Shown: in pieces, positions 1 through 56,613 of the stretch
How the letters are laid out: each line of letters opens with the position of its first letter
How positions within the stretch are numbered: position 1 is the stretch's first letter
The notes under the pieces: generated by a model
Told to the model about the DNA's origin: nothing
The model's database searches: none
The model's input: the letters and a program-made list of their open reading frames with translations, nothing else
Translations under genes and position numbers: made by a program
Source: Pararcticibacter amylolyticus
Lineage (GTDB): Bacteria; Bacteroidota; Bacteroidia; Sphingobacteriales; Sphingobacteriaceae
Reading direction: 5' to 3'
Assembly (NCBI RefSeq): GCF_003130405.1
Contig: NZ_QEAS01000018.1
Span: forward strand, 33,926 to 90,538
Length of the DNA: 56,613 nt

Positions 1-4
1 CTAC

Positions 5-1435
5 TTATTTTATGCTGTCCGGCAATACCATCCGCTCCCCGTTGATCACCACATTCTCCATTTTCAATCCTTTCACGTAATCAACTTTATAAGGCACCTT
101 TACGCCTTTGATATTACAATTGATCATGCGAAGGTTCTCTACGGGAGATTCTCTGTAAGCACTAACAAGTAAGCCATAAGTGCCACCCTGTTCAACTTCC
201 AGGTTCTCTACCCAAACATTCCGGATTGTGGGGATAAAGTTACCGGGTTTTTCGTAAAACATATTACATTTCACGGCAGCTTCACGATATGTCCCCACTT
301 TCACGTCCTTCATAAATACGTTCTCTATAATACCGCCCCTGCTCGAACTTGTTTTAATCCGCAGAACCCTGTCGAGGTCGGGACTGTCCATAATGCAATT
401 AAACGAATAGATATTTCTGGCACCACCTGAAATTTCACTCCCGATCACCACACCACCGTGACCGTCTTTCATGGTACAACCCTCTATAATATGATTTTCC
501 GCCGGCCTTCCGATCCGTCTTCCATCTTCATCTCTGCCCGACTTGATCGCGATACAATCATCGCCCGTATCAAAGTAACAATCTTTAATCAACACGTTCT
601 TACAGGACTCAGGATCGCAGCCATCATTATTCGGGCCATGAGAAATCACCTTCACATTCTCTACGATCACGTTCTCGCATAATACCGGATTCAGATTCCA
701 CATCGGGGAATTGACCATCTTTATACCCGAGATCAGCACATTTTTACAATTATAAGGCTGTACAAAGTTGGGGCGCAGGAAATGTCCCGGTCCAAACAAC
801 CTCTTCTTAGGATCCTTTTGCTCATGATTCAGGTCATGCAGCAGCGCTCTTGCCGGGTTCTGGCGGCCGAGCCCCTCTTTCCATCCATATTTTTTTGCTC
901 CGCACCAGTACCACCAATGCTCATTATCTGCATTGCCGTCCAGCGTTCCGTTCCCCGTGATGGCGATATTTTTCTGCCCGTAAGCATAAATAAAGGGCGA
1001 GTAGTTCATAAGCTCCATGCCCTCCCATCTCGTAAACACCATCGGAAGATAATCAGAAGAATCACGACTGAAGAGGATAGTGGCCTTATCAGACAAATGC
1101 AGGTTTACATTACTCTTCAGGTGGATAGCCCCTGTCAGAAATACCCCATCCGGAACTACAACACGACCTCCGCCTCCTTTATTGCAAGCCTCTATCGCTT
1201 TCCGGAATGCTTCTGTATTCTTAGTCTCTCCACCCGCCACGGCACCGAAGTCCGTGATCAAAAATTCCCTGTCGGCAAAAACCGGAGCCTTTATCTGCTT
1301 TCTCAACTGTTCAATTTCGGCAGATGGCTGATCTGAAGTGGTCCAGGTGGTCACCCGTTTTGCCGCACATCCCGCGACAATGAACAGGATAGCGAAAGCG
1401 GCATAAAAAGTATGCGTAAAAGCAGGTCGTTTCAT
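5..1435 (-). CDS. GH28 polygalacturonase-like lipoprotein
   Basis: Predicted glycoside hydrolase family 28 enzyme, which would hydrolyse alpha-1,4 galacturonosyl links in homogalacturonan or the galacturonic acid-rhamnose backbone. From the ATG at 1435 (476 aa) a lipobox places the lipid Cys at about residue 23. The right-handed beta-helix carries the GH28 signature set: NNDGCD near 269-274, TGDDCIAIKSG near 291-301 (paired Asp), the GHGG block with catalytic-site His near 326, and RIK near 359-361. An in-frame TTG at 1456 would add seven residues and overlap the upstream gene, but the ATG starts a normal signal peptide 10 nt after that gene's stop, so I prefer it. It is the last gene of the Module I enzyme group. 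Endo versus exo action cannot be decided here. Family is secure; substrate is inferred from PL1 and CE12 nearby. Confidence 0.93.
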   Translation of the reverse strand: MKRPAFTHTFYAAFAILFIVAGCAAKRVTTWTTSDQPSAEIEQLRKQIKAPVFADREFLITDFGAVAGGETKNTEAFRKAIEACNKGGGGRVVVPDGVFLTGAIHLKSNVNLHLSDKATILFSRDSSDYLPMVFTRWEGMELMNYSPFIYAYGQKNIAITGNGTLDGNADNEHWWYWCGAKKYGWKEGLGRQNPARALLHDLNHEQKDPKKRLFGPGHFLRPNFVQPYNCKNVLISGIKMVNSPMWNLNPVLCENVIVENVKVISHGPNNDGCDPESCKNVLIKDCYFDTGDDCIAIKSGRDEDGRRIGRPAENHIIEGCTMKDGHGGVVIGSEISGGARNIYSFNCIMDSPDLDRVLRIKTSSSRGGIIENVFMKDVKVGTYREAAVKCNMFYEKPGNFIPTIRNVWVENLEVEQGGTYGLLVSAYRESPVENLRMINCNIKGVKVPYKVDYVKGLKMENVVINGERMVLPDSIK

Positions 1436-1445
1436 AATGATCTGT

Positions 1446-2519
1446 TTAATTTTCAATTTTAAATATAAATGCTGAAGATGTCATAAACTTACCGCCCTGG
1501 GCTGCAGTGAACAGGTATGCAGGTTTTCCCTTTAAAAAGAGCAACTGCGGTCTTTCCAGGCGGCCATACCGCTTGAGGTGCGAAGGCGCCCCCGGTTCCT
1601 GCACATATTCCTTTAAACTCCGGTATGCAATTTCCGGCTCCCCCCACTTTATTCCATCCCGAGATTCCATATACAAGCCAACTTCATGATTAAAAACTCC
1701 CATGTCCCTGGCAAGCAGCTTAAACTTTCTCCCCTCCCGCCATACAAAGGCATCCTCAAGCTGTCTATTATTTCCTTTCTGAGAGAAATCTATCACAGGA
1801 TTACCGGAATACCGCACATAAGGACCTTCGAGCTTCTCTGAAATTGCCAGTCCATATTTACGGTTTCCCCTTATAGCCGGGTCTTTAGAATGCTGGTATT
1901 CCTCCGTATTCCAGGATTTGTAATACAGCCAGTACCGGCCATCAGGATGTTTAACAAATGAAGGATTAGTAGTGCAGTGATCGTCCCATGCCCCCGGCGC
2001 TCCGGCTTCAAGCAAAGGCCGGTCTGGTCTTTTCCATGGCCCGTTAAGAGAGTCGGCAATGGCAAGCCCGATCCGTTTGGTATCAGTCCTGCCATTCGAG
2101 TTCCCCATATAAAAAAGACAATACTTCCCATCCACATACCGTATGTGAGGATTATGGCAGGTCGTAGCGTCCCAGTAACCAGGCCCACGCGGAGCTAGTA
2201 CCGTTTCAACATACCTGAAAGGAGATTCAGGACTCTCAGCCACTGCATGAGCAATTTCGGAACTGTTGATCCAGCCCCCCATGCCTTTTTTTGAAGGCCA
2301 CCTTGAAAAGAAAACATGAATATTGCCGTCCGGAGCCTGTACCGGGCTGTTACACCAAACGTAATAACCCTCCATTTCCAGAGCTCGGCCGACAGGCTTC
2401 AGCTTTTTGCAGAAATCAGAGACCCGCTCCCCCTCCGCCCCGTATGCCATTGACTCAACAGGCAACAACGATGCAGCAGAAAAGCACGATAGCTGAAAAA
2501 GAAAATATCTTCGTTTCAT
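1446..2519 (-). CDS. Five-bladed beta-propeller glycosidase-like protein (GH43/GH117 type)
   Basis: Exported 357-aa protein that looks like a five-bladed beta-propeller glycosidase. Blade-type repeats include NSPVQAPDGNIHVFF near 57-71, HNPHIRYVDGKYCLFY near 122-137, TTNPSFVKHPDGRYWLYY near 183-200 and LEDAFVWREGRKFKLL near 254-269. Acidic residues in these blades (for example LEDA) are candidate catalytic positions, but I cannot assign a family. The N-terminus has RRYFL followed by a hydrophobic stretch, which resembles a twin-arginine (Tat) signal rather than the Sec or lipoprotein signals of its neighbours. It sits 10 nt before the GH28 ATG and about 40 nt after a candidate promoter, so these two genes may form their own transcript. 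The likely role is removal of a terminal sugar from pectic fragments (inference). Confidence 0.7.
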   Translation of the reverse strand: MKRRYFLFQLSCFSAASLLPVESMAYGAEGERVSDFCKKLKPVGRALEMEGYYVWCNSPVQAPDGNIHVFFSRWPSKKGMGGWINSSEIAHAVAESPESPFRYVETVLAPRGPGYWDATTCHNPHIRYVDGKYCLFYMGNSNGRTDTKRIGLAIADSLNGPWKRPDRPLLEAGAPGAWDDHCTTNPSFVKHPDGRYWLYYKSWNTEEYQHSKDPAIRGNRKYGLAISEKLEGPYVRYSGNPVIDFSQKGNNRQLEDAFVWREGRKFKLLARDMGVFNHEVGLYMESRDGIKWGEPEIAYRSLKEYVQEPGAPSHLKRYGRLERPQLLFLKGKPAYLFTAAQGGKFMTSSAFIFKIEN

Positions 2520-2559
2520 TCGCTTTATAATGGCTAATAGATTAACCGGCAGTTTGACG

Positions 2560-2604
2560 CGATCATACCAAGGATTTGCCGGTTCCGCAACCTGTGGTGT
2601 CCTG
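2560..2604 (-). promoter_or_regulatory. Composite promoter-like element, copy A
   Basis: On the minus strand, CAGG-N6-CAGGTTGC lies at 2604-2587. Twenty bases after its TTG comes TATGATCG (2567-2560), a weak match to the Bacteroidota -7 box TAnnTTTG. The implied start is near 2553, about 34 nt before the ATG at 2519. This copy would drive the beta-propeller and GH28 genes separately from PL1. The -7 match is the poorest of the four copies, but the 18-base block differs from copy B at one base only. Confidence 0.5.
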
Positions 2605-2729
2605 AACTAACACTATCGAGCTAACTGACAAACCTTTAGGGGAGGCAACAATGCCGTTACACGATTAGATTCAGGTTTTCATGCTGGTATTCCAGCTGCA
2701 TAATGAAGGATGTAAGGGAAAAGCCCCTC

Positions 2730-3980
2730 TTACATCCCTATTGAATTTAAATACGCCTCAAGGTTCGTATACCCGTTGCTATTATAAACAGCCCCGTCAG
2801 CCTTCCGCCTGTTCAGTTTATGTTTCTTCTCCCAGCGATCAGGCATTCCATCTCCATCCGTGTCCTTTTCAGGCTTCCCTCCAGCGATCTGTCCCTGTCC
2901 CCCTGCTTCCTGCTCCGTACGAAAGATCTGTCCTTCCTTTCCATAGCTTTTCAAATACCCGATCAGCCTCTGATCCACTGCATCCCTTTTAACAGAGGCG
3001 CCCGCTTCTTTAAGAATACGCCCCAGGGCTTCTTCTGCACCTGTTATCACAGCCTCAGGAATAGAAACATTTTGTCTTGCTGCTTCCAGCGTCGCCTTCT
3101 GCCTGGTAAAATCCTCATCGGTAACCAGCCTGCCGGAAAGAGATCCGTCCTTATCTGCATCTACCATATTTGCCTTGTGATACACATGATCCGTAGTATC
3201 GAACATACTCACAAAATTACCTTTTGACGAAGGTCCGGCTATGAAGTAGTTCCCTATCAGATCCTGATGATGGTGAGCACTGGAGTGCCCCCCTACGAAG
3301 CCGCTGCTGCCCCAGTTATAGATGACATTATTGACAAATTCAATATCAGCCTTTGCTTTCGGATTGCGGCTCTGGTTATCAATCCACAGACAATGATAGA
3401 TTGTTAGCCTTTCAGGTCTTTCCAGCAGAGCTCCGAACCGCTGCGGATCAATAGCTTCCCCAACGATACAGTATTGCAGCGTAATGTTCTTACTGTTCTT
3501 AATATGCAGGTTATCCCACCGGCCCCACTGAACAGAAACATGATCGAATATCATATTCTCAGCATTATCTGCGGTCAGGGTACATGAACCTCTTGCCATA
3601 TTAATACTCCCCCTGAACCGCATATAACGGACAATCACATTTTTCTGACCGGAAAAAGAAATGCCATGCCCATATACCACGATCCCCTCTCCCGGTGCTG
3701 TCTGGCCCGCAATGGTAAGGTCAGAAGCAGTCTGGATCCTGGAGTTCAGTTTGATAACCCCACCAACATCAAACACCACCGTTCTTCCAGGTTCACTGAC
3801 GGCCTCACGAAAAGAGCCAGGCCCCGAATCATTCAGGTTCGTCACATGATAGACGGTTCCGCCCCTGCCCCCTGACGCTGCTTTCCCAAAGCCTTCCGCC
3901 CCCGGGAAAGCCCGCTGCTGAGCGAAGCTGCAGCAACAGGCAAATATTAAAATACAGAAAGAAAAAAAACGAATAATCAT
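2730..3980 (-). CDS. PL1-type pectate lyase
   Basis: Secreted 416-aa polysaccharide lyase of the PL1 (Amb_all) fold, expected to cleave de-esterified homogalacturonan by calcium-dependent beta-elimination. A Sec signal (about residues 1-20, ending SFAQ) is followed by AFPGAEGFGKAASGGRGG, typical of Bacteroidota pectate lyases, and then beta-helix turns including TIAGQTAPGEGI near 89-100 and IFDHVSVQWG near 144-153. RNPKAK near 205-210 aligns with the RxPxxR catalytic motif of the family: the first Arg is present and the second is Lys. The C-terminus (from about 373) has DTDGDGMPDRWE, a calcium-binding thrombospondin-3/dockerin-like repeat common at the end of these lyases. It starts 43 nt after the Module I SusD stop, with a CA repeat just before the start codon. 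Confidence 0.88.
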   Translation of the reverse strand: MIIRFFSFCILIFACCCSFAQQRAFPGAEGFGKAASGGRGGTVYHVTNLNDSGPGSFREAVSEPGRTVVFDVGGVIKLNSRIQTASDLTIAGQTAPGEGIVVYGHGISFSGQKNVIVRYMRFRGSINMARGSCTLTADNAENMIFDHVSVQWGRWDNLHIKNSKNITLQYCIVGEAIDPQRFGALLERPERLTIYHCLWIDNQSRNPKAKADIEFVNNVIYNWGSSGFVGGHSSAHHHQDLIGNYFIAGPSSKGNFVSMFDTTDHVYHKANMVDADKDGSLSGRLVTDEDFTRQKATLEAARQNVSIPEAVITGAEEALGRILKEAGASVKRDAVDQRLIGYLKSYGKEGQIFRTEQEAGGQGQIAGGKPEKDTDGDGMPDRWEKKHKLNRRKADGAVYNSNGYTNLEAYLNSIGM

Positions 3981-3984
3981 AAGA

Positions 3985-3997
3985 TGTGTGTGTGTGT
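3985..3997. repeat. (TG)6 dinucleotide tract in the PL1 leader
   Basis: Thirteen bases of alternating T and G on the plus strand, read as (AC)6-A on the coding strand. It lies 5-17 nt upstream of the pectate lyase ATG, where a ribosome-binding site would sit. Such tracts can change length by slippage, which would alter the spacing before the start codon. Confidence 0.85.
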
Positions 3998-4023
3998 ATC
4001 TTTTTATTGAATCTTACCGCAGC

Positions 4024-5817
4024 TTACTCCCATTCAAAAGGGAGGAACCATTGGCTCATCGACGTCTTTTCAGTGAATCCCCCGGAACCGGAAGCATTAA
4101 ACTTCGCCTTGATCTTACCATTAAGAAAGCTTAACCCGGAACCGGCCATTTCCTTCTCCCTGCGGAAAGCAATCCTGAGGAGATCCTGCCACCGGTTGCC
4201 TTCATACGCCAGTTCCAAAGCCCCCTCGTCGATGATCTTGTTCTCCATAAAGAGGGTTAAACCAGCCCTGTCTTTAACTGTACGATTGGGGTAAAACTGC
4301 TCATATCCGGGAGCATCCCTCTCCACCCCGTTGAAATAAGCAACAGAGTCGGCATACGAAAGCCCGGAGACCTTTGCATTCATCCGCCCCCTGATCCCCA
4401 GGTTGCGGTGAAACTTTCCCCTGATCCTGGGCGCGTCGATCTTGCGGCCGTCGAGATTATACGGCTCGGGCAGGAATGTAGCCGACTTCTCAGTTTCAAC
4501 AGAAGTATTCGGATTAAAGGAATATGTAGTCCGGATCCCCTGGTTGATCAAAGCATACGCAATTTTATCATATCCCTCTCTATTGGCTGCTTCGGCATAA
4601 CGCAGATGAAGCAGGCTCGCACGGTAAAGGAACCATTTCCCATTCTTTTCAAGCGTGTTCGCCGGCACACCAGTAGTAGCATTCAGATAGTTATACAAAA
4701 ACTTCATAATTACGGGCTGACCGTTAATCATTTTATAACTATTGTTTTCACCTCTTAAGTCATAGGGTGTATTATCGGTCTGGTCCTGTGCCTTCCAGTT
4801 ACTAATAGCAACAGCAGAGGGTTTTACCAGGTATTTACCCCCGGCATTCGAAAACAAATCAATAAAAGGGTTTGCCGGCCGGAAATTCTTATCAAAAACC
4901 ATTGTCCAGATCCATTCCCACTGAAACTCCTTGTCCTGAAGTGACCTGGAAAAAAAACCCTGGTAAGCCGAAGTCTTAATCTCATCAACGCTTCCACTGC
5001 TGCCCACAAACTGATTATAGTAAATATCACCTGCAGCATCTCCCAGAGGAGTAGATGTTTCCAGTACTTGCTTATAGGCAATAGCAGCATTGTGATAATC
5101 GTTCTTCCACAGATACAGGTCGCCGAGGACACAATATTTATTCACAAAAAACAGTTTGCTCGGGTAACCGTCGATCTGAGTATTGAGGGAGCTCCCCGAC
5201 GCATAAGCATCCTTATATGGAAGCGATTCCATAAAGCTGATCAGCTCCGGAACAAGTTCATCCAGGTTCAGCCTGCGGAATTTTGCTGGGTCTTTCACAT
5301 CGTCTATATTTTCAATAGCTTCTGTAACATACGGAATCTGCCCGAAATGAATACCTAACTGAAAATACAACCAGCTCCTTAACGCCCCCATATCCGAGTA
5401 ACGCTGATCAAAATCGCTCTTCCCGATCTTACGGCTATCGTACATCAGCCGGAGGTTCTTCATTACGTCGTTACAATTCTGGATTACCGCATAGAAAGGC
5501 TTCGGATTTGCATAGGGATTATCACCTGTCACCGTATGGGTATTGATCTGCTTCAGATAACTATCCGAATTAACTGTTACATCCATCAGATCTCCCCTCA
5601 GTTCGTTCAGCACTTCATACTGCCCGGCAACCGACAACAGCTGACCATACACTCCGGTTACCCCGGCATCAGCGTCATAAATATTCTGCCATGCTTTACT
5701 CTCATCCACTGCATCCTCCGGCAGGACATCAAACATATTCCGGCAGGATGAAGCTGTTACAGTCACTAATACGAAAAAAGTTAGCCTGACTGACCATGTA
5801 AATATCTTACTTCTCAT
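4024..5817 (-). CDS. SusD/RagB-family lipoprotein (Module I, distal pair)
   Basis: Surface glycan-binding lid of a SusCD importer, 597 aa. The lipoprotein signal ends TASSC with Cys at about 25. It continues with the usual SusD start and tetratricopeptide-like helices, including NIYDADAGVTGVYGQL, LNELRGDLMDV and YSDMGALRSWLYFQLGI. The C-terminal part has LAYEGNRWQDLLRIAFRRE, the conserved SusD signature. It is paralogous along its length to the SusD at 32943-34700, with shared phrases such as LNELRGDL, NPYA and YVTE. It follows its SusC by 11 nt, the standard susC-susD arrangement, and precedes the pectate lyase by 43 nt. The ligand is unknown; pectic oligosaccharides are inferred from the downstream enzymes. 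Confidence 0.9.
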   Translation of the reverse strand: MRSKIFTWSVRLTFFVLVTVTASSCRNMFDVLPEDAVDESKAWQNIYDADAGVTGVYGQLLSVAGQYEVLNELRGDLMDVTVNSDSYLKQINTHTVTGDNPYANPKPFYAVIQNCNDVMKNLRLMYDSRKIGKSDFDQRYSDMGALRSWLYFQLGIHFGQIPYVTEAIENIDDVKDPAKFRRLNLDELVPELISFMESLPYKDAYASGSSLNTQIDGYPSKLFFVNKYCVLGDLYLWKNDYHNAAIAYKQVLETSTPLGDAAGDIYYNQFVGSSGSVDEIKTSAYQGFFSRSLQDKEFQWEWIWTMVFDKNFRPANPFIDLFSNAGGKYLVKPSAVAISNWKAQDQTDNTPYDLRGENNSYKMINGQPVIMKFLYNYLNATTGVPANTLEKNGKWFLYRASLLHLRYAEAANREGYDKIAYALINQGIRTTYSFNPNTSVETEKSATFLPEPYNLDGRKIDAPRIRGKFHRNLGIRGRMNAKVSGLSYADSVAYFNGVERDAPGYEQFYPNRTVKDRAGLTLFMENKIIDEGALELAYEGNRWQDLLRIAFRREKEMAGSGLSFLNGKIKAKFNASGSGGFTEKTSMSQWFLPFEWE

Positions 5818-5828
5818 ATTTCTTTCTT

Positions 5829-8800
5829 TTATAAACCAACCCGAACCCCCAGTTGTACAGATCTGAACTGCGGCTCCTGCGCAATGTCATATCCCATTGT
5901 CAAAGGACTGCCGCCTGAGCCCATCTCAGGATCATATCCCAAATATTTGGTTATTGTGAACAAATTATTCCCTGTTAAGTAAATACTCGCCGATTTCACA
6001 GTCCTGGTTTTCACAGGCAGCGAGTACGTAACGTTTAACGTCCGCAGTCTCAGGTAAGAGCCGTCTTCAATCCAGCGATCTGAAAACCGTGCGTTCCCCA
6101 TAGGATCCCCATAAGTAACCTTCGGGATATCAGTAGCCTGTCCGTCGTACTGCCAGCGGTTATTCATGGCGGCAGTTTGGTTTACCGGCATAGAACCAGA
6201 CTCAAGAATGGCTCTTGTACCATTGTATACATCATTTCCCTTACTGAAAGAAAATATAGTCTGCAAAGAAAACTTCTTCCAGGCAAGGGTTGTCTGAATG
6301 CCTCCGGTAAAGTCGGGGTTTGGGTTACCGATAACAGTTCTGTCCCGGTCGTCGATCACCCCGTCATTGTTAAGGTCCGCAAAATGGATGTCGCCCCCTC
6401 CGGGAACACGAAAACTTCCGTCTGCCATTTTTACCTGCTGACTGGCCGCCTTCGCTTCTGCATCTGAAGCAAACACACCCTGTGTGCGGAAACCATAAAA
6501 CTCATTCAGAGCGCCACCGGCGCGACTGATAACAGCGCCACCGGAATAAGTAGTTACAACAGGACTACCACCCGGCAGTGAAGTCACTTTATTCCTGTAG
6601 ACGGACACGATCGCCCCTACGTCCCATTTCAACGTACTGTTCAGCAGCCTGGCATTCACACTTGCCTCGATCCCCCGGTTCTTCATGCCCCCATTATTAG
6701 CAACCACAAAATCAAACCCTGCACCGGCAGGAACCTGGTTATATGTAACCAGATCCGTTATCCTGGTTTGAAATACGTCAACAGTAGCAGAAAGCCGTTC
6801 ATTAAAGAGGCTGATGTCCATCCCCGCATTCAGTTTCCTGCTCCTTTCCCAGGATAAATAAGGATTTCCGATATTCCCTCTGATCAATCCCTGGTTGCCC
6901 AGCAGGTTCTGCGACACGTAGTATCTCCTGGAAGTAAAATTCCCGATATCATCATTTCCGGATAAACCATAGCTAACCCTGAACTTAAGTAAATCCACCG
7001 GCCTGACATCTTTCATGAAGCTTTCTGATGACATGATCCAGGCGGCTCCGACTGAAGGAAGAAGCGCATAGGTATTTCCGTTAATCTTTAACGCTTTCCT
7101 TGCCTCTTTTCCAAACCTGGAAGAACCATCTGCCGAAGCATTAAAAGCCAGCAGGTATTTGCTCTTGTATGAATAGTTTATTCCCAGGTAGGCATTCAGC
7201 CAGCGCCATTTCCCCATGTCACCACCTATCTCTCTCAATGAATTGGAACTATACCCAATAGTGACAAAATCATCCGAAGGCGAATTATAGCCCGTTGCCC
7301 GGTCCTGTTCATTCTCCGAGCTCTGATACCTGAAACCAGCATTTGCCTCCAAGGTATGAGCAGAGGAGAAGCTCCGTTTATATGAATAATAAGTGTCATT
7401 ATAGATGGATGAGTAACGCTGTACACGGCTTGAAAGGGTGCTGTAAGCAACAGTATTGCTCAAGGTGTCGGGGGCTACACCAAGTCTCGGCACAAAATAA
7501 CTTTCCCTGACCTTGCTGTAAGCCAGCCCTACAAGAGATCCGATATTCCCGAACTTACCCGTTTTGTAATTAAACCTCACCGAACCAAAAAAGCGGGAAT
7601 GTTTGTTTACAGCATTCACATTCTCAAGTACGGCAACAGGGTTACTCATGTTAAACACATCCACACCCGCCAGGTTAGGCGACTCGGTACCGTCATCCGC
7701 AACCTGCATAACCGGCAGAAACGGCGATTTGGTAAGACCCAAAAGAAGCGGGTTCGTCCGGAGATTCAGCCCCTGGTCGGCTAATGACTGGTCTGCCGAA
7801 GTAAAGGCAATGTTGGTTTTCGCTGTCAGTTTTGTCGTAAGATTAAAATCAGCATTAAACCTTGCACTGTATCTCTTAAGATCCGTATTGTCTATAATCC
7901 CCTTGTTGCTGAGATAACCGACCGAAAGCGCGTATTTCGCAATATCATCACCTCCGGATACCTTCATATAGTAATTCTGATCATAACTTCCCGACAGGGT
8001 TTTGTCCTGCCAGTCCGTATTGTAATGATAGCGGTAGTAATCAGGAGAGGCTGTATTGTCATTCATATAAGGCAGCGCTTCAACCTGTGAAGCCGGAAGC
8101 CCTGAGCTCCGCAGCAGATCTGAAAGGTACAGGCGGTAATCGCCCACACCCATTACCGGCAGTTTTTCCGGCCGCATATTTACACCTCCGTAAACCGAGA
8201 AATCAATCTTCGTAGCCAGTTCTTTCGCATGCGCCGTTGAAATGATGATCACCCCGTTAGCCCCCCTTGTTCCGTAAAGGGAAGTTCCGTCTTTAATGAC
8301 AGTGAAGCTTTCAATGTCTTTAATATCAATAAGAGAAAGAGGGTTACTGATATGGGATCCGATCAGAGAGGTCCCGTAACTGTTTGCATCGTAAAGCATC
8401 CCATCCACGACGATGAGCGGCTGATTCGTTCCATACATGGAAGAAAAGCCGCGCATAACCAGGTTCGACCCAACTCCCGGGGTTCCCGATCTTCTGATCA
8501 CATTTAAACCGGGGACCTGTGCCTGCAGATAATTATCTGCATTTTCAAATGGCCTTGAATAGCTGTCTCTCACCACTACGTTCGACACTGCCGATACAGA
8601 GAACAGCCTGGAGGTCTTCCCGGAAGCGACAGATAAACTGATCTCATCAGAAAACGAACGGGCTGATTCATCATTCAGCAGAACACGCAGTACACTTTCG
8701 CCCCTTACAGGTAGTATTTTCGTGGTATATCCAGGTGCGGAAAACTTCAGAACTGCATCAGGAGAAGGAATCGCAATACGGAATTTTCCTTTCTCATCAG

Positions 8801-9029
8801 TAATTGCGGCGGAGTATCCTTCCACTGATATATTGACCCCTATTGCAGGTTGTTTGGTCGACGCATCCAGCACAGTCCCCGTTACATGTTCCTTAGGTGA
8901 TGATGAATGAGTAACAGAATCTATTTTTATTCCTTTTCCGGTTGTATTTACAGCAGCCTGCAACATGAGCGGCCCTGAAACAGCAAACATCAGGAGAAGG
9001 TGTTTTTTTATCTTATTTAATAACTTCAT
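5829..9029 (-). CDS. SusC-like TonB-dependent transporter (Module I, distal; degenerate TonB-box region)
   Basis: Outer-membrane 22-strand barrel transporter, 1066 aa. A signal peptide ends near 25 and a carboxypeptidase-regulatory-like domain follows (HVTGTVLDASTKQPAIGV onward, about 48-125). The plug has RRSGTPGVGSNLVMRGFSS and QPLIVVDGMLYD, then VIKDGTSLYGTRGANGVIII, and the rest is barrel. There is no STN domain. Where SusC proteins usually carry an EVVVxGYG-type TonB-box region, this one has DEISLSVASGKTS, a poor match. It ends in RVGL rather than a terminal aromatic residue. The same departures occur in its paralogue at 34707-37925, so they look like a subclass trait. It lies 21 nt after the small FAS1 gene and 11 nt before its SusD. 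Confidence 0.9.
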   Translation of the reverse strand: MKLLNKIKKHLLLMFAVSGPLMLQAAVNTTGKGIKIDSVTHSSSPKEHVTGTVLDASTKQPAIGVNISVEGYSAAITDEKGKFRIAIPSPDAVLKFSAPGYTTKILPVRGESVLRVLLNDESARSFSDEISLSVASGKTSRLFSVSAVSNVVVRDSYSRPFENADNYLQAQVPGLNVIRRSGTPGVGSNLVMRGFSSMYGTNQPLIVVDGMLYDANSYGTSLIGSHISNPLSLIDIKDIESFTVIKDGTSLYGTRGANGVIIISTAHAKELATKIDFSVYGGVNMRPEKLPVMGVGDYRLYLSDLLRSSGLPASQVEALPYMNDNTASPDYYRYHYNTDWQDKTLSGSYDQNYYMKVSGGDDIAKYALSVGYLSNKGIIDNTDLKRYSARFNADFNLTTKLTAKTNIAFTSADQSLADQGLNLRTNPLLLGLTKSPFLPVMQVADDGTESPNLAGVDVFNMSNPVAVLENVNAVNKHSRFFGSVRFNYKTGKFGNIGSLVGLAYSKVRESYFVPRLGVAPDTLSNTVAYSTLSSRVQRYSSIYNDTYYSYKRSFSSAHTLEANAGFRYQSSENEQDRATGYNSPSDDFVTIGYSSNSLREIGGDMGKWRWLNAYLGINYSYKSKYLLAFNASADGSSRFGKEARKALKINGNTYALLPSVGAAWIMSSESFMKDVRPVDLLKFRVSYGLSGNDDIGNFTSRRYYVSQNLLGNQGLIRGNIGNPYLSWERSRKLNAGMDISLFNERLSATVDVFQTRITDLVTYNQVPAGAGFDFVVANNGGMKNRGIEASVNARLLNSTLKWDVGAIVSVYRNKVTSLPGGSPVVTTYSGGAVISRAGGALNEFYGFRTQGVFASDAEAKAASQQVKMADGSFRVPGGGDIHFADLNNDGVIDDRDRTVIGNPNPDFTGGIQTTLAWKKFSLQTIFSFSKGNDVYNGTRAILESGSMPVNQTAAMNNRWQYDGQATDIPKVTYGDPMGNARFSDRWIEDGSYLRLRTLNVTYSLPVKTRTVKSASIYLTGNNLFTITKYLGYDPEMGSGGSPLTMGYDIAQEPQFRSVQLGVRVGL

Positions 9030-9050
9030 ATCCTATGTATTAATATCAGG

Positions 9051-10484
9051 TCAGGGGAGTACGGGAACCAGTTTAAAATAATCCAGATTAATGGAGTTGA
9101 TTCCATCTGTCCCGTTGTTGTCGGCGATAATGTAGACGGTAAGGTCTCCGTATTTATCTACAGTATATTCGCCCACTTCCACCTCGGAATAATCCTTCAG
9201 CGGAACAGTTTTTTCAAGGTAATCACCATCAAAATTGTTAAAGGCAATCCTTTGCTTGAACGTTTTGTCCTGTGAATCATTAGGAGCCACCCAGTAGATC
9301 TTATATTTCCCTTTATAAACCTTGTGAAAATTATACTTCACGTGGAACAGGGGAACTTTGTGATTGAAAACATAGATATCATTATACAGGTAGGCGCCTT
9401 CCGACAATGGCGCCCTGCGCAGACGGAGAGCAATATTCCCCGCTTTGTCTGTTCTGCTGAATCCGTCCGGTGTCTCACCTTCTCTCCGGACCGGCATGAT
9501 CTTATCAGCTAAAGCCACGGAGGCAGAACTCATCCGGTAAATAAACCCGTTGCTCGTTTTGATCTTTTCCAGGACAGCGTCTTTCCTGAACGGCACTCTT
9601 ACTCCGTCATCCGATATCAGTTCAGCTGATTTAAGCGTATCAATATCGATTGCTTTCCTGAAAACCAGGTCCTTCAGAACGGTATACGCATTATCAACCA
9701 GGGGATGATCGCCTCCGGTATAAGGCTGGAACTTTGCAAGCTCGGCATCTATCGCGTCGTCCTGCAACAGGATAACAGTATATTCCTGTCCCTCATCTGC
9801 CAGTCCGCCGGTCTTATCAAAAAGATAATTCTTTTTAATAATACCAGTCCCCGGCTTATAAATTGGCTTGCTTGTCACCGGATCCACCCCTATCTGCTCT
9901 GCCCTGGCAGAATCAATCGCATCATATTCCAGGCTTTTAATATAATCCTTCTGCTTAAAGGATGTATTATTCATATACTCGAGGATATTCTGCTTAGGAT
10001 AAACAATCCCGTTCAAAACATGCAATACTCCGTTCCCGGCAAAAAGATCCTGCTGAACAAGGGTTATACCTTCCAGTTTTTTAGCACCAAACCTCACATA
10101 TTTTCCGTTCAGCGTTTTAAGCCGCAAAGTAACAGTGTCGGAGATCTTTGTTGAATACGGCTGGCTGACAATATAATTCCCCACAAACTGTTTCAGCCTG
10201 GCCGTATCATTCAATACCGATTCGTCCAGTTGTTCAAGAGCGCTGTTTTGAGGGGCCCATACAGTGAATTTATAGGAAGACGCCAGCGTTTTATCATATC
10301 CGGTCCTGACGAGCAGATCTTTGAACCTGCTCAGATCCGGGTTCGTTTCGATAACCTCCAGCAAATTCTTTCCTAACAAAGGCTCATTAAGTTCAGAATG
10401 ATCGTTCCACGGATCCTTACATCCCGCCATAATACATTGCAGGGATACCAGGAGCACGAATATTTTAGTGAGTTTAATCATCAT
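9051..10484 (-). CDS. Small FAS1-domain lipoprotein (Module I)
   Basis: 477-aa lipoprotein with lipobox CIMAGC (Cys about 22) followed by charged KDPW. FAS1 domain 1 is about 47-165, with FTVWAPQNSALEQL and the closing NGVLHVLNGIVYP. A weaker second FAS1-like region is about 168-328, with YTVILLQDDAID and TSNGFIYRMSS. The C-terminal part (about 340-475) reads as a beta-sandwich: YKGKYKIYWVAPN, VEVGEYTVDKYGDLTVYII and NSINLDYFKLVPV. This pattern resembles CBM6/CBM35/malectin-type carbohydrate-binding domains. FAS1 domains are adhesion modules in other proteins. A role as a surface glycan-binding partner of SusCD is inference. Paralogue: 37959-39473. Confidence 0.85.
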   Translation of the reverse strand: MMIKLTKIFVLLVSLQCIMAGCKDPWNDHSELNEPLLGKNLLEVIETNPDLSRFKDLLVRTGYDKTLASSYKFTVWAPQNSALEQLDESVLNDTARLKQFVGNYIVSQPYSTKISDTVTLRLKTLNGKYVRFGAKKLEGITLVQQDLFAGNGVLHVLNGIVYPKQNILEYMNNTSFKQKDYIKSLEYDAIDSARAEQIGVDPVTSKPIYKPGTGIIKKNYLFDKTGGLADEGQEYTVILLQDDAIDAELAKFQPYTGGDHPLVDNAYTVLKDLVFRKAIDIDTLKSAELISDDGVRVPFRKDAVLEKIKTSNGFIYRMSSASVALADKIMPVRREGETPDGFSRTDKAGNIALRLRRAPLSEGAYLYNDIYVFNHKVPLFHVKYNFHKVYKGKYKIYWVAPNDSQDKTFKQRIAFNNFDGDYLEKTVPLKDYSEVEVGEYTVDKYGDLTVYIIADNNGTDGINSINLDYFKLVPVLP

Positions 10485-10500
10485 GTTATTTTTTGTTAAT

Positions 10501-10523
10501 TACTGCCGGAGACTCCGGCAGTA
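10501..10523. other. Inter-gene hairpin between two FAS1 genes
   Basis: Perfect inverted repeat in the 50-nt gap after the medium FAS1 stop: TACTGCCGGA and its complement TCCGGCAGTA around a 3-nt loop. There is no strong U-run on the minus strand, so it is more likely an mRNA processing or stability element than a terminator. The corresponding 22-nt gap in Module II has no such hairpin. Confidence 0.6.
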
Positions 10524-10534
10524 TGTTTAAATTT

Positions 10535-12295
10535 CTATTTAGGTCTCTGAACTACTGATCCATCGGGGTTGAATTTGGGCCAGAGCTGATCTTCATTCTC
10601 AGGAATAAAGTGGACCATATCAAACTGCACATCCCCGGACTTATCTTCACCCACCGCCTGAAATCTCAGGGTGTGCCGGTCCGTCTTTTCCACCGTGATC
10701 GTTCCTGCCAGCAGGGCAAAGCTGTCAGGATAATAGTCAATCATGTAGCCAGGGTCAGTCACATGCTTGTACAATGAAAAAGCCATTTTCCGGCCCATCA
10801 TCTCAAGCGACTCAGGCGTCATCCCATCGGGATAAGTATACACTTTATTGACCTCATCCTTTTTTGCTGCCGGAAGGGTTTCATTAAGCCTCAGGGTTCT
10901 GAGTACCTGGTTATCAAAAGACACCTGAACACCCTGGCCTCCGCCGCGCCTGATGATAGATATCCAGACTTTATACCGTCCTTTTACAAGAAGCGGCGTT
11001 TTAAACTCTATCCAGTTGGTAACACTAGATGCTGAATTGGTCCTGAGCGAAGCAAACTGAAGGTAATCGTCGTGATAGACGTAGAACTTCCGGGCTTCAG
11101 GAGCCACATAGTATCTTACACTTCCCCCCGGTCCCCACTGGACATCTTTCAGATCGCCCGGAGCCATTGCCGGCCCGCTTGAATTCTGCCGCCTGAAGTT
11201 CGATAACTTCGTAATTTCCGGCTGGTCTGTTACCTCCCAGTACACAGCAAAAGGAAGACGCAGCTTTACCGCGTAGTGTTTATTCATAAAATGCAGTACA
11301 CCGTTAGCCGCGGTGTTGTCGCTCGCTTCACGGTTAATTTCTGCACCCGGCTCATGTACGCCGTTAAAAGTATCATCATTGAATAAAATAGCCCTGCCCT
11401 GCAGCTTCGTGGTCACCACATCCTCCGGAGAGAGAGTAGAATGTGAAGATGCATTGTAGATATCCGACAGATATTTCCTTCCCGGTATGATATGATATGC
11501 GACATACAGGTGCAGGCTATCGGTAGCACGGGCAGGATCGCCTGTGTTACAATATTTATCAAACAGGTCCTGATAGCTGTTAATCCCCGCATCTTTCAAT
11601 ACTGCATCCGATTCAGCCATCACGGTATTCCACAGGCGGGTAGTGTCGGGATTATCCTTCGGAAGTACATCCAGCATCGCATAAAGCCCGGTAGTTTTAA
11701 GCGCCTGAGAGAAAATAGAGTATTCCGTATTGCTCTCCAGCATTTTTGCCAGTGTTCGTTTTTCCGGCTCCAGTGCATGGTCGATAACATGAATGATCCC
11801 GTTTCCAAGCCTTATTTCGCCTCCTTTGATAACAGCCTGCCGGTTCACAGTAATATCAACTTTTCCTGCTGCATTTGTCGTTCCGGTGATAATATACTGA
11901 CCATACATGGTAGGCGTCCGCAGCCTGCCTTCCTTAAAATCGTTCCGCGACAATGTGTCCCGGATCACATGGATCTGCACGAACTCCTTTAATTCCGGCA
12001 CACTTAAAGCAGAAACGCTGCCTTTACCATGTTCTTTCAGATAAAGATCAATAGCTCCGTTATCGGGGACAAAACACGTATATCCCCCGTAAGCACCTAA
12101 AAACCCGTCATTCCCTGTAATCTCCAGGATTTGTGAAAACTGCGAGAATTGCTCAGGATTCTCCAGCAGATATTCTGTTATATTGACGTCAGAGGTAGTA
12201 GACATATCAAATTTTTCCTTCCTGCAGGCATTTAAACCAAGCAAGACACACATTCCAACGACACCAATCTTCCAAACTTTCAGCACCTTTTTCAT
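10535..12295 (-). CDS. Medium FAS1-domain lipoprotein with CBM-like C-terminus (Module I)
   Basis: 586-aa lipoprotein, lipobox LLGLNAC (Cys about 24). After the phrase TTSDVNITEYL come two FAS1 domains: about 46-178 (GAYGGYTCFVPDNGAIDLYL, closing NGIIHVIDHALEP) and about 188-345 (YSIFSQALKTTGLYAML, closing NGVLHFMNKHYAVK). The C-terminal region (about 350-575) is a predicted beta-sandwich with VKGRYKVWISIIRRGGG, VSFDNQVLRTLRLNE, TITVEKTDRHTLRFQAVG and FDMVHFIPENEDQLWPKF. Its order of elements resembles CBM6 or malectin folds. It lies 33 nt after SusD. Paralogue: 39496-41175, with the same ending motif. Molecular function is unproven; binding of the imported glycan is the leading guess. Confidence 0.85.
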   Translation of the reverse strand: MKKVLKVWKIGVVGMCVLLGLNACRKEKFDMSTTSDVNITEYLLENPEQFSQFSQILEITGNDGFLGAYGGYTCFVPDNGAIDLYLKEHGKGSVSALSVPELKEFVQIHVIRDTLSRNDFKEGRLRTPTMYGQYIITGTTNAAGKVDITVNRQAVIKGGEIRLGNGIIHVIDHALEPEKRTLAKMLESNTEYSIFSQALKTTGLYAMLDVLPKDNPDTTRLWNTVMAESDAVLKDAGINSYQDLFDKYCNTGDPARATDSLHLYVAYHIIPGRKYLSDIYNASSHSTLSPEDVVTTKLQGRAILFNDDTFNGVHEPGAEINREASDNTAANGVLHFMNKHYAVKLRLPFAVYWEVTDQPEITKLSNFRRQNSSGPAMAPGDLKDVQWGPGGSVRYYVAPEARKFYVYHDDYLQFASLRTNSASSVTNWIEFKTPLLVKGRYKVWISIIRRGGGQGVQVSFDNQVLRTLRLNETLPAAKKDEVNKVYTYPDGMTPESLEMMGRKMAFSLYKHVTDPGYMIDYYPDSFALLAGTITVEKTDRHTLRFQAVGEDKSGDVQFDMVHFIPENEDQLWPKFNPDGSVVQRPK

Positions 12296-12328
12296 GACAA
12301 TGATTTTCCTTTCTTTGATTACCGTTAA

Positions 12329-13807
12329 CTATTGATAAAATGGATTCTGAACCAGGGCCTTGTTAGACTGGATCTCCTGGAAGAAGTAGGGGAAATAGTG
12401 GCTGTTAAAATCCCGGTATTTAGTTATAGCCGACGACTGGTATTCAGGAAGAGCGGTGGTGAGCACCACATCCATCAGCAGATCGAGCCTCTCGTAATTG
12501 TTTCTTTTGGCGTTCCGGAGCAGGTCATACCATCTTTTTCCTTCAAATGCGAATTCACGTGCCCGCTCCTCCATGATATAATCAGCCATTTCCAGCCGGT
12601 TGTCTGCACTAACCACCTTCTCTGTCGATGGCAGGGCCCCCGCCCTTTGCCTGATCTCATTCACCAGGTCAAGCGCTTCCTGTCCCCTGTTCACCTGGTT
12701 AAGGGCTTCCGCCTTCATCAGCAAAACATCGGCGTACCGGTAGAAGAACCAGTGCCCGTAAGAGGTCGAACTGTTGTCTCCCCTTGTGGTACCGGCATTC
12801 ACTCCCTGGTATTTCCAGATACTCAGATCACTGATCTTATACGATGCTCCGTCACCCCGTATGTCTTTATCAACCTGCATGGGGTCCACACCGTAAAGCA
12901 CCATGAGTGATAATGCCGCTTTGAAGCGCTTGTTATTGACGGCGAACATATCGAAAAACGGATTTGTACGGTTTACATTGAAGTACAACTCAAATATCCC
13001 CTCTACCGAACCACCCTGGTAATACAAGGTGCTAAACCAGGTATCGGTAGCGGGAACCAGCGCATACTGCCCTGAACTGATCACTTTATCACAATAAGTT
13101 ATACAGTCTTCATACTTCTCCATCCAAAGAAAAACATCAGCCAGGATCGTCTGAACGGCGTATTTTGTAATCTTCCCCTTGTTGAACTCTTTGTTGGAGT
13201 AACTGGCAAGGGTATACTCTTCAGCCGTCTTTAAATCTGTGACAATCTGGTTTAAAACCTCAGCTTGCGTACTCTTGGGGATCTGGAGATCGTCGGAATC
13301 AGTATGCGTAGCCTTCATTTTCAGCGGCACATCACCGAAACTTCTTACCAGGTAGAAATACATCAGGCTTCTGAGCGCAAGGGCCTGCCCGGTATATTGG
13401 TTTAAATTCTCCTGTGTAAATGTTTTATCTGTCTTGAGTACCTGCGGTGCTGAGTCAATAAGATCATTACACAAATTGATCACAAAGTAAAGAGTCGACC
13501 AGTCCGTTATAGGGTTGTTGGCATTAATGTTTACATTCACCACATTAAAATCATTGGATTTGATCTGGTTCCCGTAAGTAACCATATCTGCCCTCAGTTC
13601 ACCCCATAAAAACAGGTTCTCGGTAAGCTTCGGGGCCAGCAAAGCGGCATAACAACCATTCATCGCAGCCTCAACCTGCTCTTTTGTTTTCCAAAATTCC
13701 TGCCTCACCACACCGTCCTCCGGCTGGAGGTCCAGGTAATTATTACAGGAAGGAAAAATTAAACTTCCCGATAAGAAGGCCAGTAAAAGTATTTTCTTCA
13801 ATTTCAT
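12329..13807 (-). CDS. SusD/RagB-family lipoprotein (Module I, proximal pair)
   Basis: 492-aa SusD homologue. The lipobox gives Cys at about 21 (FPSC), followed by NNYLDLQPEDGVVRQEFWKT, a classic SusD N-terminus. Helical repeats include NGCYAALL, LWGELRADMV and ALALRSLMYFYLVRSFGDVP. The C-terminal signature is ERAREFAFEGKRWYDLLR followed by AKRNNYERL. It starts 10 nt after its SusC. It is paralogous to 41192-42694 (shared LWGELRADM, EFAFEGKRW and the NSHYFP/NSHYLP ending) and only distantly similar to the other SusD of the same module. Two unrelated SusCD pairs are therefore co-transcribed in this module. Confidence 0.92.
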   Translation of the reverse strand: MKLKKILLLAFLSGSLIFPSCNNYLDLQPEDGVVRQEFWKTKEQVEAAMNGCYAALLAPKLTENLFLWGELRADMVTYGNQIKSNDFNVVNVNINANNPITDWSTLYFVINLCNDLIDSAPQVLKTDKTFTQENLNQYTGQALALRSLMYFYLVRSFGDVPLKMKATHTDSDDLQIPKSTQAEVLNQIVTDLKTAEEYTLASYSNKEFNKGKITKYAVQTILADVFLWMEKYEDCITYCDKVISSGQYALVPATDTWFSTLYYQGGSVEGIFELYFNVNRTNPFFDMFAVNNKRFKAALSLMVLYGVDPMQVDKDIRGDGASYKISDLSIWKYQGVNAGTTRGDNSSTSYGHWFFYRYADVLLMKAEALNQVNRGQEALDLVNEIRQRAGALPSTEKVVSADNRLEMADYIMEERAREFAFEGKRWYDLLRNAKRNNYERLDLLMDVVLTTALPEYQSSAITKYRDFNSHYFPYFFQEIQSNKALVQNPFYQ

Positions 13808-13817
13808 AATATGTCAT

Positions 13818-16800
13818 TTAAAAACCGACTGTCAATCCCAGGATAAAGTTCCTCGAAGGAGGAGTCATAGACTTATCTTCTACGATACTGAACGGGTCGC
13901 TCATCTTTGCCGAAACTTCCGGGTCCTGCCCCCTGTATTTTGTAAATGTCAGCAGGTTCTCCCCCGTAACGTAAATACCGAGAGTCTTCATGCCCAGCCT
14001 GTCGAGAAGCGCCTTCTGCAGATTGTACCTGACCGTTAAAGCCCGCAGTCTTATAAAGGAGGCATCTTCGACATACCTGTCAGAGCCAAGCCAGTTATAA
14101 CCGTCCCCCAACAGAGCACGCGGTATATCCGTAACATCCCCTTCATTTCTCCATCTCCTTAAGACTGCAGTACTCTGGTTATCATATCCATACATTCTGG
14201 TGGTATTGATCATCGTTTTGTTCACGACGTCATATTTATACCTGAAGCTGAAGAAAGCCGTAAATTTCCAGGCGCCTTTATAGGTGATGTCCGGACCAAA
14301 TCCACCGATGAACTTAGGATTTCCGTTCCCCAGGTACTGAACGTCCATATAATCGATATTTCCGTCATGGTTCAGGTCTTTATACTTAGCATCTCCCGGC
14401 TGAAAAACATAGTCCGTCGACGGGTAGTTAAACCGCATGTAAACAGGAAGTCCGTCTGCTCCAACTATAGGGTTCCCCCTCTTATCGGTCGCGATAGTAG
14501 CCTCTCTGTCTTTATATACTCCTTCGTACCTGTAGCCATAGAAAGATCCAAATGGATTATTGATTTTAAGGAATCGTTTATACTGACCGTTTTGGTCCGT
14601 CCTGCCGCTTTCCGTCGGATAGAAAGGAGAAATTTCCCGGATAATATTTACATTTCTGGAAAAATTAAAATTGAAGTTCACCGTCCATGTCTTGTTCCTG
14701 TACGCTGAAGTGCTCATGTTAATCTCCCAGCCCTGGTTATCCATCGTTCCCACATTCATATTAATGTTGGAGTATCCGGAAATTGTCGGGATAGCCAGGT
14801 CAGGAAAATAAAGGTTAGTGGTCCGGTTCCGGTAGATATCCACATCCAGATCAAAGCGATTGTTAAACAGGCTCATGGTAACCCCGAAGTTTTTCCCGGT
14901 AACAGTTTCCCATTTCAGGTCACGAAGCTCAATGCTTCCTGAATAGATAGCCGGACTGCCCATATAATCATAATTGAAGCTCTGATATTTGCTGTAGAAC
15001 GCATAATTATCTTTAGGAGCATTCCCGCTTTGTCCATAACCGGCACGCAGGCTCAGATCGTCTATGAATTTAAACCGCTGCATAAACGGCTCTCCCGAAA
15101 CGCGCCATCTTGTCGATATCGCCGGGAATACACCATACCGGCTATCCGGCCCGAACTTCGAATTGCCATCTACACGGACCGAGCCATTGATAATATACCG
15201 GTCAAGGTAACTATACTGCCCGTTCACCAGCCCTGCCACTGTCCGTGTTCTACCGGAAGGCGCCGATACATTTCTCTGGCGGGCCGGGTTTGCGGGGTCC
15301 TGCAAATAAACCGATGCAGAATTGGATGTTTCTGCTTGATGCGTATTACTTGTATTGTCATTGGTCTGAACCATTAACAAACCCGTGAAACTGTGTTTTT
15401 CAGAAGGCCTGGGAGTAAACACAAGGCTTGTCTTGGTCTGAATGCCAAACTTATCTGCATCCCCGTCATAGGCATTATTCACCACTGTCTCATTAACAGG
15501 GCGGCCTGTAGCGATCTGGGGCAGAAACGACTTATTCTTAGTGCTCCTGATGTCGAACTGGACATCGAACAATGCCTTTATAAGGCTCGGCTTAAGATCA
15601 TATTGCAGTCCGAATATAGGGATGATCCGCTCTTCCGTCACGGTGTTCGTAGCACTCCGAAGCATCGCCACAGGGTTAAAAGTACTTTTATACTCTCCCT
15701 GAATGTTCTGCAAAGGCGAGAAAAAGATCCCTGTGTTATTTCCCTGCGAATCATACTCATACACCCCCATATTGGGCATCTTGGAATAAGCTATATTCCT
15801 GGTATCATCGTTGTAAACCTTATCTGTAACGTTATGAGTATAGGAGATATCTGTTTTAAACTTTATCCTGTCAGACACGTTGTAGTCCAGATTGATCTTG
15901 GTCGAAATCCTTCCAAGCCCCGTCCCAATCGTCGTTCCCTTTTCTCCCAGATAACCAACCGAAGCATAATAACGCGCTTTTTCCCCTCCCCCGTTCAAAG
16001 AGACATTGTGGTCCTGCTTAAAACCGGTGCGTGTAATTTCAGATATCCAGTTGGTATTGTTACTGTAATTATAGTAGTAGTACGGATCGCTCGGGTCATA
16101 CTGAAACTCCTTGATCGTTTCTGTATTCAGCGGAATACCGGCACGGTTCATAGCCGCTTCAGGAATGAGCATAGAATACTGGTTCCCGGTCAGCATAGGG
16201 ATCGGCCCCGGCTGCCGCTGCATCGTTCCCCTCAGGGTATAAGTCACCTGGGGTTTACCCAGCCTTCCCCGCTTTGTATTGATGATTAGGACGCCGTTTG
16301 CTGCCCTTGATCCCCACACAGCCGTTGCAGCCGCATCTTTCAGTACACTGATATCCTGTATGTCAGCCGGCGAAATATTTAAAAGAGAGGCATATCCCTG
16401 CTCATCTGCTGTACCAAAATTAAAATCCTGCGGAACATCTGTATCGTAGATCATGCCGTCGACAACTATCAGGGGATCCGTCGCACCATTGATGGAGGAT
16501 GTCCCCCGGATCCTGATCTGCATTCCCGAGCCCGGATCGCCCGACATCGCCGCAATATCAACGCCAGGCAGGCGGCCTTGTAAAGCCTGGTCTATAGAAG
16601 CCGCGGACAATTCCTCCAGGTCCTTTGCATTAATCCGTGCTACAGCAGAAGTGGAATTGCGGGCATCAATCGGCAGCAATCCGTTGCTGGCCGGCTTTTT
16701 TGCCGTAATAGCCACTTCGGTCAGTTCATTGCGGCTTGGCTCCAGCTGAACATTGATTGTGCTTCTGCCATTTATATTTAATACAAGGGTTTTATATCCA

Positions 16801-17087
16801 ATCACAGAGAAAGAAATTCTGTTATTGGGGTTTGTAATCTTCAAAACATAGTTTCCCTCTATATCGGTAGAAATTCCGCTTACTGTTCGCTTCTCATTAT
16901 CGAGTTCCACGACAGAAGCTCCGATGACAGGTTGCTTATCAGCCTTATCCGTTACTTTTCCCTTTACTACCGCCACAGTCTGGGGCCGGGCCTGAGGACG
17001 CACCTGTGCATGGATCCCCGGTGCCAGTCCGGGCAACAAACCCAAACCAAGACAACAAAAAGAAAAGACTTTAAAAATATTCTTCAT
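13818..17087 (-). CDS. SusC-like TonB-dependent transporter (Module I, proximal)
   Basis: 1089-aa outer-membrane transporter. Signal peptide about 1-28 (ending IHAQ); carboxypeptidase-regulatory domain about 40-118 (VKGKVTDKADKQPVIGASVV); a TonB-box-like stretch ELTEVAITAKK about 121-131; plug about 145-275 with SIDQALQGRLPGVD, IRIRGTSSINGATDPLIVVD and VLKDAAATAVWGSRAANGV; then the barrel. It ends TVGF, with the aromatic last residue used by outer-membrane barrels. There is no STN domain, so it is unlikely to signal to a FecR on its own. It lies 23 nt after the large FAS1 gene and 10 nt before its SusD. Paralogue: 42713-45991. The substrate is unknown and inferred to be a pectin-derived oligosaccharide. 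Confidence 0.92.
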   Translation of the reverse strand: MKNIFKVFSFCCLGLGLLPGLAPGIHAQVRPQARPQTVAVVKGKVTDKADKQPVIGASVVELDNEKRTVSGISTDIEGNYVLKITNPNNRISFSVIGYKTLVLNINGRSTINVQLEPSRNELTEVAITAKKPASNGLLPIDARNSTSAVARINAKDLEELSAASIDQALQGRLPGVDIAAMSGDPGSGMQIRIRGTSSINGATDPLIVVDGMIYDTDVPQDFNFGTADEQGYASLLNISPADIQDISVLKDAAATAVWGSRAANGVLIINTKRGRLGKPQVTYTLRGTMQRQPGPIPMLTGNQYSMLIPEAAMNRAGIPLNTETIKEFQYDPSDPYYYYNYSNNTNWISEITRTGFKQDHNVSLNGGGEKARYYASVGYLGEKGTTIGTGLGRISTKINLDYNVSDRIKFKTDISYTHNVTDKVYNDDTRNIAYSKMPNMGVYEYDSQGNNTGIFFSPLQNIQGEYKSTFNPVAMLRSATNTVTEERIIPIFGLQYDLKPSLIKALFDVQFDIRSTKNKSFLPQIATGRPVNETVVNNAYDGDADKFGIQTKTSLVFTPRPSEKHSFTGLLMVQTNDNTSNTHQAETSNSASVYLQDPANPARQRNVSAPSGRTRTVAGLVNGQYSYLDRYIINGSVRVDGNSKFGPDSRYGVFPAISTRWRVSGEPFMQRFKFIDDLSLRAGYGQSGNAPKDNYAFYSKYQSFNYDYMGSPAIYSGSIELRDLKWETVTGKNFGVTMSLFNNRFDLDVDIYRNRTTNLYFPDLAIPTISGYSNINMNVGTMDNQGWEINMSTSAYRNKTWTVNFNFNFSRNVNIIREISPFYPTESGRTDQNGQYKRFLKINNPFGSFYGYRYEGVYKDREATIATDKRGNPIVGADGLPVYMRFNYPSTDYVFQPGDAKYKDLNHDGNIDYMDVQYLGNGNPKFIGGFGPDITYKGAWKFTAFFSFRYKYDVVNKTMINTTRMYGYDNQSTAVLRRWRNEGDVTDIPRALLGDGYNWLGSDRYVEDASFIRLRALTVRYNLQKALLDRLGMKTLGIYVTGENLLTFTKYRGQDPEVSAKMSDPFSIVEDKSMTPPSRNFILGLTVGF

Positions 17088-17110
17088 AATCTGTTAATTA
17101 GATCCGGGTG

Positions 17111-19294
17111 TTACTGAACGTTAAATTTTAAAAACCCATCCAGGAGGTGAATAACTGCATTGTTTGAGAGGTTATTACTGGATGGTAATACCACATTGAC
17201 AGTCGCCCCGGTCATATCTTTTATTTGCATACTATTCAGATGATTCGTGACAGTCACAAGAGTAGCGTCTCCGTTCCCGTTTTGAAGCAATGTGGTAAAT
17301 CCACCCTCCTTTTTTCCGTCGGGAACTACTGTGGCTTTCTGAATAATATGATAGCGTATAAAGGCATTTACCTTATCCTTATCTGCCTGTGCAGAGGGAT
17401 TCTCTGCTGATGGCAGATACCCTTCCGCAATTGCCTGGGTGATTGCTGTATTGCCGGGGACAAGGATGGTATACTGACTACCCGCTGTTACTCCTAAAAT
17501 TTCGCCTGAGTTTTTATTGTAGAGCTGCGAGTTGTTCAGGTAATTAAAAAATTTAGAAAATTGAGAGCCACTTGCGGTCCCAAGGTCCTTCAGATCTGTT
17601 CCTATCAGTTTCTCCGGATCCAGGAGTAAGCGATCAAGATAATACACGGTCCCGTTAGAGGCCGTCTTTTCAGTATTCACCACTGCCTGCTCTCCTTTTT
17701 CCTGGTTTCCTTTTGAAAATACCCTGCTACCTGCATACCGGATATATTCACCACCATAGGTTTCTGCTATTCCGCTTCCTCCAAGAGAGGTCACATCCTC
17801 GTTGATCAAATGAAGATTAAGGATCCGGCTAAGCTTTGTCCATGCCCCAGTTCCCGTAATCGTTGTTCCCCCTCCGGGAGCTTTATATTCCCACCGGTTA
17901 GCATCCAGGTTATAGATAAATCCGGCAGTTTTCAGTGCTTCATCCGAAACAAGAAAAAGGGTATATTTCAGGTTTGTATTGATAATTGAAGGTTTCAGCG
18001 ACACACTAAGGGCACGCGTCATAAGCGAATACCGCGGATCGAGATATGCTTTGCCGAAAACAGAACTGAACACATTGGCTTCCTGAACCTTGTTCGTTCC
18101 GTAAAACACCCCGTTGCTCAACACCTTCTTATCCGTTATATCTGTCTGGGGATCAAACAAGGCACCCTGTCCCTGGCCGTTTAACGTGGAAGAAAACTTA
18201 CCTGGCCAAACTGTTGTCGCCCACATATGGGCGTTCAGAAAGTCAAAAAGCACTTCCAGCGGCAGGTTGTCGAGAGATTGATAATGCTCTAACAGCACTT
18301 CACTCAGGTATTTATTCAATGCTTCATTGGAGGGTGCGAACATCGAAAACCCATCTCCCTGACCATCGTTATCAAAAAACTTCAGGAAGTTTTCATTATT
18401 GGGAGAATACGACAGCCCTGAATTAAAAACTTTGACCAAAACGCTTTTATTCGTGCCGCTGATCTGCTGGTATTTCGCTGTCGCGTCCGCGTTTGACAGG
18501 TAAGAAACCATGAATTTGTCGAAGATTGCCTTAAAGCCTGAATATTCCGGCTTTTGTCCCAGGTATTCGTCTATATTAGGGAGGGGCTCAATAACCGAAT
18601 TGATCTCATGGATCACTCCGTTCTCGGCTATGATGTCTTTATTAACAACCGCTGCCTGCGCAACATTAAAACCGGTAAAATCAGATGAAGGATAGAAATA
18701 CTTATAATCGCTCTCAGAGAGTCCCTTCGCAGCGAAATAATTGTTCAGGAAATAGGGAATATACTTATTGTTATTATCTTCTTTTACATAGTAGCCTCCC
18801 GAAACCCTGTTATTCCTGTTTGAAGATACGACTAGTTGGTTCTGGTTATTGATTTCCGTTTCAAGTGCCCCCCTGTAAAATGTCGTTCTCCTCTTAAAAG
18901 CCATACCGGGATCCCAGCCCGAAAGGCCCTGCACATCTGCAAGGTGATCCGTTTTAAAGGCGTTGTAGACAAGAGAGTATCTGACAATTGCTGAAGCCGC
19001 TTCTTCTGGTATATCACCAGCCTTACTGATACCTTTCTGCTCAAAATACTTCTGAAAGGCATCATCATTTGGCGCAAAAATGGTCCAGTAACCGGCAGAG
19101 CTGAGGATGTCCTTATAGCCAGCCTTATCAATACAGGTTAAGAAGCTGTCAAAGTTCTTCCTCGCTTTAAGTTGCTGGTAAATCGGATCCGCGAGCCAGT
19201 CCGGCCTGCCGTAAAAGTCGTCAAACGCTTCTTTCCGGCAACCTGAAAACACTAAGGCCAGGGACAAAAAACACACTAAACGCTTAAAAATCAT
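17111..19294 (-). CDS. Large four-FAS1 lipoprotein, first gene of Module I
   Basis: 727-aa lipoprotein from the ATG at 19294 (MIFKRLV; lipobox VFSGC, Cys about 19). An upstream in-frame TTG at 19330 would add 12 residues ahead of the signal peptide and is less likely. Four FAS1 domains are visible: about 48-240 (WTIFAPNDDAFQKYF, closing NGVIHEINSVIEP), about 252-405 (FSMFAPSNEALNKYL, closing NGVFYGTNKV), about 420-560 (YTLFLVSDEAL, closing NGTVYYLDRLLL) and about 578-725 (YTILVPGNTAITQAI, closing NAVIHLLDGFLKF). After the Cys comes DDFYGRPDWLADPIYQQL, a phrase nearly repeated in the Module II paralogue at 46017. There is no CBM-like tail. It leads the operon behind a leader of about 225 nt. 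The role is unknown; cell-surface adhesion or glycan capture is plausible. Confidence 0.87.
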   Translation of the reverse strand: MIFKRLVCFLSLALVFSGCRKEAFDDFYGRPDWLADPIYQQLKARKNFDSFLTCIDKAGYKDILSSAGYWTIFAPNDDAFQKYFEQKGISKAGDIPEEAASAIVRYSLVYNAFKTDHLADVQGLSGWDPGMAFKRRTTFYRGALETEINNQNQLVVSSNRNNRVSGGYYVKEDNNNKYIPYFLNNYFAAKGLSESDYKYFYPSSDFTGFNVAQAAVVNKDIIAENGVIHEINSVIEPLPNIDEYLGQKPEYSGFKAIFDKFMVSYLSNADATAKYQQISGTNKSVLVKVFNSGLSYSPNNENFLKFFDNDGQGDGFSMFAPSNEALNKYLSEVLLEHYQSLDNLPLEVLFDFLNAHMWATTVWPGKFSSTLNGQGQGALFDPQTDITDKKVLSNGVFYGTNKVQEANVFSSVFGKAYLDPRYSLMTRALSVSLKPSIINTNLKYTLFLVSDEALKTAGFIYNLDANRWEYKAPGGGTTITGTGAWTKLSRILNLHLINEDVTSLGGSGIAETYGGEYIRYAGSRVFSKGNQEKGEQAVVNTEKTASNGTVYYLDRLLLDPEKLIGTDLKDLGTASGSQFSKFFNYLNNSQLYNKNSGEILGVTAGSQYTILVPGNTAITQAIAEGYLPSAENPSAQADKDKVNAFIRYHIIQKATVVPDGKKEGGFTTLLQNGNGDATLVTVTNHLNSMQIKDMTGATVNVVLPSSNNLSNNAVIHLLDGFLKFNVQ

Positions 19295-19527
19295 GATGGT
19301 ACAAATAATTGGTGTTTGAAAATAACGCAATAGCGTTCGGGTACAGCATTTTCCATGCTGTTACAATGCTTAAAAAGCTACGCTGTGAAATTGATTGACA
19401 ATCCTATCCGACGGAAAGGGCAATGAAAGTAAATATTATCTCATATTAGTTATTGGTTGTTTAATTTAGTTAATCTTGGTTTTGATACAGTACAAACAAG
19501 ATAAATGGGTTTACCCTGTTTATATTG
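19295..19527 (-). promoter_or_regulatory. Long structured 5' leader of Module I
   Basis: If copy B of the promoter element is used, the mRNA has about 225 untranslated nt. Visible hairpins are CAGCAT/ATGCTG around 5 nt at 19344-19360 and AACGC/GCGTT around 4 nt at 19324-19337, close to the start codon. I recognise no known riboswitch. Confidence 0.35.
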
Positions 19528-19572
19528 CTAAGCTAATCACGACCCGTGCCTGCCGCAACCTGTAGTGTCCTG
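19528..19572 (-). promoter_or_regulatory. Composite promoter-like element, copy B (Module I)
   Basis: Minus-strand CAGG-N6-CAGGTTGC at 19572-19555. Exactly 20 bases separate its TTG from TAGCTTAG (19535-19528), a good fit to the -33/-7 arrangement of Bacteroidota primary promoters. The implied start is near 19520, upstream of the large FAS1 gene. Confidence 0.6.
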
Positions 19573-19929
19573 CCCGGATGGGTAATGTAAAAATGACACT
19601 TAAATGATCGCCGGGCTAAAACCTGCCCCAAAACAACAAATAGACCGTTTTTTGCTTTAGCAACTCATTCCCCTGAATCGGGCTTTTTTTTAAAAAAAAC
19701 AACTTTGTTACAAATATTGATAAACAAGCGATCAGGTCACGTCCCCCTCCTCGCCCTGTAACTCCTTATCGTGATCTTTATACGAGTGGAAAGTTTAGAG
19801 TTGAAAGTTCAACATGTTCTTTAAGATTTCGAAGCGGACCAAAGGGCGAAACACCGCCCCCCCGAGCCAGTCATTTTGAGCGACAGCGGAGGGCTGACGG
19901 GAAAGAGGGTAAAAAAGTAAATAGCAATC
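19573..19929. other. Gene-free stretch between the GH2 cluster and Module I
   Basis: No supported gene. It holds small inverted repeats (GTTGAA/TTCAAC at 19800-19813; GGGCG/CGCCC near 19844-19859) and an eight-T plus eight-A palindromic tract near 19685-19702. None is a convincing terminator for the GH2 gene ending at 19930, although the GGGCG hairpin is followed by TTT on the minus strand. Confidence 0.5.
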
Positions 19930-22832
<2,903 letters not shown>

Positions 22833-22836
<4 letters not shown>

Positions 22837-25799
22837 CTTATGGGACTGTAAATATCTGCTTCTATAATGCTGATCGTGCCTTTCGAAGCGATCCCGGTTT
22901 GTGTTACTCCATCATCAAGTTTTTTTCCGTTCATCTCAACTTCAGCGGAAGATGCCCGGCTTTGCAATGCGCCATCTCTAAGGCGCACTGTTACTGTCTT
23001 TCCTTTAACAGGAGGCCATGATACATCAAAATAGCCGAGACTTTTCTCTGTAAGGCCTTTAAAAACTTCCTTATTATCGACAAGGATGCTAATCGGATAC
23101 GATTTGCTCCGGAAATTATTAAATTTAAAAGACATCCCTTTCACCAGCACCTGTTTCTCAAGGGTGTATTTAATCCATGCTGTACTAAGATTTCCGTCAT
23201 TGGCCCAGTCTGAAAGCTCATTATCGTCGTAACTCGCTTTGGTGCGGTCGTTATTTGCACCGGCCTCAGCGCTGACAACTTTTACCGATTTACGAATGTC
23301 CGTATATGTTGGTTCATCGGGGGCAGGTCCCCGCTTCATTAGGGAAGGAAGGCCTTCGGCCGGATTGAAGACAGAGAGCCCCTTTGATACCGGAACGGGC
23401 TGAGAGCGGATAGTAACCTTCGCGGATTCCAGCCCTTCGGAAGCTGCGGAAACTGTAATGGTTCCGGCTGCAGCGAGAGAACGGATCAGAACCCGGTTGA
23501 CTCCGCATTCAACAGGGAGCGACTTTGAAAGGATATAATTCTCCGGTCCCTGGGCTATGCCGCCCCTCCATTCCGCCGGTCCCTCCAAGCTGAAATGAAT
23601 CATATCAAGCGCCGTCGGACAACGTCTGCCAATACTATCCACCACTTCTACCTGGATTAAAGCCATATCTGCACCGTCGGCCTTCAAACCTGTCGGGTGC
23701 TGCATAACTGTTAGCTTTAATGCTTTTGATATTCCTGCAGTAGAAAGGCTTGTTTCAGCCAGCTTTTTATTTCCGGCGTCAAACGATACGGCCCGGATTA
23801 TTCCCTGCTCCCACTTTACATTCTTAAAGGTAAACAGGAAACCGTTACTCCGCTCTCCGAAACCTAAGGGTTTATTATTTACAAACAACCGGACTCTCTC
23901 GCCCGCAGCTACCACATATACATTTTTCTGTACACCATGCTTATAATTCCAGTGCCCGATAATATGAATACCACGTTTGTCGGGATTCACCCATCCATCC
24001 CACATTACCTTGTGCGCATAGAAACCATCCTTGGGAATCCTCATAGCATCTACTTCTCCGCTGCGCCTGTAGTTTTCGGCTCCTCTGAAATGAGTATTTG
24101 AATCAGAGAATATAATATTGACTCCTCCCGAACTAACCCGCTCTCCTGTTCCCGGTCTTTCACGCCAGAACTCATACGAGCGAACGACATCTTCTATAGC
24201 ATGCGAATCCTGATTGCGGTTATACGCCTGTGCATCTGCACCCTTGTAAAGGGGGCCTGCACCGTCTTTATGATAAGGGGGGCTATATTCATCCCAATAT
24301 TTACGTAAACCTTCATCTCTTGAATATTCCATAGCCCAGAGCGGTTTACCCGCACTTTTATTGATATACAGCATTTCGCCGCCATACTCTGCTTCGTCTA
24401 TATCAAGCATTTCCCGTGAGCCGATAGCCCGGCCGCCGTAGGGATCAACCTCGTCACGTATCTCCTTCATCTCCAGCATGTGTGCCCTGCTGATTGACTC
24501 ATTGCCACACTCATAAAAGAGAATACCCGGATTATTCCGGTTATATATGATAGCGTCGTGCATCAGGGCTTTACGCTGCTCCCAACGAGGCCCCTCAATG
24601 TCCTTCTCGGCGTCGCCCGCGGGCATAGCTCCGATCAGGCCCATCCTGTCACACGATTCGACGTCCTGCTTCCAGGGCGTGATATGCATCCATCTTACCA
24701 GGTTGGCATTACTCTCCACCATCAGGCCGTTGCTGTAATCGCTCAGCCAGGGAGGAACAGAGGCACCGACCGCAGGCCATTCGTTGCTAGTTCTCTGAGC
24801 ATACCCTTTCATCATGAGCACCCGGTCATTTAAATAAACCATGCCATTTTTGAAAGCTGTTTTTCTGAACCCGGTCCTGGTAACCACTTCATCGACAATC
24901 TGACTATTACTGATTAACCTCGTGGAAACATCATAAAGATATCCATATCCCCAGCTCCAGAATTTAAGATTATCGACAGATGCTGATGCTTCAAGTTCCT
25001 TCAGCTCACCCGGGTGTATGGTGTCTGGCAAACTTTTGAACGTTTTCACAATGCTGCCATCCATATCGCGTATCTCCGTTTCAAGAAACACCGGAATAGC
25101 ATAGTCGTGGTCATTTTTCACCTGTGAAGAGGCATGAATCACTGCTGATTTTTTTGGAATGTCAAAGTCTTTGGCATAGATATAAACACCCCTGGTTTTC
25201 AGGAAAGAAAATAACGGCAAAGTTTGGTATAACTTGCCGGTTGTGTGCAGCCAGACATTCTTGGCAATCCCGCCATAGTTCGCGTTAAAATTCTTATCAT
25301 TCCATTGAAAACGCGAGCCGCTTGCCTTTTCATGGTAATCCCAGGAGTTATCAGTCCTTACCGCGAGAACATTTTCTCCCGGCTGCAGGATGTCTGTGAT
25401 GTCAAGGCCAAACGCCATGGCGCCATTCTCATGTCGTCCGATAAATTTACCGTTCAGGTAAAATTCACCGGCCTGACGGATACCCTCAAATTCAAGGAGT
25501 ACTTTTCCGTCACCACTCCCGGGAGGCAACTCAAAGTGTTTCCTATACCAGGCAATCCCTGTTGACAGCTGGTCAATTGCCACTTTAAATGCTTCATCCT
25601 CATTCCATGAGTGAGGCAAAGTAACCTGTTTCCATGATGAATCATCAAACTGCGGTGTCTCCGCACCTTCAGTATCACCCCTGAATATTTTCCAATCCGG
25701 ATTAAAGTTATATCGATGGCGTACCTGGCCGGATGCTGAAAATTCAAATGCTTCTGATAGGAGGATGGCAACTAAAATGCTAAAAAATGTCTTTGACAC
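22833..25799 (-). CDS. GH2-family beta-galactosidase-like enzyme with C-terminal beta-sandwich domains
   Basis: Exported 988-aa GH2 enzyme starting at GTG; no internal ATG fits, because the signal peptide begins at once (MSKTFFSILVAILL). Sugar-binding domain about 28-190 (TLPHSWNEDEAFK, GIAWYRKHFELP), Ig-like domain about 205-310, TIM barrel about 315-600 with acid/base Glu in YECGNES (about 434) and nucleophile Glu in LWAMEYSRDEG (about 491). Beyond about 640 come Ig-like/DUF4982-type domains and a final beta-sandwich near 850-985 (LSTAWIKYTLEKQ, VTVRLRDG) resembling F5/8-type binding modules. It lies 21 nt after the upstream GH2 and overlaps the next by 4 nt. Exact glycosidic activity is not determined. 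Confidence 0.88.
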
Positions 25800-25820
25800 A
25801 GCTTTTCCTTATAATTCTGA

Positions 25821-28691
25821 CTAATCCGTTAATATGTTCTCTTTGGGCATCACGAACTGCTTATTATCCCCTTCCTGCTTTGGAAGGCCGAAATAAAAGA
25901 ACAGGGTGCGTTTCTTTGAGCCTTCTATCCTGTTGAGTTCACTCTGCGGACCAAGTCTCGATGCATCTGCACTGATATTTAAAGCCAGCTTCGTACCAGT
26001 CGGCGGTATAGCATCAAGAAAAGAAATATTGCCCGGCGGAAGGCCCGGGTGTGACGTAATACCAGATAATGCATAAAAATCAAACAGCCGGACAAACAGG
26101 TCATCGTCCTTGCTGGCAACAGTGAACTTTCCTTCCACCGTGTTCATTTCCATCCAGATCACATCAGCATAGTAGCCTTTAAACTCAGGATAGATCCAGG
26201 GTGCGCTCCCAGTGTGGGTATCATTGTTCCGGTTTTCCCATACATTGTAAGTAACGCCCTGTGGGCGGTTCTTCCACACCCTGTAAGGCCCCTTGCCAAG
26301 CCATTTGGCCCCGAGCACAAAGTTTTCCGGATAATTAAAGCTGATCCCGGCAAAAGGGAAACTCCCGTTCAGGGCATGCTCATAGCTCATCTCCAGCCAG
26401 CCGGAGCCATACATTTTCCAGCGCACGTATTTCAGATCGCCCGAATAAGAGGCTTCCACCACATGAGTCTCTCCTTCCTGGTAATGTTTCAGCCCGGTGA
26501 ATGAAGCACTGCCACTGACCAGAACAGGGCCGTTTGCAAATGAGAGCCTCGCACTGTAGTCATTGGCAAGACGGCTCAGCTTTCCATCTTTCTTACTGAA
26601 CGTCACTGAAATGCCGCTTGCCTTCATTGTAATGCTTGAGTCCGTTTCGGCCGTTTCTACCGGGGAAATGCTTTTAGTCATCACCAGGCTATCGAGCAAC
26701 TGCTCATTTTTTTTGATCTTCCACACCCATTTGTAAATCTCATTATTGAATCGATCGGTTGCAGAAAACGTTAGGGCATCATAATCTCTCCAGTTGCCGG
26801 GAAGGTTAAGTTTTATTATTCCTTTTGCGATGGGTGTAACCGAAGGGGCCTTCACAGAGCCTTCCTTCTGCACATCGTAATCCCTGAAATAGTCCTTCGG
26901 CTTTTTAAAGTTCACTAATTGCCATTTATAGCTGCACTGGTTGAGATTTGTAAAGTGGTAACGATTTTCCACGGGTATTTCTCCCCGGAAATCTGCCGGG
27001 AGTTCTTTCAGGGTAATATGAACAGGAGAATATATTTCCCGGATGGCGTTTACGCTGCCTTCCCGTTCGCGATGAGGGCCGACAAGGCCGTCGGGGGCAT
27101 TTACTCCATTGACATCAATGATATTGTTCTGATCTGTTCGTACAATGCCCTCATCCACCAGCGCCCAGATGAAACCACCGGCACCTTTCTTTGCATTCCA
27201 GTGCAGTTCCCAGATGTCGGCAAGACCAGCCGCCCCTCCCCCGTCGTCCTGGGAATGTAAGAACTCAGTGGTCATATAGATATTAGTATCCGCCAGGATC
27301 TTCTTCGTACTGTAATAGTCTTCATAATGATTACAGTCGATCCCTCCAAAAGCATTTCCCGGTTTGTGATGGGCATGAATTACAGGACGTTTGGATAAGT
27401 CGTACATTCCATAATGGCTGTCCAGTGCAAAATTGTGTCCTCCTTCATTCCCGTTACTCCAGAAAATGATGGATGGATGGTTGACATCCCGGATCACCAT
27501 CTCTTTTACAAGCGGTGCACCAGCCTTTGTGCTATAGGCCTTTTGCCACCCGGCAAGCTCGTCGAGTACATAGAGGCCCAGGGAATCGCATATATTAAGG
27601 AAGCTCTGATCAGGAGGGTAATGTGAGCAGCGAACGGCATTCATATTCATCTCTTTAATCAGCTTCACATCGTTCAGATCGATTTCAGGATTAACAGTTC
27701 TGCCGGTCTCCGGCCACCAGACATGCCGGTTCACTCCTTTCATCTTGATTTTGGTGCCATTGAGATAAATGCCATCCTGCTTCCTGACTTCGATGGTGCG
27801 GAAGCCAAACTTTTCAACAGTCTGGTATAACACCTTACTGCCATCTTTCAGCGATAGCTTTGCCGTATACCGGTTAGGGGTTTCGGCAGTCCACAGAGCG
27901 GGATCCCTGACCTTCGTTTTCAGGTTTACCATGGAATCGCCCCCGTTGCTGATGCCATTTATAATAGCGGCCACTTTACCCGTCGCATCAAGGATCTCGG
28001 CAGAGAGAGTTCTCCCGGGAGCTGCATTTTTCAGGTAGACATTCATGTTGAAAGAGCCATCGGCTTTCGCGTCAATAGCTGTCCAGTCTATATGTTCTTT
28101 CGGGAGGGCCTCCAGGTAAACAGGGCGAAAGATCCCGCCAAACACCCAGTAATCGGCAAGACGCTCTGCATTGTTCACGGATTGATCTGAAGACATCTTA
28201 CTTACCGTTACTTCAAGCTGATTTTGCTTACCAAACCGCACCTTGTCGTTGATGAGATACTTAAACCGGTAAAAAGATCCCTGGTGGACAGGCCCGGCCT
28301 TTTGCCCGTTGATCTTCACCTCCGTATCCGTCATGGAGCCTTCGAAGACGATATAAATATCTTTTCCCTGCCATGACAACGGCACATTGAACGAATGCCT
28401 GTAGATTCCTTTCTCGTCCTCAAACCGGAAGTTTTTCCCGTATGTAACATAGTCGCGCCCGTAATTGTAGGCGCCAAAGCCTTGCTGCTCCCAGTGAGAA
28501 GGAACTTCGATCTTCGACCATACCCCACTTTTCCGTCCCCCCGTACACCAGAAATCCCAGGTTACAGTGTGACGGTTGTCGGTACCCGAAAGGTAAAAGA
28601 CCTCTTTTTGAGAATTATTTTCCTGTGCCATGCCGGGAGAGGCAGACAGGAGAATCGACGTAAATGCTGCGAGAATATATGTAAATTTCAT
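25821..28691 (-). CDS. GH2 beta-galactosidase (LacZ-like, five-domain)
   Basis: Exported 956-aa enzyme with the full LacZ-type layout: signal peptide ending GMAQ; sugar-binding jelly roll about 30-195 (EVPSHWEQQGFGAYNY, GIYRHSFNVP); Ig-like domain; TIM barrel with GVNRHVWWPETGR (about 319-331) and CSHYPPDQSFLNICD (about 355-369); acid/base Glu in WSNGNEGGHN (about 416); nucleophile Glu in YMTTEFLHSQ (about 476). The C-terminal half has the second Ig-like and beta-galactosidase small-chain domains. It is the closest of the three GH2 proteins to classical beta-galactosidases and would release galactose from beta-galactan side chains. It lies 23 nt after the GH43-like gene. Family and fold are secure; the preferred linkage is unknown. 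Confidence 0.92.
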   Translation of the reverse strand: MKFTYILAAFTSILLSASPGMAQENNSQKEVFYLSGTDNRHTVTWDFWCTGGRKSGVWSKIEVPSHWEQQGFGAYNYGRDYVTYGKNFRFEDEKGIYRHSFNVPLSWQGKDIYIVFEGSMTDTEVKINGQKAGPVHQGSFYRFKYLINDKVRFGKQNQLEVTVSKMSSDQSVNNAERLADYWVFGGIFRPVYLEALPKEHIDWTAIDAKADGSFNMNVYLKNAAPGRTLSAEILDATGKVAAIINGISNGGDSMVNLKTKVRDPALWTAETPNRYTAKLSLKDGSKVLYQTVEKFGFRTIEVRKQDGIYLNGTKIKMKGVNRHVWWPETGRTVNPEIDLNDVKLIKEMNMNAVRCSHYPPDQSFLNICDSLGLYVLDELAGWQKAYSTKAGAPLVKEMVIRDVNHPSIIFWSNGNEGGHNFALDSHYGMYDLSKRPVIHAHHKPGNAFGGIDCNHYEDYYSTKKILADTNIYMTTEFLHSQDDGGGAAGLADIWELHWNAKKGAGGFIWALVDEGIVRTDQNNIIDVNGVNAPDGLVGPHREREGSVNAIREIYSPVHITLKELPADFRGEIPVENRYHFTNLNQCSYKWQLVNFKKPKDYFRDYDVQKEGSVKAPSVTPIAKGIIKLNLPGNWRDYDALTFSATDRFNNEIYKWVWKIKKNEQLLDSLVMTKSISPVETAETDSSITMKASGISVTFSKKDGKLSRLANDYSARLSFANGPVLVSGSASFTGLKHYQEGETHVVEASYSGDLKYVRWKMYGSGWLEMSYEHALNGSFPFAGISFNYPENFVLGAKWLGKGPYRVWKNRPQGVTYNVWENRNNDTHTGSAPWIYPEFKGYYADVIWMEMNTVEGKFTVASKDDDLFVRLFDFYALSGITSHPGLPPGNISFLDAIPPTGTKLALNISADASRLGPQSELNRIEGSKKRTLFFYFGLPKQEGDNKQFVMPKENILTD

Positions 28692-28714
28692 TAGAAGGAT
28701 ATTATTATACCGGC

Positions 28715-29755
28715 CTATTGTGCTGCACGGCTGTTTATTTCATTCTTAGCTAAGCGGATCATCACCGGCTGATCCCGGTCACAGCTTATCTTTTCGCCGT
28801 CGTATTTAAGCTCCGCCACCTGGATCAGGCTTCTTTTTGACTCGATTGAGTTATCAGCCGCGGGTTTATCTTTCCGCCGGCCCGGATGGGTGAAGTAGAA
28901 GACAAATGCACGGCCGCCGCTTACCACGACATCGGCATGCCCGCCAATCGCCTGATCTTCGGCACCAGTGCCGGGCTCTCCGAGGATTTTCTGATCCTGT
29001 CTCTTCCAGTGTACCAGGTCGTCAGAGGAATAGAAGACCATCCCGGCCCAGACATCGACGAGCATCCAGTATTTATTCTTCCAGAAAAAAACCTTGGGAC
29101 CCTCTCCTCTTTCACCGAGCGCTTTCCCCTTGTCCTGCCAGGTATAAAGATCCCTGCTGTCGGCATAATAGATGGACTTCCGGTCTCTCTCGTTGTTGTA
29201 CCACATTCGCCAGCTGCCATCAGGCAGCCGGAAAACCGTCGCATCGATCACTTTATCGGATGTGAGCTTCACCTCCGACTGAAATTCCCAGTGGAACAGG
29301 TCGCTGCTGGTAAGATGAACGATACTCCGGGGATGGGACCAGTCGGTAAAAGTGCCGGGTACATACGTCAGATACATGTGATAGGTACCCTGGTATTCCA
29401 GTACGTCTGGTGCCCAGTAAGTATACCCTTTGTCGGGCCTGTAATTGATAACTGCGGTATCCAGATATTTCCATGAGGCGCCGCCATCCGACGATTCCGC
29501 AATGCCAATGCGCGTTCCATGCACCCATGTTACTCCGGTCTCACCTTCTGCCGTGGCACGACGGTTGGTGTAAAACATCCACCATTTTTTTAACTTACTG
29601 TTCCAGATGATAACCGGGTCGGCGGCTCCGTCATAGACAGGGTCGCGGTATAAAGGTTTTGCTGCGATCTTTCCTTTTTTCTGTGCAGTCGCGGGGTCAG
29701 ACAATGCCAGGAGTACAGATACAGCAAGAAGCAGGAGTATTACCGTTCGATTCAT
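28715..29755 (-). CDS. GH43-like beta-propeller glycosidase
   Basis: Secreted 346-aa five-bladed propeller (signal about 1-25, ending TAQ). It shows the three-acid pattern of clan GH-F/J enzymes: Asp in AADPVI (about 46) as candidate base, Asp in VIDATVF (about 171) as candidate modulator, and Glu in RGEGPKVF (about 218) as candidate acid. Blade motifs include WWMFYTNRR, YWAPDVLEYQGTYHMYLTY and SWRMWYNNE. This fits GH43 or a related family; arabinosidase, xylosidase or galactosidase activity are all possible. It is not closely similar to the other propeller protein at 1446-2519. It starts 6 nt after the sulfatase stop and ends 23 nt before the first GH2, so it is clearly within the operon. 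Confidence 0.75.
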   Translation of the reverse strand: MNRTVILLLLAVSVLLALSDPATAQKKGKIAAKPLYRDPVYDGAADPVIIWNSKLKKWWMFYTNRRATAEGETGVTWVHGTRIGIAESSDGGASWKYLDTAVINYRPDKGYTYWAPDVLEYQGTYHMYLTYVPGTFTDWSHPRSIVHLTSSDLFHWEFQSEVKLTSDKVIDATVFRLPDGSWRMWYNNERDRKSIYYADSRDLYTWQDKGKALGERGEGPKVFFWKNKYWMLVDVWAGMVFYSSDDLVHWKRQDQKILGEPGTGAEDQAIGGHADVVVSGGRAFVFYFTHPGRRKDKPAADNSIESKRSLIQVAELKYDGEKISCDRDQPVMIRLAKNEINSRAAQ

Positions 29756-29761
29756 AGCATC

Positions 29762-31384
29762 TTAATTTTCAAACTTGTCGGACTTCCGGTTTACTAATTG
29801 CTCAAATGGGATGACCTCTGCTCTGGCGGCCCAGCTTGTGTAGAGAGCCGCGAGCTCCATGACCTTTGCCGGATATTTTTCACTCAAGTCCGTCTTCTCC
29901 GACCGGTCGGCTTCAATATCATAGAGATACCACTTATTTTCAGGAAACTGCGAAACCAGCTTCCATCTTCCCTGTCTCACTGCCCTGTTGCCTTCATGCT
30001 CAAAAAACAAAGCATCGTGGCCTTTCCATTTCCGGCCTTGAAATAAAGGAACGAGGCTGAGCCCCTCTGTCGCCTTAATTTTATTGCCTTTCGACGTAGC
30101 CGGGTAAGGGGTATGTGCCAGATCGAGGCAGGTGCTCATCAGATCAATAATATGAGCGGGCTGCTCAGACACAAGGCCTTTCTTAACAAGCCCGGGTCCG
30201 TATGCGATAAAAGGAGTGGCCGTTCCCCCTTCATATTCCCAATGCTTAAACAGGCGGAAGGGCGTGTTGCTTACATTTGCCCCCTCAAAGCCGTAAGCTG
30301 TAAAGGAAGAAGGATCCGAGGCTGGCCTTTTGCTAGCCTCAATGATGCCGGGGAGAAAACCAGATCCTTTAATGCTCTCACTGCTGGCGCCATTATCTGA
30401 GAGGAACATGATGACCGTATTATCTTCTTCCCCGAGTTCCCTGAGCTTTGCTCTCAGCCGTCCGATATTCTGATCCATGCGGTCTATCATGGCTGCATAT
30501 ACTGCCATTCTCTCATCCCACTGCTCCTTTTCCTCTTCGGTAAGCGTATTCCAGTCCCTGACATGCGGATCGCGGGAAGAAAGGGTTGTTCCGGGTTTGA
30601 TGATACCGCTTTTCTGCATGCGGGCGAAACGCTCTTCGCGTAAGCGGTCCCAGCCTTTCATGAATTTTCCACGGTAGCGTGCAATATCGCCGGGTAGTGC
30701 ATGCAGGGGCCAGTGGGGAGCCTGGTAGGCAAGATAGAGGAAAAACGGCTTTCTGCTCTCCTCATTCTCCTGGATAAATTTCATGGCATAGTCGGTATAG
30801 GCATCGGTGGAATAATAGCCCTTTCCGGGAGTAACCGGCTGATCATCCAGAGCCACTGTCAGTTTCTGACCCGGCCTGTAAGGATAAAGATCAAAATAGC
30901 TGGCTGCACCGTCAATGAGCCCATAGTACCGGTCGAACCCCCTCTTCAGCGGCCAGTTTTCGGGAGCTTGCCCCACATGCCATTTTCCCGCCATGAAGGT
31001 GTTATAACCCGCAGGCTTCAGAGCCTCAGCAATGGTGACACAATTTCTGTTCAGATAACCCTGGTATGCGGGTTCAGGCCTTGTATTCATCATGTCGCCC
31101 ACGCCAGCCTGATGCTGGAAAAGACCGGTGAGCAAAGAAGCCCGGGTCGGACAGCATCTTGAAGCATTGTAGAAATGAGTCATTTTTAAGCCTTTTCCGG
31201 CCATTTCATCGAGGTTGGGCGTGCGTGCGTCTCCACCAAAGCATCCAATGTCGGAGTATCCCATATCATCGGCAAGAATGACAATAATATTAGGGAACTT
31301 TTTCTTCTGCGAACGGGCTGAAATCGCCGAAAATGTTAACAGCAGAAAGAAAGAAACGGTAAAGAAGGTCTTCCTTGGCATCAT
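29762..31384 (-). CDS. Type I (formylglycine) sulfatase, arylsulfatase-like
   Basis: Secreted 540-aa sulfatase (signal about 1-25). The maturation motif CCPTR at about 77-81, followed by ASLLTG, identifies a Cys-type S1 sulfatase whose first Cys becomes formylglycine. Metal and substrate residues are visible in VILADDMGYSD (about 35-45), MAGKWHVGQ and MFLSDNGASSES. Family knowledge: these enzymes hydrolyse sulfate esters, often on sulfated polysaccharides, and need a separate maturase, which is not encoded in this window. It lies 93 nt after CE12 and 6 nt before the GH43-like gene. Its presence next to pectin-type enzymes suggests a sulfated substrate or side chain (inference). The S1 subfamily is not assignable by eye, although the SRCCPTRASLLTG context is common in large Bacteroidota subfamilies. 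Confidence 0.93.
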   Translation of the reverse strand: MMPRKTFFTVSFFLLLTFSAISARSQKKKFPNIIVILADDMGYSDIGCFGGDARTPNLDEMAGKGLKMTHFYNASRCCPTRASLLTGLFQHQAGVGDMMNTRPEPAYQGYLNRNCVTIAEALKPAGYNTFMAGKWHVGQAPENWPLKRGFDRYYGLIDGAASYFDLYPYRPGQKLTVALDDQPVTPGKGYYSTDAYTDYAMKFIQENEESRKPFFLYLAYQAPHWPLHALPGDIARYRGKFMKGWDRLREERFARMQKSGIIKPGTTLSSRDPHVRDWNTLTEEEKEQWDERMAVYAAMIDRMDQNIGRLRAKLRELGEEDNTVIMFLSDNGASSESIKGSGFLPGIIEASKRPASDPSSFTAYGFEGANVSNTPFRLFKHWEYEGGTATPFIAYGPGLVKKGLVSEQPAHIIDLMSTCLDLAHTPYPATSKGNKIKATEGLSLVPLFQGRKWKGHDALFFEHEGNRAVRQGRWKLVSQFPENKWYLYDIEADRSEKTDLSEKYPAKVMELAALYTSWAARAEVIPFEQLVNRKSDKFEN

Positions 31385-31477
31385 GGTTTGTTTGCGGTAA
31401 ATCTAATTCTATCCTCGTGTACAATCGTCATGATCTATCATGCTTTGCTGCCGATGTATCGTCAATGTTACTTCGTT

Positions 31478-32806
31478 TCAGTTTCCATCCGGTTTAAGCG
31501 CGGAGATCCTTGCACTCAGGGGCCAATACCAGGCCGGATAGGGATCGGGGGCTGAGGGATTAAAAGAAGGAAGGTCCTTTTTCAAATATTCTGCCAGATC
31601 CGGAACGGTGCTTTTTATACCCTCCGCCACACACCTGGCAAGTTCATAAGCACCATAGGGAGTGAAATGTGTGTTATCCTCCAGTTTCTGCGTTTGTCCG
31701 GGGAACGTGTTTGCCGGGTAGTGTACAAAGGCTTTCAATGAAGCCTCCGGTCCCCATGCCTCATAAAGGACTTTGCTCATCGCGTTCAGGTCGATCACAG
31801 GCACTCCCTCTTCTTTTCCTGTTTGCCTGACCGCTTCGGGATAATCACCGAGTGTATTGATAATTTTGTTGTTCTCATCAAAATTCCGCCTGTGCATAGA
31901 TGTAACCAGTACAGGGATCCCTCCTTTTTTGCGGGCTTCCGAGATATAATACTTCAGCATTTCCTTATAAGTTGTAAAGGGATCAAGGTGGTTGCCCCCA
32001 GGCTTCTGATCATTGTGGGCAAACTCAATAAAAAGATAATCGCCTTTTTTCATCTGAGACAGGATCTTATCAAGACGTTTCTCTGCACGAAATGCCTTCA
32101 GGGTCTCCCCGGATTCTGCATAGTTTGCTACCGCGATCTTTCCGGGCTGAAAAAAAGCGGGAATCATTTGTCCCCAGGCAGCGTAGGGCTCTTCAGCCTG
32201 ATCGACCACGGTAGAATTGCCGGCCAGGAAGACCACCGGGATAGCCGGAGAGGCAGGCCTGATCTCCAATCCACATACTTTTGCATCTTTACCATTGAAC
32301 TCAATCGTAAGCTGGTCGTCCCAATGCAGGTAGGCTAACTCACGGGGTTTAAGCCTGACTTTGTCCTGCGTGCCCTGAATGAGGGGAGTACGAATGTGGG
32401 CGGTGAAATTTACGGACATCACCTGTCCGTTTGCAGTATTCACCTGTCCGGCCATCAGGCGCCTGTTCTCAACCCGGATGGTTGCAGAAGAGCTGCCCTG
32501 CCGATCTCCGAGAATGGCTGTCACCTCATAATTACCCTGAGGAAGCACTACACTAAAGTAAAAAGCGCCATCACCGGAGATAAAATCCCCGCGAAGAGCA
32601 TCTTTCCCTTTCCGGTCTATCCCTTTTAAAGAGGCGCCAGGCAAAAAGCCGAATCCGCGTTCCCTGGAAAAGATTGTGTTTGTATCGACCTTCTGATAGC
32701 CTTTGGCAGCCTTCCCGGGTCCAAAGTCGAATTTGAAAGTGAGGGGCTGAGCCGCAGAACAGAAGGCGGAACAGATTAAAGCAACAAGCAAATATTTTTT
32801 TAGCAT
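31478..32806 (-). CDS. CE12-type rhamnogalacturonan acetylesterase
   Basis: Secreted 442-aa SGNH hydrolase, expected to remove acetyl groups from rhamnogalacturonan. I use the ATG at 32806 (MLKKYLLVALICSAF, signal cleaved near 19). The in-frame TTG at 32833 would add nine residues and lies inside a hairpin. An N-terminal beta-sandwich (about 22-185; FKFDFGPG and YEVTAILGDRQGS) precedes the esterase domain, as in other Bacteroidota CE12 proteins. Catalytic blocks: AGNSTVVDQ with nucleophile Ser about 198, Gly in YAESGET, Asn in FAHNDQ about 265, and Asp/His in DNTHF about 377 and 380. The GDS-type block is GNS here. It is the first enzyme gene after the Module II SusD, separated by 136 nt that contain a strong hairpin. 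Confidence 0.88.
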   Translation of the reverse strand: MLKKYLLVALICSAFCSAAQPLTFKFDFGPGKAAKGYQKVDTNTIFSRERGFGFLPGASLKGIDRKGKDALRGDFISGDGAFYFSVVLPQGNYEVTAILGDRQGSSSATIRVENRRLMAGQVNTANGQVMSVNFTAHIRTPLIQGTQDKVRLKPRELAYLHWDDQLTIEFNGKDAKVCGLEIRPASPAIPVVFLAGNSTVVDQAEEPYAAWGQMIPAFFQPGKIAVANYAESGETLKAFRAEKRLDKILSQMKKGDYLFIEFAHNDQKPGGNHLDPFTTYKEMLKYYISEARKKGGIPVLVTSMHRRNFDENNKIINTLGDYPEAVRQTGKEEGVPVIDLNAMSKVLYEAWGPEASLKAFVHYPANTFPGQTQKLEDNTHFTPYGAYELARCVAEGIKSTVPDLAEYLKKDLPSFNPSAPDPYPAWYWPLSARISALKPDGN

Positions 32807-32825
32807 CCCTGTGAAGACAAAGGCA

Positions 32826-32859
32826 CCTGGCAACAGGGATTTCGCCCCCTGTTGCCAGG
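32826..32859. other. Strong hairpin between Module II SusD and the CE12 gene
   Basis: Thirteen-base perfect inverted repeat (CCTGGCAACAGGG and its complement) with an 8-nt loop. It is only weakly followed by T residues on the minus strand, so it may be a leaky terminator or an RNA-stabilising end for the SusCD message. It marks the boundary between importer genes and enzyme genes. Confidence 0.75.
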
Positions 32860-32942
32860 CACGGTTAGTTATTTCTCTGTACCTGTATAGTGAGGTAAGA
32901 GGGGCTCATCCCCTATATGAAAAATAAAATCCAGGGCCGGTG

Positions 32943-34700
32943 TCAGTTCCATTTAAAGGGAAGATACCATTTAGCTTTATTACTCAGATCGGGAGCAGGG
33001 ATCCCTTTTGCCGCAAACTTGGCATTGATCTTTGACTGCAGGAAGGTAACACCTGTCCCCGGCGCCTCTTTCTCGCGTCTGAGAGCAACCCGCAGTAAGT
33101 CGGGCCAGCGGTAGCCTTCGAAAGCAAGTTCGAGCGCTCCTTCTTCCACAATCCTGTCCTCCAGGAACAAGGCAAGCCCATGATGATCCGTCACCTCCCG
33201 GGTATACCAGTCGGGGTTGGACATGTCAAAGAAACGGGCGGAATCAGATTTCGCTATCGCCGATTGAGCAACCCCTGCCCTGTTACGGATTCCGGTGTGT
33301 CGATACCAGTCGCTTCTGAACCTTGGAAAATCACCATTCCGCGCATCGAAATTATAAGGTTCAGGATAGTCAAGAGAATTCATCATATTCGTCACATCCC
33401 TGTTTGCTACTCCCGGAGTCCTGTCAAACGAACCAGCTATTCCGTTATTCAGAAAAGCATAAGCAATCTTGTTCTGATGGTCCCGGTTAGCGGCTTCGGC
33501 AAAACGAAGGTGCAAAGCACCCGCCCGGTAAAGGATCCATTTTCCGTTTTTCTCAAAAGGAGTTTGCGAATTGTATGCCGCTATTTGTTTTTTCACCACC
33601 GGTTTACTATTATCAAATGTCCACGACGCGCCTCTTCCTCTCAGGTCGTAGGGAGTTGCATCGCTTCTCATCTGGCTGTCCCAATCATTTATTGCCAGGG
33701 CAGACGGGCTGACCTGGTATTTGCCTCCGCCCGAATTAGCCAGCAAGGAGATAAACGGGTTTTCCGGTTTGAAATTCTTGTCAAACGGCAACATCCAGAT
33801 ATTCTCATAATTAGAATAACGTTCACCATACGGCTGAACAAATATGTTCGTCCAATTGGCTCCTGTGATGTAACTGTAAGTCATCCTGTAGACTTCGTAA
33901 TACTGATCAGTACCGGAGGCATAATTACTTGTGGCATATTCCAAAACCGCCCTGTACGACCGGGCTGCGGCGTTATAATCGCCTTTCCAGAGATGCAGAT
34001 CACCCAGCACCATCTGTTTGTTGATAAAGAATTTAGTGGTACTGTAGGAGTCGACACTTGTAAGCAAGGTGGTTCCTGACGGATAATCGTTTTTAAATGG
34101 AAGTGCTTCCATAAAAACGATCAGCTGATCGAGAAGCTGGCCGAAACTCAGGCGCGGGAATAAAGCTTCGTTTTTAAGATCATCGATCTTCTCAATAGGT
34201 TCGGTGACATAAGGAACCTCGCCATATTGAATTCCTAATTGAAGATAGATCCAGGACCTGAGCGCCCCGATGTCCGAGTAACGGGTATCGAATTCGCTTT
34301 GTTTAAGCTTCCCTTCATCCAGCATGCGTTTGAAATTTTTCATTGCATCGTTGCAATACAGGATCACTTCATAAAAAGGCCGCGGATCTGCATAGGGATT
34401 TCCTTCCTGCACTGAGAACGAATTTAATTGATTAAGATACCTGTCGCTGTTAGGTGTTACGTCCAAAAGATCTCCCCTCAGCTCGTTTAGTATTGTATAT
34501 TTTGAAGCCAGTCCCATGAACTTTCCATATATTCCAATTACGGCGGCATCGGCATCGTAGACATTCCGGTACATTTGCCCGTCGCCAAGTACCTCACCAG
34601 GCTCGGTGTCAAGCAGTTTTTTACATGACACCATGCTGGCACTCATGATGATTCCGAGGGCCAGGATAAATATTCTGATACTTCTCATTGTCTTCGTCAT
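32943..34700 (-). CDS. SusD/RagB-family lipoprotein (Module II, distal pair)
   Basis: 585-aa SusD homologue and paralogue of 4024-5817. Two in-frame ATGs exist. The second (34688, MRSIRIF) matches the start of the Module I paralogue and gives a lipobox ending MVSC (Cys about 22); the first starts 6 nt after the SusC stop. Conserved text includes NVYDADAAVIGIYGKFMG, ILNELRGDLLDVTPNSDRYL and YSDIGALRSWIYLQLGIQYG. The C-terminal signature is ELAFEGYRWPDLLRVALRRE. It is the last gene of the seven-gene module. Surface glycan capture with the SusC just upstream is the family role; the ligand is unknown. A 136-nt gap with a hairpin follows before the enzyme genes. Confidence 0.9.
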   Translation of the reverse strand: MTKTMRSIRIFILALGIIMSASMVSCKKLLDTEPGEVLGDGQMYRNVYDADAAVIGIYGKFMGLASKYTILNELRGDLLDVTPNSDRYLNQLNSFSVQEGNPYADPRPFYEVILYCNDAMKNFKRMLDEGKLKQSEFDTRYSDIGALRSWIYLQLGIQYGEVPYVTEPIEKIDDLKNEALFPRLSFGQLLDQLIVFMEALPFKNDYPSGTTLLTSVDSYSTTKFFINKQMVLGDLHLWKGDYNAAARSYRAVLEYATSNYASGTDQYYEVYRMTYSYITGANWTNIFVQPYGERYSNYENIWMLPFDKNFKPENPFISLLANSGGGKYQVSPSALAINDWDSQMRSDATPYDLRGRGASWTFDNSKPVVKKQIAAYNSQTPFEKNGKWILYRAGALHLRFAEAANRDHQNKIAYAFLNNGIAGSFDRTPGVANRDVTNMMNSLDYPEPYNFDARNGDFPRFRSDWYRHTGIRNRAGVAQSAIAKSDSARFFDMSNPDWYTREVTDHHGLALFLEDRIVEEGALELAFEGYRWPDLLRVALRREKEAPGTGVTFLQSKINAKFAAKGIPAPDLSNKAKWYLPFKWN

Positions 34701-34706
34701 TCTTGA

Positions 34707-37700
34707 TTATAGTCCAATTCTTATCCCCAGTTGTGTGCTTCGGAAGAGAGGCTGCAAACCGGTGTCAACTCCTTGTGCAAATACTCCCGGCCCCGCACTG
34801 AACTCAGGATCGTAGCCTTTATATTTTGTCCAGGTGAACAGGTTATTTGCTGTAGCATATACAGAGGCGTATTTGAACAATTTTACTCCCTTAAGATTGA
34901 GGTTATACGACAGCGATACGGTGCGTAACCGGAGATAGGAGCCGTCTTCAATCCAGCGGTCAGAAAACCGTGCATTGCCCATCGGATCTCCCCAGCCTAA
35001 CCTTGGGACATCTGTAAGTTGCCCCTCACTGCGCCAGCGGTTCAGCACATTGAGGGTTTGATTTTCGACACCCGACTGGCTTTCAAGCGCAGCGCGCTGC
35101 GCGTTATAGATATCATTGCCTTTGCTGAATGTAAACAAAGTCCCGAAAGACCATCGCTTCCAGTTAAAGGAACTGCTGAATGAGCCGGTAAAGTCGGGAT
35201 TGGGATCGCCTATTACCTGCCTGTCACTTTCGTCGATGTAGGTCCTGCCGGCGGCCAGATCTTCTTCACTGTTCACATTGTTGACAAAATGAATGTCGCC
35301 TGCGCTAAAGCGCCTGACCGAACCATCAGAAAGAACGGTGTAAAGACCGGCAGCCTCAGCTTCTGCGGAGGATGAAAAAACACCTCTTGTTTTATACCCA
35401 TAGAACAAATTGGGAGCACTACCTCCTGATGTCAGAAATGTGGCACCTCCAAAAGTAGAGATCATGGAGCCTCCCGGAATGCTGACAACTTCATTTTTAT
35501 ATTTAGCCAGCCCCAATCCCAGATCCCATTTGAGGGCTTTGTTCAGGACCCGGGCATTCACTGTGACCTCAAACCCTTTGCTGGTCATCTCTCCCTCGTT
35601 TGTCAGCACATTCTTTAAGCCTGCGGCCGTGCTGACGTTTCTCCATGAAAGCATATCTTTCGTCCTGTTAGAGTAAAAGTCGGCACTGACATTAAGACGT
35701 TCATGCCATATTGAAATGTCGGCTCCTGCATTCGTTTTATAAACTGTCTCCCATTTAAGAGCAGGATTCCCGATGTTCCCGGGGATCAATCCCTGCATAC
35801 CCAGGAGGTTTTGAGAGATATAATATCTTTTTGCAGAATAGTTGCCGATATCATCGTTACCTGTCAGACTATAGCTGGCTCTTAATTTGAGGATGTCAAG
35901 CCATTTCATGTCTTTCATAAACTTTTCAGAAGACAGAAGCCATGCGGCGGCAATTCCCGGCATGAGGGCATACCTGTTCCCTGAAACGGACAGGCCTCCG
36001 GATGCTTCCGTTCCAAAGCGGGAAGATCCGTCGGCAGCCATATTGAAAGAAAGAAAATACGTGTTGAGATAGTTGTAATCCACATTAAGGTATGTGCTCA
36101 GCCAGCGGCTGTTACCAAGTCCCCCGCCTATTTCCCTGAGAGCACCGGCTCCCTGGCCTACCGATATCAAATCGTCTGTGGCAGAGTTATACCCGTATCC
36201 AAAATCATTCTCCGTCTTCGAGCTGCTGTAACGGATTCCCAGATTCGCAGAAAGAGTATTGATATGATTGAAGATCCTGCTATAAGACAGCCTCGTATCA
36301 TTATAAAGCATGAGCAATCTTCCCACGTTGGTACCCGAACGATTGCTGATAGCTGCGGTTGAGAGAGAATCATGGACCATTCCTTTTTCCGGGATGAACA
36401 TGTTTTCCCTCATTTTATTGTAGGTGACACCAACAACACTTCCTAACTTCAGATTTTTACTAAAAGCATAGTTAAAACCGACTGAACCAAAAAAACGGTA
36501 ATTCCGGTTCTTTCCGATGGCATCATTTACAGCAACTACCGGGTTGGCAATATTAAAAATGTCTTTATCTGCCAGGTTTGGAGACACAACACCATTTTCA
36601 CTTACCTGATGAGTAGACAAGAAAGGGGCTTTTACAGAGGCAAGATAAAGGGGATTAGTTAAATATGCCTGACCTCCGTCTCTCAAATTCTGCTCATTAT
36701 TCATAAAAGAAAGGTTGACAGTACTGCTGAGCTTCGAACTTAACTTCAGATCCCCGTTAAACCGGGTATGATATTTTTTATTGTTCGTATTATTGATCAG
36801 ACCGTCATTATTGATAAATCCTACCGAAAGTCCATACGTTGCAATATCATCTCCTCCGGTCACTTTCAAATAGTAATTTTGATTTGACCCATTTCCCATT
36901 ACCTCATCCTGCCAGTTGGTGTTATTATGATAATTATAGTACTGGGGATTGATGTTATCGTTCATGTAGGGCTGGGAAGCAATCATCTGAGGAGACCACC
37001 CGCGGTCCTGCAGGATATCAGAAAGATACGAACGATAAGCGGACGCTCCCATCAGGGGAATGTCTTTAACCTTAAAATTCAAGCCGCCGTAGGCTGCAAA
37101 GTCAATTCTTGTAGCCTCCTCCTTTGCTCTGATCGTTGTAATGAAGATCACTCCATTAGCCCCTTTGGTACCGTAAAGTGACCCTCCGTCCCTGACAACC
37201 GTTATATTATCGATATCTTTCGGATCAATAAAGCCCAGAGGGTTTTCGGTATTACCTGAAATTATAGAACTTCCATAAACGCCGGTGTCGTATATTACTC
37301 CATCGACCACAACGAGAGGCTGACTGGTGGCAGCCAAAGACGAGAACCCTCTCATAAAAAGATTGGCTCCAATTCCGGGAGTACCCGAACGGCGGATGGA
37401 ATTCAGACCAGTCGCACGCCCCTGAAGATAGGTGTCGGGAGTTTCCGAATTAGCCGACCAGCCTCCCCCGGGATTGACTGATGCTACAGAAAAAGGCACT
37501 GTCACTTTCGGCCCCTCATAGAAGGGCAGGGAAACATGGGTAAACTGGGAGTTGTAAGACTCTTCCTGGATAAAGATTGCGGGAAGCTTGCCCTGCCCGA
37601 CCGGAACTATTTTATCCTGATACCCTTCGAGACTGATCTTCAACGCAGCACGTCCTGAAGGAACAGAAATTTTAAACCTGCCCTTCTCATCCGTAAATGC

Positions 37701-37925
37701 TGATGAAAAACCAGCAACCGACACATTCACTCCTGCTACCGGCTTTCCGGTTGACGCGTCTTTTACAATCCCTTCTGTCTTACGGACAGACTGAGGGGGA
37801 ACTGCCAGGGAATCCGGGGCCAGAGGCAATACAGGTGCAGCCTCCGTTCGCATAACCGGAAAGAGGCCTGCTGAAATCACCGCATATAATATGAAAGCCT
37901 TAAGCTTTTGATTAAAATTACACAT
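34707..37925 (-). CDS. SusC-like TonB-dependent transporter (Module II, distal; degenerate TonB-box region)
   Basis: 1072-aa outer-membrane transporter and paralogue of 5829-9029. The signal peptide ends near 29. Carboxypeptidase-regulatory domain about 50-125 (GIVKDASTGKPVAGVNVSV); plug with RRSGTPGIGANLFMRGFSS, QPLVVVDGVIYD and VVRDGGSLYGTKGANGVIFI; then the barrel. It has no STN domain. In place of the usual EVVVxGYG-like stretch it has FTHVSLPFYEGPKVTV, and it ends RIGL without an aromatic residue. Both traits are shared with the Module I paralogue but not with the proximal SusC of either module. It is followed by SusD after 6-18 nt, depending on the SusD start. It probably needs its SusD lid; whether it is energised by TonB in the normal way is open. 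Confidence 0.9.
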   Translation of the reverse strand: MCNFNQKLKAFILYAVISAGLFPVMRTEAAPVLPLAPDSLAVPPQSVRKTEGIVKDASTGKPVAGVNVSVAGFSSAFTDEKGRFKISVPSGRAALKISLEGYQDKIVPVGQGKLPAIFIQEESYNSQFTHVSLPFYEGPKVTVPFSVASVNPGGGWSANSETPDTYLQGRATGLNSIRRSGTPGIGANLFMRGFSSLAATSQPLVVVDGVIYDTGVYGSSIISGNTENPLGFIDPKDIDNITVVRDGGSLYGTKGANGVIFITTIRAKEEATRIDFAAYGGLNFKVKDIPLMGASAYRSYLSDILQDRGWSPQMIASQPYMNDNINPQYYNYHNNTNWQDEVMGNGSNQNYYLKVTGGDDIATYGLSVGFINNDGLINNTNNKKYHTRFNGDLKLSSKLSSTVNLSFMNNEQNLRDGGQAYLTNPLYLASVKAPFLSTHQVSENGVVSPNLADKDIFNIANPVVAVNDAIGKNRNYRFFGSVGFNYAFSKNLKLGSVVGVTYNKMRENMFIPEKGMVHDSLSTAAISNRSGTNVGRLLMLYNDTRLSYSRIFNHINTLSANLGIRYSSSKTENDFGYGYNSATDDLISVGQGAGALREIGGGLGNSRWLSTYLNVDYNYLNTYFLSFNMAADGSSRFGTEASGGLSVSGNRYALMPGIAAAWLLSSEKFMKDMKWLDILKLRASYSLTGNDDIGNYSAKRYYISQNLLGMQGLIPGNIGNPALKWETVYKTNAGADISIWHERLNVSADFYSNRTKDMLSWRNVSTAAGLKNVLTNEGEMTSKGFEVTVNARVLNKALKWDLGLGLAKYKNEVVSIPGGSMISTFGGATFLTSGGSAPNLFYGYKTRGVFSSSAEAEAAGLYTVLSDGSVRRFSAGDIHFVNNVNSEEDLAAGRTYIDESDRQVIGDPNPDFTGSFSSSFNWKRWSFGTLFTFSKGNDIYNAQRAALESQSGVENQTLNVLNRWRSEGQLTDVPRLGWGDPMGNARFSDRWIEDGSYLRLRTVSLSYNLNLKGVKLFKYASVYATANNLFTWTKYKGYDPEFSAGPGVFAQGVDTGLQPLFRSTQLGIRIGL

Positions 37926-37958
37926 ATAATGGTACTATAAGTCAAAGTCCTTATTGAA

Positions 37959-39473
37959 TTAATACACAGGTTCGAGCTTGAGATAGTCAAGTAAAATTGC
38001 ATTCTGTACCGCCGTAGCAGTACGGTTGGCTACCAGGTAAAGATCGATAACGCCATAGCGGTCTACGGTCATTTCTCCAAGCAGCACCTCATTATAATCG
38101 GGAGAAAAAGTACCGTCGGCATTAGCAATAAACGGCTCATTCCTGTAACCGAACCCGTTCGACGCCAGGGGGTCGAACACGGTCCCTGCAGGAGTTTTCC
38201 AACGCTCATTCCAGGTAACTTTCTGGGGAAAATGAACAATATCTGTTGCCCCGGATGCCGGCACCAGCGAGAAGTCGCGGACCATCCTCCAGTAAACCCT
38301 GTATCTTCCTGAGAAGACGGTACCCGAATATCTTAGCCACACGCCGTTAACGGTATGGGTATTATTCATGATGTCCCTGAAAATTGTACCATCCGGTGCT
38401 TTTCTTGTTCTCCTGTTCAAACTGAGACTTGACGGACTGATTTCGTTAACGGACTCTCCCTGGACGAATACAGGTTTGACTTTATCGCTCATCTGGTAGG
38501 AAACAGAGCTAATAATATGGACAATACCATTACTCGTTGGAATACTCCTGACGATTGAGCTCTTACTTACTGAAAACCTCGTACTGTCCGGAGAATAGAA
38601 AAATGCCGGCAGATGATCTGCATCATAACGGCCTTTCACGACAAGGTCCTTCACGATATAAGCCTGGGTTCTGAATGAAGCAGCAAGTTCTGTAGAATCA
38701 GCGAAGAAATTCTTCAGCTTATCGCGCTCCTGGGTATAAGCATCATCGGCAAGAACAAAGAAGGTATATAATCTCCCCTCGTTACTGATATCGGCAACAT
38801 TTTTCAGGAAGCCGTTCCTGGTAACAAACGCACTGTCGTAAATGGGCTTTCCCTGCTCGTTAACCCCTATTTGCTTTGAATTCTCCGGATCAAACTCTTC
38901 AGACTTCCACGAACTGATAAAGTTCTTTTGAGAAACGGGGGCATCCTGCTCCAGGCCCTCAAAAACCTCCCAGTTATTTTTCCTGGCGATCAGGGGGTGA
39001 TTGATCACATGCAAAACACCATTGCCTGTATACTGATCCGGGGCAACGATAGAAGCATCTTCCACCCCGGTCCTGGTAAATTCTACCGCCTTTCCGTTCA
39101 TTGTCAGGATACGCATGGTGGAGTCGGCAGTGTTCCGGGTAAAATAGGTCTGCCGGGCGATATGGTAGCCAACAAACCTGACGAGAGCGCTGTCTGATGC
39201 CTCAGCACCAGCCTGTTTCAGCATTTCGTCTATTTTTTCGTTTGACGGCGCCCATACAGTATACGTCTTAGAGGAGGATAATTCTTTATCCATGCCTGTC
39301 TTTATGAGCAACTCCCGGAACCTGGTAAGCTCAGGATGCTTGTCTATTAGCTGCATCAGGTTACCCGCGAGCACCGGGTCTTTTACTTCATTATAATCGG
39401 CCCAGGGATCTTTGCATGCTGTCAGTGCCAGCATGAGAAATCCGAAGATCAGGGCAGCATTCTTTAAACTCAT
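37959..39473 (-). CDS. Small FAS1-domain lipoprotein (Module II)
   Basis: 504-aa lipoprotein (lipobox LALTAC, Cys about 20, then KDPW as in its paralogue at 9051). FAS1 domain 1 about 45-160 (YTVWAPSNEKIDEML, closing NGVLHVINHPLIA), with a weaker second FAS1-like region to about 335 (YTFFVLADDAYTQE, closing NGIVHIISSVSYQ). The C-terminal beta-sandwich (about 365-504) has FSGRYRVYWRMVRD, LLGEMTVDRYGVIDLYLVANR and NAILLDYLKLEPV, again CBM6/malectin-like. It lies 22 nt after the medium FAS1 gene and 33 nt before SusC. Its fixed place directly upstream of the TonB-box-poor SusC in both modules suggests that it works with that transporter (inference). Confidence 0.85.
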   Translation of the reverse strand: MSLKNAALIFGFLMLALTACKDPWADYNEVKDPVLAGNLMQLIDKHPELTRFRELLIKTGMDKELSSSKTYTVWAPSNEKIDEMLKQAGAEASDSALVRFVGYHIARQTYFTRNTADSTMRILTMNGKAVEFTRTGVEDASIVAPDQYTGNGVLHVINHPLIARKNNWEVFEGLEQDAPVSQKNFISSWKSEEFDPENSKQIGVNEQGKPIYDSAFVTRNGFLKNVADISNEGRLYTFFVLADDAYTQERDKLKNFFADSTELAASFRTQAYIVKDLVVKGRYDADHLPAFFYSPDSTRFSVSKSSIVRSIPTSNGIVHIISSVSYQMSDKVKPVFVQGESVNEISPSSLSLNRRTRKAPDGTIFRDIMNNTHTVNGVWLRYSGTVFSGRYRVYWRMVRDFSLVPASGATDIVHFPQKVTWNERWKTPAGTVFDPLASNGFGYRNEPFIANADGTFSPDYNEVLLGEMTVDRYGVIDLYLVANRTATAVQNAILLDYLKLEPVY

Positions 39474-39495
39474 CTTTCTATTATTAAGATTACTA

Positions 39496-41175
39496 TCAGG
39501 GTTTGTTAATGATCGTTCCGTTTGTGTGGAAACGCGGCCAGATCTGATCCTGGTCCACGGGGATAAAATGGATCATATCCCACCAGGTTCCATTGGCATC
39601 ACCACCGGCGGTACCTACGCCCTCAAAACGAAGCAGGTGCTTATCGGTAGTTTTTACGTCAACGGTACCGAGGTAGCGGCTGACTATCGCATTGTTGCTG
39701 GTAACATCAGTATGCCACTTGAAGCCGGCCCCCTCCATCTCCGCATCGGAAACGTTCTTAAGATTATATTCAGCCATGTTGAGGATGCGCGACAGAGGAG
39801 CTCCGTCAAAATAGCCCTGCAGTAATGGTGCCCTGCTGTTAGCTCGGTAGCACACCCAGATCTTGTACTTACCTCTCACGAGCATAGGCGTTACGAACTC
39901 AATCCAATGTGCCCTTTTTGTAGAAGCTGCTGCAGCCATTGGCAACTGCAAACGATTTCCCTTAAAGTGCCCTGCACCGGCATTTCCCTGGTAATTGATT
40001 GTATAACCGCTTTCCCATCGTATTGCATCGAGCTTCGTAATGCCATTGATGACGCCGCCGTTGAATGCCGGCTGCGATTTCAGTTCAGGCTGCTCTGCAA
40101 CGTCATAATAAACAGCAACAGGATTTCTTACCTTGATAGTGAAGTGTCCGGCTGCCAGATGCAGAACGCCATTAGCAGCAGAATTGTCGCTTTGGTTCCT
40201 GACAATCTCCACCCCTGGCTCGTATACCCCGTTAAACTCGTCGTCATTAACCAGTACTTTTTGATTTTTTTCCTTCGTTGTGATCACCTCAAACGGAGCG
40301 TATGTCCGATGGGATGTAGAAGAAACAATATCAGCCAGGTATTTGGCATCGGGAAGAATATGATAAAGGGCAAAAAGATAAAGACTGTCGTGAGGATTCT
40401 GAGGATTTCCTGTTTTGCAATACCTGTCTTTAAGGGCCTGGTAGCTTGGAAAACCAGCCGCAGCGAGGGCTTCATCGGGCTCAGCGATGAGCGTCTTCCA
40501 CCGGCCCGTACTATCGGGATCAGTATTATCGGCGGGCAGCACATTAAGGGAATCGTAAAGATGGGTTTCTCTTAACAGTTGTTTAAAGATAGAGAGACGT
40601 TCGTCTGCGTCTACCATTTGGGCAACCGTAAACTTTGCAGGCTTCAGTACCTGATCAATTGAATGGATAATGCCGTTCCCGGTCAGAATATTTGCTTTCA
40701 CAATATTGGCTTGCCGGTTTACTGTTATTTTAGTTACACCGCCGGCATTTGCTGTTCCGGTTATGAGAAACTGACCATACATGGTGAGTCTCGGCAGCTT
40801 TCCATCAGTAAACGCTGTTGTTCCGATAGTATCCTGGAGTATATGATAACGCACCAGATCTAAAAGATCCTTCGCGGGGATCTGGTCTGCAGAGGATACT
40901 CCTTTTTCTTTCAGATAGGCATCAACGGCACTGTTTGTCGGGGCAAAAAGAGTATATTCGCCGTATGCACCAAGAAATGCAGCGGTCTTGGTTAAGTCAA
41001 GAATTTTCCGGAACTCAGAAAATTCGTCAGGATGATTATCCAGATACCCCGTAATATTCACATCAGAAGTGGTCTCGTAAACTATATTGTCTTTTTTGCA
41101 GGCACTCAGATATACGAGAATAACACAAGACATTCCCAGAATCATTGCAAATGCGTTCTTCTTAAGCTCTTTCAT
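39496..41175 (-). CDS. Medium FAS1-domain lipoprotein with CBM-like C-terminus (Module II)
   Basis: 559-aa lipoprotein from the ATG at 41175 (MKELKKNAF; lipobox YLSAC); a TTG at 41181 is the only earlier start. Two FAS1 domains: about 45-175 (GAYGEYTLFAPTNSAVDAYL, closing NGIIHSIDQVLKP) and about 180-340 (LSIFKQLLRETHLYDSL, closing NGVLHLAAGHFTIK). The C-terminal beta-sandwich has VRGKYKIWVCYRANSR, LQGYFDGAPLSRIL, TVDVKTTDKHLLRFEGVG and WDMIHFIPVDQDQIWPRF. This order resembles CBM6/malectin folds, where the pGkYkv strand and a final D-I-F strand are hallmarks. It lies 16 nt after SusD. Paralogue: 10535-12295. Confidence 0.85.
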   Translation of the reverse strand: MKELKKNAFAMILGMSCVILVYLSACKKDNIVYETTSDVNITGYLDNHPDEFSEFRKILDLTKTAAFLGAYGEYTLFAPTNSAVDAYLKEKGVSSADQIPAKDLLDLVRYHILQDTIGTTAFTDGKLPRLTMYGQFLITGTANAGGVTKITVNRQANIVKANILTGNGIIHSIDQVLKPAKFTVAQMVDADERLSIFKQLLRETHLYDSLNVLPADNTDPDSTGRWKTLIAEPDEALAAAGFPSYQALKDRYCKTGNPQNPHDSLYLFALYHILPDAKYLADIVSSTSHRTYAPFEVITTKEKNQKVLVNDDEFNGVYEPGVEIVRNQSDNSAANGVLHLAAGHFTIKVRNPVAVYYDVAEQPELKSQPAFNGGVINGITKLDAIRWESGYTINYQGNAGAGHFKGNRLQLPMAAAASTKRAHWIEFVTPMLVRGKYKIWVCYRANSRAPLLQGYFDGAPLSRILNMAEYNLKNVSDAEMEGAGFKWHTDVTSNNAIVSRYLGTVDVKTTDKHLLRFEGVGTAGGDANGTWWDMIHFIPVDQDQIWPRFHTNGTIINKP

Positions 41176-41191
41176 CTCCAATACAGGTTAA

Positions 41192-42694
41192 TTATTTATA
41201 AAATGGGTTTTGTTCGAGCAAGCCGCCTCCGCGGGTCAGTTCATCAGCATTGACAGGCAGGTAGTGACTGTTAAAATCCCGGTACTTATTACGAACAGCC
41301 TGCTGGCTGTTTCCGGGTGCATTCACCACCACGATATCGAGCATCCTGTTGAATGCGGATGTAGAGTAATTATTCCTTTTAGCGTGGCGCAACACATCAA
41401 ACCACCTTTTTCCTTCAAATGCAAATTCACGTGCGCGTTCAGAGAGTATATAGTCGGAGATTCCTTCCTGATCTTCGGGATCAGGGTTTTGCTCGGTTGC
41501 GGCCAGAGCGTGCGCTCTGGCCCGGATTGTTTTGACGAGGCTTAATGCCTCTGCACCTTTTCCAAGCCATGTTAAGGCCTCTGCCTTCATCAGCAGGATA
41601 TCGGCGTAACGGTAAACAATCCAGTGTGAAGTGTAATCGTCGATGCTGCGGCCTTCAAGATCACCCTGACCTCCGTTTGCCCCCGCATATTTCCAGACGA
41701 CGTTTATGGATGAATTTACGGAAGCGCCGTTCCCCCGGAAGTCGTACAATGAGGGATTTTCTATATTAACGGTGTAAATCTCATCCATCACGACGGGATT
41801 TACCTCAAACCGGCGGGTGGAAGCCCCAAACATGTTATAGAAGGGATTGAGCCGTTGCTTATCAAACTGAATTTCAAAGATGCTCTCATTGGAATTTTGT
41901 AAATAATACAAGATGCTGAACCAGCGGGACTGTGAGGATTCTGTAATGAGGCCGAACTTGCCGGAGTTCACCAGCTTGTCGCAAGCGTCAAGCGCCTTCT
42001 GATAATCTTCCATCCACAGATACACATCCGCCTGCATCGCATTCACCGTGTACTTTGTAATCCGGCCCTTGTCCTTTGCTGTTGAGCCATAGGTTATAAA
42101 GGCATGTTTGTCGGCAAAGTCAAGATCGCTTATAATCTGCCGGGAAACTTCGTCTTTACTGCTTTTGGCGATACGTTCAATATCCTTATCAGAGGAGGAA
42201 GGATCCAGCTTAAGAGGGACCTCTCCAAATACCCGTAAGAGATAGAAATACATCAGGCCCCGGATGCCGTAGGCTTCCGCCATATATGCGTCGAGTTCAT
42301 CCTGAGACAGGGTCGGATCACTTTTCAGTACCTGGGGGGCAAATTTTATAACTGTATTACAATAATTGATCGTACTATATACGATCCCCCAGTTTGTATA
42401 TCCGTTTGACGAAAGGATATTTGTCGTCATCAGGTTTTGCTCGTCGATCGTGGTACGGGTAGTCGCGGCGATCATATCGGCCCTTAACTCGCCCCAGACA
42501 AAAAGATTGTTTACCAGAGGATCCTTAAGAAGAGAGGCGTAAATCCCTGTCACGGCAGCCTGCACCTGCTCCTTTGTCTTCCAGAAATCACCTCCCGTTA
42601 TTCCATCCTGAGGTTTCAGTTCAAGCCATTTATTACAGGATGATGTGCAGAGAACAAGAGTCAGTACAATTGAACACACCAATATCTTTTTCAT
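41192..42694 (-). CDS. SusD/RagB-family lipoprotein (Module II, proximal pair)
   Basis: 500-aa SusD homologue. I start at the ATG at 42694 (MKKILVCSIVLTLVL, lipobox CTSSC, Cys about 20) rather than the TTG three codons earlier. N-terminal KWLELKPQDGITGGDFWKTK, then LFVWGELRADMIAA, AYGIRGLMYFYLLRVFGEVP and the C-terminal signature ERAREFAFEGKRWFDVLR followed by HAKRNNYS. It pairs with the SusC 18 nt upstream. Paralogue: 12329-13807. A 22-bp perfect palindrome sits inside the gene at 41501-41522, in the stretch encoding RARAHALAA; the paralogue has different residues there, so it is not required by the fold. Confidence 0.92.
   Translation of the reverse strand: MKKILVCSIVLTLVLCTSSCNKWLELKPQDGITGGDFWKTKEQVQAAVTGIYASLLKDPLVNNLFVWGELRADMIAATTRTTIDEQNLMTTNILSSNGYTNWGIVYSTINYCNTVIKFAPQVLKSDPTLSQDELDAYMAEAYGIRGLMYFYLLRVFGEVPLKLDPSSSDKDIERIAKSSKDEVSRQIISDLDFADKHAFITYGSTAKDKGRITKYTVNAMQADVYLWMEDYQKALDACDKLVNSGKFGLITESSQSRWFSILYYLQNSNESIFEIQFDKQRLNPFYNMFGASTRRFEVNPVVMDEIYTVNIENPSLYDFRGNGASVNSSINVVWKYAGANGGQGDLEGRSIDDYTSHWIVYRYADILLMKAEALTWLGKGAEALSLVKTIRARAHALAATEQNPDPEDQEGISDYILSERAREFAFEGKRWFDVLRHAKRNNYSTSAFNRMLDIVVVNAPGNSQQAVRNKYRDFNSHYLPVNADELTRGGGLLEQNPFYK
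41501..41522. repeat. Perfect inverted repeat inside a susD gene
   Basis: GGCCAGAGCG and its exact complement CGCTCTGGCC are separated by two bases within the coding region. It could form a GC-rich hairpin in the mRNA. The site has no obvious function and may be chance from Ala/Arg-rich codons. Confidence 0.6.
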
Positions 42695-42712
42695 TATCTT
42701 CAATTTAAACGA

Positions 42713-45700
42713 TTAAAAACCAAGGGTTAAGCCCAGCACAAAATTCTTTGTCGGAGGAGTCAGGCTATCGTCCTGCGCATACTTGAAAGGATCGGTATTT
42801 CCTTTTACCGACACATCGGGATCCTGCCCTGTATAATTCGTCCACGTATAAAGATTCTCGGCAGTCAGGTAGATGGTACCCGTTTTAATTCCTAAGCGGC
42901 GGAGGAGATCTTTATCCATGGTATACCTCAATGTGACTTGCCGGAGCCGGACGAAAGATGCATCTTCCACATACCGGTCTGAGCCAAGCCAATTGTATCC
43001 CTTCCGGTAGAGAGCCCTTGGGATATCGGTTTCGTCTCCCGGATTCCGCCATCTTCTCAACACCGCAGTGCTTTGATTATTGAAGCTGAACATATTGGTC
43101 GTATTCATCTTTCCCCCGTTAATCATGTCATAATCCATACGGTAGTTAAAAAAGGTTTGAAGAAACCAGGTCTTCTTATAATTCACATTGAAGCCAAATC
43201 CTCCCGTCACCTTCGGAATACTGTTCCCTAAATACACCATGTCTTTATAATCGATATTACCATCATGATTTATATCCTCATACCTGGCATCTCCTGCCTG
43301 GAAAACATAATCCGTGAGCGGGTAGTTAAAACGCATTCTGACGTTCTGCCCTGTAGGACCTGTTATGATTTCTCCGTTCGCATCGCGGGCCAGGGTAGCA
43401 TCGTCATCTTTGTAAACTCCCTTATACCGGAAGCCGTAGAAGGATCCAAAGGGATTACCAATTTGCAGATAGGTCTTGTACTTACCATTTTCTCCCACCC
43501 TTACTGTATTTTCACGGGGGTAGTATTCAGAAACCGATTTAACAACATTCAGATTCTGTGCAATATTGAAATCTACACCGATTGTCCAGTTCTTCGTTTT
43601 TAGGGGGATAGTGTTGATAAGGAGCTCCCAGCCCTTATTATCCATCGTACCAACATTAAACATGAGCTGGCTATACCCGCTGTAATATGGCAGCTGCAAT
43701 TTGTCAAACAGGAGGTCACGGGTGCGGTTCCTGTAAATTTCGGCATCAAGCCTGATCCTGTAATTAAAAAGACCGAGATTGAATCCCAGGTTCTCACCGA
43801 CCAGGGTTTCCCATTTCAGGTTATCTAATTGAATCGAGGCCGGGTAAACTCCCGACTCTCCTAAATAGGTCCAGTTCCAGGTGTTATAATTATTATAGAA
43901 AAGATAATTTCTTGAAGGTGCTTTCCCGGCATGCCCATAACTTGCACGGAAACTAAGATCATCTATAAATTTAAACTTCTGCATAAATGGCTCGCCCTGC
44001 TCTCCTGCAAAGTGCCATCGCAGGGATACTGCCGGGAAATAGCCGTACCTGTTCTGAGATCCGAAGCGTGAATTGCCATCCATGCGGATACTTCCGTTTA
44101 TCATGTAGCGGTTTTTGTACCCGTACTGCCCGTTAAGCAGAACCCCGATGGTCCGGTATTGCTCAAGCCCTGAAGTGAGATCGCCTGTGATCGTCCTGGA
44201 TGGTATGGATGGGTCTCCAAGCAATGAAGATGCAGTATTGGACGTCAGGCTGTATTGAGTCTGATTCCTTTCATCGGTGGTCTGTATTGAGAGCAGAGAT
44301 GTGAAACTATGGTTCTCAGGCAGCTGCGGATTAAAGAAAAACTTAAGGTTCGACTGTATTCCAAAACCATCCCAGTCTGAATCTGTCGCCCTGTTTACAA
44401 ATGTCTCTGTGAAATAGCGGCCTGTAGCAATCTGGGGAAGGAATGTATTGGTCTTGGAGCTATTAATATCAAACTGGAGGTCGAAAGTTGTCAGAAGCCA
44501 CTTTGGAATCAGATCGTACCTTATATTAAATTTAGGCACTACCCTTTGAACGGTGGTATTCATGAAACCTTCATTAGCCATTGCAAGAGGATTAAAAGTA
44601 CCGGTCACTCTTAGTTTATCGTCAAAGCCGAACTGTCCCTGGATGTTTGAAGCAGGCGAGAGATAGACCGGGGTCATATTACCATACTCGTCAAACTCAT
44701 AAGGCGACATGTTGGGCATTTTCTGATAAGCCACATCCCTGATCCTATCGGTAAAATTAGCCGGGTTGTTTGAATACGTATAGGCAATATCGGTCCTGAA
44801 CCGGATCCTGTTGGACACGTTGTAATCGAGATTTATCTTCGAGGTGATCCTTTCCAGGGCTGTGCCTTTGGTTGTTCCTTTCGAATTGAGATATCCGACG
44901 GAAGCGTAGTACTTCGCTTTCTGCCCGCCGCCGGTCATCGATATGTTATGATCGTGCTGAATACCTGTGCGGGTTATCTCATCGATCCAGTTGGTATTGT
45001 TGCTGTAATTATAATAGTAATAGGGATCATTAGGGTCGTAGGAGAACTCCTTGTTATTATTCCTGTTCAGGGGCAGTCCACCCGCATTGGAAACCATCTC
45101 GGGAACAAGCATTGAGAACTGGTCGCCTGACAGCAGCGGAATGGGTTCCGGCTGCTTGTTTACCGTAGCACGCAAATTATATGTCACCACCGGCTTTCCT
45201 ATTGCTCCGCGTTTGGTGCGGACAATAAGCACTCCGTTAGCCGCCCTGGCACCCCAAACAGCCGTTGATGCAGCATCCTTAAGCACCGTAATCTCCTCAA
45301 TATCAGAGGGGGCAATATTCAGCAGCTGAGCGTAGCCCTGTGCGTCGGCTGTACCAAAATCAAAGCTTTCGGGAACAGAAGTTTCATAGGGCATATCGTC
45401 GACGACAATGAGCGGATTTGAATTGCCACTTAATGATGCCGTTCCCCTGATCCTGATGGACATACCGGCTCCGGGGTCGCCGGAAGTACTGCCAAAATCG
45501 ACACCGGGCATGCGCCCCTGCAAGGCCTGGTCTATAGATGCTGCAGAGAGCTCTTTGAGGTCGTCTGCCTTAACGCGGGTGATAGCTCCTGTTATATTCT
45601 TCTCGTCGATCAGAAGGCCTCCGCCGGTTGATACCTGCTTTTTCGCAGTAATCACCACATCCTGCAGTTCTTTTGATGATCCGTCGAGCTGGACATTCAG

Positions 45701-45991
45701 TACTGTCCGCCCGTTGATGCTGATAACCGAAGTTCTATATCCTATGTACGATACGGAGATCCTGTTCTGAAGACTGGAAACCCTCAGCACGTAGTTCCCT
45801 TCTATATCGGTAGAGATGCCGGTGATGGTTCTGCCGTCCTTGTCCAGTTCGACAACAGACGCACCAATAATTGCCTGCTTGTCCTGTTTGTCTGTCACCT
45901 TTCCCCGCAGGATCGCTTTCTGGCCTGCTGTCTGTGCTGCCAGCTCTGCCAGTGTGAATATAAATACAAGGACAAGACTTATCTTTTTCAT
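42713..45991 (-). CDS. SusC-like TonB-dependent transporter (Module II, proximal)
   Basis: 1092-aa transporter from the ATG at 45991, which begins a clean signal peptide (MKKISLVLVFIFTLAELAAQ). Earlier in-frame ATGs at 46033 and 46015 would overlap the upstream gene and add a polar stretch. Carboxypeptidase-regulatory domain (GKVTDKQDKQAIIGASVVEL), TonB-box-like LQDVVITAKKQ, plug with SIDQALQGRMPGVDFGS, IRIRGTASLSGNSNPLIVVD and VLKDAASTAVWGARAANGV; the barrel ends LTLGF with the expected aromatic residue. It has no STN domain. It is paralogous to 13818-17087 over its whole length. It lies 25 nt after the large FAS1 gene and 18 nt before its SusD. The substrate is unknown. Confidence 0.92.
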   Translation of the reverse strand: MKKISLVLVFIFTLAELAAQTAGQKAILRGKVTDKQDKQAIIGASVVELDKDGRTITGISTDIEGNYVLRVSSLQNRISVSYIGYRTSVISINGRTVLNVQLDGSSKELQDVVITAKKQVSTGGGLLIDEKNITGAITRVKADDLKELSAASIDQALQGRMPGVDFGSTSGDPGAGMSIRIRGTASLSGNSNPLIVVDDMPYETSVPESFDFGTADAQGYAQLLNIAPSDIEEITVLKDAASTAVWGARAANGVLIVRTKRGAIGKPVVTYNLRATVNKQPEPIPLLSGDQFSMLVPEMVSNAGGLPLNRNNNKEFSYDPNDPYYYYNYSNNTNWIDEITRTGIQHDHNISMTGGGQKAKYYASVGYLNSKGTTKGTALERITSKINLDYNVSNRIRFRTDIAYTYSNNPANFTDRIRDVAYQKMPNMSPYEFDEYGNMTPVYLSPASNIQGQFGFDDKLRVTGTFNPLAMANEGFMNTTVQRVVPKFNIRYDLIPKWLLTTFDLQFDINSSKTNTFLPQIATGRYFTETFVNRATDSDWDGFGIQSNLKFFFNPQLPENHSFTSLLSIQTTDERNQTQYSLTSNTASSLLGDPSIPSRTITGDLTSGLEQYRTIGVLLNGQYGYKNRYMINGSIRMDGNSRFGSQNRYGYFPAVSLRWHFAGEQGEPFMQKFKFIDDLSFRASYGHAGKAPSRNYLFYNNYNTWNWTYLGESGVYPASIQLDNLKWETLVGENLGFNLGLFNYRIRLDAEIYRNRTRDLLFDKLQLPYYSGYSQLMFNVGTMDNKGWELLINTIPLKTKNWTIGVDFNIAQNLNVVKSVSEYYPRENTVRVGENGKYKTYLQIGNPFGSFYGFRYKGVYKDDDATLARDANGEIITGPTGQNVRMRFNYPLTDYVFQAGDARYEDINHDGNIDYKDMVYLGNSIPKVTGGFGFNVNYKKTWFLQTFFNYRMDYDMINGGKMNTTNMFSFNNQSTAVLRRWRNPGDETDIPRALYRKGYNWLGSDRYVEDASFVRLRQVTLRYTMDKDLLRRLGIKTGTIYLTAENLYTWTNYTGQDPDVSVKGNTDPFKYAQDDSLTPPTKNFVLGLTLGF

Positions 45992-46016
45992 GATGTATCT
46001 TACTCTTATGCCCATT

Positions 46017-48239
46017 TTATTCCAGATCTCCATATTTAAGGACTTTATTGATTGAGTGAATAAGAGTCCGGTTGGACAGATTATTACTATAAGAAAGATT
46101 TGTGGTAGTGGTATTTCCTTTCGAATCCCGGAGAAGAAGTCCGGAGGCCTGCCTGGTCACTGAGATATACTCCTTTCCTCCTTCAAGATTGGTCAGCAGA
46201 GTTTCTACAGAAAGGGCATCATCAGTCTTTCCATCTGCGGCAATTGTCTTTTTATTGAGGAGATGGTATTTGATAAACTTCGATACCTTTTCCGCATCGC
46301 CTTGTGCCGGATTAAAATTCGGAACACCGGTAGCTGCATTGCCAGGAAGGATTTCATCCCGGACAGCCTGCTCTATAGCGGCATTGGTGGGTACAAACAG
46401 GGTGTAAAAGCTCCCGGCTGCCGTTCCGGAGATCACTTGTGACGCCTGGGTATAAACGAGGGAGTTTAACAAATAATTATAAAAATGGCTAAACTGTGCA
46501 GGCATTGATGCAGCGAGCTTCTGCAGATGGAAACCAATTTCCTTTTCAGTGAATTTCAGTATCCCGTGGGTGTAGTAAACAGGTCCGTTAATGGTATTTT
46601 CCACCTTGTCTATCGTGACCGCGTCTCCGGCGTCTTCATTTCCGGCTGCATATACCTTCCCATTTTTATACTTGATATATTCTTCGTTAAAAGTCTGTAA
46701 GATGCCTTCCCCCGACAGGTCGGGAACTTTTTCGGGAACTACCGAGTTTTGTACAATCCGGTATACCCTGTTCCTGGAAATCTCCGCGTTCTGCTCAACT
46801 CCGTTGAGCGTATAAGCCCATCGCAGGAATTGTGTGTTATAACTATAGCCCTCATTCGCAAACTGACCATTGGAAATAAGGAAAAGGGTATAACCGATAG
46901 AAGGGTTGATCAAAGAGTATTTGAGGCTCGTTTCATCCAGCGCTTTAGTCATCAAAGAATATTGAGGATCCAGGTATGGCTTAGAATAAACCGTTCTAAA
47001 CACATTGGCCTTCTGAACTTCATTCGTGGCATAAAACATCCCGTTACTCATCAGCTTTTTCTCCATGATATTAGCGGCTGAGAAAGTTGCGGTTTCATTC
47101 TGGCTGTTCTTTAAACTGCCAAGTTTCCCGGGCCAGAGGGTTGCGGTCCACATATGGCTATTGATAAAATCAGTAAGCAGGGATTTGGGAGCGTCTTTGA
47201 AAGATCCGTATTTATCTTTCAAGATTCCGCCTTCTTTATATAAAAAGGTCTCAAGAGCATCGTTGGTGGGTACAACAAGAGTGAATCCGTCAGTCTGGGG
47301 ATCTGTTGTATTGTTGGTATAGTTTTCGCTGTTCGGCGCAAAAGAGAGCAAGCTGCTATACAACTTCGCATACACTTTTTCTGACGACCCGGTCAGTACG
47401 TTGTATCTATGCGTAAGGTCGGGAATCTCAGTATAGGTGACCAGATAGTCATCCAGTAATTTCTTAAATTCTGAGTAATCAGCATTCGATGCAAGTTGTT
47501 CGTCGATAGTTCTCAAAGGAGTAATCACCTTATCTATTTCATGAATGACTCCGTTTTCAGCCAGGATATCCGCGTTGACAACTTTAGCTCCGGCAACATT
47601 AAATCCCGAAGGTACTGACCCAGGGAAAAGGGTAGTATAGTCGTCGTCGGTCACTCCCTTATTATCCATAAAACCCTTTATGAAGTAGGGGACATGTTTA
47701 TTGTTATTATCATTAAGGATATAGACTCCTGAATTAACCCCGTCGGGAGCAATGGAATTCCCATCCACAATTTTATCTATGCCATCCTTCTTTGGACCTT
47801 CTTTTACAAAATCATAATAAGCGGTACGCCGTTTATAGGCAGAATTGGGCACTGGTCCGCTTGCCGCCTGATAATTTGTAAGCTGATCCTTCCGGAATGC
47901 ATCTATTACAAGTGAATATTTCACAATTGCCCGGGCCTGCTCTTCGCTGATACCGGCAACTGTGGTAAGCTTATTCTCCGAAAGAAATGCCTGGAATGCG
48001 TCGTCGTTAGGGGCAAATACAGTCCACCATCCCTGGGAGCTCAGGATATTCTTGTACCCTGCTTTATCTACGACCGACAGAAACGAGGTAAAATTCTTCC
48101 TTGCCTGCAACTGCTGGTAAATCGGGTCGCCCAACCATTCCGGCCGGTCGTAATAATCGTTCCACTCCTTTTTACTACACCCGGATGCAAGGATGAGCAG
48201 GAGAATGCAGATTAAGAATTTTGGTACTAATCTATTCAT
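46017..48239 (-). CDS. Large four-FAS1 lipoprotein, first gene of Module II
   Basis: 740-aa lipoprotein (lipobox LASGC, Cys about 21, then SKKEW). It has four FAS1 domains in the same order as its paralogue at 17111: the first opens with ARKNFTSFLSVVDKAGYKNI and WTVFAPNDDAFQAFL; the second with FTLVVPTNDALETFL; the third with DPQYSLMTKALDETSLKYSL; the fourth with YTLFVPTNAAIEQAV and closes LIHSINKVLKYG. The phrase YYDRPEWLGDPIYQQLQ after the signal is almost the same as in Module I, which supports block duplication. It leads the operon behind a leader of about 270 nt. No enzymatic motif is visible; surface binding or adhesion is the likely role. Confidence 0.87.
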   Translation of the reverse strand: MNRLVPKFLICILLLILASGCSKKEWNDYYDRPEWLGDPIYQQLQARKNFTSFLSVVDKAGYKNILSSQGWWTVFAPNDDAFQAFLSENKLTTVAGISEEQARAIVKYSLVIDAFRKDQLTNYQAASGPVPNSAYKRRTAYYDFVKEGPKKDGIDKIVDGNSIAPDGVNSGVYILNDNNNKHVPYFIKGFMDNKGVTDDDYTTLFPGSVPSGFNVAGAKVVNADILAENGVIHEIDKVITPLRTIDEQLASNADYSEFKKLLDDYLVTYTEIPDLTHRYNVLTGSSEKVYAKLYSSLLSFAPNSENYTNNTTDPQTDGFTLVVPTNDALETFLYKEGGILKDKYGSFKDAPKSLLTDFINSHMWTATLWPGKLGSLKNSQNETATFSAANIMEKKLMSNGMFYATNEVQKANVFRTVYSKPYLDPQYSLMTKALDETSLKYSLINPSIGYTLFLISNGQFANEGYSYNTQFLRWAYTLNGVEQNAEISRNRVYRIVQNSVVPEKVPDLSGEGILQTFNEEYIKYKNGKVYAAGNEDAGDAVTIDKVENTINGPVYYTHGILKFTEKEIGFHLQKLAASMPAQFSHFYNYLLNSLVYTQASQVISGTAAGSFYTLFVPTNAAIEQAVRDEILPGNAATGVPNFNPAQGDAEKVSKFIKYHLLNKKTIAADGKTDDALSVETLLTNLEGGKEYISVTRQASGLLLRDSKGNTTTTNLSYSNNLSNRTLIHSINKVLKYGDLE

Positions 48240-48513
48240 ATTTAATTAATTGGTTATTTGGTCAGGCGAGCCTGTGTTTATAATCGTTAAAAGAACACTT
48301 AAAATAATATATAAAGAGGGACAGGGCCGGCTATGTACGTTGCAAGCGGCTATATCATGGCCCCGAAGGGTCGTATGTTAAGAAAAAGTGTTTGCTCCTG
48401 ATTTAATCAGGCTATGACAGGCGTTCGTTACTTAAAGTAAGCTTTTCCCATATTTATTAGTTTAAATTTATATTCGGTTATACTATGTTCAGTCTGGTTG
48501 GCTTATAATTAAC
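48240..48513 (-). promoter_or_regulatory. Long 5' leader of Module II
   Basis: If copy C of the promoter element is used, the leader is about 270 nt. It contains CCTGAT/ATCAGG around 3 nt and a CCC-TTCG-GGG tetraloop hairpin near 48362-48371. Sequence similarity to the Module I leader is slight, but the length and place are alike. No known riboswitch is recognised. Confidence 0.35.
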
Positions 48514-48558
48514 CTAATTTAGGATAAGGTTAAAGGACCGGCAACCTGCTGCATCCTG
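48514..48558 (-). promoter_or_regulatory. Composite promoter-like element, copy C (Module II)
   Basis: Minus-strand CAGG-N6-CAGGTTGC at 48558-48541, then 20 bases from its TTG to TAAATTAG (48521-48514). The implied start is near 48507, ahead of the large FAS1 gene. It has the same geometry as copy B before the duplicate module. Confidence 0.6.
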
Positions 48559-48580
48559 CTTCATTGGAAAATTGCCAGGT

Positions 48581-48613
48581 AAAAAGACAGAAGTGTTTCA
48601 CTTGAACACTTCT
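48581..48613 (-). terminator. Second terminator-like hairpin after the STN-SusCD operon
   Basis: AGAAGTGTT and its complement AACACTTCT (loop 7 nt) at 48589-48613. On the minus strand, TTTTT follows three bases after the stem. It would back up the stronger terminator at 48751 and insulate Module II from read-through. Confidence 0.6.
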
Positions 48614-48750
48614 ATAACGTTTTAGCTATTTTTAAAAAATTTCATTTTTTTTATATAAAGGGAGAATGGCCGTTTAAAAGCAGGGTATTTTGCTGGAATA
48701 GTGGCGGATAGGCATCCCAAAACTCACTGAACAAAGTAATATTCCCCAAC

Positions 48751-48799
48751 GTAAAAACGACTCAGGAAGCGCCGACTTTCATCGCATACGCTTCCTGAG
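48751..48799 (-). terminator. Rho-independent terminator of the STN-SusCD operon
   Basis: Eleven-base perfect stem CTCAGGAAGCG / CGCTTCCTGAG (48761-48771 with 48789-48799) and a 17-nt loop, followed on the minus strand by TCG and TTTTT. It lies 21 nt after the SusD stop. Confidence 0.8.
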
Positions 48800-48819
48800 A
48801 GGGCTTATCTAAGCCTTTT

Positions 48820-50340
48820 TTAATATCCAAAATTCTGATCCCAGTTGTTCCTCGTCTTTAATTCATTTTGGGGAATTGGTAAAAGCAAATCCCTCTTGGT
48901 AGGTAATTGCCCGTTTGTCTTGGAATGGTAATGACGTGCGAATTCTGCTAAGGTAGCTATAGCGTCTGTTTCACCCCATCTAACCAGGTCAAAATACCGA
49001 CGCCCTTCTCCTATAAATTCGTACTTCCGTTCTTTTTTTATATCATCAAATGTAGGATTAGCTGGCAGTGCACCAATGCCGGCCCTTGTCCTGATCTTGT
49101 CTACATAATATTTAGCCGCTGAGGCTTTACCATTCCTGATTAACGCTTCAGCATAAAGGAGGAAAACATCTGCATCTCTTATGATAGGAAAATTACGGGG
49201 ATAATCATTCCATGATTTTATTTTGGAGTCTGTATTGTCCTTTTCAAGGAATTTGGTCACAATATTTTTTGCCACCCAGGCCCGTTTTGTTACATCTGTA
49301 CTGTTCCAAAAACCACTGTCAATACTTACGTTGAGACGCAAATCCTTATTTGCCTTCATTTCTTTTATCAACAGGGTATCTACCCGCATATCCTGCCCTT
49401 GTTGCGTGTAGTTGGAGAATGCCCATTCAGGAAATGGGGTCCCGGAAGAACTGGAACTGGTGATATATCCGGGCAAGCTTGATCCCGTCAGGGTGTTTCC
49501 TGAGGAAAACTGTATTGAGAAAAGATCGTACTTATTTTCATTTGTGAGAGTAAACAGGCCGGCATAGGTGGGACCGAACCTGGTTTCTACATCAGCGATA
49601 ATCCCGGAAAAGACCGACTCCGCTTTTGCGTAGGCACTGGCATCATTTTGCGGATAGCCAGCCATTGTCATATATACTTCTCCGAGAAGGGCATTTGCCG
49701 CAAGGCTTCCAACCCTGCCTGCATCAGCGCCTGTATAGATCTTCGAAAGATTCGCAGCTGCATACTGAAGATCTGATATGATCAGGTCGTAGATCTTCGT
49801 TTCCGGTTCCCTGACGAGTAATACAGCATCCCGGTTTTCGATCGGCTTGGTTACAATGGCCACAGGTCCAAAAGCTCTCACCAATTCAAAATAAGCATAA
49901 GCGCGCAGGAATGATGCTTCTGCCCGGTATCGCATGTATTCTCCGTCATTTGTACGGATAAGCAGGTTATTAGCATCTTTGATCATAGCGTATAACCTGG
50001 CAAAGATGGCAGAGACAGTTCCGGAGTTAGGTGAGATAAGATATTTTCTTAGCTCGAGCTGATCATTTTGAGCTGAAGTTTCTCCCGCTATATAAAGCAG
50101 GTCGGAACGATTCTCTGAGGCAAGCCAGAAATAGTCAGTAGCAAAATCTGTATTGGTGCCATTCCGCCCCAGATGTGCGTAAATACCAAGAGCAGCCTGT
50201 TTCACCTCAATTTCCTTTGCGTAAAATTGTCCGGCAGTATTGTTTTCGACTGGCATAATATCGAGATTACTTTTACAGGCTCCTAAAACAAGAAATCCCG
50301 ATAAGAAAGTGAGGAACTGATATAAATTTAATGCTTTCAT
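48820..50340 (-). CDS. SusD/RagB-family lipoprotein of the sigma-linked pair
   Basis: 506-aa SusD homologue. Lipobox VLGAC (Cys about 22), then KSNLDIMPVENNTAGQFYAK. Helical core includes QAALGIYAHLG, EASFLRAYAYFELVRAFGPV and ALLGEVYMTMAGYP; the C-terminal signature is ERKYEFIGEGRRYFDLVRWGE. It differs clearly from the four module SusD proteins and is closer to the general SusD type. It starts 19 nt after the STN-SusC stop and is followed by tandem terminators. It would form the lid of the signalling SusC. The substrate is unknown and need not be the same as that of the two FAS1 modules. Confidence 0.93.
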   Translation of the reverse strand: MKALNLYQFLTFLSGFLVLGACKSNLDIMPVENNTAGQFYAKEIEVKQAALGIYAHLGRNGTNTDFATDYFWLASENRSDLLYIAGETSAQNDQLELRKYLISPNSGTVSAIFARLYAMIKDANNLLIRTNDGEYMRYRAEASFLRAYAYFELVRAFGPVAIVTKPIENRDAVLLVREPETKIYDLIISDLQYAAANLSKIYTGADAGRVGSLAANALLGEVYMTMAGYPQNDASAYAKAESVFSGIIADVETRFGPTYAGLFTLTNENKYDLFSIQFSSGNTLTGSSLPGYITSSSSSGTPFPEWAFSNYTQQGQDMRVDTLLIKEMKANKDLRLNVSIDSGFWNSTDVTKRAWVAKNIVTKFLEKDNTDSKIKSWNDYPRNFPIIRDADVFLLYAEALIRNGKASAAKYYVDKIRTRAGIGALPANPTFDDIKKERKYEFIGEGRRYFDLVRWGETDAIATLAEFARHYHSKTNGQLPTKRDLLLPIPQNELKTRNNWDQNFGY

Positions 50341-50359
50341 CTCTTCAAAGTTTACAGGG

Positions 50360-53300
50360 TTAAAATGTTACGTTTAAGCCAAAGGAAAATGTTCTCGCCT
50401 GAGGATAAGATCCCCAGTCGGAAGAAGCATTGTCCTGACTGGCGGCTTCGGGAGAGAATCCGGGATAGTAATTATCCCACATGTAGACATTATCGATGGA
50501 CGCGTAAAGCCTGGCCCTGCTCAATATTTTGCTTTTAAGTTTAAGGTTATATCCAAATGTGATATTTTTAATTCTCAGGTAACTGGCATCGTACAGCCAG
50601 TTCGTATCGTATTCACTGGTGACAGCAGAGAAGAAAGCAGGTACTTTCCCGTTACCGGGTTCCTCTTCAGACCAGTAAGCTTTTGTTAACCACTGCTCCA
50701 TGTATTCCCACCGCGGGTCATTTGTTGCCCGGTTCCATCCCCTGGATCCGATAGACAGCAGATCGCCGCCGGCACGTCCCTGAAGGAGTACAGACAAATC
50801 AAAATTACGATAGGAAAATGAGTTGGTGAGCCCCCATTCAAAATCCGGCTGATAGCTGCCGGCCACTACATAATCAGATGCGTTGATCTTTCCATCGCCA
50901 CTGACATCCAGATATTTAGTATCACCTGGCTTCTGACCAGAAAAGACAGGGACTTTAGCCACCCAGTTTCCGCCGGCATCCTTGTCAAAATCACTTTCTC
51001 TCAGAACTCCTGTAGCCTTCAGCAAATAATAAGAGTTAATTGGGCTTCCAACGCGCTGAATAATGGTGCCCCCCTGCCCGATTCTTATGTCGTTGTTATT
51101 AGAGCCGAGACTCGTAATCTTATTCCGGTTAAGGGAAAGATTAAAGGAGGTATTCCATCTGAACTTTCCTACCAGATTAGCAGAATTCAGCTCAATTTCA
51201 AGTCCCTTATTTTCCACATTCCCTACATTATCCATCATATCAGGGAAACCGGTGATAAGAGAAACTGGAGTACTTAACAACAGGTCGACGGTCTTTTTAT
51301 AATAGAAATCGAAGGACATAAAGATCCGGTCACGGAAGATCCCGAGATCTATCCCTCCATTATAACTATTTGTCTTTTCCCACCGGAGCAGTGAATTCGA
51401 AATATTTCCCACAATGAACCCGTTGCCAATTGCCTGAGGATCTCCATAGGGATAGTTAAGAGCTGACATGCTCGAAAGAAATGCAGAAGTGCCAATTCTG
51501 TCATTACCGGCCTGGCCCCAGCTGCCCCGTATCTTTAAAGTTCCCAGCCAATCGATATCCTTCAGGAAAGACTCTTCATGAAGCTTCCACCCGGCTGATA
51601 CCGCCGGAAACCATCCCCAATGGGTATCTGGCCCAAACTTTGAGGAACCATCACTTCTCAATGAAGCGGACAGCAAATATCTATCTTTAAATGCATATTG
51701 CAAGCGGCCAAAGTAGGAGATCAGTTTATTTTCAGTAAATCCAATATTATTGTAATTGACAGTAGTTCCTCTTGTATTGGTAAATACCCAGGATTTATCA
51801 TCAGGGAAACCGGTCTTTCCCTGATCTGAGGTTTCTTGCTGGAAGGACTCTTCACTCATCCCCAGCAAACCTTCTATCGAGTGGTTCCCGAAGCTTTTGT
51901 TATAGGAAGCCGTAAGCTGGGTTAGAAGGCTGTTACTTGCTGTGGTCTGATATCTGGAAGATGAGAGAGATCCGGGAGTGGCCGTGTTCCAATTACCATT
52001 TATCCACGTAGGACTATAAGTCCTCTCCCGGTTGCCTCTGTAGTTCCATCCCAACAGCCCATTTACATCAAGTCCTTTGGCGATATTTAAAGTAGCATTC
52101 AATGCGGTATTTAAGCGTGTATCCCGATTATAGCGCTCATTGTATTCAGCCTGCACATACGGACTTACGTTATTGGCACCCGGGCCCCAGCCATCATAAA
52201 ACTTATAAGGATCGGCACCGGCCATTTTGCCTGCACCGGCTGGCACCCATCCCGGGAAGCTCACAGAACGGGCTACAGCATTGTCTTTTCCATCTACATT
52301 CGCTCCGTCACGTAAACCTACGGAGGGCGCCAGACTGAATCCGACCTTAAGACGACTGTTTATTTTTGCATCAAGGTTAGCACGAACAGAATACCGGTCG
52401 AAGGATGATCCGTAAATAATACCTTCCTGGCTAAAAACACCGCCTGACAATGAATAGCTTAAGTTATCTGTTGCCCCCGATGCATTTACCTGTAAATCTC
52501 TTGTGGGTGCGGTTCTGAATATTGCATCCTGCCAGTCTATCGGCTCAAGTGCGCTGGTTCCCCAATAAGGATCGTAAATCCCATAAGCGGCACGCTGGCT
52601 AAGCAAAGAATCACGGGTTCCGTATAATCTGCCTGTTTTACTTCTTAATAATGCGATTCTTTGTTCCTGACTTGCATTGGGATTTTCATTTGGATTATTG
52701 ATCCTCCATTGCCGGTCATACCATTTTTTATTGAACTCGATCCATTGCTGGGGAGTCATCACATCCAGCTTTTTCTCTGGATTGGAAAGGGCAGTATAAA
52801 ATGAAGTAGTAATTACAGGCTTCCCTGTTTTACCTCTTTTTGTAGTCACCAGAACTACACCGTTGGAACCACGCGAACCGTAAATAGCAGCAGATGCTGC
52901 ATCCTTAAGAACGTCTATTGATTGTATATCATTTGGATTAATTCCGGAAAGATTATCCAATGGCACACCATCAACCACATATAAAGGAGTAGCGGTTCCC
53001 GCGATAGAGGCTGCTCCACGGACATTGATAGTAATATCGCTGCCCGGCGATCCGGATGTGCTTCTTACTGCCACCCCAGCCATCTGTCCCTGTAAAGCTT
53101 GCTCAACACGGTTAATGGGGCGTTCCTCGATTGCCTCGGCAGTTACCTTTGCAATTGATCCGGTAACATTGGGTTTCTTTTGAGTTCCATAACCAATCAC
53201 GACTACTTCCTCCAGTGCTTTTACATCCTCTTTTAAGGATATATCAATCTTAGACCGGCCACCAAGAGAGATTTCCTGAGTAGCAAAACCCAGGTAAATG

Positions 53301-53878
53301 ACCACTAATGTGCCATTCTCCTGAGCGGCCGGAACATGTAATGTGTACATACCCGCTGCATTTGTTACGACCCCGATCTGGGTTCCCTTGATTTTTATAC
53401 TTACTCCGGGAAGCGTTTCCCCTGTAACGGTTGTGACCTTACCCGTTACCGTATGATCAGGCTGTTGCGGAAAGTAGGCTTCTAACGTTTGCTGAATATC
53501 TACAGCCTCTTTTTTCTTCATCCTGCTCAGAACGATCTGATCATTCACTACCTCATACTTAATCCCCCTGATATAAAGAAGGGAGTTCAATACACTGACC
53601 AGCTTGTCGCCTTCTGCTTTAAGACTAACCTCCTGTTCTGTATCGATAATGTCTTTGCTATACACGAACCTTACGTTTGCAGCCTTCCCGATCTTATGAA
53701 GGGCTTCCTGCAAACTGGCTGATGCAAGATCAACCCTGACCGTATTATTCAGCACTCCCTGTGCCCTCCCAGATCCGGCATAAGAGACGCCCGAGAGGAT
53801 AAATAACACGATAATCTGACTTAATGTGATTCTCATAATGTACAACAAGTCTTTAGGAAGTTGTAAATAAAATTCCAT
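50360..53878 (-). CDS. STN-containing SusC-like TonB-dependent transducer
   Basis: Outer-membrane transporter of 1172 aa from the ATG at 53878; a later ATG at 53836 (MRITLSQIIVLFIL) also fits a signal peptide, and a TTG at 53914 is less likely. It has an N-terminal STN domain (about 47-118; VRVDLASASLQEALHKIG and VRFVYSKDI), which in this family touches a FecR anti-sigma factor in the periplasm. Then come a carboxypeptidase-regulatory domain (about 143-220), a clear EEVVVIGYGTQKK stretch, and a plug with RVEQALQGQMAGVAV and VLKDAASAAIYGSRGSNGV. The barrel ends LNVTF. It is the only STN protein among the five SusC proteins here and lies directly after fecR, so it is the likely sensor for the sigma factor. 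Confidence 0.93.
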   Translation of the reverse strand: MEFYLQLPKDLLYIMRITLSQIIVLFILSGVSYAGSGRAQGVLNNTVRVDLASASLQEALHKIGKAANVRFVYSKDIIDTEQEVSLKAEGDKLVSVLNSLLYIRGIKYEVVNDQIVLSRMKKKEAVDIQQTLEAYFPQQPDHTVTGKVTTVTGETLPGVSIKIKGTQIGVVTNAAGMYTLHVPAAQENGTLVVIYLGFATQEISLGGRSKIDISLKEDVKALEEVVVIGYGTQKKPNVTGSIAKVTAEAIEERPINRVEQALQGQMAGVAVRSTSGSPGSDITINVRGAASIAGTATPLYVVDGVPLDNLSGINPNDIQSIDVLKDAASAAIYGSRGSNGVVLVTTKRGKTGKPVITTSFYTALSNPEKKLDVMTPQQWIEFNKKWYDRQWRINNPNENPNASQEQRIALLRSKTGRLYGTRDSLLSQRAAYGIYDPYWGTSALEPIDWQDAIFRTAPTRDLQVNASGATDNLSYSLSGGVFSQEGIIYGSSFDRYSVRANLDAKINSRLKVGFSLAPSVGLRDGANVDGKDNAVARSVSFPGWVPAGAGKMAGADPYKFYDGWGPGANNVSPYVQAEYNERYNRDTRLNTALNATLNIAKGLDVNGLLGWNYRGNRERTYSPTWINGNWNTATPGSLSSSRYQTTASNSLLTQLTASYNKSFGNHSIEGLLGMSEESFQQETSDQGKTGFPDDKSWVFTNTRGTTVNYNNIGFTENKLISYFGRLQYAFKDRYLLSASLRSDGSSKFGPDTHWGWFPAVSAGWKLHEESFLKDIDWLGTLKIRGSWGQAGNDRIGTSAFLSSMSALNYPYGDPQAIGNGFIVGNISNSLLRWEKTNSYNGGIDLGIFRDRIFMSFDFYYKKTVDLLLSTPVSLITGFPDMMDNVGNVENKGLEIELNSANLVGKFRWNTSFNLSLNRNKITSLGSNNNDIRIGQGGTIIQRVGSPINSYYLLKATGVLRESDFDKDAGGNWVAKVPVFSGQKPGDTKYLDVSGDGKINASDYVVAGSYQPDFEWGLTNSFSYRNFDLSVLLQGRAGGDLLSIGSRGWNRATNDPRWEYMEQWLTKAYWSEEEPGNGKVPAFFSAVTSEYDTNWLYDASYLRIKNITFGYNLKLKSKILSRARLYASIDNVYMWDNYYPGFSPEAASQDNASSDWGSYPQARTFSFGLNVTF

Positions 53879-53919
53879 ACCTTTAATTGTTTTATTTGAT
53901 AAAAAATGAGACAATAAGA

Positions 53920-53988
53920 AAGCTGGCGCACGACGAAATGCACTATTACCAGCTTACCGGTTAAGAAGTGTGCGGGCACTTCTTAACC
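53920..53988. other. Two hairpins between fecR and the STN-SusC gene
   Basis: First, GGTTAAGAAGTG and its perfect complement around a 6-nt loop (53959-53988). Second, AAGCTGG/CCAGCTT around 22 nt (53920-53955), followed on the minus strand by T-rich sequence. They may attenuate read-through from sigma/fecR into susC or separate two transcripts. The first hairpin has a T-run only on the plus strand, where no gene lies upstream. Confidence 0.6.
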
Positions 53989-54054
53989 TTATTTTTAATT
54001 AATCAAGGATTTATTTTTCTATGTCATGTCAAAAATAGTTTTAGTAATTGGCTG

Positions 54055-55059
54055 CTAGTTTGAATTTCCTGTTATCACTATCCTGTTATCCGTTATTTCA
54101 CAATTCACATCAAGAGATTTGCTGATCATTTCGAGAATGACAGGTAAGCTTTGACCGGTAAAATCGGCATTGAGAGTATAGCCCTGGAATCGCTGATCGG
54201 TTATATTGATCTTCACATTAAACGTTTCGCTGAGTACTGCAGTGACATTGCTTAGTGGCTCATCCTTGAAAGACACGCTTCGCTTCTCCCAGATTTTCAA
54301 ATCGCTTCCCTTTTCCTGTTCTTTCCTGATGTTCCGGCTGCCAGACTGGTATACGGCTTTTTGATCTGAGAGCAGCGTCACACCTGGCATTTCCTGTTTC
54401 CCATTTTTCTGAACATACACGAATACCTTCCCGCTCACTACCGATACCTCAGATTTGCGGGAGCCTCCGTAAGCCTTAACATTAAAACTTGTACCTAATA
54501 CCCTGGTGCAAAGCTCCCCTGAGTGAATGATAAAAGGCCGCAGCTTATCCTGTTTTATATCAAAGAAGCACTCTCCCTGAAGGTTTACTTCCCGGGTTTT
54601 ATCGCCAGGCTTACTTAAGAAGGTAAGAGAGCTCGATTTTTTCAGCCAGACAGAAGACCCGTCAGGAAGTATATACTTCTTAAGTGAAGATGACCTGTTA
54701 CTCAGCGTAACATTGCTTTGAAAAACGGGATTGCCCTCTCTCCGGCTATTGCTAAAATAAAATGTAAAAACTAAAAATATCAGGAAAGCAGCGGCTGCAA
54801 GAGATACAAGAGGGTACAAACCACGTACCTTACTGTGCTTTTCCTGAGAAATAATGCGATGATCATACTTCAGATTTCCCCTGATCTTACCAAGCATCCT
54901 GTCTTTCAAGACCTCCTGCTGATCCTCCGGCAGGCTTTCCACGGGATCCGGGCTTTCTTCAAATGAAGCGTACCAATTCAGCAGGAATTCTTCCTCTTCT
55001 TTACTGCACTCGTTCCTCAGATATTTATCTATTAATTGGTTTGGAATCTTTTCCTTCAT
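54055..55059 (-). CDS. FecR-family anti-sigma factor
   Basis: 334-aa inner-membrane regulator. The cytoplasmic N-terminus (about 1-79; LIDKYLRNECSKEEEEFLLNWY) would hold the sigma factor. One membrane helix lies at about 81-103, then a periplasmic FecR domain at about 120-215 (LPDGSSVWLKKSSSLTF, GECFFDIKQDKLRPFIIH, VLGTSFNVKAY) and a C-terminal DUF4974 domain at about 255-330 (FKDEPLSNVTAVLSETFNV, TLNADFTGQSLPVILEMI). Family knowledge: signal from the STN domain of a SusC leads to release of the ECF sigma factor. The gene follows the sigma gene by 112 nt and precedes the STN-SusC by 176 nt. Confidence 0.95.
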   Translation of the reverse strand: MKEKIPNQLIDKYLRNECSKEEEEFLLNWYASFEESPDPVESLPEDQQEVLKDRMLGKIRGNLKYDHRIISQEKHSKVRGLYPLVSLAAAAFLIFLVFTFYFSNSRREGNPVFQSNVTLSNRSSSLKKYILPDGSSVWLKKSSSLTFLSKPGDKTREVNLQGECFFDIKQDKLRPFIIHSGELCTRVLGTSFNVKAYGGSRKSEVSVVSGKVFVYVQKNGKQEMPGVTLLSDQKAVYQSGSRNIRKEQEKGSDLKIWEKRSVSFKDEPLSNVTAVLSETFNVKINITDQRFQGYTLNADFTGQSLPVILEMISKSLDVNCEITDNRIVITGNSN

Positions 55060-55171
55060 ACAAGATATCGTGCAAAAAGATATAATCAGTTAATATGTAA
55101 GTGAGCCGGGAGCAGCTTAGCCCCTACTCCCATGAAGATTTTTTTTAAAAATATTATGTCGATGCGACATC

Positions 55172-55756
55172 TCACTGCCCGGATGAAATGATCAGGAGAA
55201 GGATGTTCACATATTTCAGACTCACGCGCAGAATACGTAATGCCTTAGTGAGGTGGTTCTCAACTGTTTTTTCGGAGATACCTAATGCGGCTGCTATCTC
55301 TTTATTAGTCTTATATTGTTTTCTGCTGAGCTCAAACACAGAACGGCATTTATCAGGTAAATGATCAAGCTGCTTGTTCAGGCTTCTTTCGAGGTCGTTG
55401 AGGTTAACAACATCCTCCGTTGAATTATCATGAGAGGCAGATCCCGCAGATAAAAACGCTTCATATTTTTTCCTGCTGTCCTGTTTACTGAAATAAGCAA
55501 ATACCATGTACCTGACAGAGTTATACATGTAATTCTGAAACGAGGTATGGATGTTTAGTTTTGCACGGTTTGTCCACAAACTGGTAAAGAAATCCTGCAC
55601 GATCTCTTCCGACGCTTCCCTTACTCTTATTCTTTTGAAGGCTTCTGAATATAGCTTAGCCCAATACCTGTTATAGAGCTCTTCAAAAGCTGCGATATCG
55701 CCATCTAAAAACAATTCCACCAAATCCTGATCTGTGAGCTTATTGATTCGCCTCAT
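55172..55756 (-). CDS. ECF RNA polymerase sigma factor
   Basis: 194-aa extracytoplasmic-function sigma factor of the Bacteroidota type. Region 2 spans about 12-95 (DIAAFEELYNRYWAKLYSEA, EEIVQDFFTSLW and FQNYMYNSVRYMVF). Region 4 spans about 130-185 (LPDKCRSVFELSR and the helix-turn-helix NKEIAAALGISEKTVENHL). The C-terminal hydrophobic tail (YVNILLLIISSGQ) is common in this group. It would direct transcription when freed from the FecR protein downstream. A candidate promoter of the shared CAGG type lies about 60-110 nt upstream. Confidence 0.96.
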   Translation of the reverse strand: MRRINKLTDQDLVELFLDGDIAAFEELYNRYWAKLYSEAFKRIRVREASEEIVQDFFTSLWTNRAKLNIHTSFQNYMYNSVRYMVFAYFSKQDSRKKYEAFLSAGSASHDNSTEDVVNLNDLERSLNKQLDHLPDKCRSVFELSRKQYKTNKEIAAALGISEKTVENHLTKALRILRVSLKYVNILLLIISSGQ

Positions 55757-55821
55757 GGTTCATTGGTTCATAGGGTTAACATAATGGTTACACCTTCCTG
55801 TAGCCTACAACTATTAGTTTT

Positions 55822-55867
55822 TTAAAATAAGCGCACTAATGCCACTTTGGCAACCTGCTCTGTCCTG
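55822..55867 (-). promoter_or_regulatory. Composite promoter-like element, copy D (sigma factor)
   Basis: Minus-strand CAGG-N6-CAGGTTGC at 55867-55850, then 21 bases from its TTG to TATTTTAA (55829-55822). The implied start is near 55815, about 58 nt before the sigma ATG. Confidence 0.55.
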
Positions 55868-56020
55868 CTCATAGCTCCGGCGATGTGTCGCACGCATTAA
55901 AGTTGTAAGTAGTCAGTTATAATTAGCAGTAAGTAGAAACCGCCTGAAATACTTTCTTTTGCTAAACAGGCGTTCACTTCATCTTCCACATACTACTAAT
56001 ATAAAAAAAGACAGTGATAA
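55868..56020. other. Gap between lutC-like gene and sigma promoter
   Basis: No gene seen. A weak inverted repeat CGCCTG/CAGGCG with a 20-nt loop (55941-55972) is followed on the minus strand by GTTTCT. It could be a poor terminator for the LUD gene. Confidence 0.3.
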
Positions 56021-56602
56021 TTACATTAAAAATATTGTCATGCTTCGCGGGCCGTGGGCTCCAAGAACAAGGGATTGCTCTATATCAGCAGTTTTGGAAG
56101 GGCCGGCAATGAAAGCTCCGAAACCAGGATTCTGTGTTTCCGGCATCTGGTAAGCTTCGTGCATGGTGTTGATAATTTTTGTTTTTTCTAAGACCAGGAC
56201 CAGGTGCTGTGTGATAAAAGGAAGGATGCGCTGAATCATATTGGTTTCGGGCACCCACATTGACCCGTTTTCTGCCACTCCCAGTTCAGCTTTGAGTACA
56301 GCAAGATTAACATCCTGCAAAGAATGCGGATCGGGATCAGGAATTTCTGTCTCAGCGATATCAGACAATTCTGTAAAGGAAGAAACCGCCCGGCCGGGAG
56401 ATAAGAATAGTTTCGCTATATTCTCCTTCAGTTCCTCAAAGTCTTTCACTTCGAATACACGGCTTCCTATAGCAGTAGCTACTGAGATGAATTTCTCAAC
56501 CTTACCAACCTGGGAAACAGGAGGAATATTGAGCTCAGGAAGCGGAACAAGAGATGGCTGATTTGCTGCAACGGCGGCGAGTATTTTTTCTCTGCTGGTC
56601 AT
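56021..56602 (-). CDS. lutC: LutC/YkgG-like LUD-domain protein
   Basis: 193-aa cytoplasmic protein of the LUD family. Recognisable blocks are LGVAENGSMWVPE (about 110-122), LVLEKTKIINTMHEAYQ, and the family-typical end with FIAGPSKTADIEQSLVLGAHGPR (from about 164). Family knowledge: LutC works with the iron-sulfur proteins LutA and LutB in L-lactate oxidation; some LUD proteins have other partners. Those partners, if present, would lie beyond the right edge of the window. The gene is complete here, starting at an ATG 11 nt from the window end. It is unrelated to the glycan genes and probably marks the edge of the locus. Confidence 0.9.
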   Translation of the reverse strand: MTSREKILAAVAANQPSLVPLPELNIPPVSQVGKVEKFISVATAIGSRVFEVKDFEELKENIAKLFLSPGRAVSSFTELSDIAETEIPDPDPHSLQDVNLAVLKAELGVAENGSMWVPETNMIQRILPFITQHLVLVLEKTKIINTMHEAYQMPETQNPGFGAFIAGPSKTADIEQSLVLGAHGPRSMTIFLM

Positions 56603-56613
56603 GACGTATAGGA

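What the first reader, a model, noticed from the sequence alone, without database searches (positions are those of the whole stretch)
4024..48239. A seven-gene FAS1/SusCD module present twice in tandem
The order large FAS1, SusC, SusD, medium FAS1, small FAS1, SusC, SusD occurs at 19294-4024 and again at 48239-32943. Every position pairs with a recognisable paralogue. Two dissimilar SusCD pairs and three FAS1 lipoproteins of three fixed sizes are kept together in both copies, while the downstream enzymes differ (PL1/propeller/GH28 versus CE12/sulfatase/GH43-like/GH2x3). A conserved unit with exchangeable enzymes suggests one multi-protein surface machine. FAS1 genes do occur near SusCD in annotated Bacteroidota, but I know of no assigned role in glycan uptake.
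Basis: partly seen in the sequence, partly recalled or inferred. Interest (0 to 1): 0.78.

Follow-up and report, generated by a model that had tools for sequence, protein, structure and literature searches.

The report
Paired pectin-uptake module with FAS1 lipoproteins
The window holds two distantly related copies of a conserved seven-gene outer-membrane unit that most likely captures and imports pectin (rhamnogalacturonan I) fragments; it looks like a relative of a known gut-Bacteroides pectin system, and what is new is its fixed paired-transporter architecture built around FAS1 proteins.

Summary
FAS1(F1)-SusC1-SusD1-FAS1(F2)-FAS1(F3)-SusC2-SusD2 occurs twice, each gene the reciprocal best match of its counterpart (32-57% identity). 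In 251 genomes, 92 of 93 F1 places and 93 of 93 F3 places lie near an F2.

The copies are not tandem duplicates: sisterhood is rejected for all seven genes. SusC1 and SusC2 are sister clades, so the unit probably arose by an older doubling of a FAS1-SusC-SusD cassette; six-gene forms without F3 exist.

Likely substrate: rhamnogalacturonan I. One GH2 passes the curated cut-off for B. thetaiotaomicron BT4151, a rhamnose operon adjoins, and the published BT4164-BT4169 locus has the matching layout. F2 is modelled as two FAS1 domains plus a sandwich resembling glycan-binding modules.

Best reading: a pectin-capturing, two-transporter surface machine with FAS1 lipoproteins as glycan-binding and scaffold parts. 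Binding and physical assembly are untested; homology to the BT proteins was not tested by sequence.

The parts
17111..19294 (-). F1a: large FAS1 lipoprotein, copy a (four FAS1 domains, inferred from the fold match)
   Evidence: Pfam Fasciclin; AlphaFold mean pLDDT 92.4; Foldseek alignment of 723 columns to four-FAS1 TGFBIp 7asg
13818..17087 (-). C1a: SusC-type TonB-dependent transporter 1, copy a
   Evidence: TIGR04056 740 bits
12329..13807 (-). D1a: SusD-type lipoprotein 1, copy a
   Evidence: PF07980, PF14322
10535..12295 (-). F2a: FAS1 lipoprotein, two FAS1 domains plus C-terminal beta-sandwich, copy a
   Evidence: Pfam; AlphaFold mean pLDDT 91.6; Foldseek
9051..10484 (-). F3a: small FAS1 lipoprotein, paralogue of F2, copy a
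   Evidence: Pfam; hhalign F2 with F3 probability 99.8 over 440 columns; not modelled
5829..9029 (-). C2a: SusC-type transporter 2, copy a
   Evidence: TIGR04056 706 bits
4024..5817 (-). D2a: SusD-type lipoprotein 2, copy a
   Evidence: PF07980
2730..3980 (-). secreted beta-helix enzyme, pectate-lyase-like
   Evidence: NCBIfam PelZ 90 bits, below its cut-off of 840
1446..2519 (-). GH43-like enzyme
   Evidence: PF04616 40.8 bits, cut-off 32.2
5..1456 (-). GH28, nearest curated model alpha-D-galacturonidase BT4155
   Evidence: PF00295; NF049892 355 bits, below its cut-off of 800
46017..48239 (-). F1b: large FAS1 lipoprotein, copy b
   Evidence: Pfam
42713..46033 (-). C1b: SusC 1, copy b
   Evidence: Pfam
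41192..42703 (-). D1b: SusD 1, copy b
   Evidence: Pfam
39496..41181 (-). F2b: medium FAS1 lipoprotein, copy b
   Evidence: Pfam
37959..39473 (-). F3b: small FAS1 lipoprotein, copy b
   Evidence: Pfam
34707..37925 (-). C2b: SusC 2, copy b
   Evidence: Pfam
32943..34700 (-). D2b: SusD 2, copy b
   Evidence: Pfam
31478..32833 (-).
   Evidence: PF13472, PF21254
29762..31384 (-). sulfatase
   Evidence: PF00884
28715..29755 (-). GH43-like enzyme
   Evidence: PF04616
25821..28691 (-). GH2, nearest curated model exo-beta-1,4-galactosidase BT4156
   Evidence: NF049891 870 bits, below its cut-off of 1700
22833..25799 (-). GH2, beta-galactosidase-like
   Evidence: NF041462 268 bits, below its cut-off of 900
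19930..22836 (-). GH2, exo-beta-1,4-galactosidase of the BT4151 type
   Evidence: NF049890 1620 bits, above its cut-off of 1500
48820..55756 (-). third SusCD pair (SusD 48820-50340, SusC 50360-53914 with a weak STN match), FecR anti-sigma 54055-55059 and ECF sigma 55172-55756; probably regulates the cluster (inferred)
   Evidence: Pfam

Best explanation
Each seven-gene copy is the outer-membrane part of a polysaccharide utilisation locus for pectin, most likely the rhamnogalacturonan I (RG-I) region. Proposed working: F2 and F3, lipoproteins on the cell surface, catch acidic pectin chains with a C-terminal sandwich that resembles CBM35 and xanthan-binding modules; their FAS1 domains, and the four-FAS1 protein F1, act as spacers or docking parts on the transporters. 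Surface enzymes cut the bound chain and two related SusCD pairs import the fragments; the downstream enzymes trim them and the adjacent rhamnose operon uses the rhamnose. The two SusCD pairs arose from one doubled FAS1-SusC-SusD cassette and have been kept as a pair. Shown here: gene order, co-occurrence, the sister relationship of SusC1 and SusC2, the modelled folds of F1 and F2, the enzyme families. Inferred: substrate, binding, surface position, the role of FAS1, physical assembly.
For: Order: 98 of 101 loci and 7 of 7 named. Gaps between genes have medians of 9-33 bases over 97 modules. 92 of 93 F1 places and 93 of 93 F3 places lie within 9.5 kb of an F2. SusC1 and SusC2 are sister clades (98*) apart from 31 other SusCs of the same genome. 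F2 and F1 models have mean pLDDT 91.6 and 92.4. The F2 search returns 7ehg, named MiXBM (target TM 0.66-0.74), xanthan lyase 6f2p and GH26-CBM35 3zm8. F2 matches DUF5108 in 23 of 57 members, and a DUF5108 protein lies within BT4164-69, the SusCD part of the RG-I locus. Enzymes: BT4151 model above cut-off, BT4156 and BT4155 models nearest for two others but below cut-off. Downstream of other modules: rhamnogalacturonan lyase family 11, GH28, GH88, GH106, GH115, GDSL, GH43, GH2. RhaT and a rhamnulose-1-phosphate aldolase fusion, both above cut-off, lie on the same strand just outside the window.
Against: No sequence of BT4164-BT4169 could be compared. No Pfam carbohydrate-binding family matches the sandwich; the Foldseek list also holds unrelated beta-sandwich proteins such as insecticidal Cry toxins, so the fold match is not specific. 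None of 45 F3 proteins matches DUF5108. F1 matches TGFBIp with a low TM score (0.37 of the query), so the domains agree but not their arrangement. Copy b carries a sulfatase, not an expected RG-I enzyme (own knowledge). Four of 20 extended modules have no same-strand gene directly downstream, the downstream list also holds unrelated genes such as PorP/SprF, UvrB and MFS proteins, and no comparison was made with the neighbours of other SusCD pairs. SusD2 follows the other genes least well (Spearman 0.49 with SusC2 in the main clade). FAS1 proteins are better known in adhesion.
Confidence: 0.67

Rival explanations
1. Two independent SusCD transporters, each with its own FAS1 glycan-binding protein, take up two different products of the same pectin. 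They are kept together by co-regulation and joint transfer, not by physical assembly.
For: Within the main clade F1 correlates best with C1 and D1 (0.89, 0.88) and F2 and F3 best with C2 (0.85, 0.84). Two SusCD pairs for one pectic glycan are described for the arabinan, homogalacturonan and RG-I loci of B. thetaiotaomicron.
Against: SusC1-SusC2 correlation (0.83) is no lower than SusC1-SusD1 (0.81). Neither FAS1-bearing half was seen alone: F1 was not found without F2 apart from one contig fragment. I did not search for the SusCD genes of one half without FAS1.
Confidence: 0.4
2. The FAS1 lipoproteins are mainly adhesins that hold the cell to plant or algal surfaces, co-transcribed with an uptake system.
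For: F1 aligns over its length to TGFBIp and periostin. FAS1 proteins are reviewed as mediators between cell surface and exterior (PMC6032426, passages). An abundant FAS1 transcript in a SusCD-bearing symbiont, and fasciclin proteins of marine flavobacteria, were read as adhesion (PMC10199937; PMC2668756).
Against: The FAS1 genes sit inside the transporter operon, two of them between SusD1 and SusC2, and F1 and F3 were not found away from F2. The sandwich of F2 resembles glycan-binding modules.
Confidence: 0.15
3. The two copies are a local tandem duplication, and the shared order merely reflects that.
For: Same order, same strand, neighbouring positions.
Against: Sisterhood of the copies is rejected for all seven genes, p-AU from 2e-72 (F2) to 7.3e-5 (D2). 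In every gene tree at least 10 of 103 other modules are closer to copy a than copy b is, and at least 27 are closer to copy b than copy a is. In two smaller trees that leave out the nearest relatives, SusC2 and SusD2 of the two copies do fall together (98*, 99*); with the relatives included they do not.
Confidence: 0.01

Closest known systems
RG-I polysaccharide utilisation locus of Bacteroides thetaiotaomicron (BT4145-BT4183), outer-membrane part BT4164-BT4169
   Same: SusC-SusD, two genes, SusC-SusD in the published numbering (BT4164/65, 4166, surface RG-I-binding BT4167, BT4168/69); a DUF5108 protein within it; enzymes of families found here, with a BT4151-type GH2 in the window
   Different: Sequence homology of the SusCD and FAS1 genes to the BT genes not tested. 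Control there is linked to an HTCS regulator, BT4178, here probably to ECF/FecR (inferred). No data on whether BT4163 corresponds to F1.
Utilisomes (levan and dextran systems of B. thetaiotaomicron; PMC7618045, abstract and discussion seen)
   Same: SusCD plus surface lipoproteins of one locus acting on one glycan; best solved match of C1a is the SusC homologue 8aa4
   Different: Those have one SusCD type and four components; here two SusCD types and three FAS1 lipoproteins. A complex is not shown here.
Gramella locus with a FAS1 gene and SusD (PMC4891872, figure legends seen)
   Same: A FAS1 domain protein is drawn in a polysaccharide utilisation locus
   Different: Its gene order and sequences were not compared; neighbours in the legend (AraC, mannose-6-phosphate isomerase, epimerase) point to another substrate
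TGFBIp / periostin (human four-FAS1 proteins)
   Same: F1 aligns over its length to them
   Different: About 16% identity and low whole-chain TM score; bacterial lipoprotein, different setting
CBM35 and xanthan-binding modules (3zm8, 7ehg)
   Same: Beta-sandwich fold of F2 by Foldseek
   Different: 10-13% identity; no Pfam CBM match; ligand unknown

Membership tests
RG-I PUL outer-membrane apparatus (BT4164-69 type) | two SusCD pairs separated by two surface-protein genes | tested here: met
   C1 D1 F2 F3 C2 D2 in both copies against the published gene roles; the role of BT4166 is not given in the text seen
RG-I PUL outer-membrane apparatus (BT4164-69 type) | DUF5108 protein within the set | tested here: inconclusive
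   23 of 57 F2 proteins match DUF5108 at E <= 0.01; in the window F2a does not and F2b only at E 0.12. The BT annotation is from a table that does not say which gene it is
RG-I PUL outer-membrane apparatus (BT4164-69 type) | RG-I enzymes linked to it | tested here: met
   BT4151 model 1620 bits over its cut-off of 1500; BT4156 and BT4155 models nearest but below cut-off; families at other modules
RG-I PUL outer-membrane apparatus (BT4164-69 type) | sequence homology of the SusCD and surface proteins to BT4164-BT4169 | not tested
RG-I PUL outer-membrane apparatus (BT4164-69 type) | binds and imports RG-I | not testable with these tools
   needs an experiment
Utilisome | stable complex of SusCD with surface lipoproteins | not testable with these tools
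   needs purification
Surface glycan-binding protein | lipoprotein with an exported N-terminus | tested here: met
   The N-terminal cysteine is invariant in F2 (57 rows) and F3 (45 rows) and at least 90% conserved in F1 (50 rows); surface position inferred
Surface glycan-binding protein | binds the glycan | not testable with these tools
   needs an experiment
CBM35 | matches the family by sequence | tested here: not met
   no CBM family at E <= 5 for the C-terminal stretches of F2a, F2b, F3a and F3b
CBM35 | beta-sandwich fold | tested here: met
   Foldseek hits 3zm8 and 7ehg; that they align to the C-terminal domain is inferred, ranges are not given; that 4qaw and 7bys also bear CBM35 is recalled

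The most novel reading that the evidence does not exclude
The two SusCD pairs form one obligate heteromeric double transporter (SusC1D1 beside SusC2D2, in place of the usual like-with-like pair), held together and fed by FAS1 lipoproteins. It arose when a FAS1-SusC-SusD cassette doubled, and neither half works alone.
Probability: 0.3. Interest if true: 0.82.

Novelty: new variant of a known kind. Interest (0 to 1): 0.58.

Why it matters
Whether complex loci with several SusCD pairs assemble mixed machines is named as unknown in the discussion of the utilisome paper (PMC7618045). This module is a natural test case: it is compact, fixed in order, spread over several families, and its two transporters are sisters that have stayed together. 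It would also give FAS1 proteins a likely role in bacterial glycan uptake, and F2 offers a sequence handle for finding such pectin loci in genomes.

Tried and rejected
Local tandem duplication of the two copies: rejected for all seven genes. Plasmid carriage: F2a matches 4 of 72,556 plasmid records, none over 80% of the query; the best (Runella) is a FAS1 gene with no SusCD among the 16 features in the 17 kb seen. Solved structures by sequence: F1, F2 and F3 profiles match only FAS1 proteins. A search with the deeper F2 profile lists 144 of 395 genomes at E 1e-12; among the rows shown (the list is cut), eight genomes have matches of 660 bits or more and the next best is 145 bits, so the rest look like ordinary FAS1 proteins. 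DUF5108 as a marker: 3 of 296 genomes. SusD tree: all module SusDs fall together (100*) apart from 34 others, but one six-gene SusD2 falls with SusD1 (88). Seventeen divergent module SusDs entered ungrouped because of my score filter, and the same filter left out the nearest lone SusD, at L220; the test of D1+D2 as one clade (p-AU 0.162) is therefore not clean. F3 is the gene that often disagrees in the copy-against-copy comparisons with the window, though its own tree gives the same relatives.

Literature: searches. No text that I saw gives FAS1 proteins a role with SusCD, but I opened only part of the listings, and the library lacks most subscription journals. A FAS1 gene in a locus with SusD is in print (PMC4891872, figure legends). 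Papers: PMC10199937, PMC10434189, PMC3243724, PMC5061871, PMC13088901, PMC10405439, PMC6032426, PMC4891872 and PMC2668756 seen as passages; PMC8002723 passages and one section; PMC7618045 abstract and discussion; PMC3668549 not held. The other titles in the listings were not opened.


Full report
Observation. The window carries two sets of seven genes on the minus strand in the order F1 C1 D1 F2 F3 C2 D2, at 19294-4024 and 48239-32943. Pfam confirms FAS1 in all six F genes and SusC/SusD domains in the others. All seven pairs are reciprocal best matches among the window's 28 proteins, with identities 43, 57, 44, 41, 32, 50 and 46% in module order; SusC1 and SusC2 share 27-30%. In the whole genome a FAS1 profile search gives 13 matches: 12 lie in these genes and one elsewhere.

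Conservation. An F2 profile found seven named loci: Rufibacter, Pontibacter, two Niastella, two Pedobacter and Pelobium; all seven have the full order. In a draw of 395 genomes from the phylum, 8 including the window's own have an F2 match at E 1e-40; in a draw of 251 from the window's family, 64 including its own do. I fetched 101 of these places, leaving out the window's own two and two contig-end fragments in G003, and taking two genes reported in two pieces once each. The full order is present in 98 of 101; in one of the 98 SusC2 is split in two frames. The three exceptions are two extra F2 genes placed after SusD2 of complete modules (G583, G524) and one reduced unit (G016 contig 3). Gaps between genes have medians of 9-33 bases over the 97 unsplit modules. 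The named locus L020 (Pelobium) and L073 are the same sequence, so the two sets share one duplicate; this also places the window's genome in the family of Pelobium, Sphingobacteriaceae.

Converse. In the same 251 genomes F1 gives 93 places and F3 93, one F3 gene being listed in two pieces. All F3 places, and all F1 places but one on a contig fragment of G003, have an F2 within 9.5 kb on the contig. The search scores only the best few candidates per genome, so a weak stray copy could be missed. I did not search for SusC1-SusD1 or SusC2-SusD2 without FAS1.

Ancestry. Patristic distances of the seven genes over 106 modules (one a duplicate) correlate at 0.81-0.95, and at 0.49-0.89 within the main clade, lowest for SusC2 with SusD2. 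Relatedness of genomes contributes to this. For pairs of genomes with two or more copies, all seven genes agree on the pairing of copies in 348 of 658 comparisons and at least six in 430 of 658; these are not independent. The window's copy a groups with Rufibacter, Pontibacter, G631, G628, G549, G016 and G595, copy b with G455. Sisterhood of the two copies is rejected on 31 modules for every gene: p-AU F1 4.8e-5, C1 1.2e-42, D1 2.4e-8, F2 2e-72, F3 8.1e-9, C2 1.7e-5, D2 7.3e-5 (quick trees, LG+G4). In two smaller trees without the nearest relatives, SusC2 and SusD2 of the two copies do join; this goes away when the relatives are included. So the two copies are old separate lineages of the module that now sit side by side. 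That copy a's nearest kin lie partly in Hymenobacteraceae suggests transfer between families (inferred).

Origin of the two transporters. SusC1 and SusC2 from ten modules each, including two six-gene forms, are sister clades with support 98*, apart from 31 other SusCs of the window's genome. Those 31 are the 30 best TIGR04056 matches of at least 57 plus the third SusC of the window, not a sample of the phylum. The six-gene forms (L197 of G012; L165 of G016) run FAS1, SusC, SusD, FAS1, SusC, SusD. F2 and F3 are paralogues over most of their length. Simplest account (inferred): one FAS1-SusC-SusD cassette doubled, then the second FAS1 gene doubled again. For SusD all module members form one clade (100*) but the split of D1 and D2 is not clean.

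Structure. F2a is modelled with mean pLDDT 91.6: two FAS1 domains and a C-terminal sandwich. Foldseek returns FAS1 proteins and, for the sandwich (inferred, since ranges are not given), 7ehg (MiXBM; that this is a xanthan-binding module is recalled), xanthan lyase 6f2p and GH26-CBM35 3zm8, together with other sandwich proteins, Cry toxins among them. By sequence the sandwich matches no Pfam CBM family, but 23 of 57 F2 proteins match DUF5108; none of 45 F3 proteins does. F1a is modelled with mean pLDDT 92.4 and aligns over 723 columns to four-FAS1 TGFBIp, with a whole-chain TM score of only 0.37. F3 was not modelled. The N-terminal cysteine is invariant in F2 (57 rows) and F3 (45 rows) and at least 90% conserved in F1 (50 rows).

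Substrate. The GH2 at 19930-22836 passes the curated cut-off for exo-beta-1,4-galactosidase BT4151; the GH2 at 25821-28691 is nearest to BT4156 and the GH28 to BT4155, both below cut-off. All three BT genes belong to the published RG-I locus. Of 20 modules with extended downstream sequence, 16 have same-strand genes directly downstream and four have none. Among 65 such proteins (at most five per module) the families shown include rhamnogalacturonan lyase family 11, GH28, GH88, GH106, GH115, GDSL, GH43 and GH2, and also unrelated ones such as PorP/SprF, UvrB and MFS (the first 25 families of 73 and of 54 are shown). There was no control set of other SusCD neighbourhoods. Just right of the window on the same strand are LutB- and LutA-like proteins, an FGGY kinase and a rhamnose-isomerase-like protein (below their cut-offs), and a rhamnulose-1-phosphate aldolase fusion and RhaT (above cut-off). 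Rhamnose is a backbone sugar of RG-I.

Comparison with the known. The review PMC8002723 gives BT4164/65 and BT4168/69 as the two SusCD pairs and BT4167 as the surface RG-I-binding protein, and a table in PMC10434189 lists a DUF5108 protein within BT4164-69. This is the C1 D1 F2 F3 C2 D2 layout. A FAS1 gene in a Gramella locus with SusD is also in print.

Mechanism. F2 and F3 catch pectin, enzymes cut it, and two sister transporters import the pieces, with FAS1 domains as spacer or docking parts. Gene order, co-occurrence and the modelled folds are shown; capture, docking and assembly are inferred. Rivals are two independent transporters under one control, and FAS1 proteins as adhesins.

Verdict.

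Noticed in passing
window 48820-55756: A third SusCD pair with FecR anti-sigma and ECF sigma genes lies directly upstream of copy b; its SusC has a weak STN match (E 0.019), so it may be the signalling receptor that controls the cluster.
   Followed up: partly
L175:141-8465 (just right of the window, G000:C62): Same-strand L-rhamnose set with RhaT, aldolase fusion, isomerase-like, kinase-like and Lut-like proteins; the window's last gene (56021-56611) is a LUD-domain protein, perhaps of the same set.
   Followed up: yes
L174:11083-19649 (left of the window): Another SusCD pair and a 1218-aa DUF4450 protein lie left of the window; DUF4450 proteins also occur downstream of other modules.
   Followed up: partly
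L135/L138 (G524) and L136/L137 (G583): An additional F2 gene stands after SusD2 of a complete module, an eight-gene form.
   Followed up: no
L148-L164: Divergent modules with the same seven-gene order, in some followed by a further SusC or SusC-SusD.
   Followed up: partly
main-clade gene trees: SusD2 correlates poorly with its neighbour SusC2 (0.49) but better with F1, C1 and D1 (0.71-0.76); exchange at the 3' end is one possible reason.
   Followed up: no
L085 (G621): SusC2 is split into two reading frames; described only.
   Followed up: no
window's genome G000: 121 SusD matches and 57 SusC matches scored in one 6.3 Mb genome, a very large glycan-uptake repertoire.
   Followed up: no
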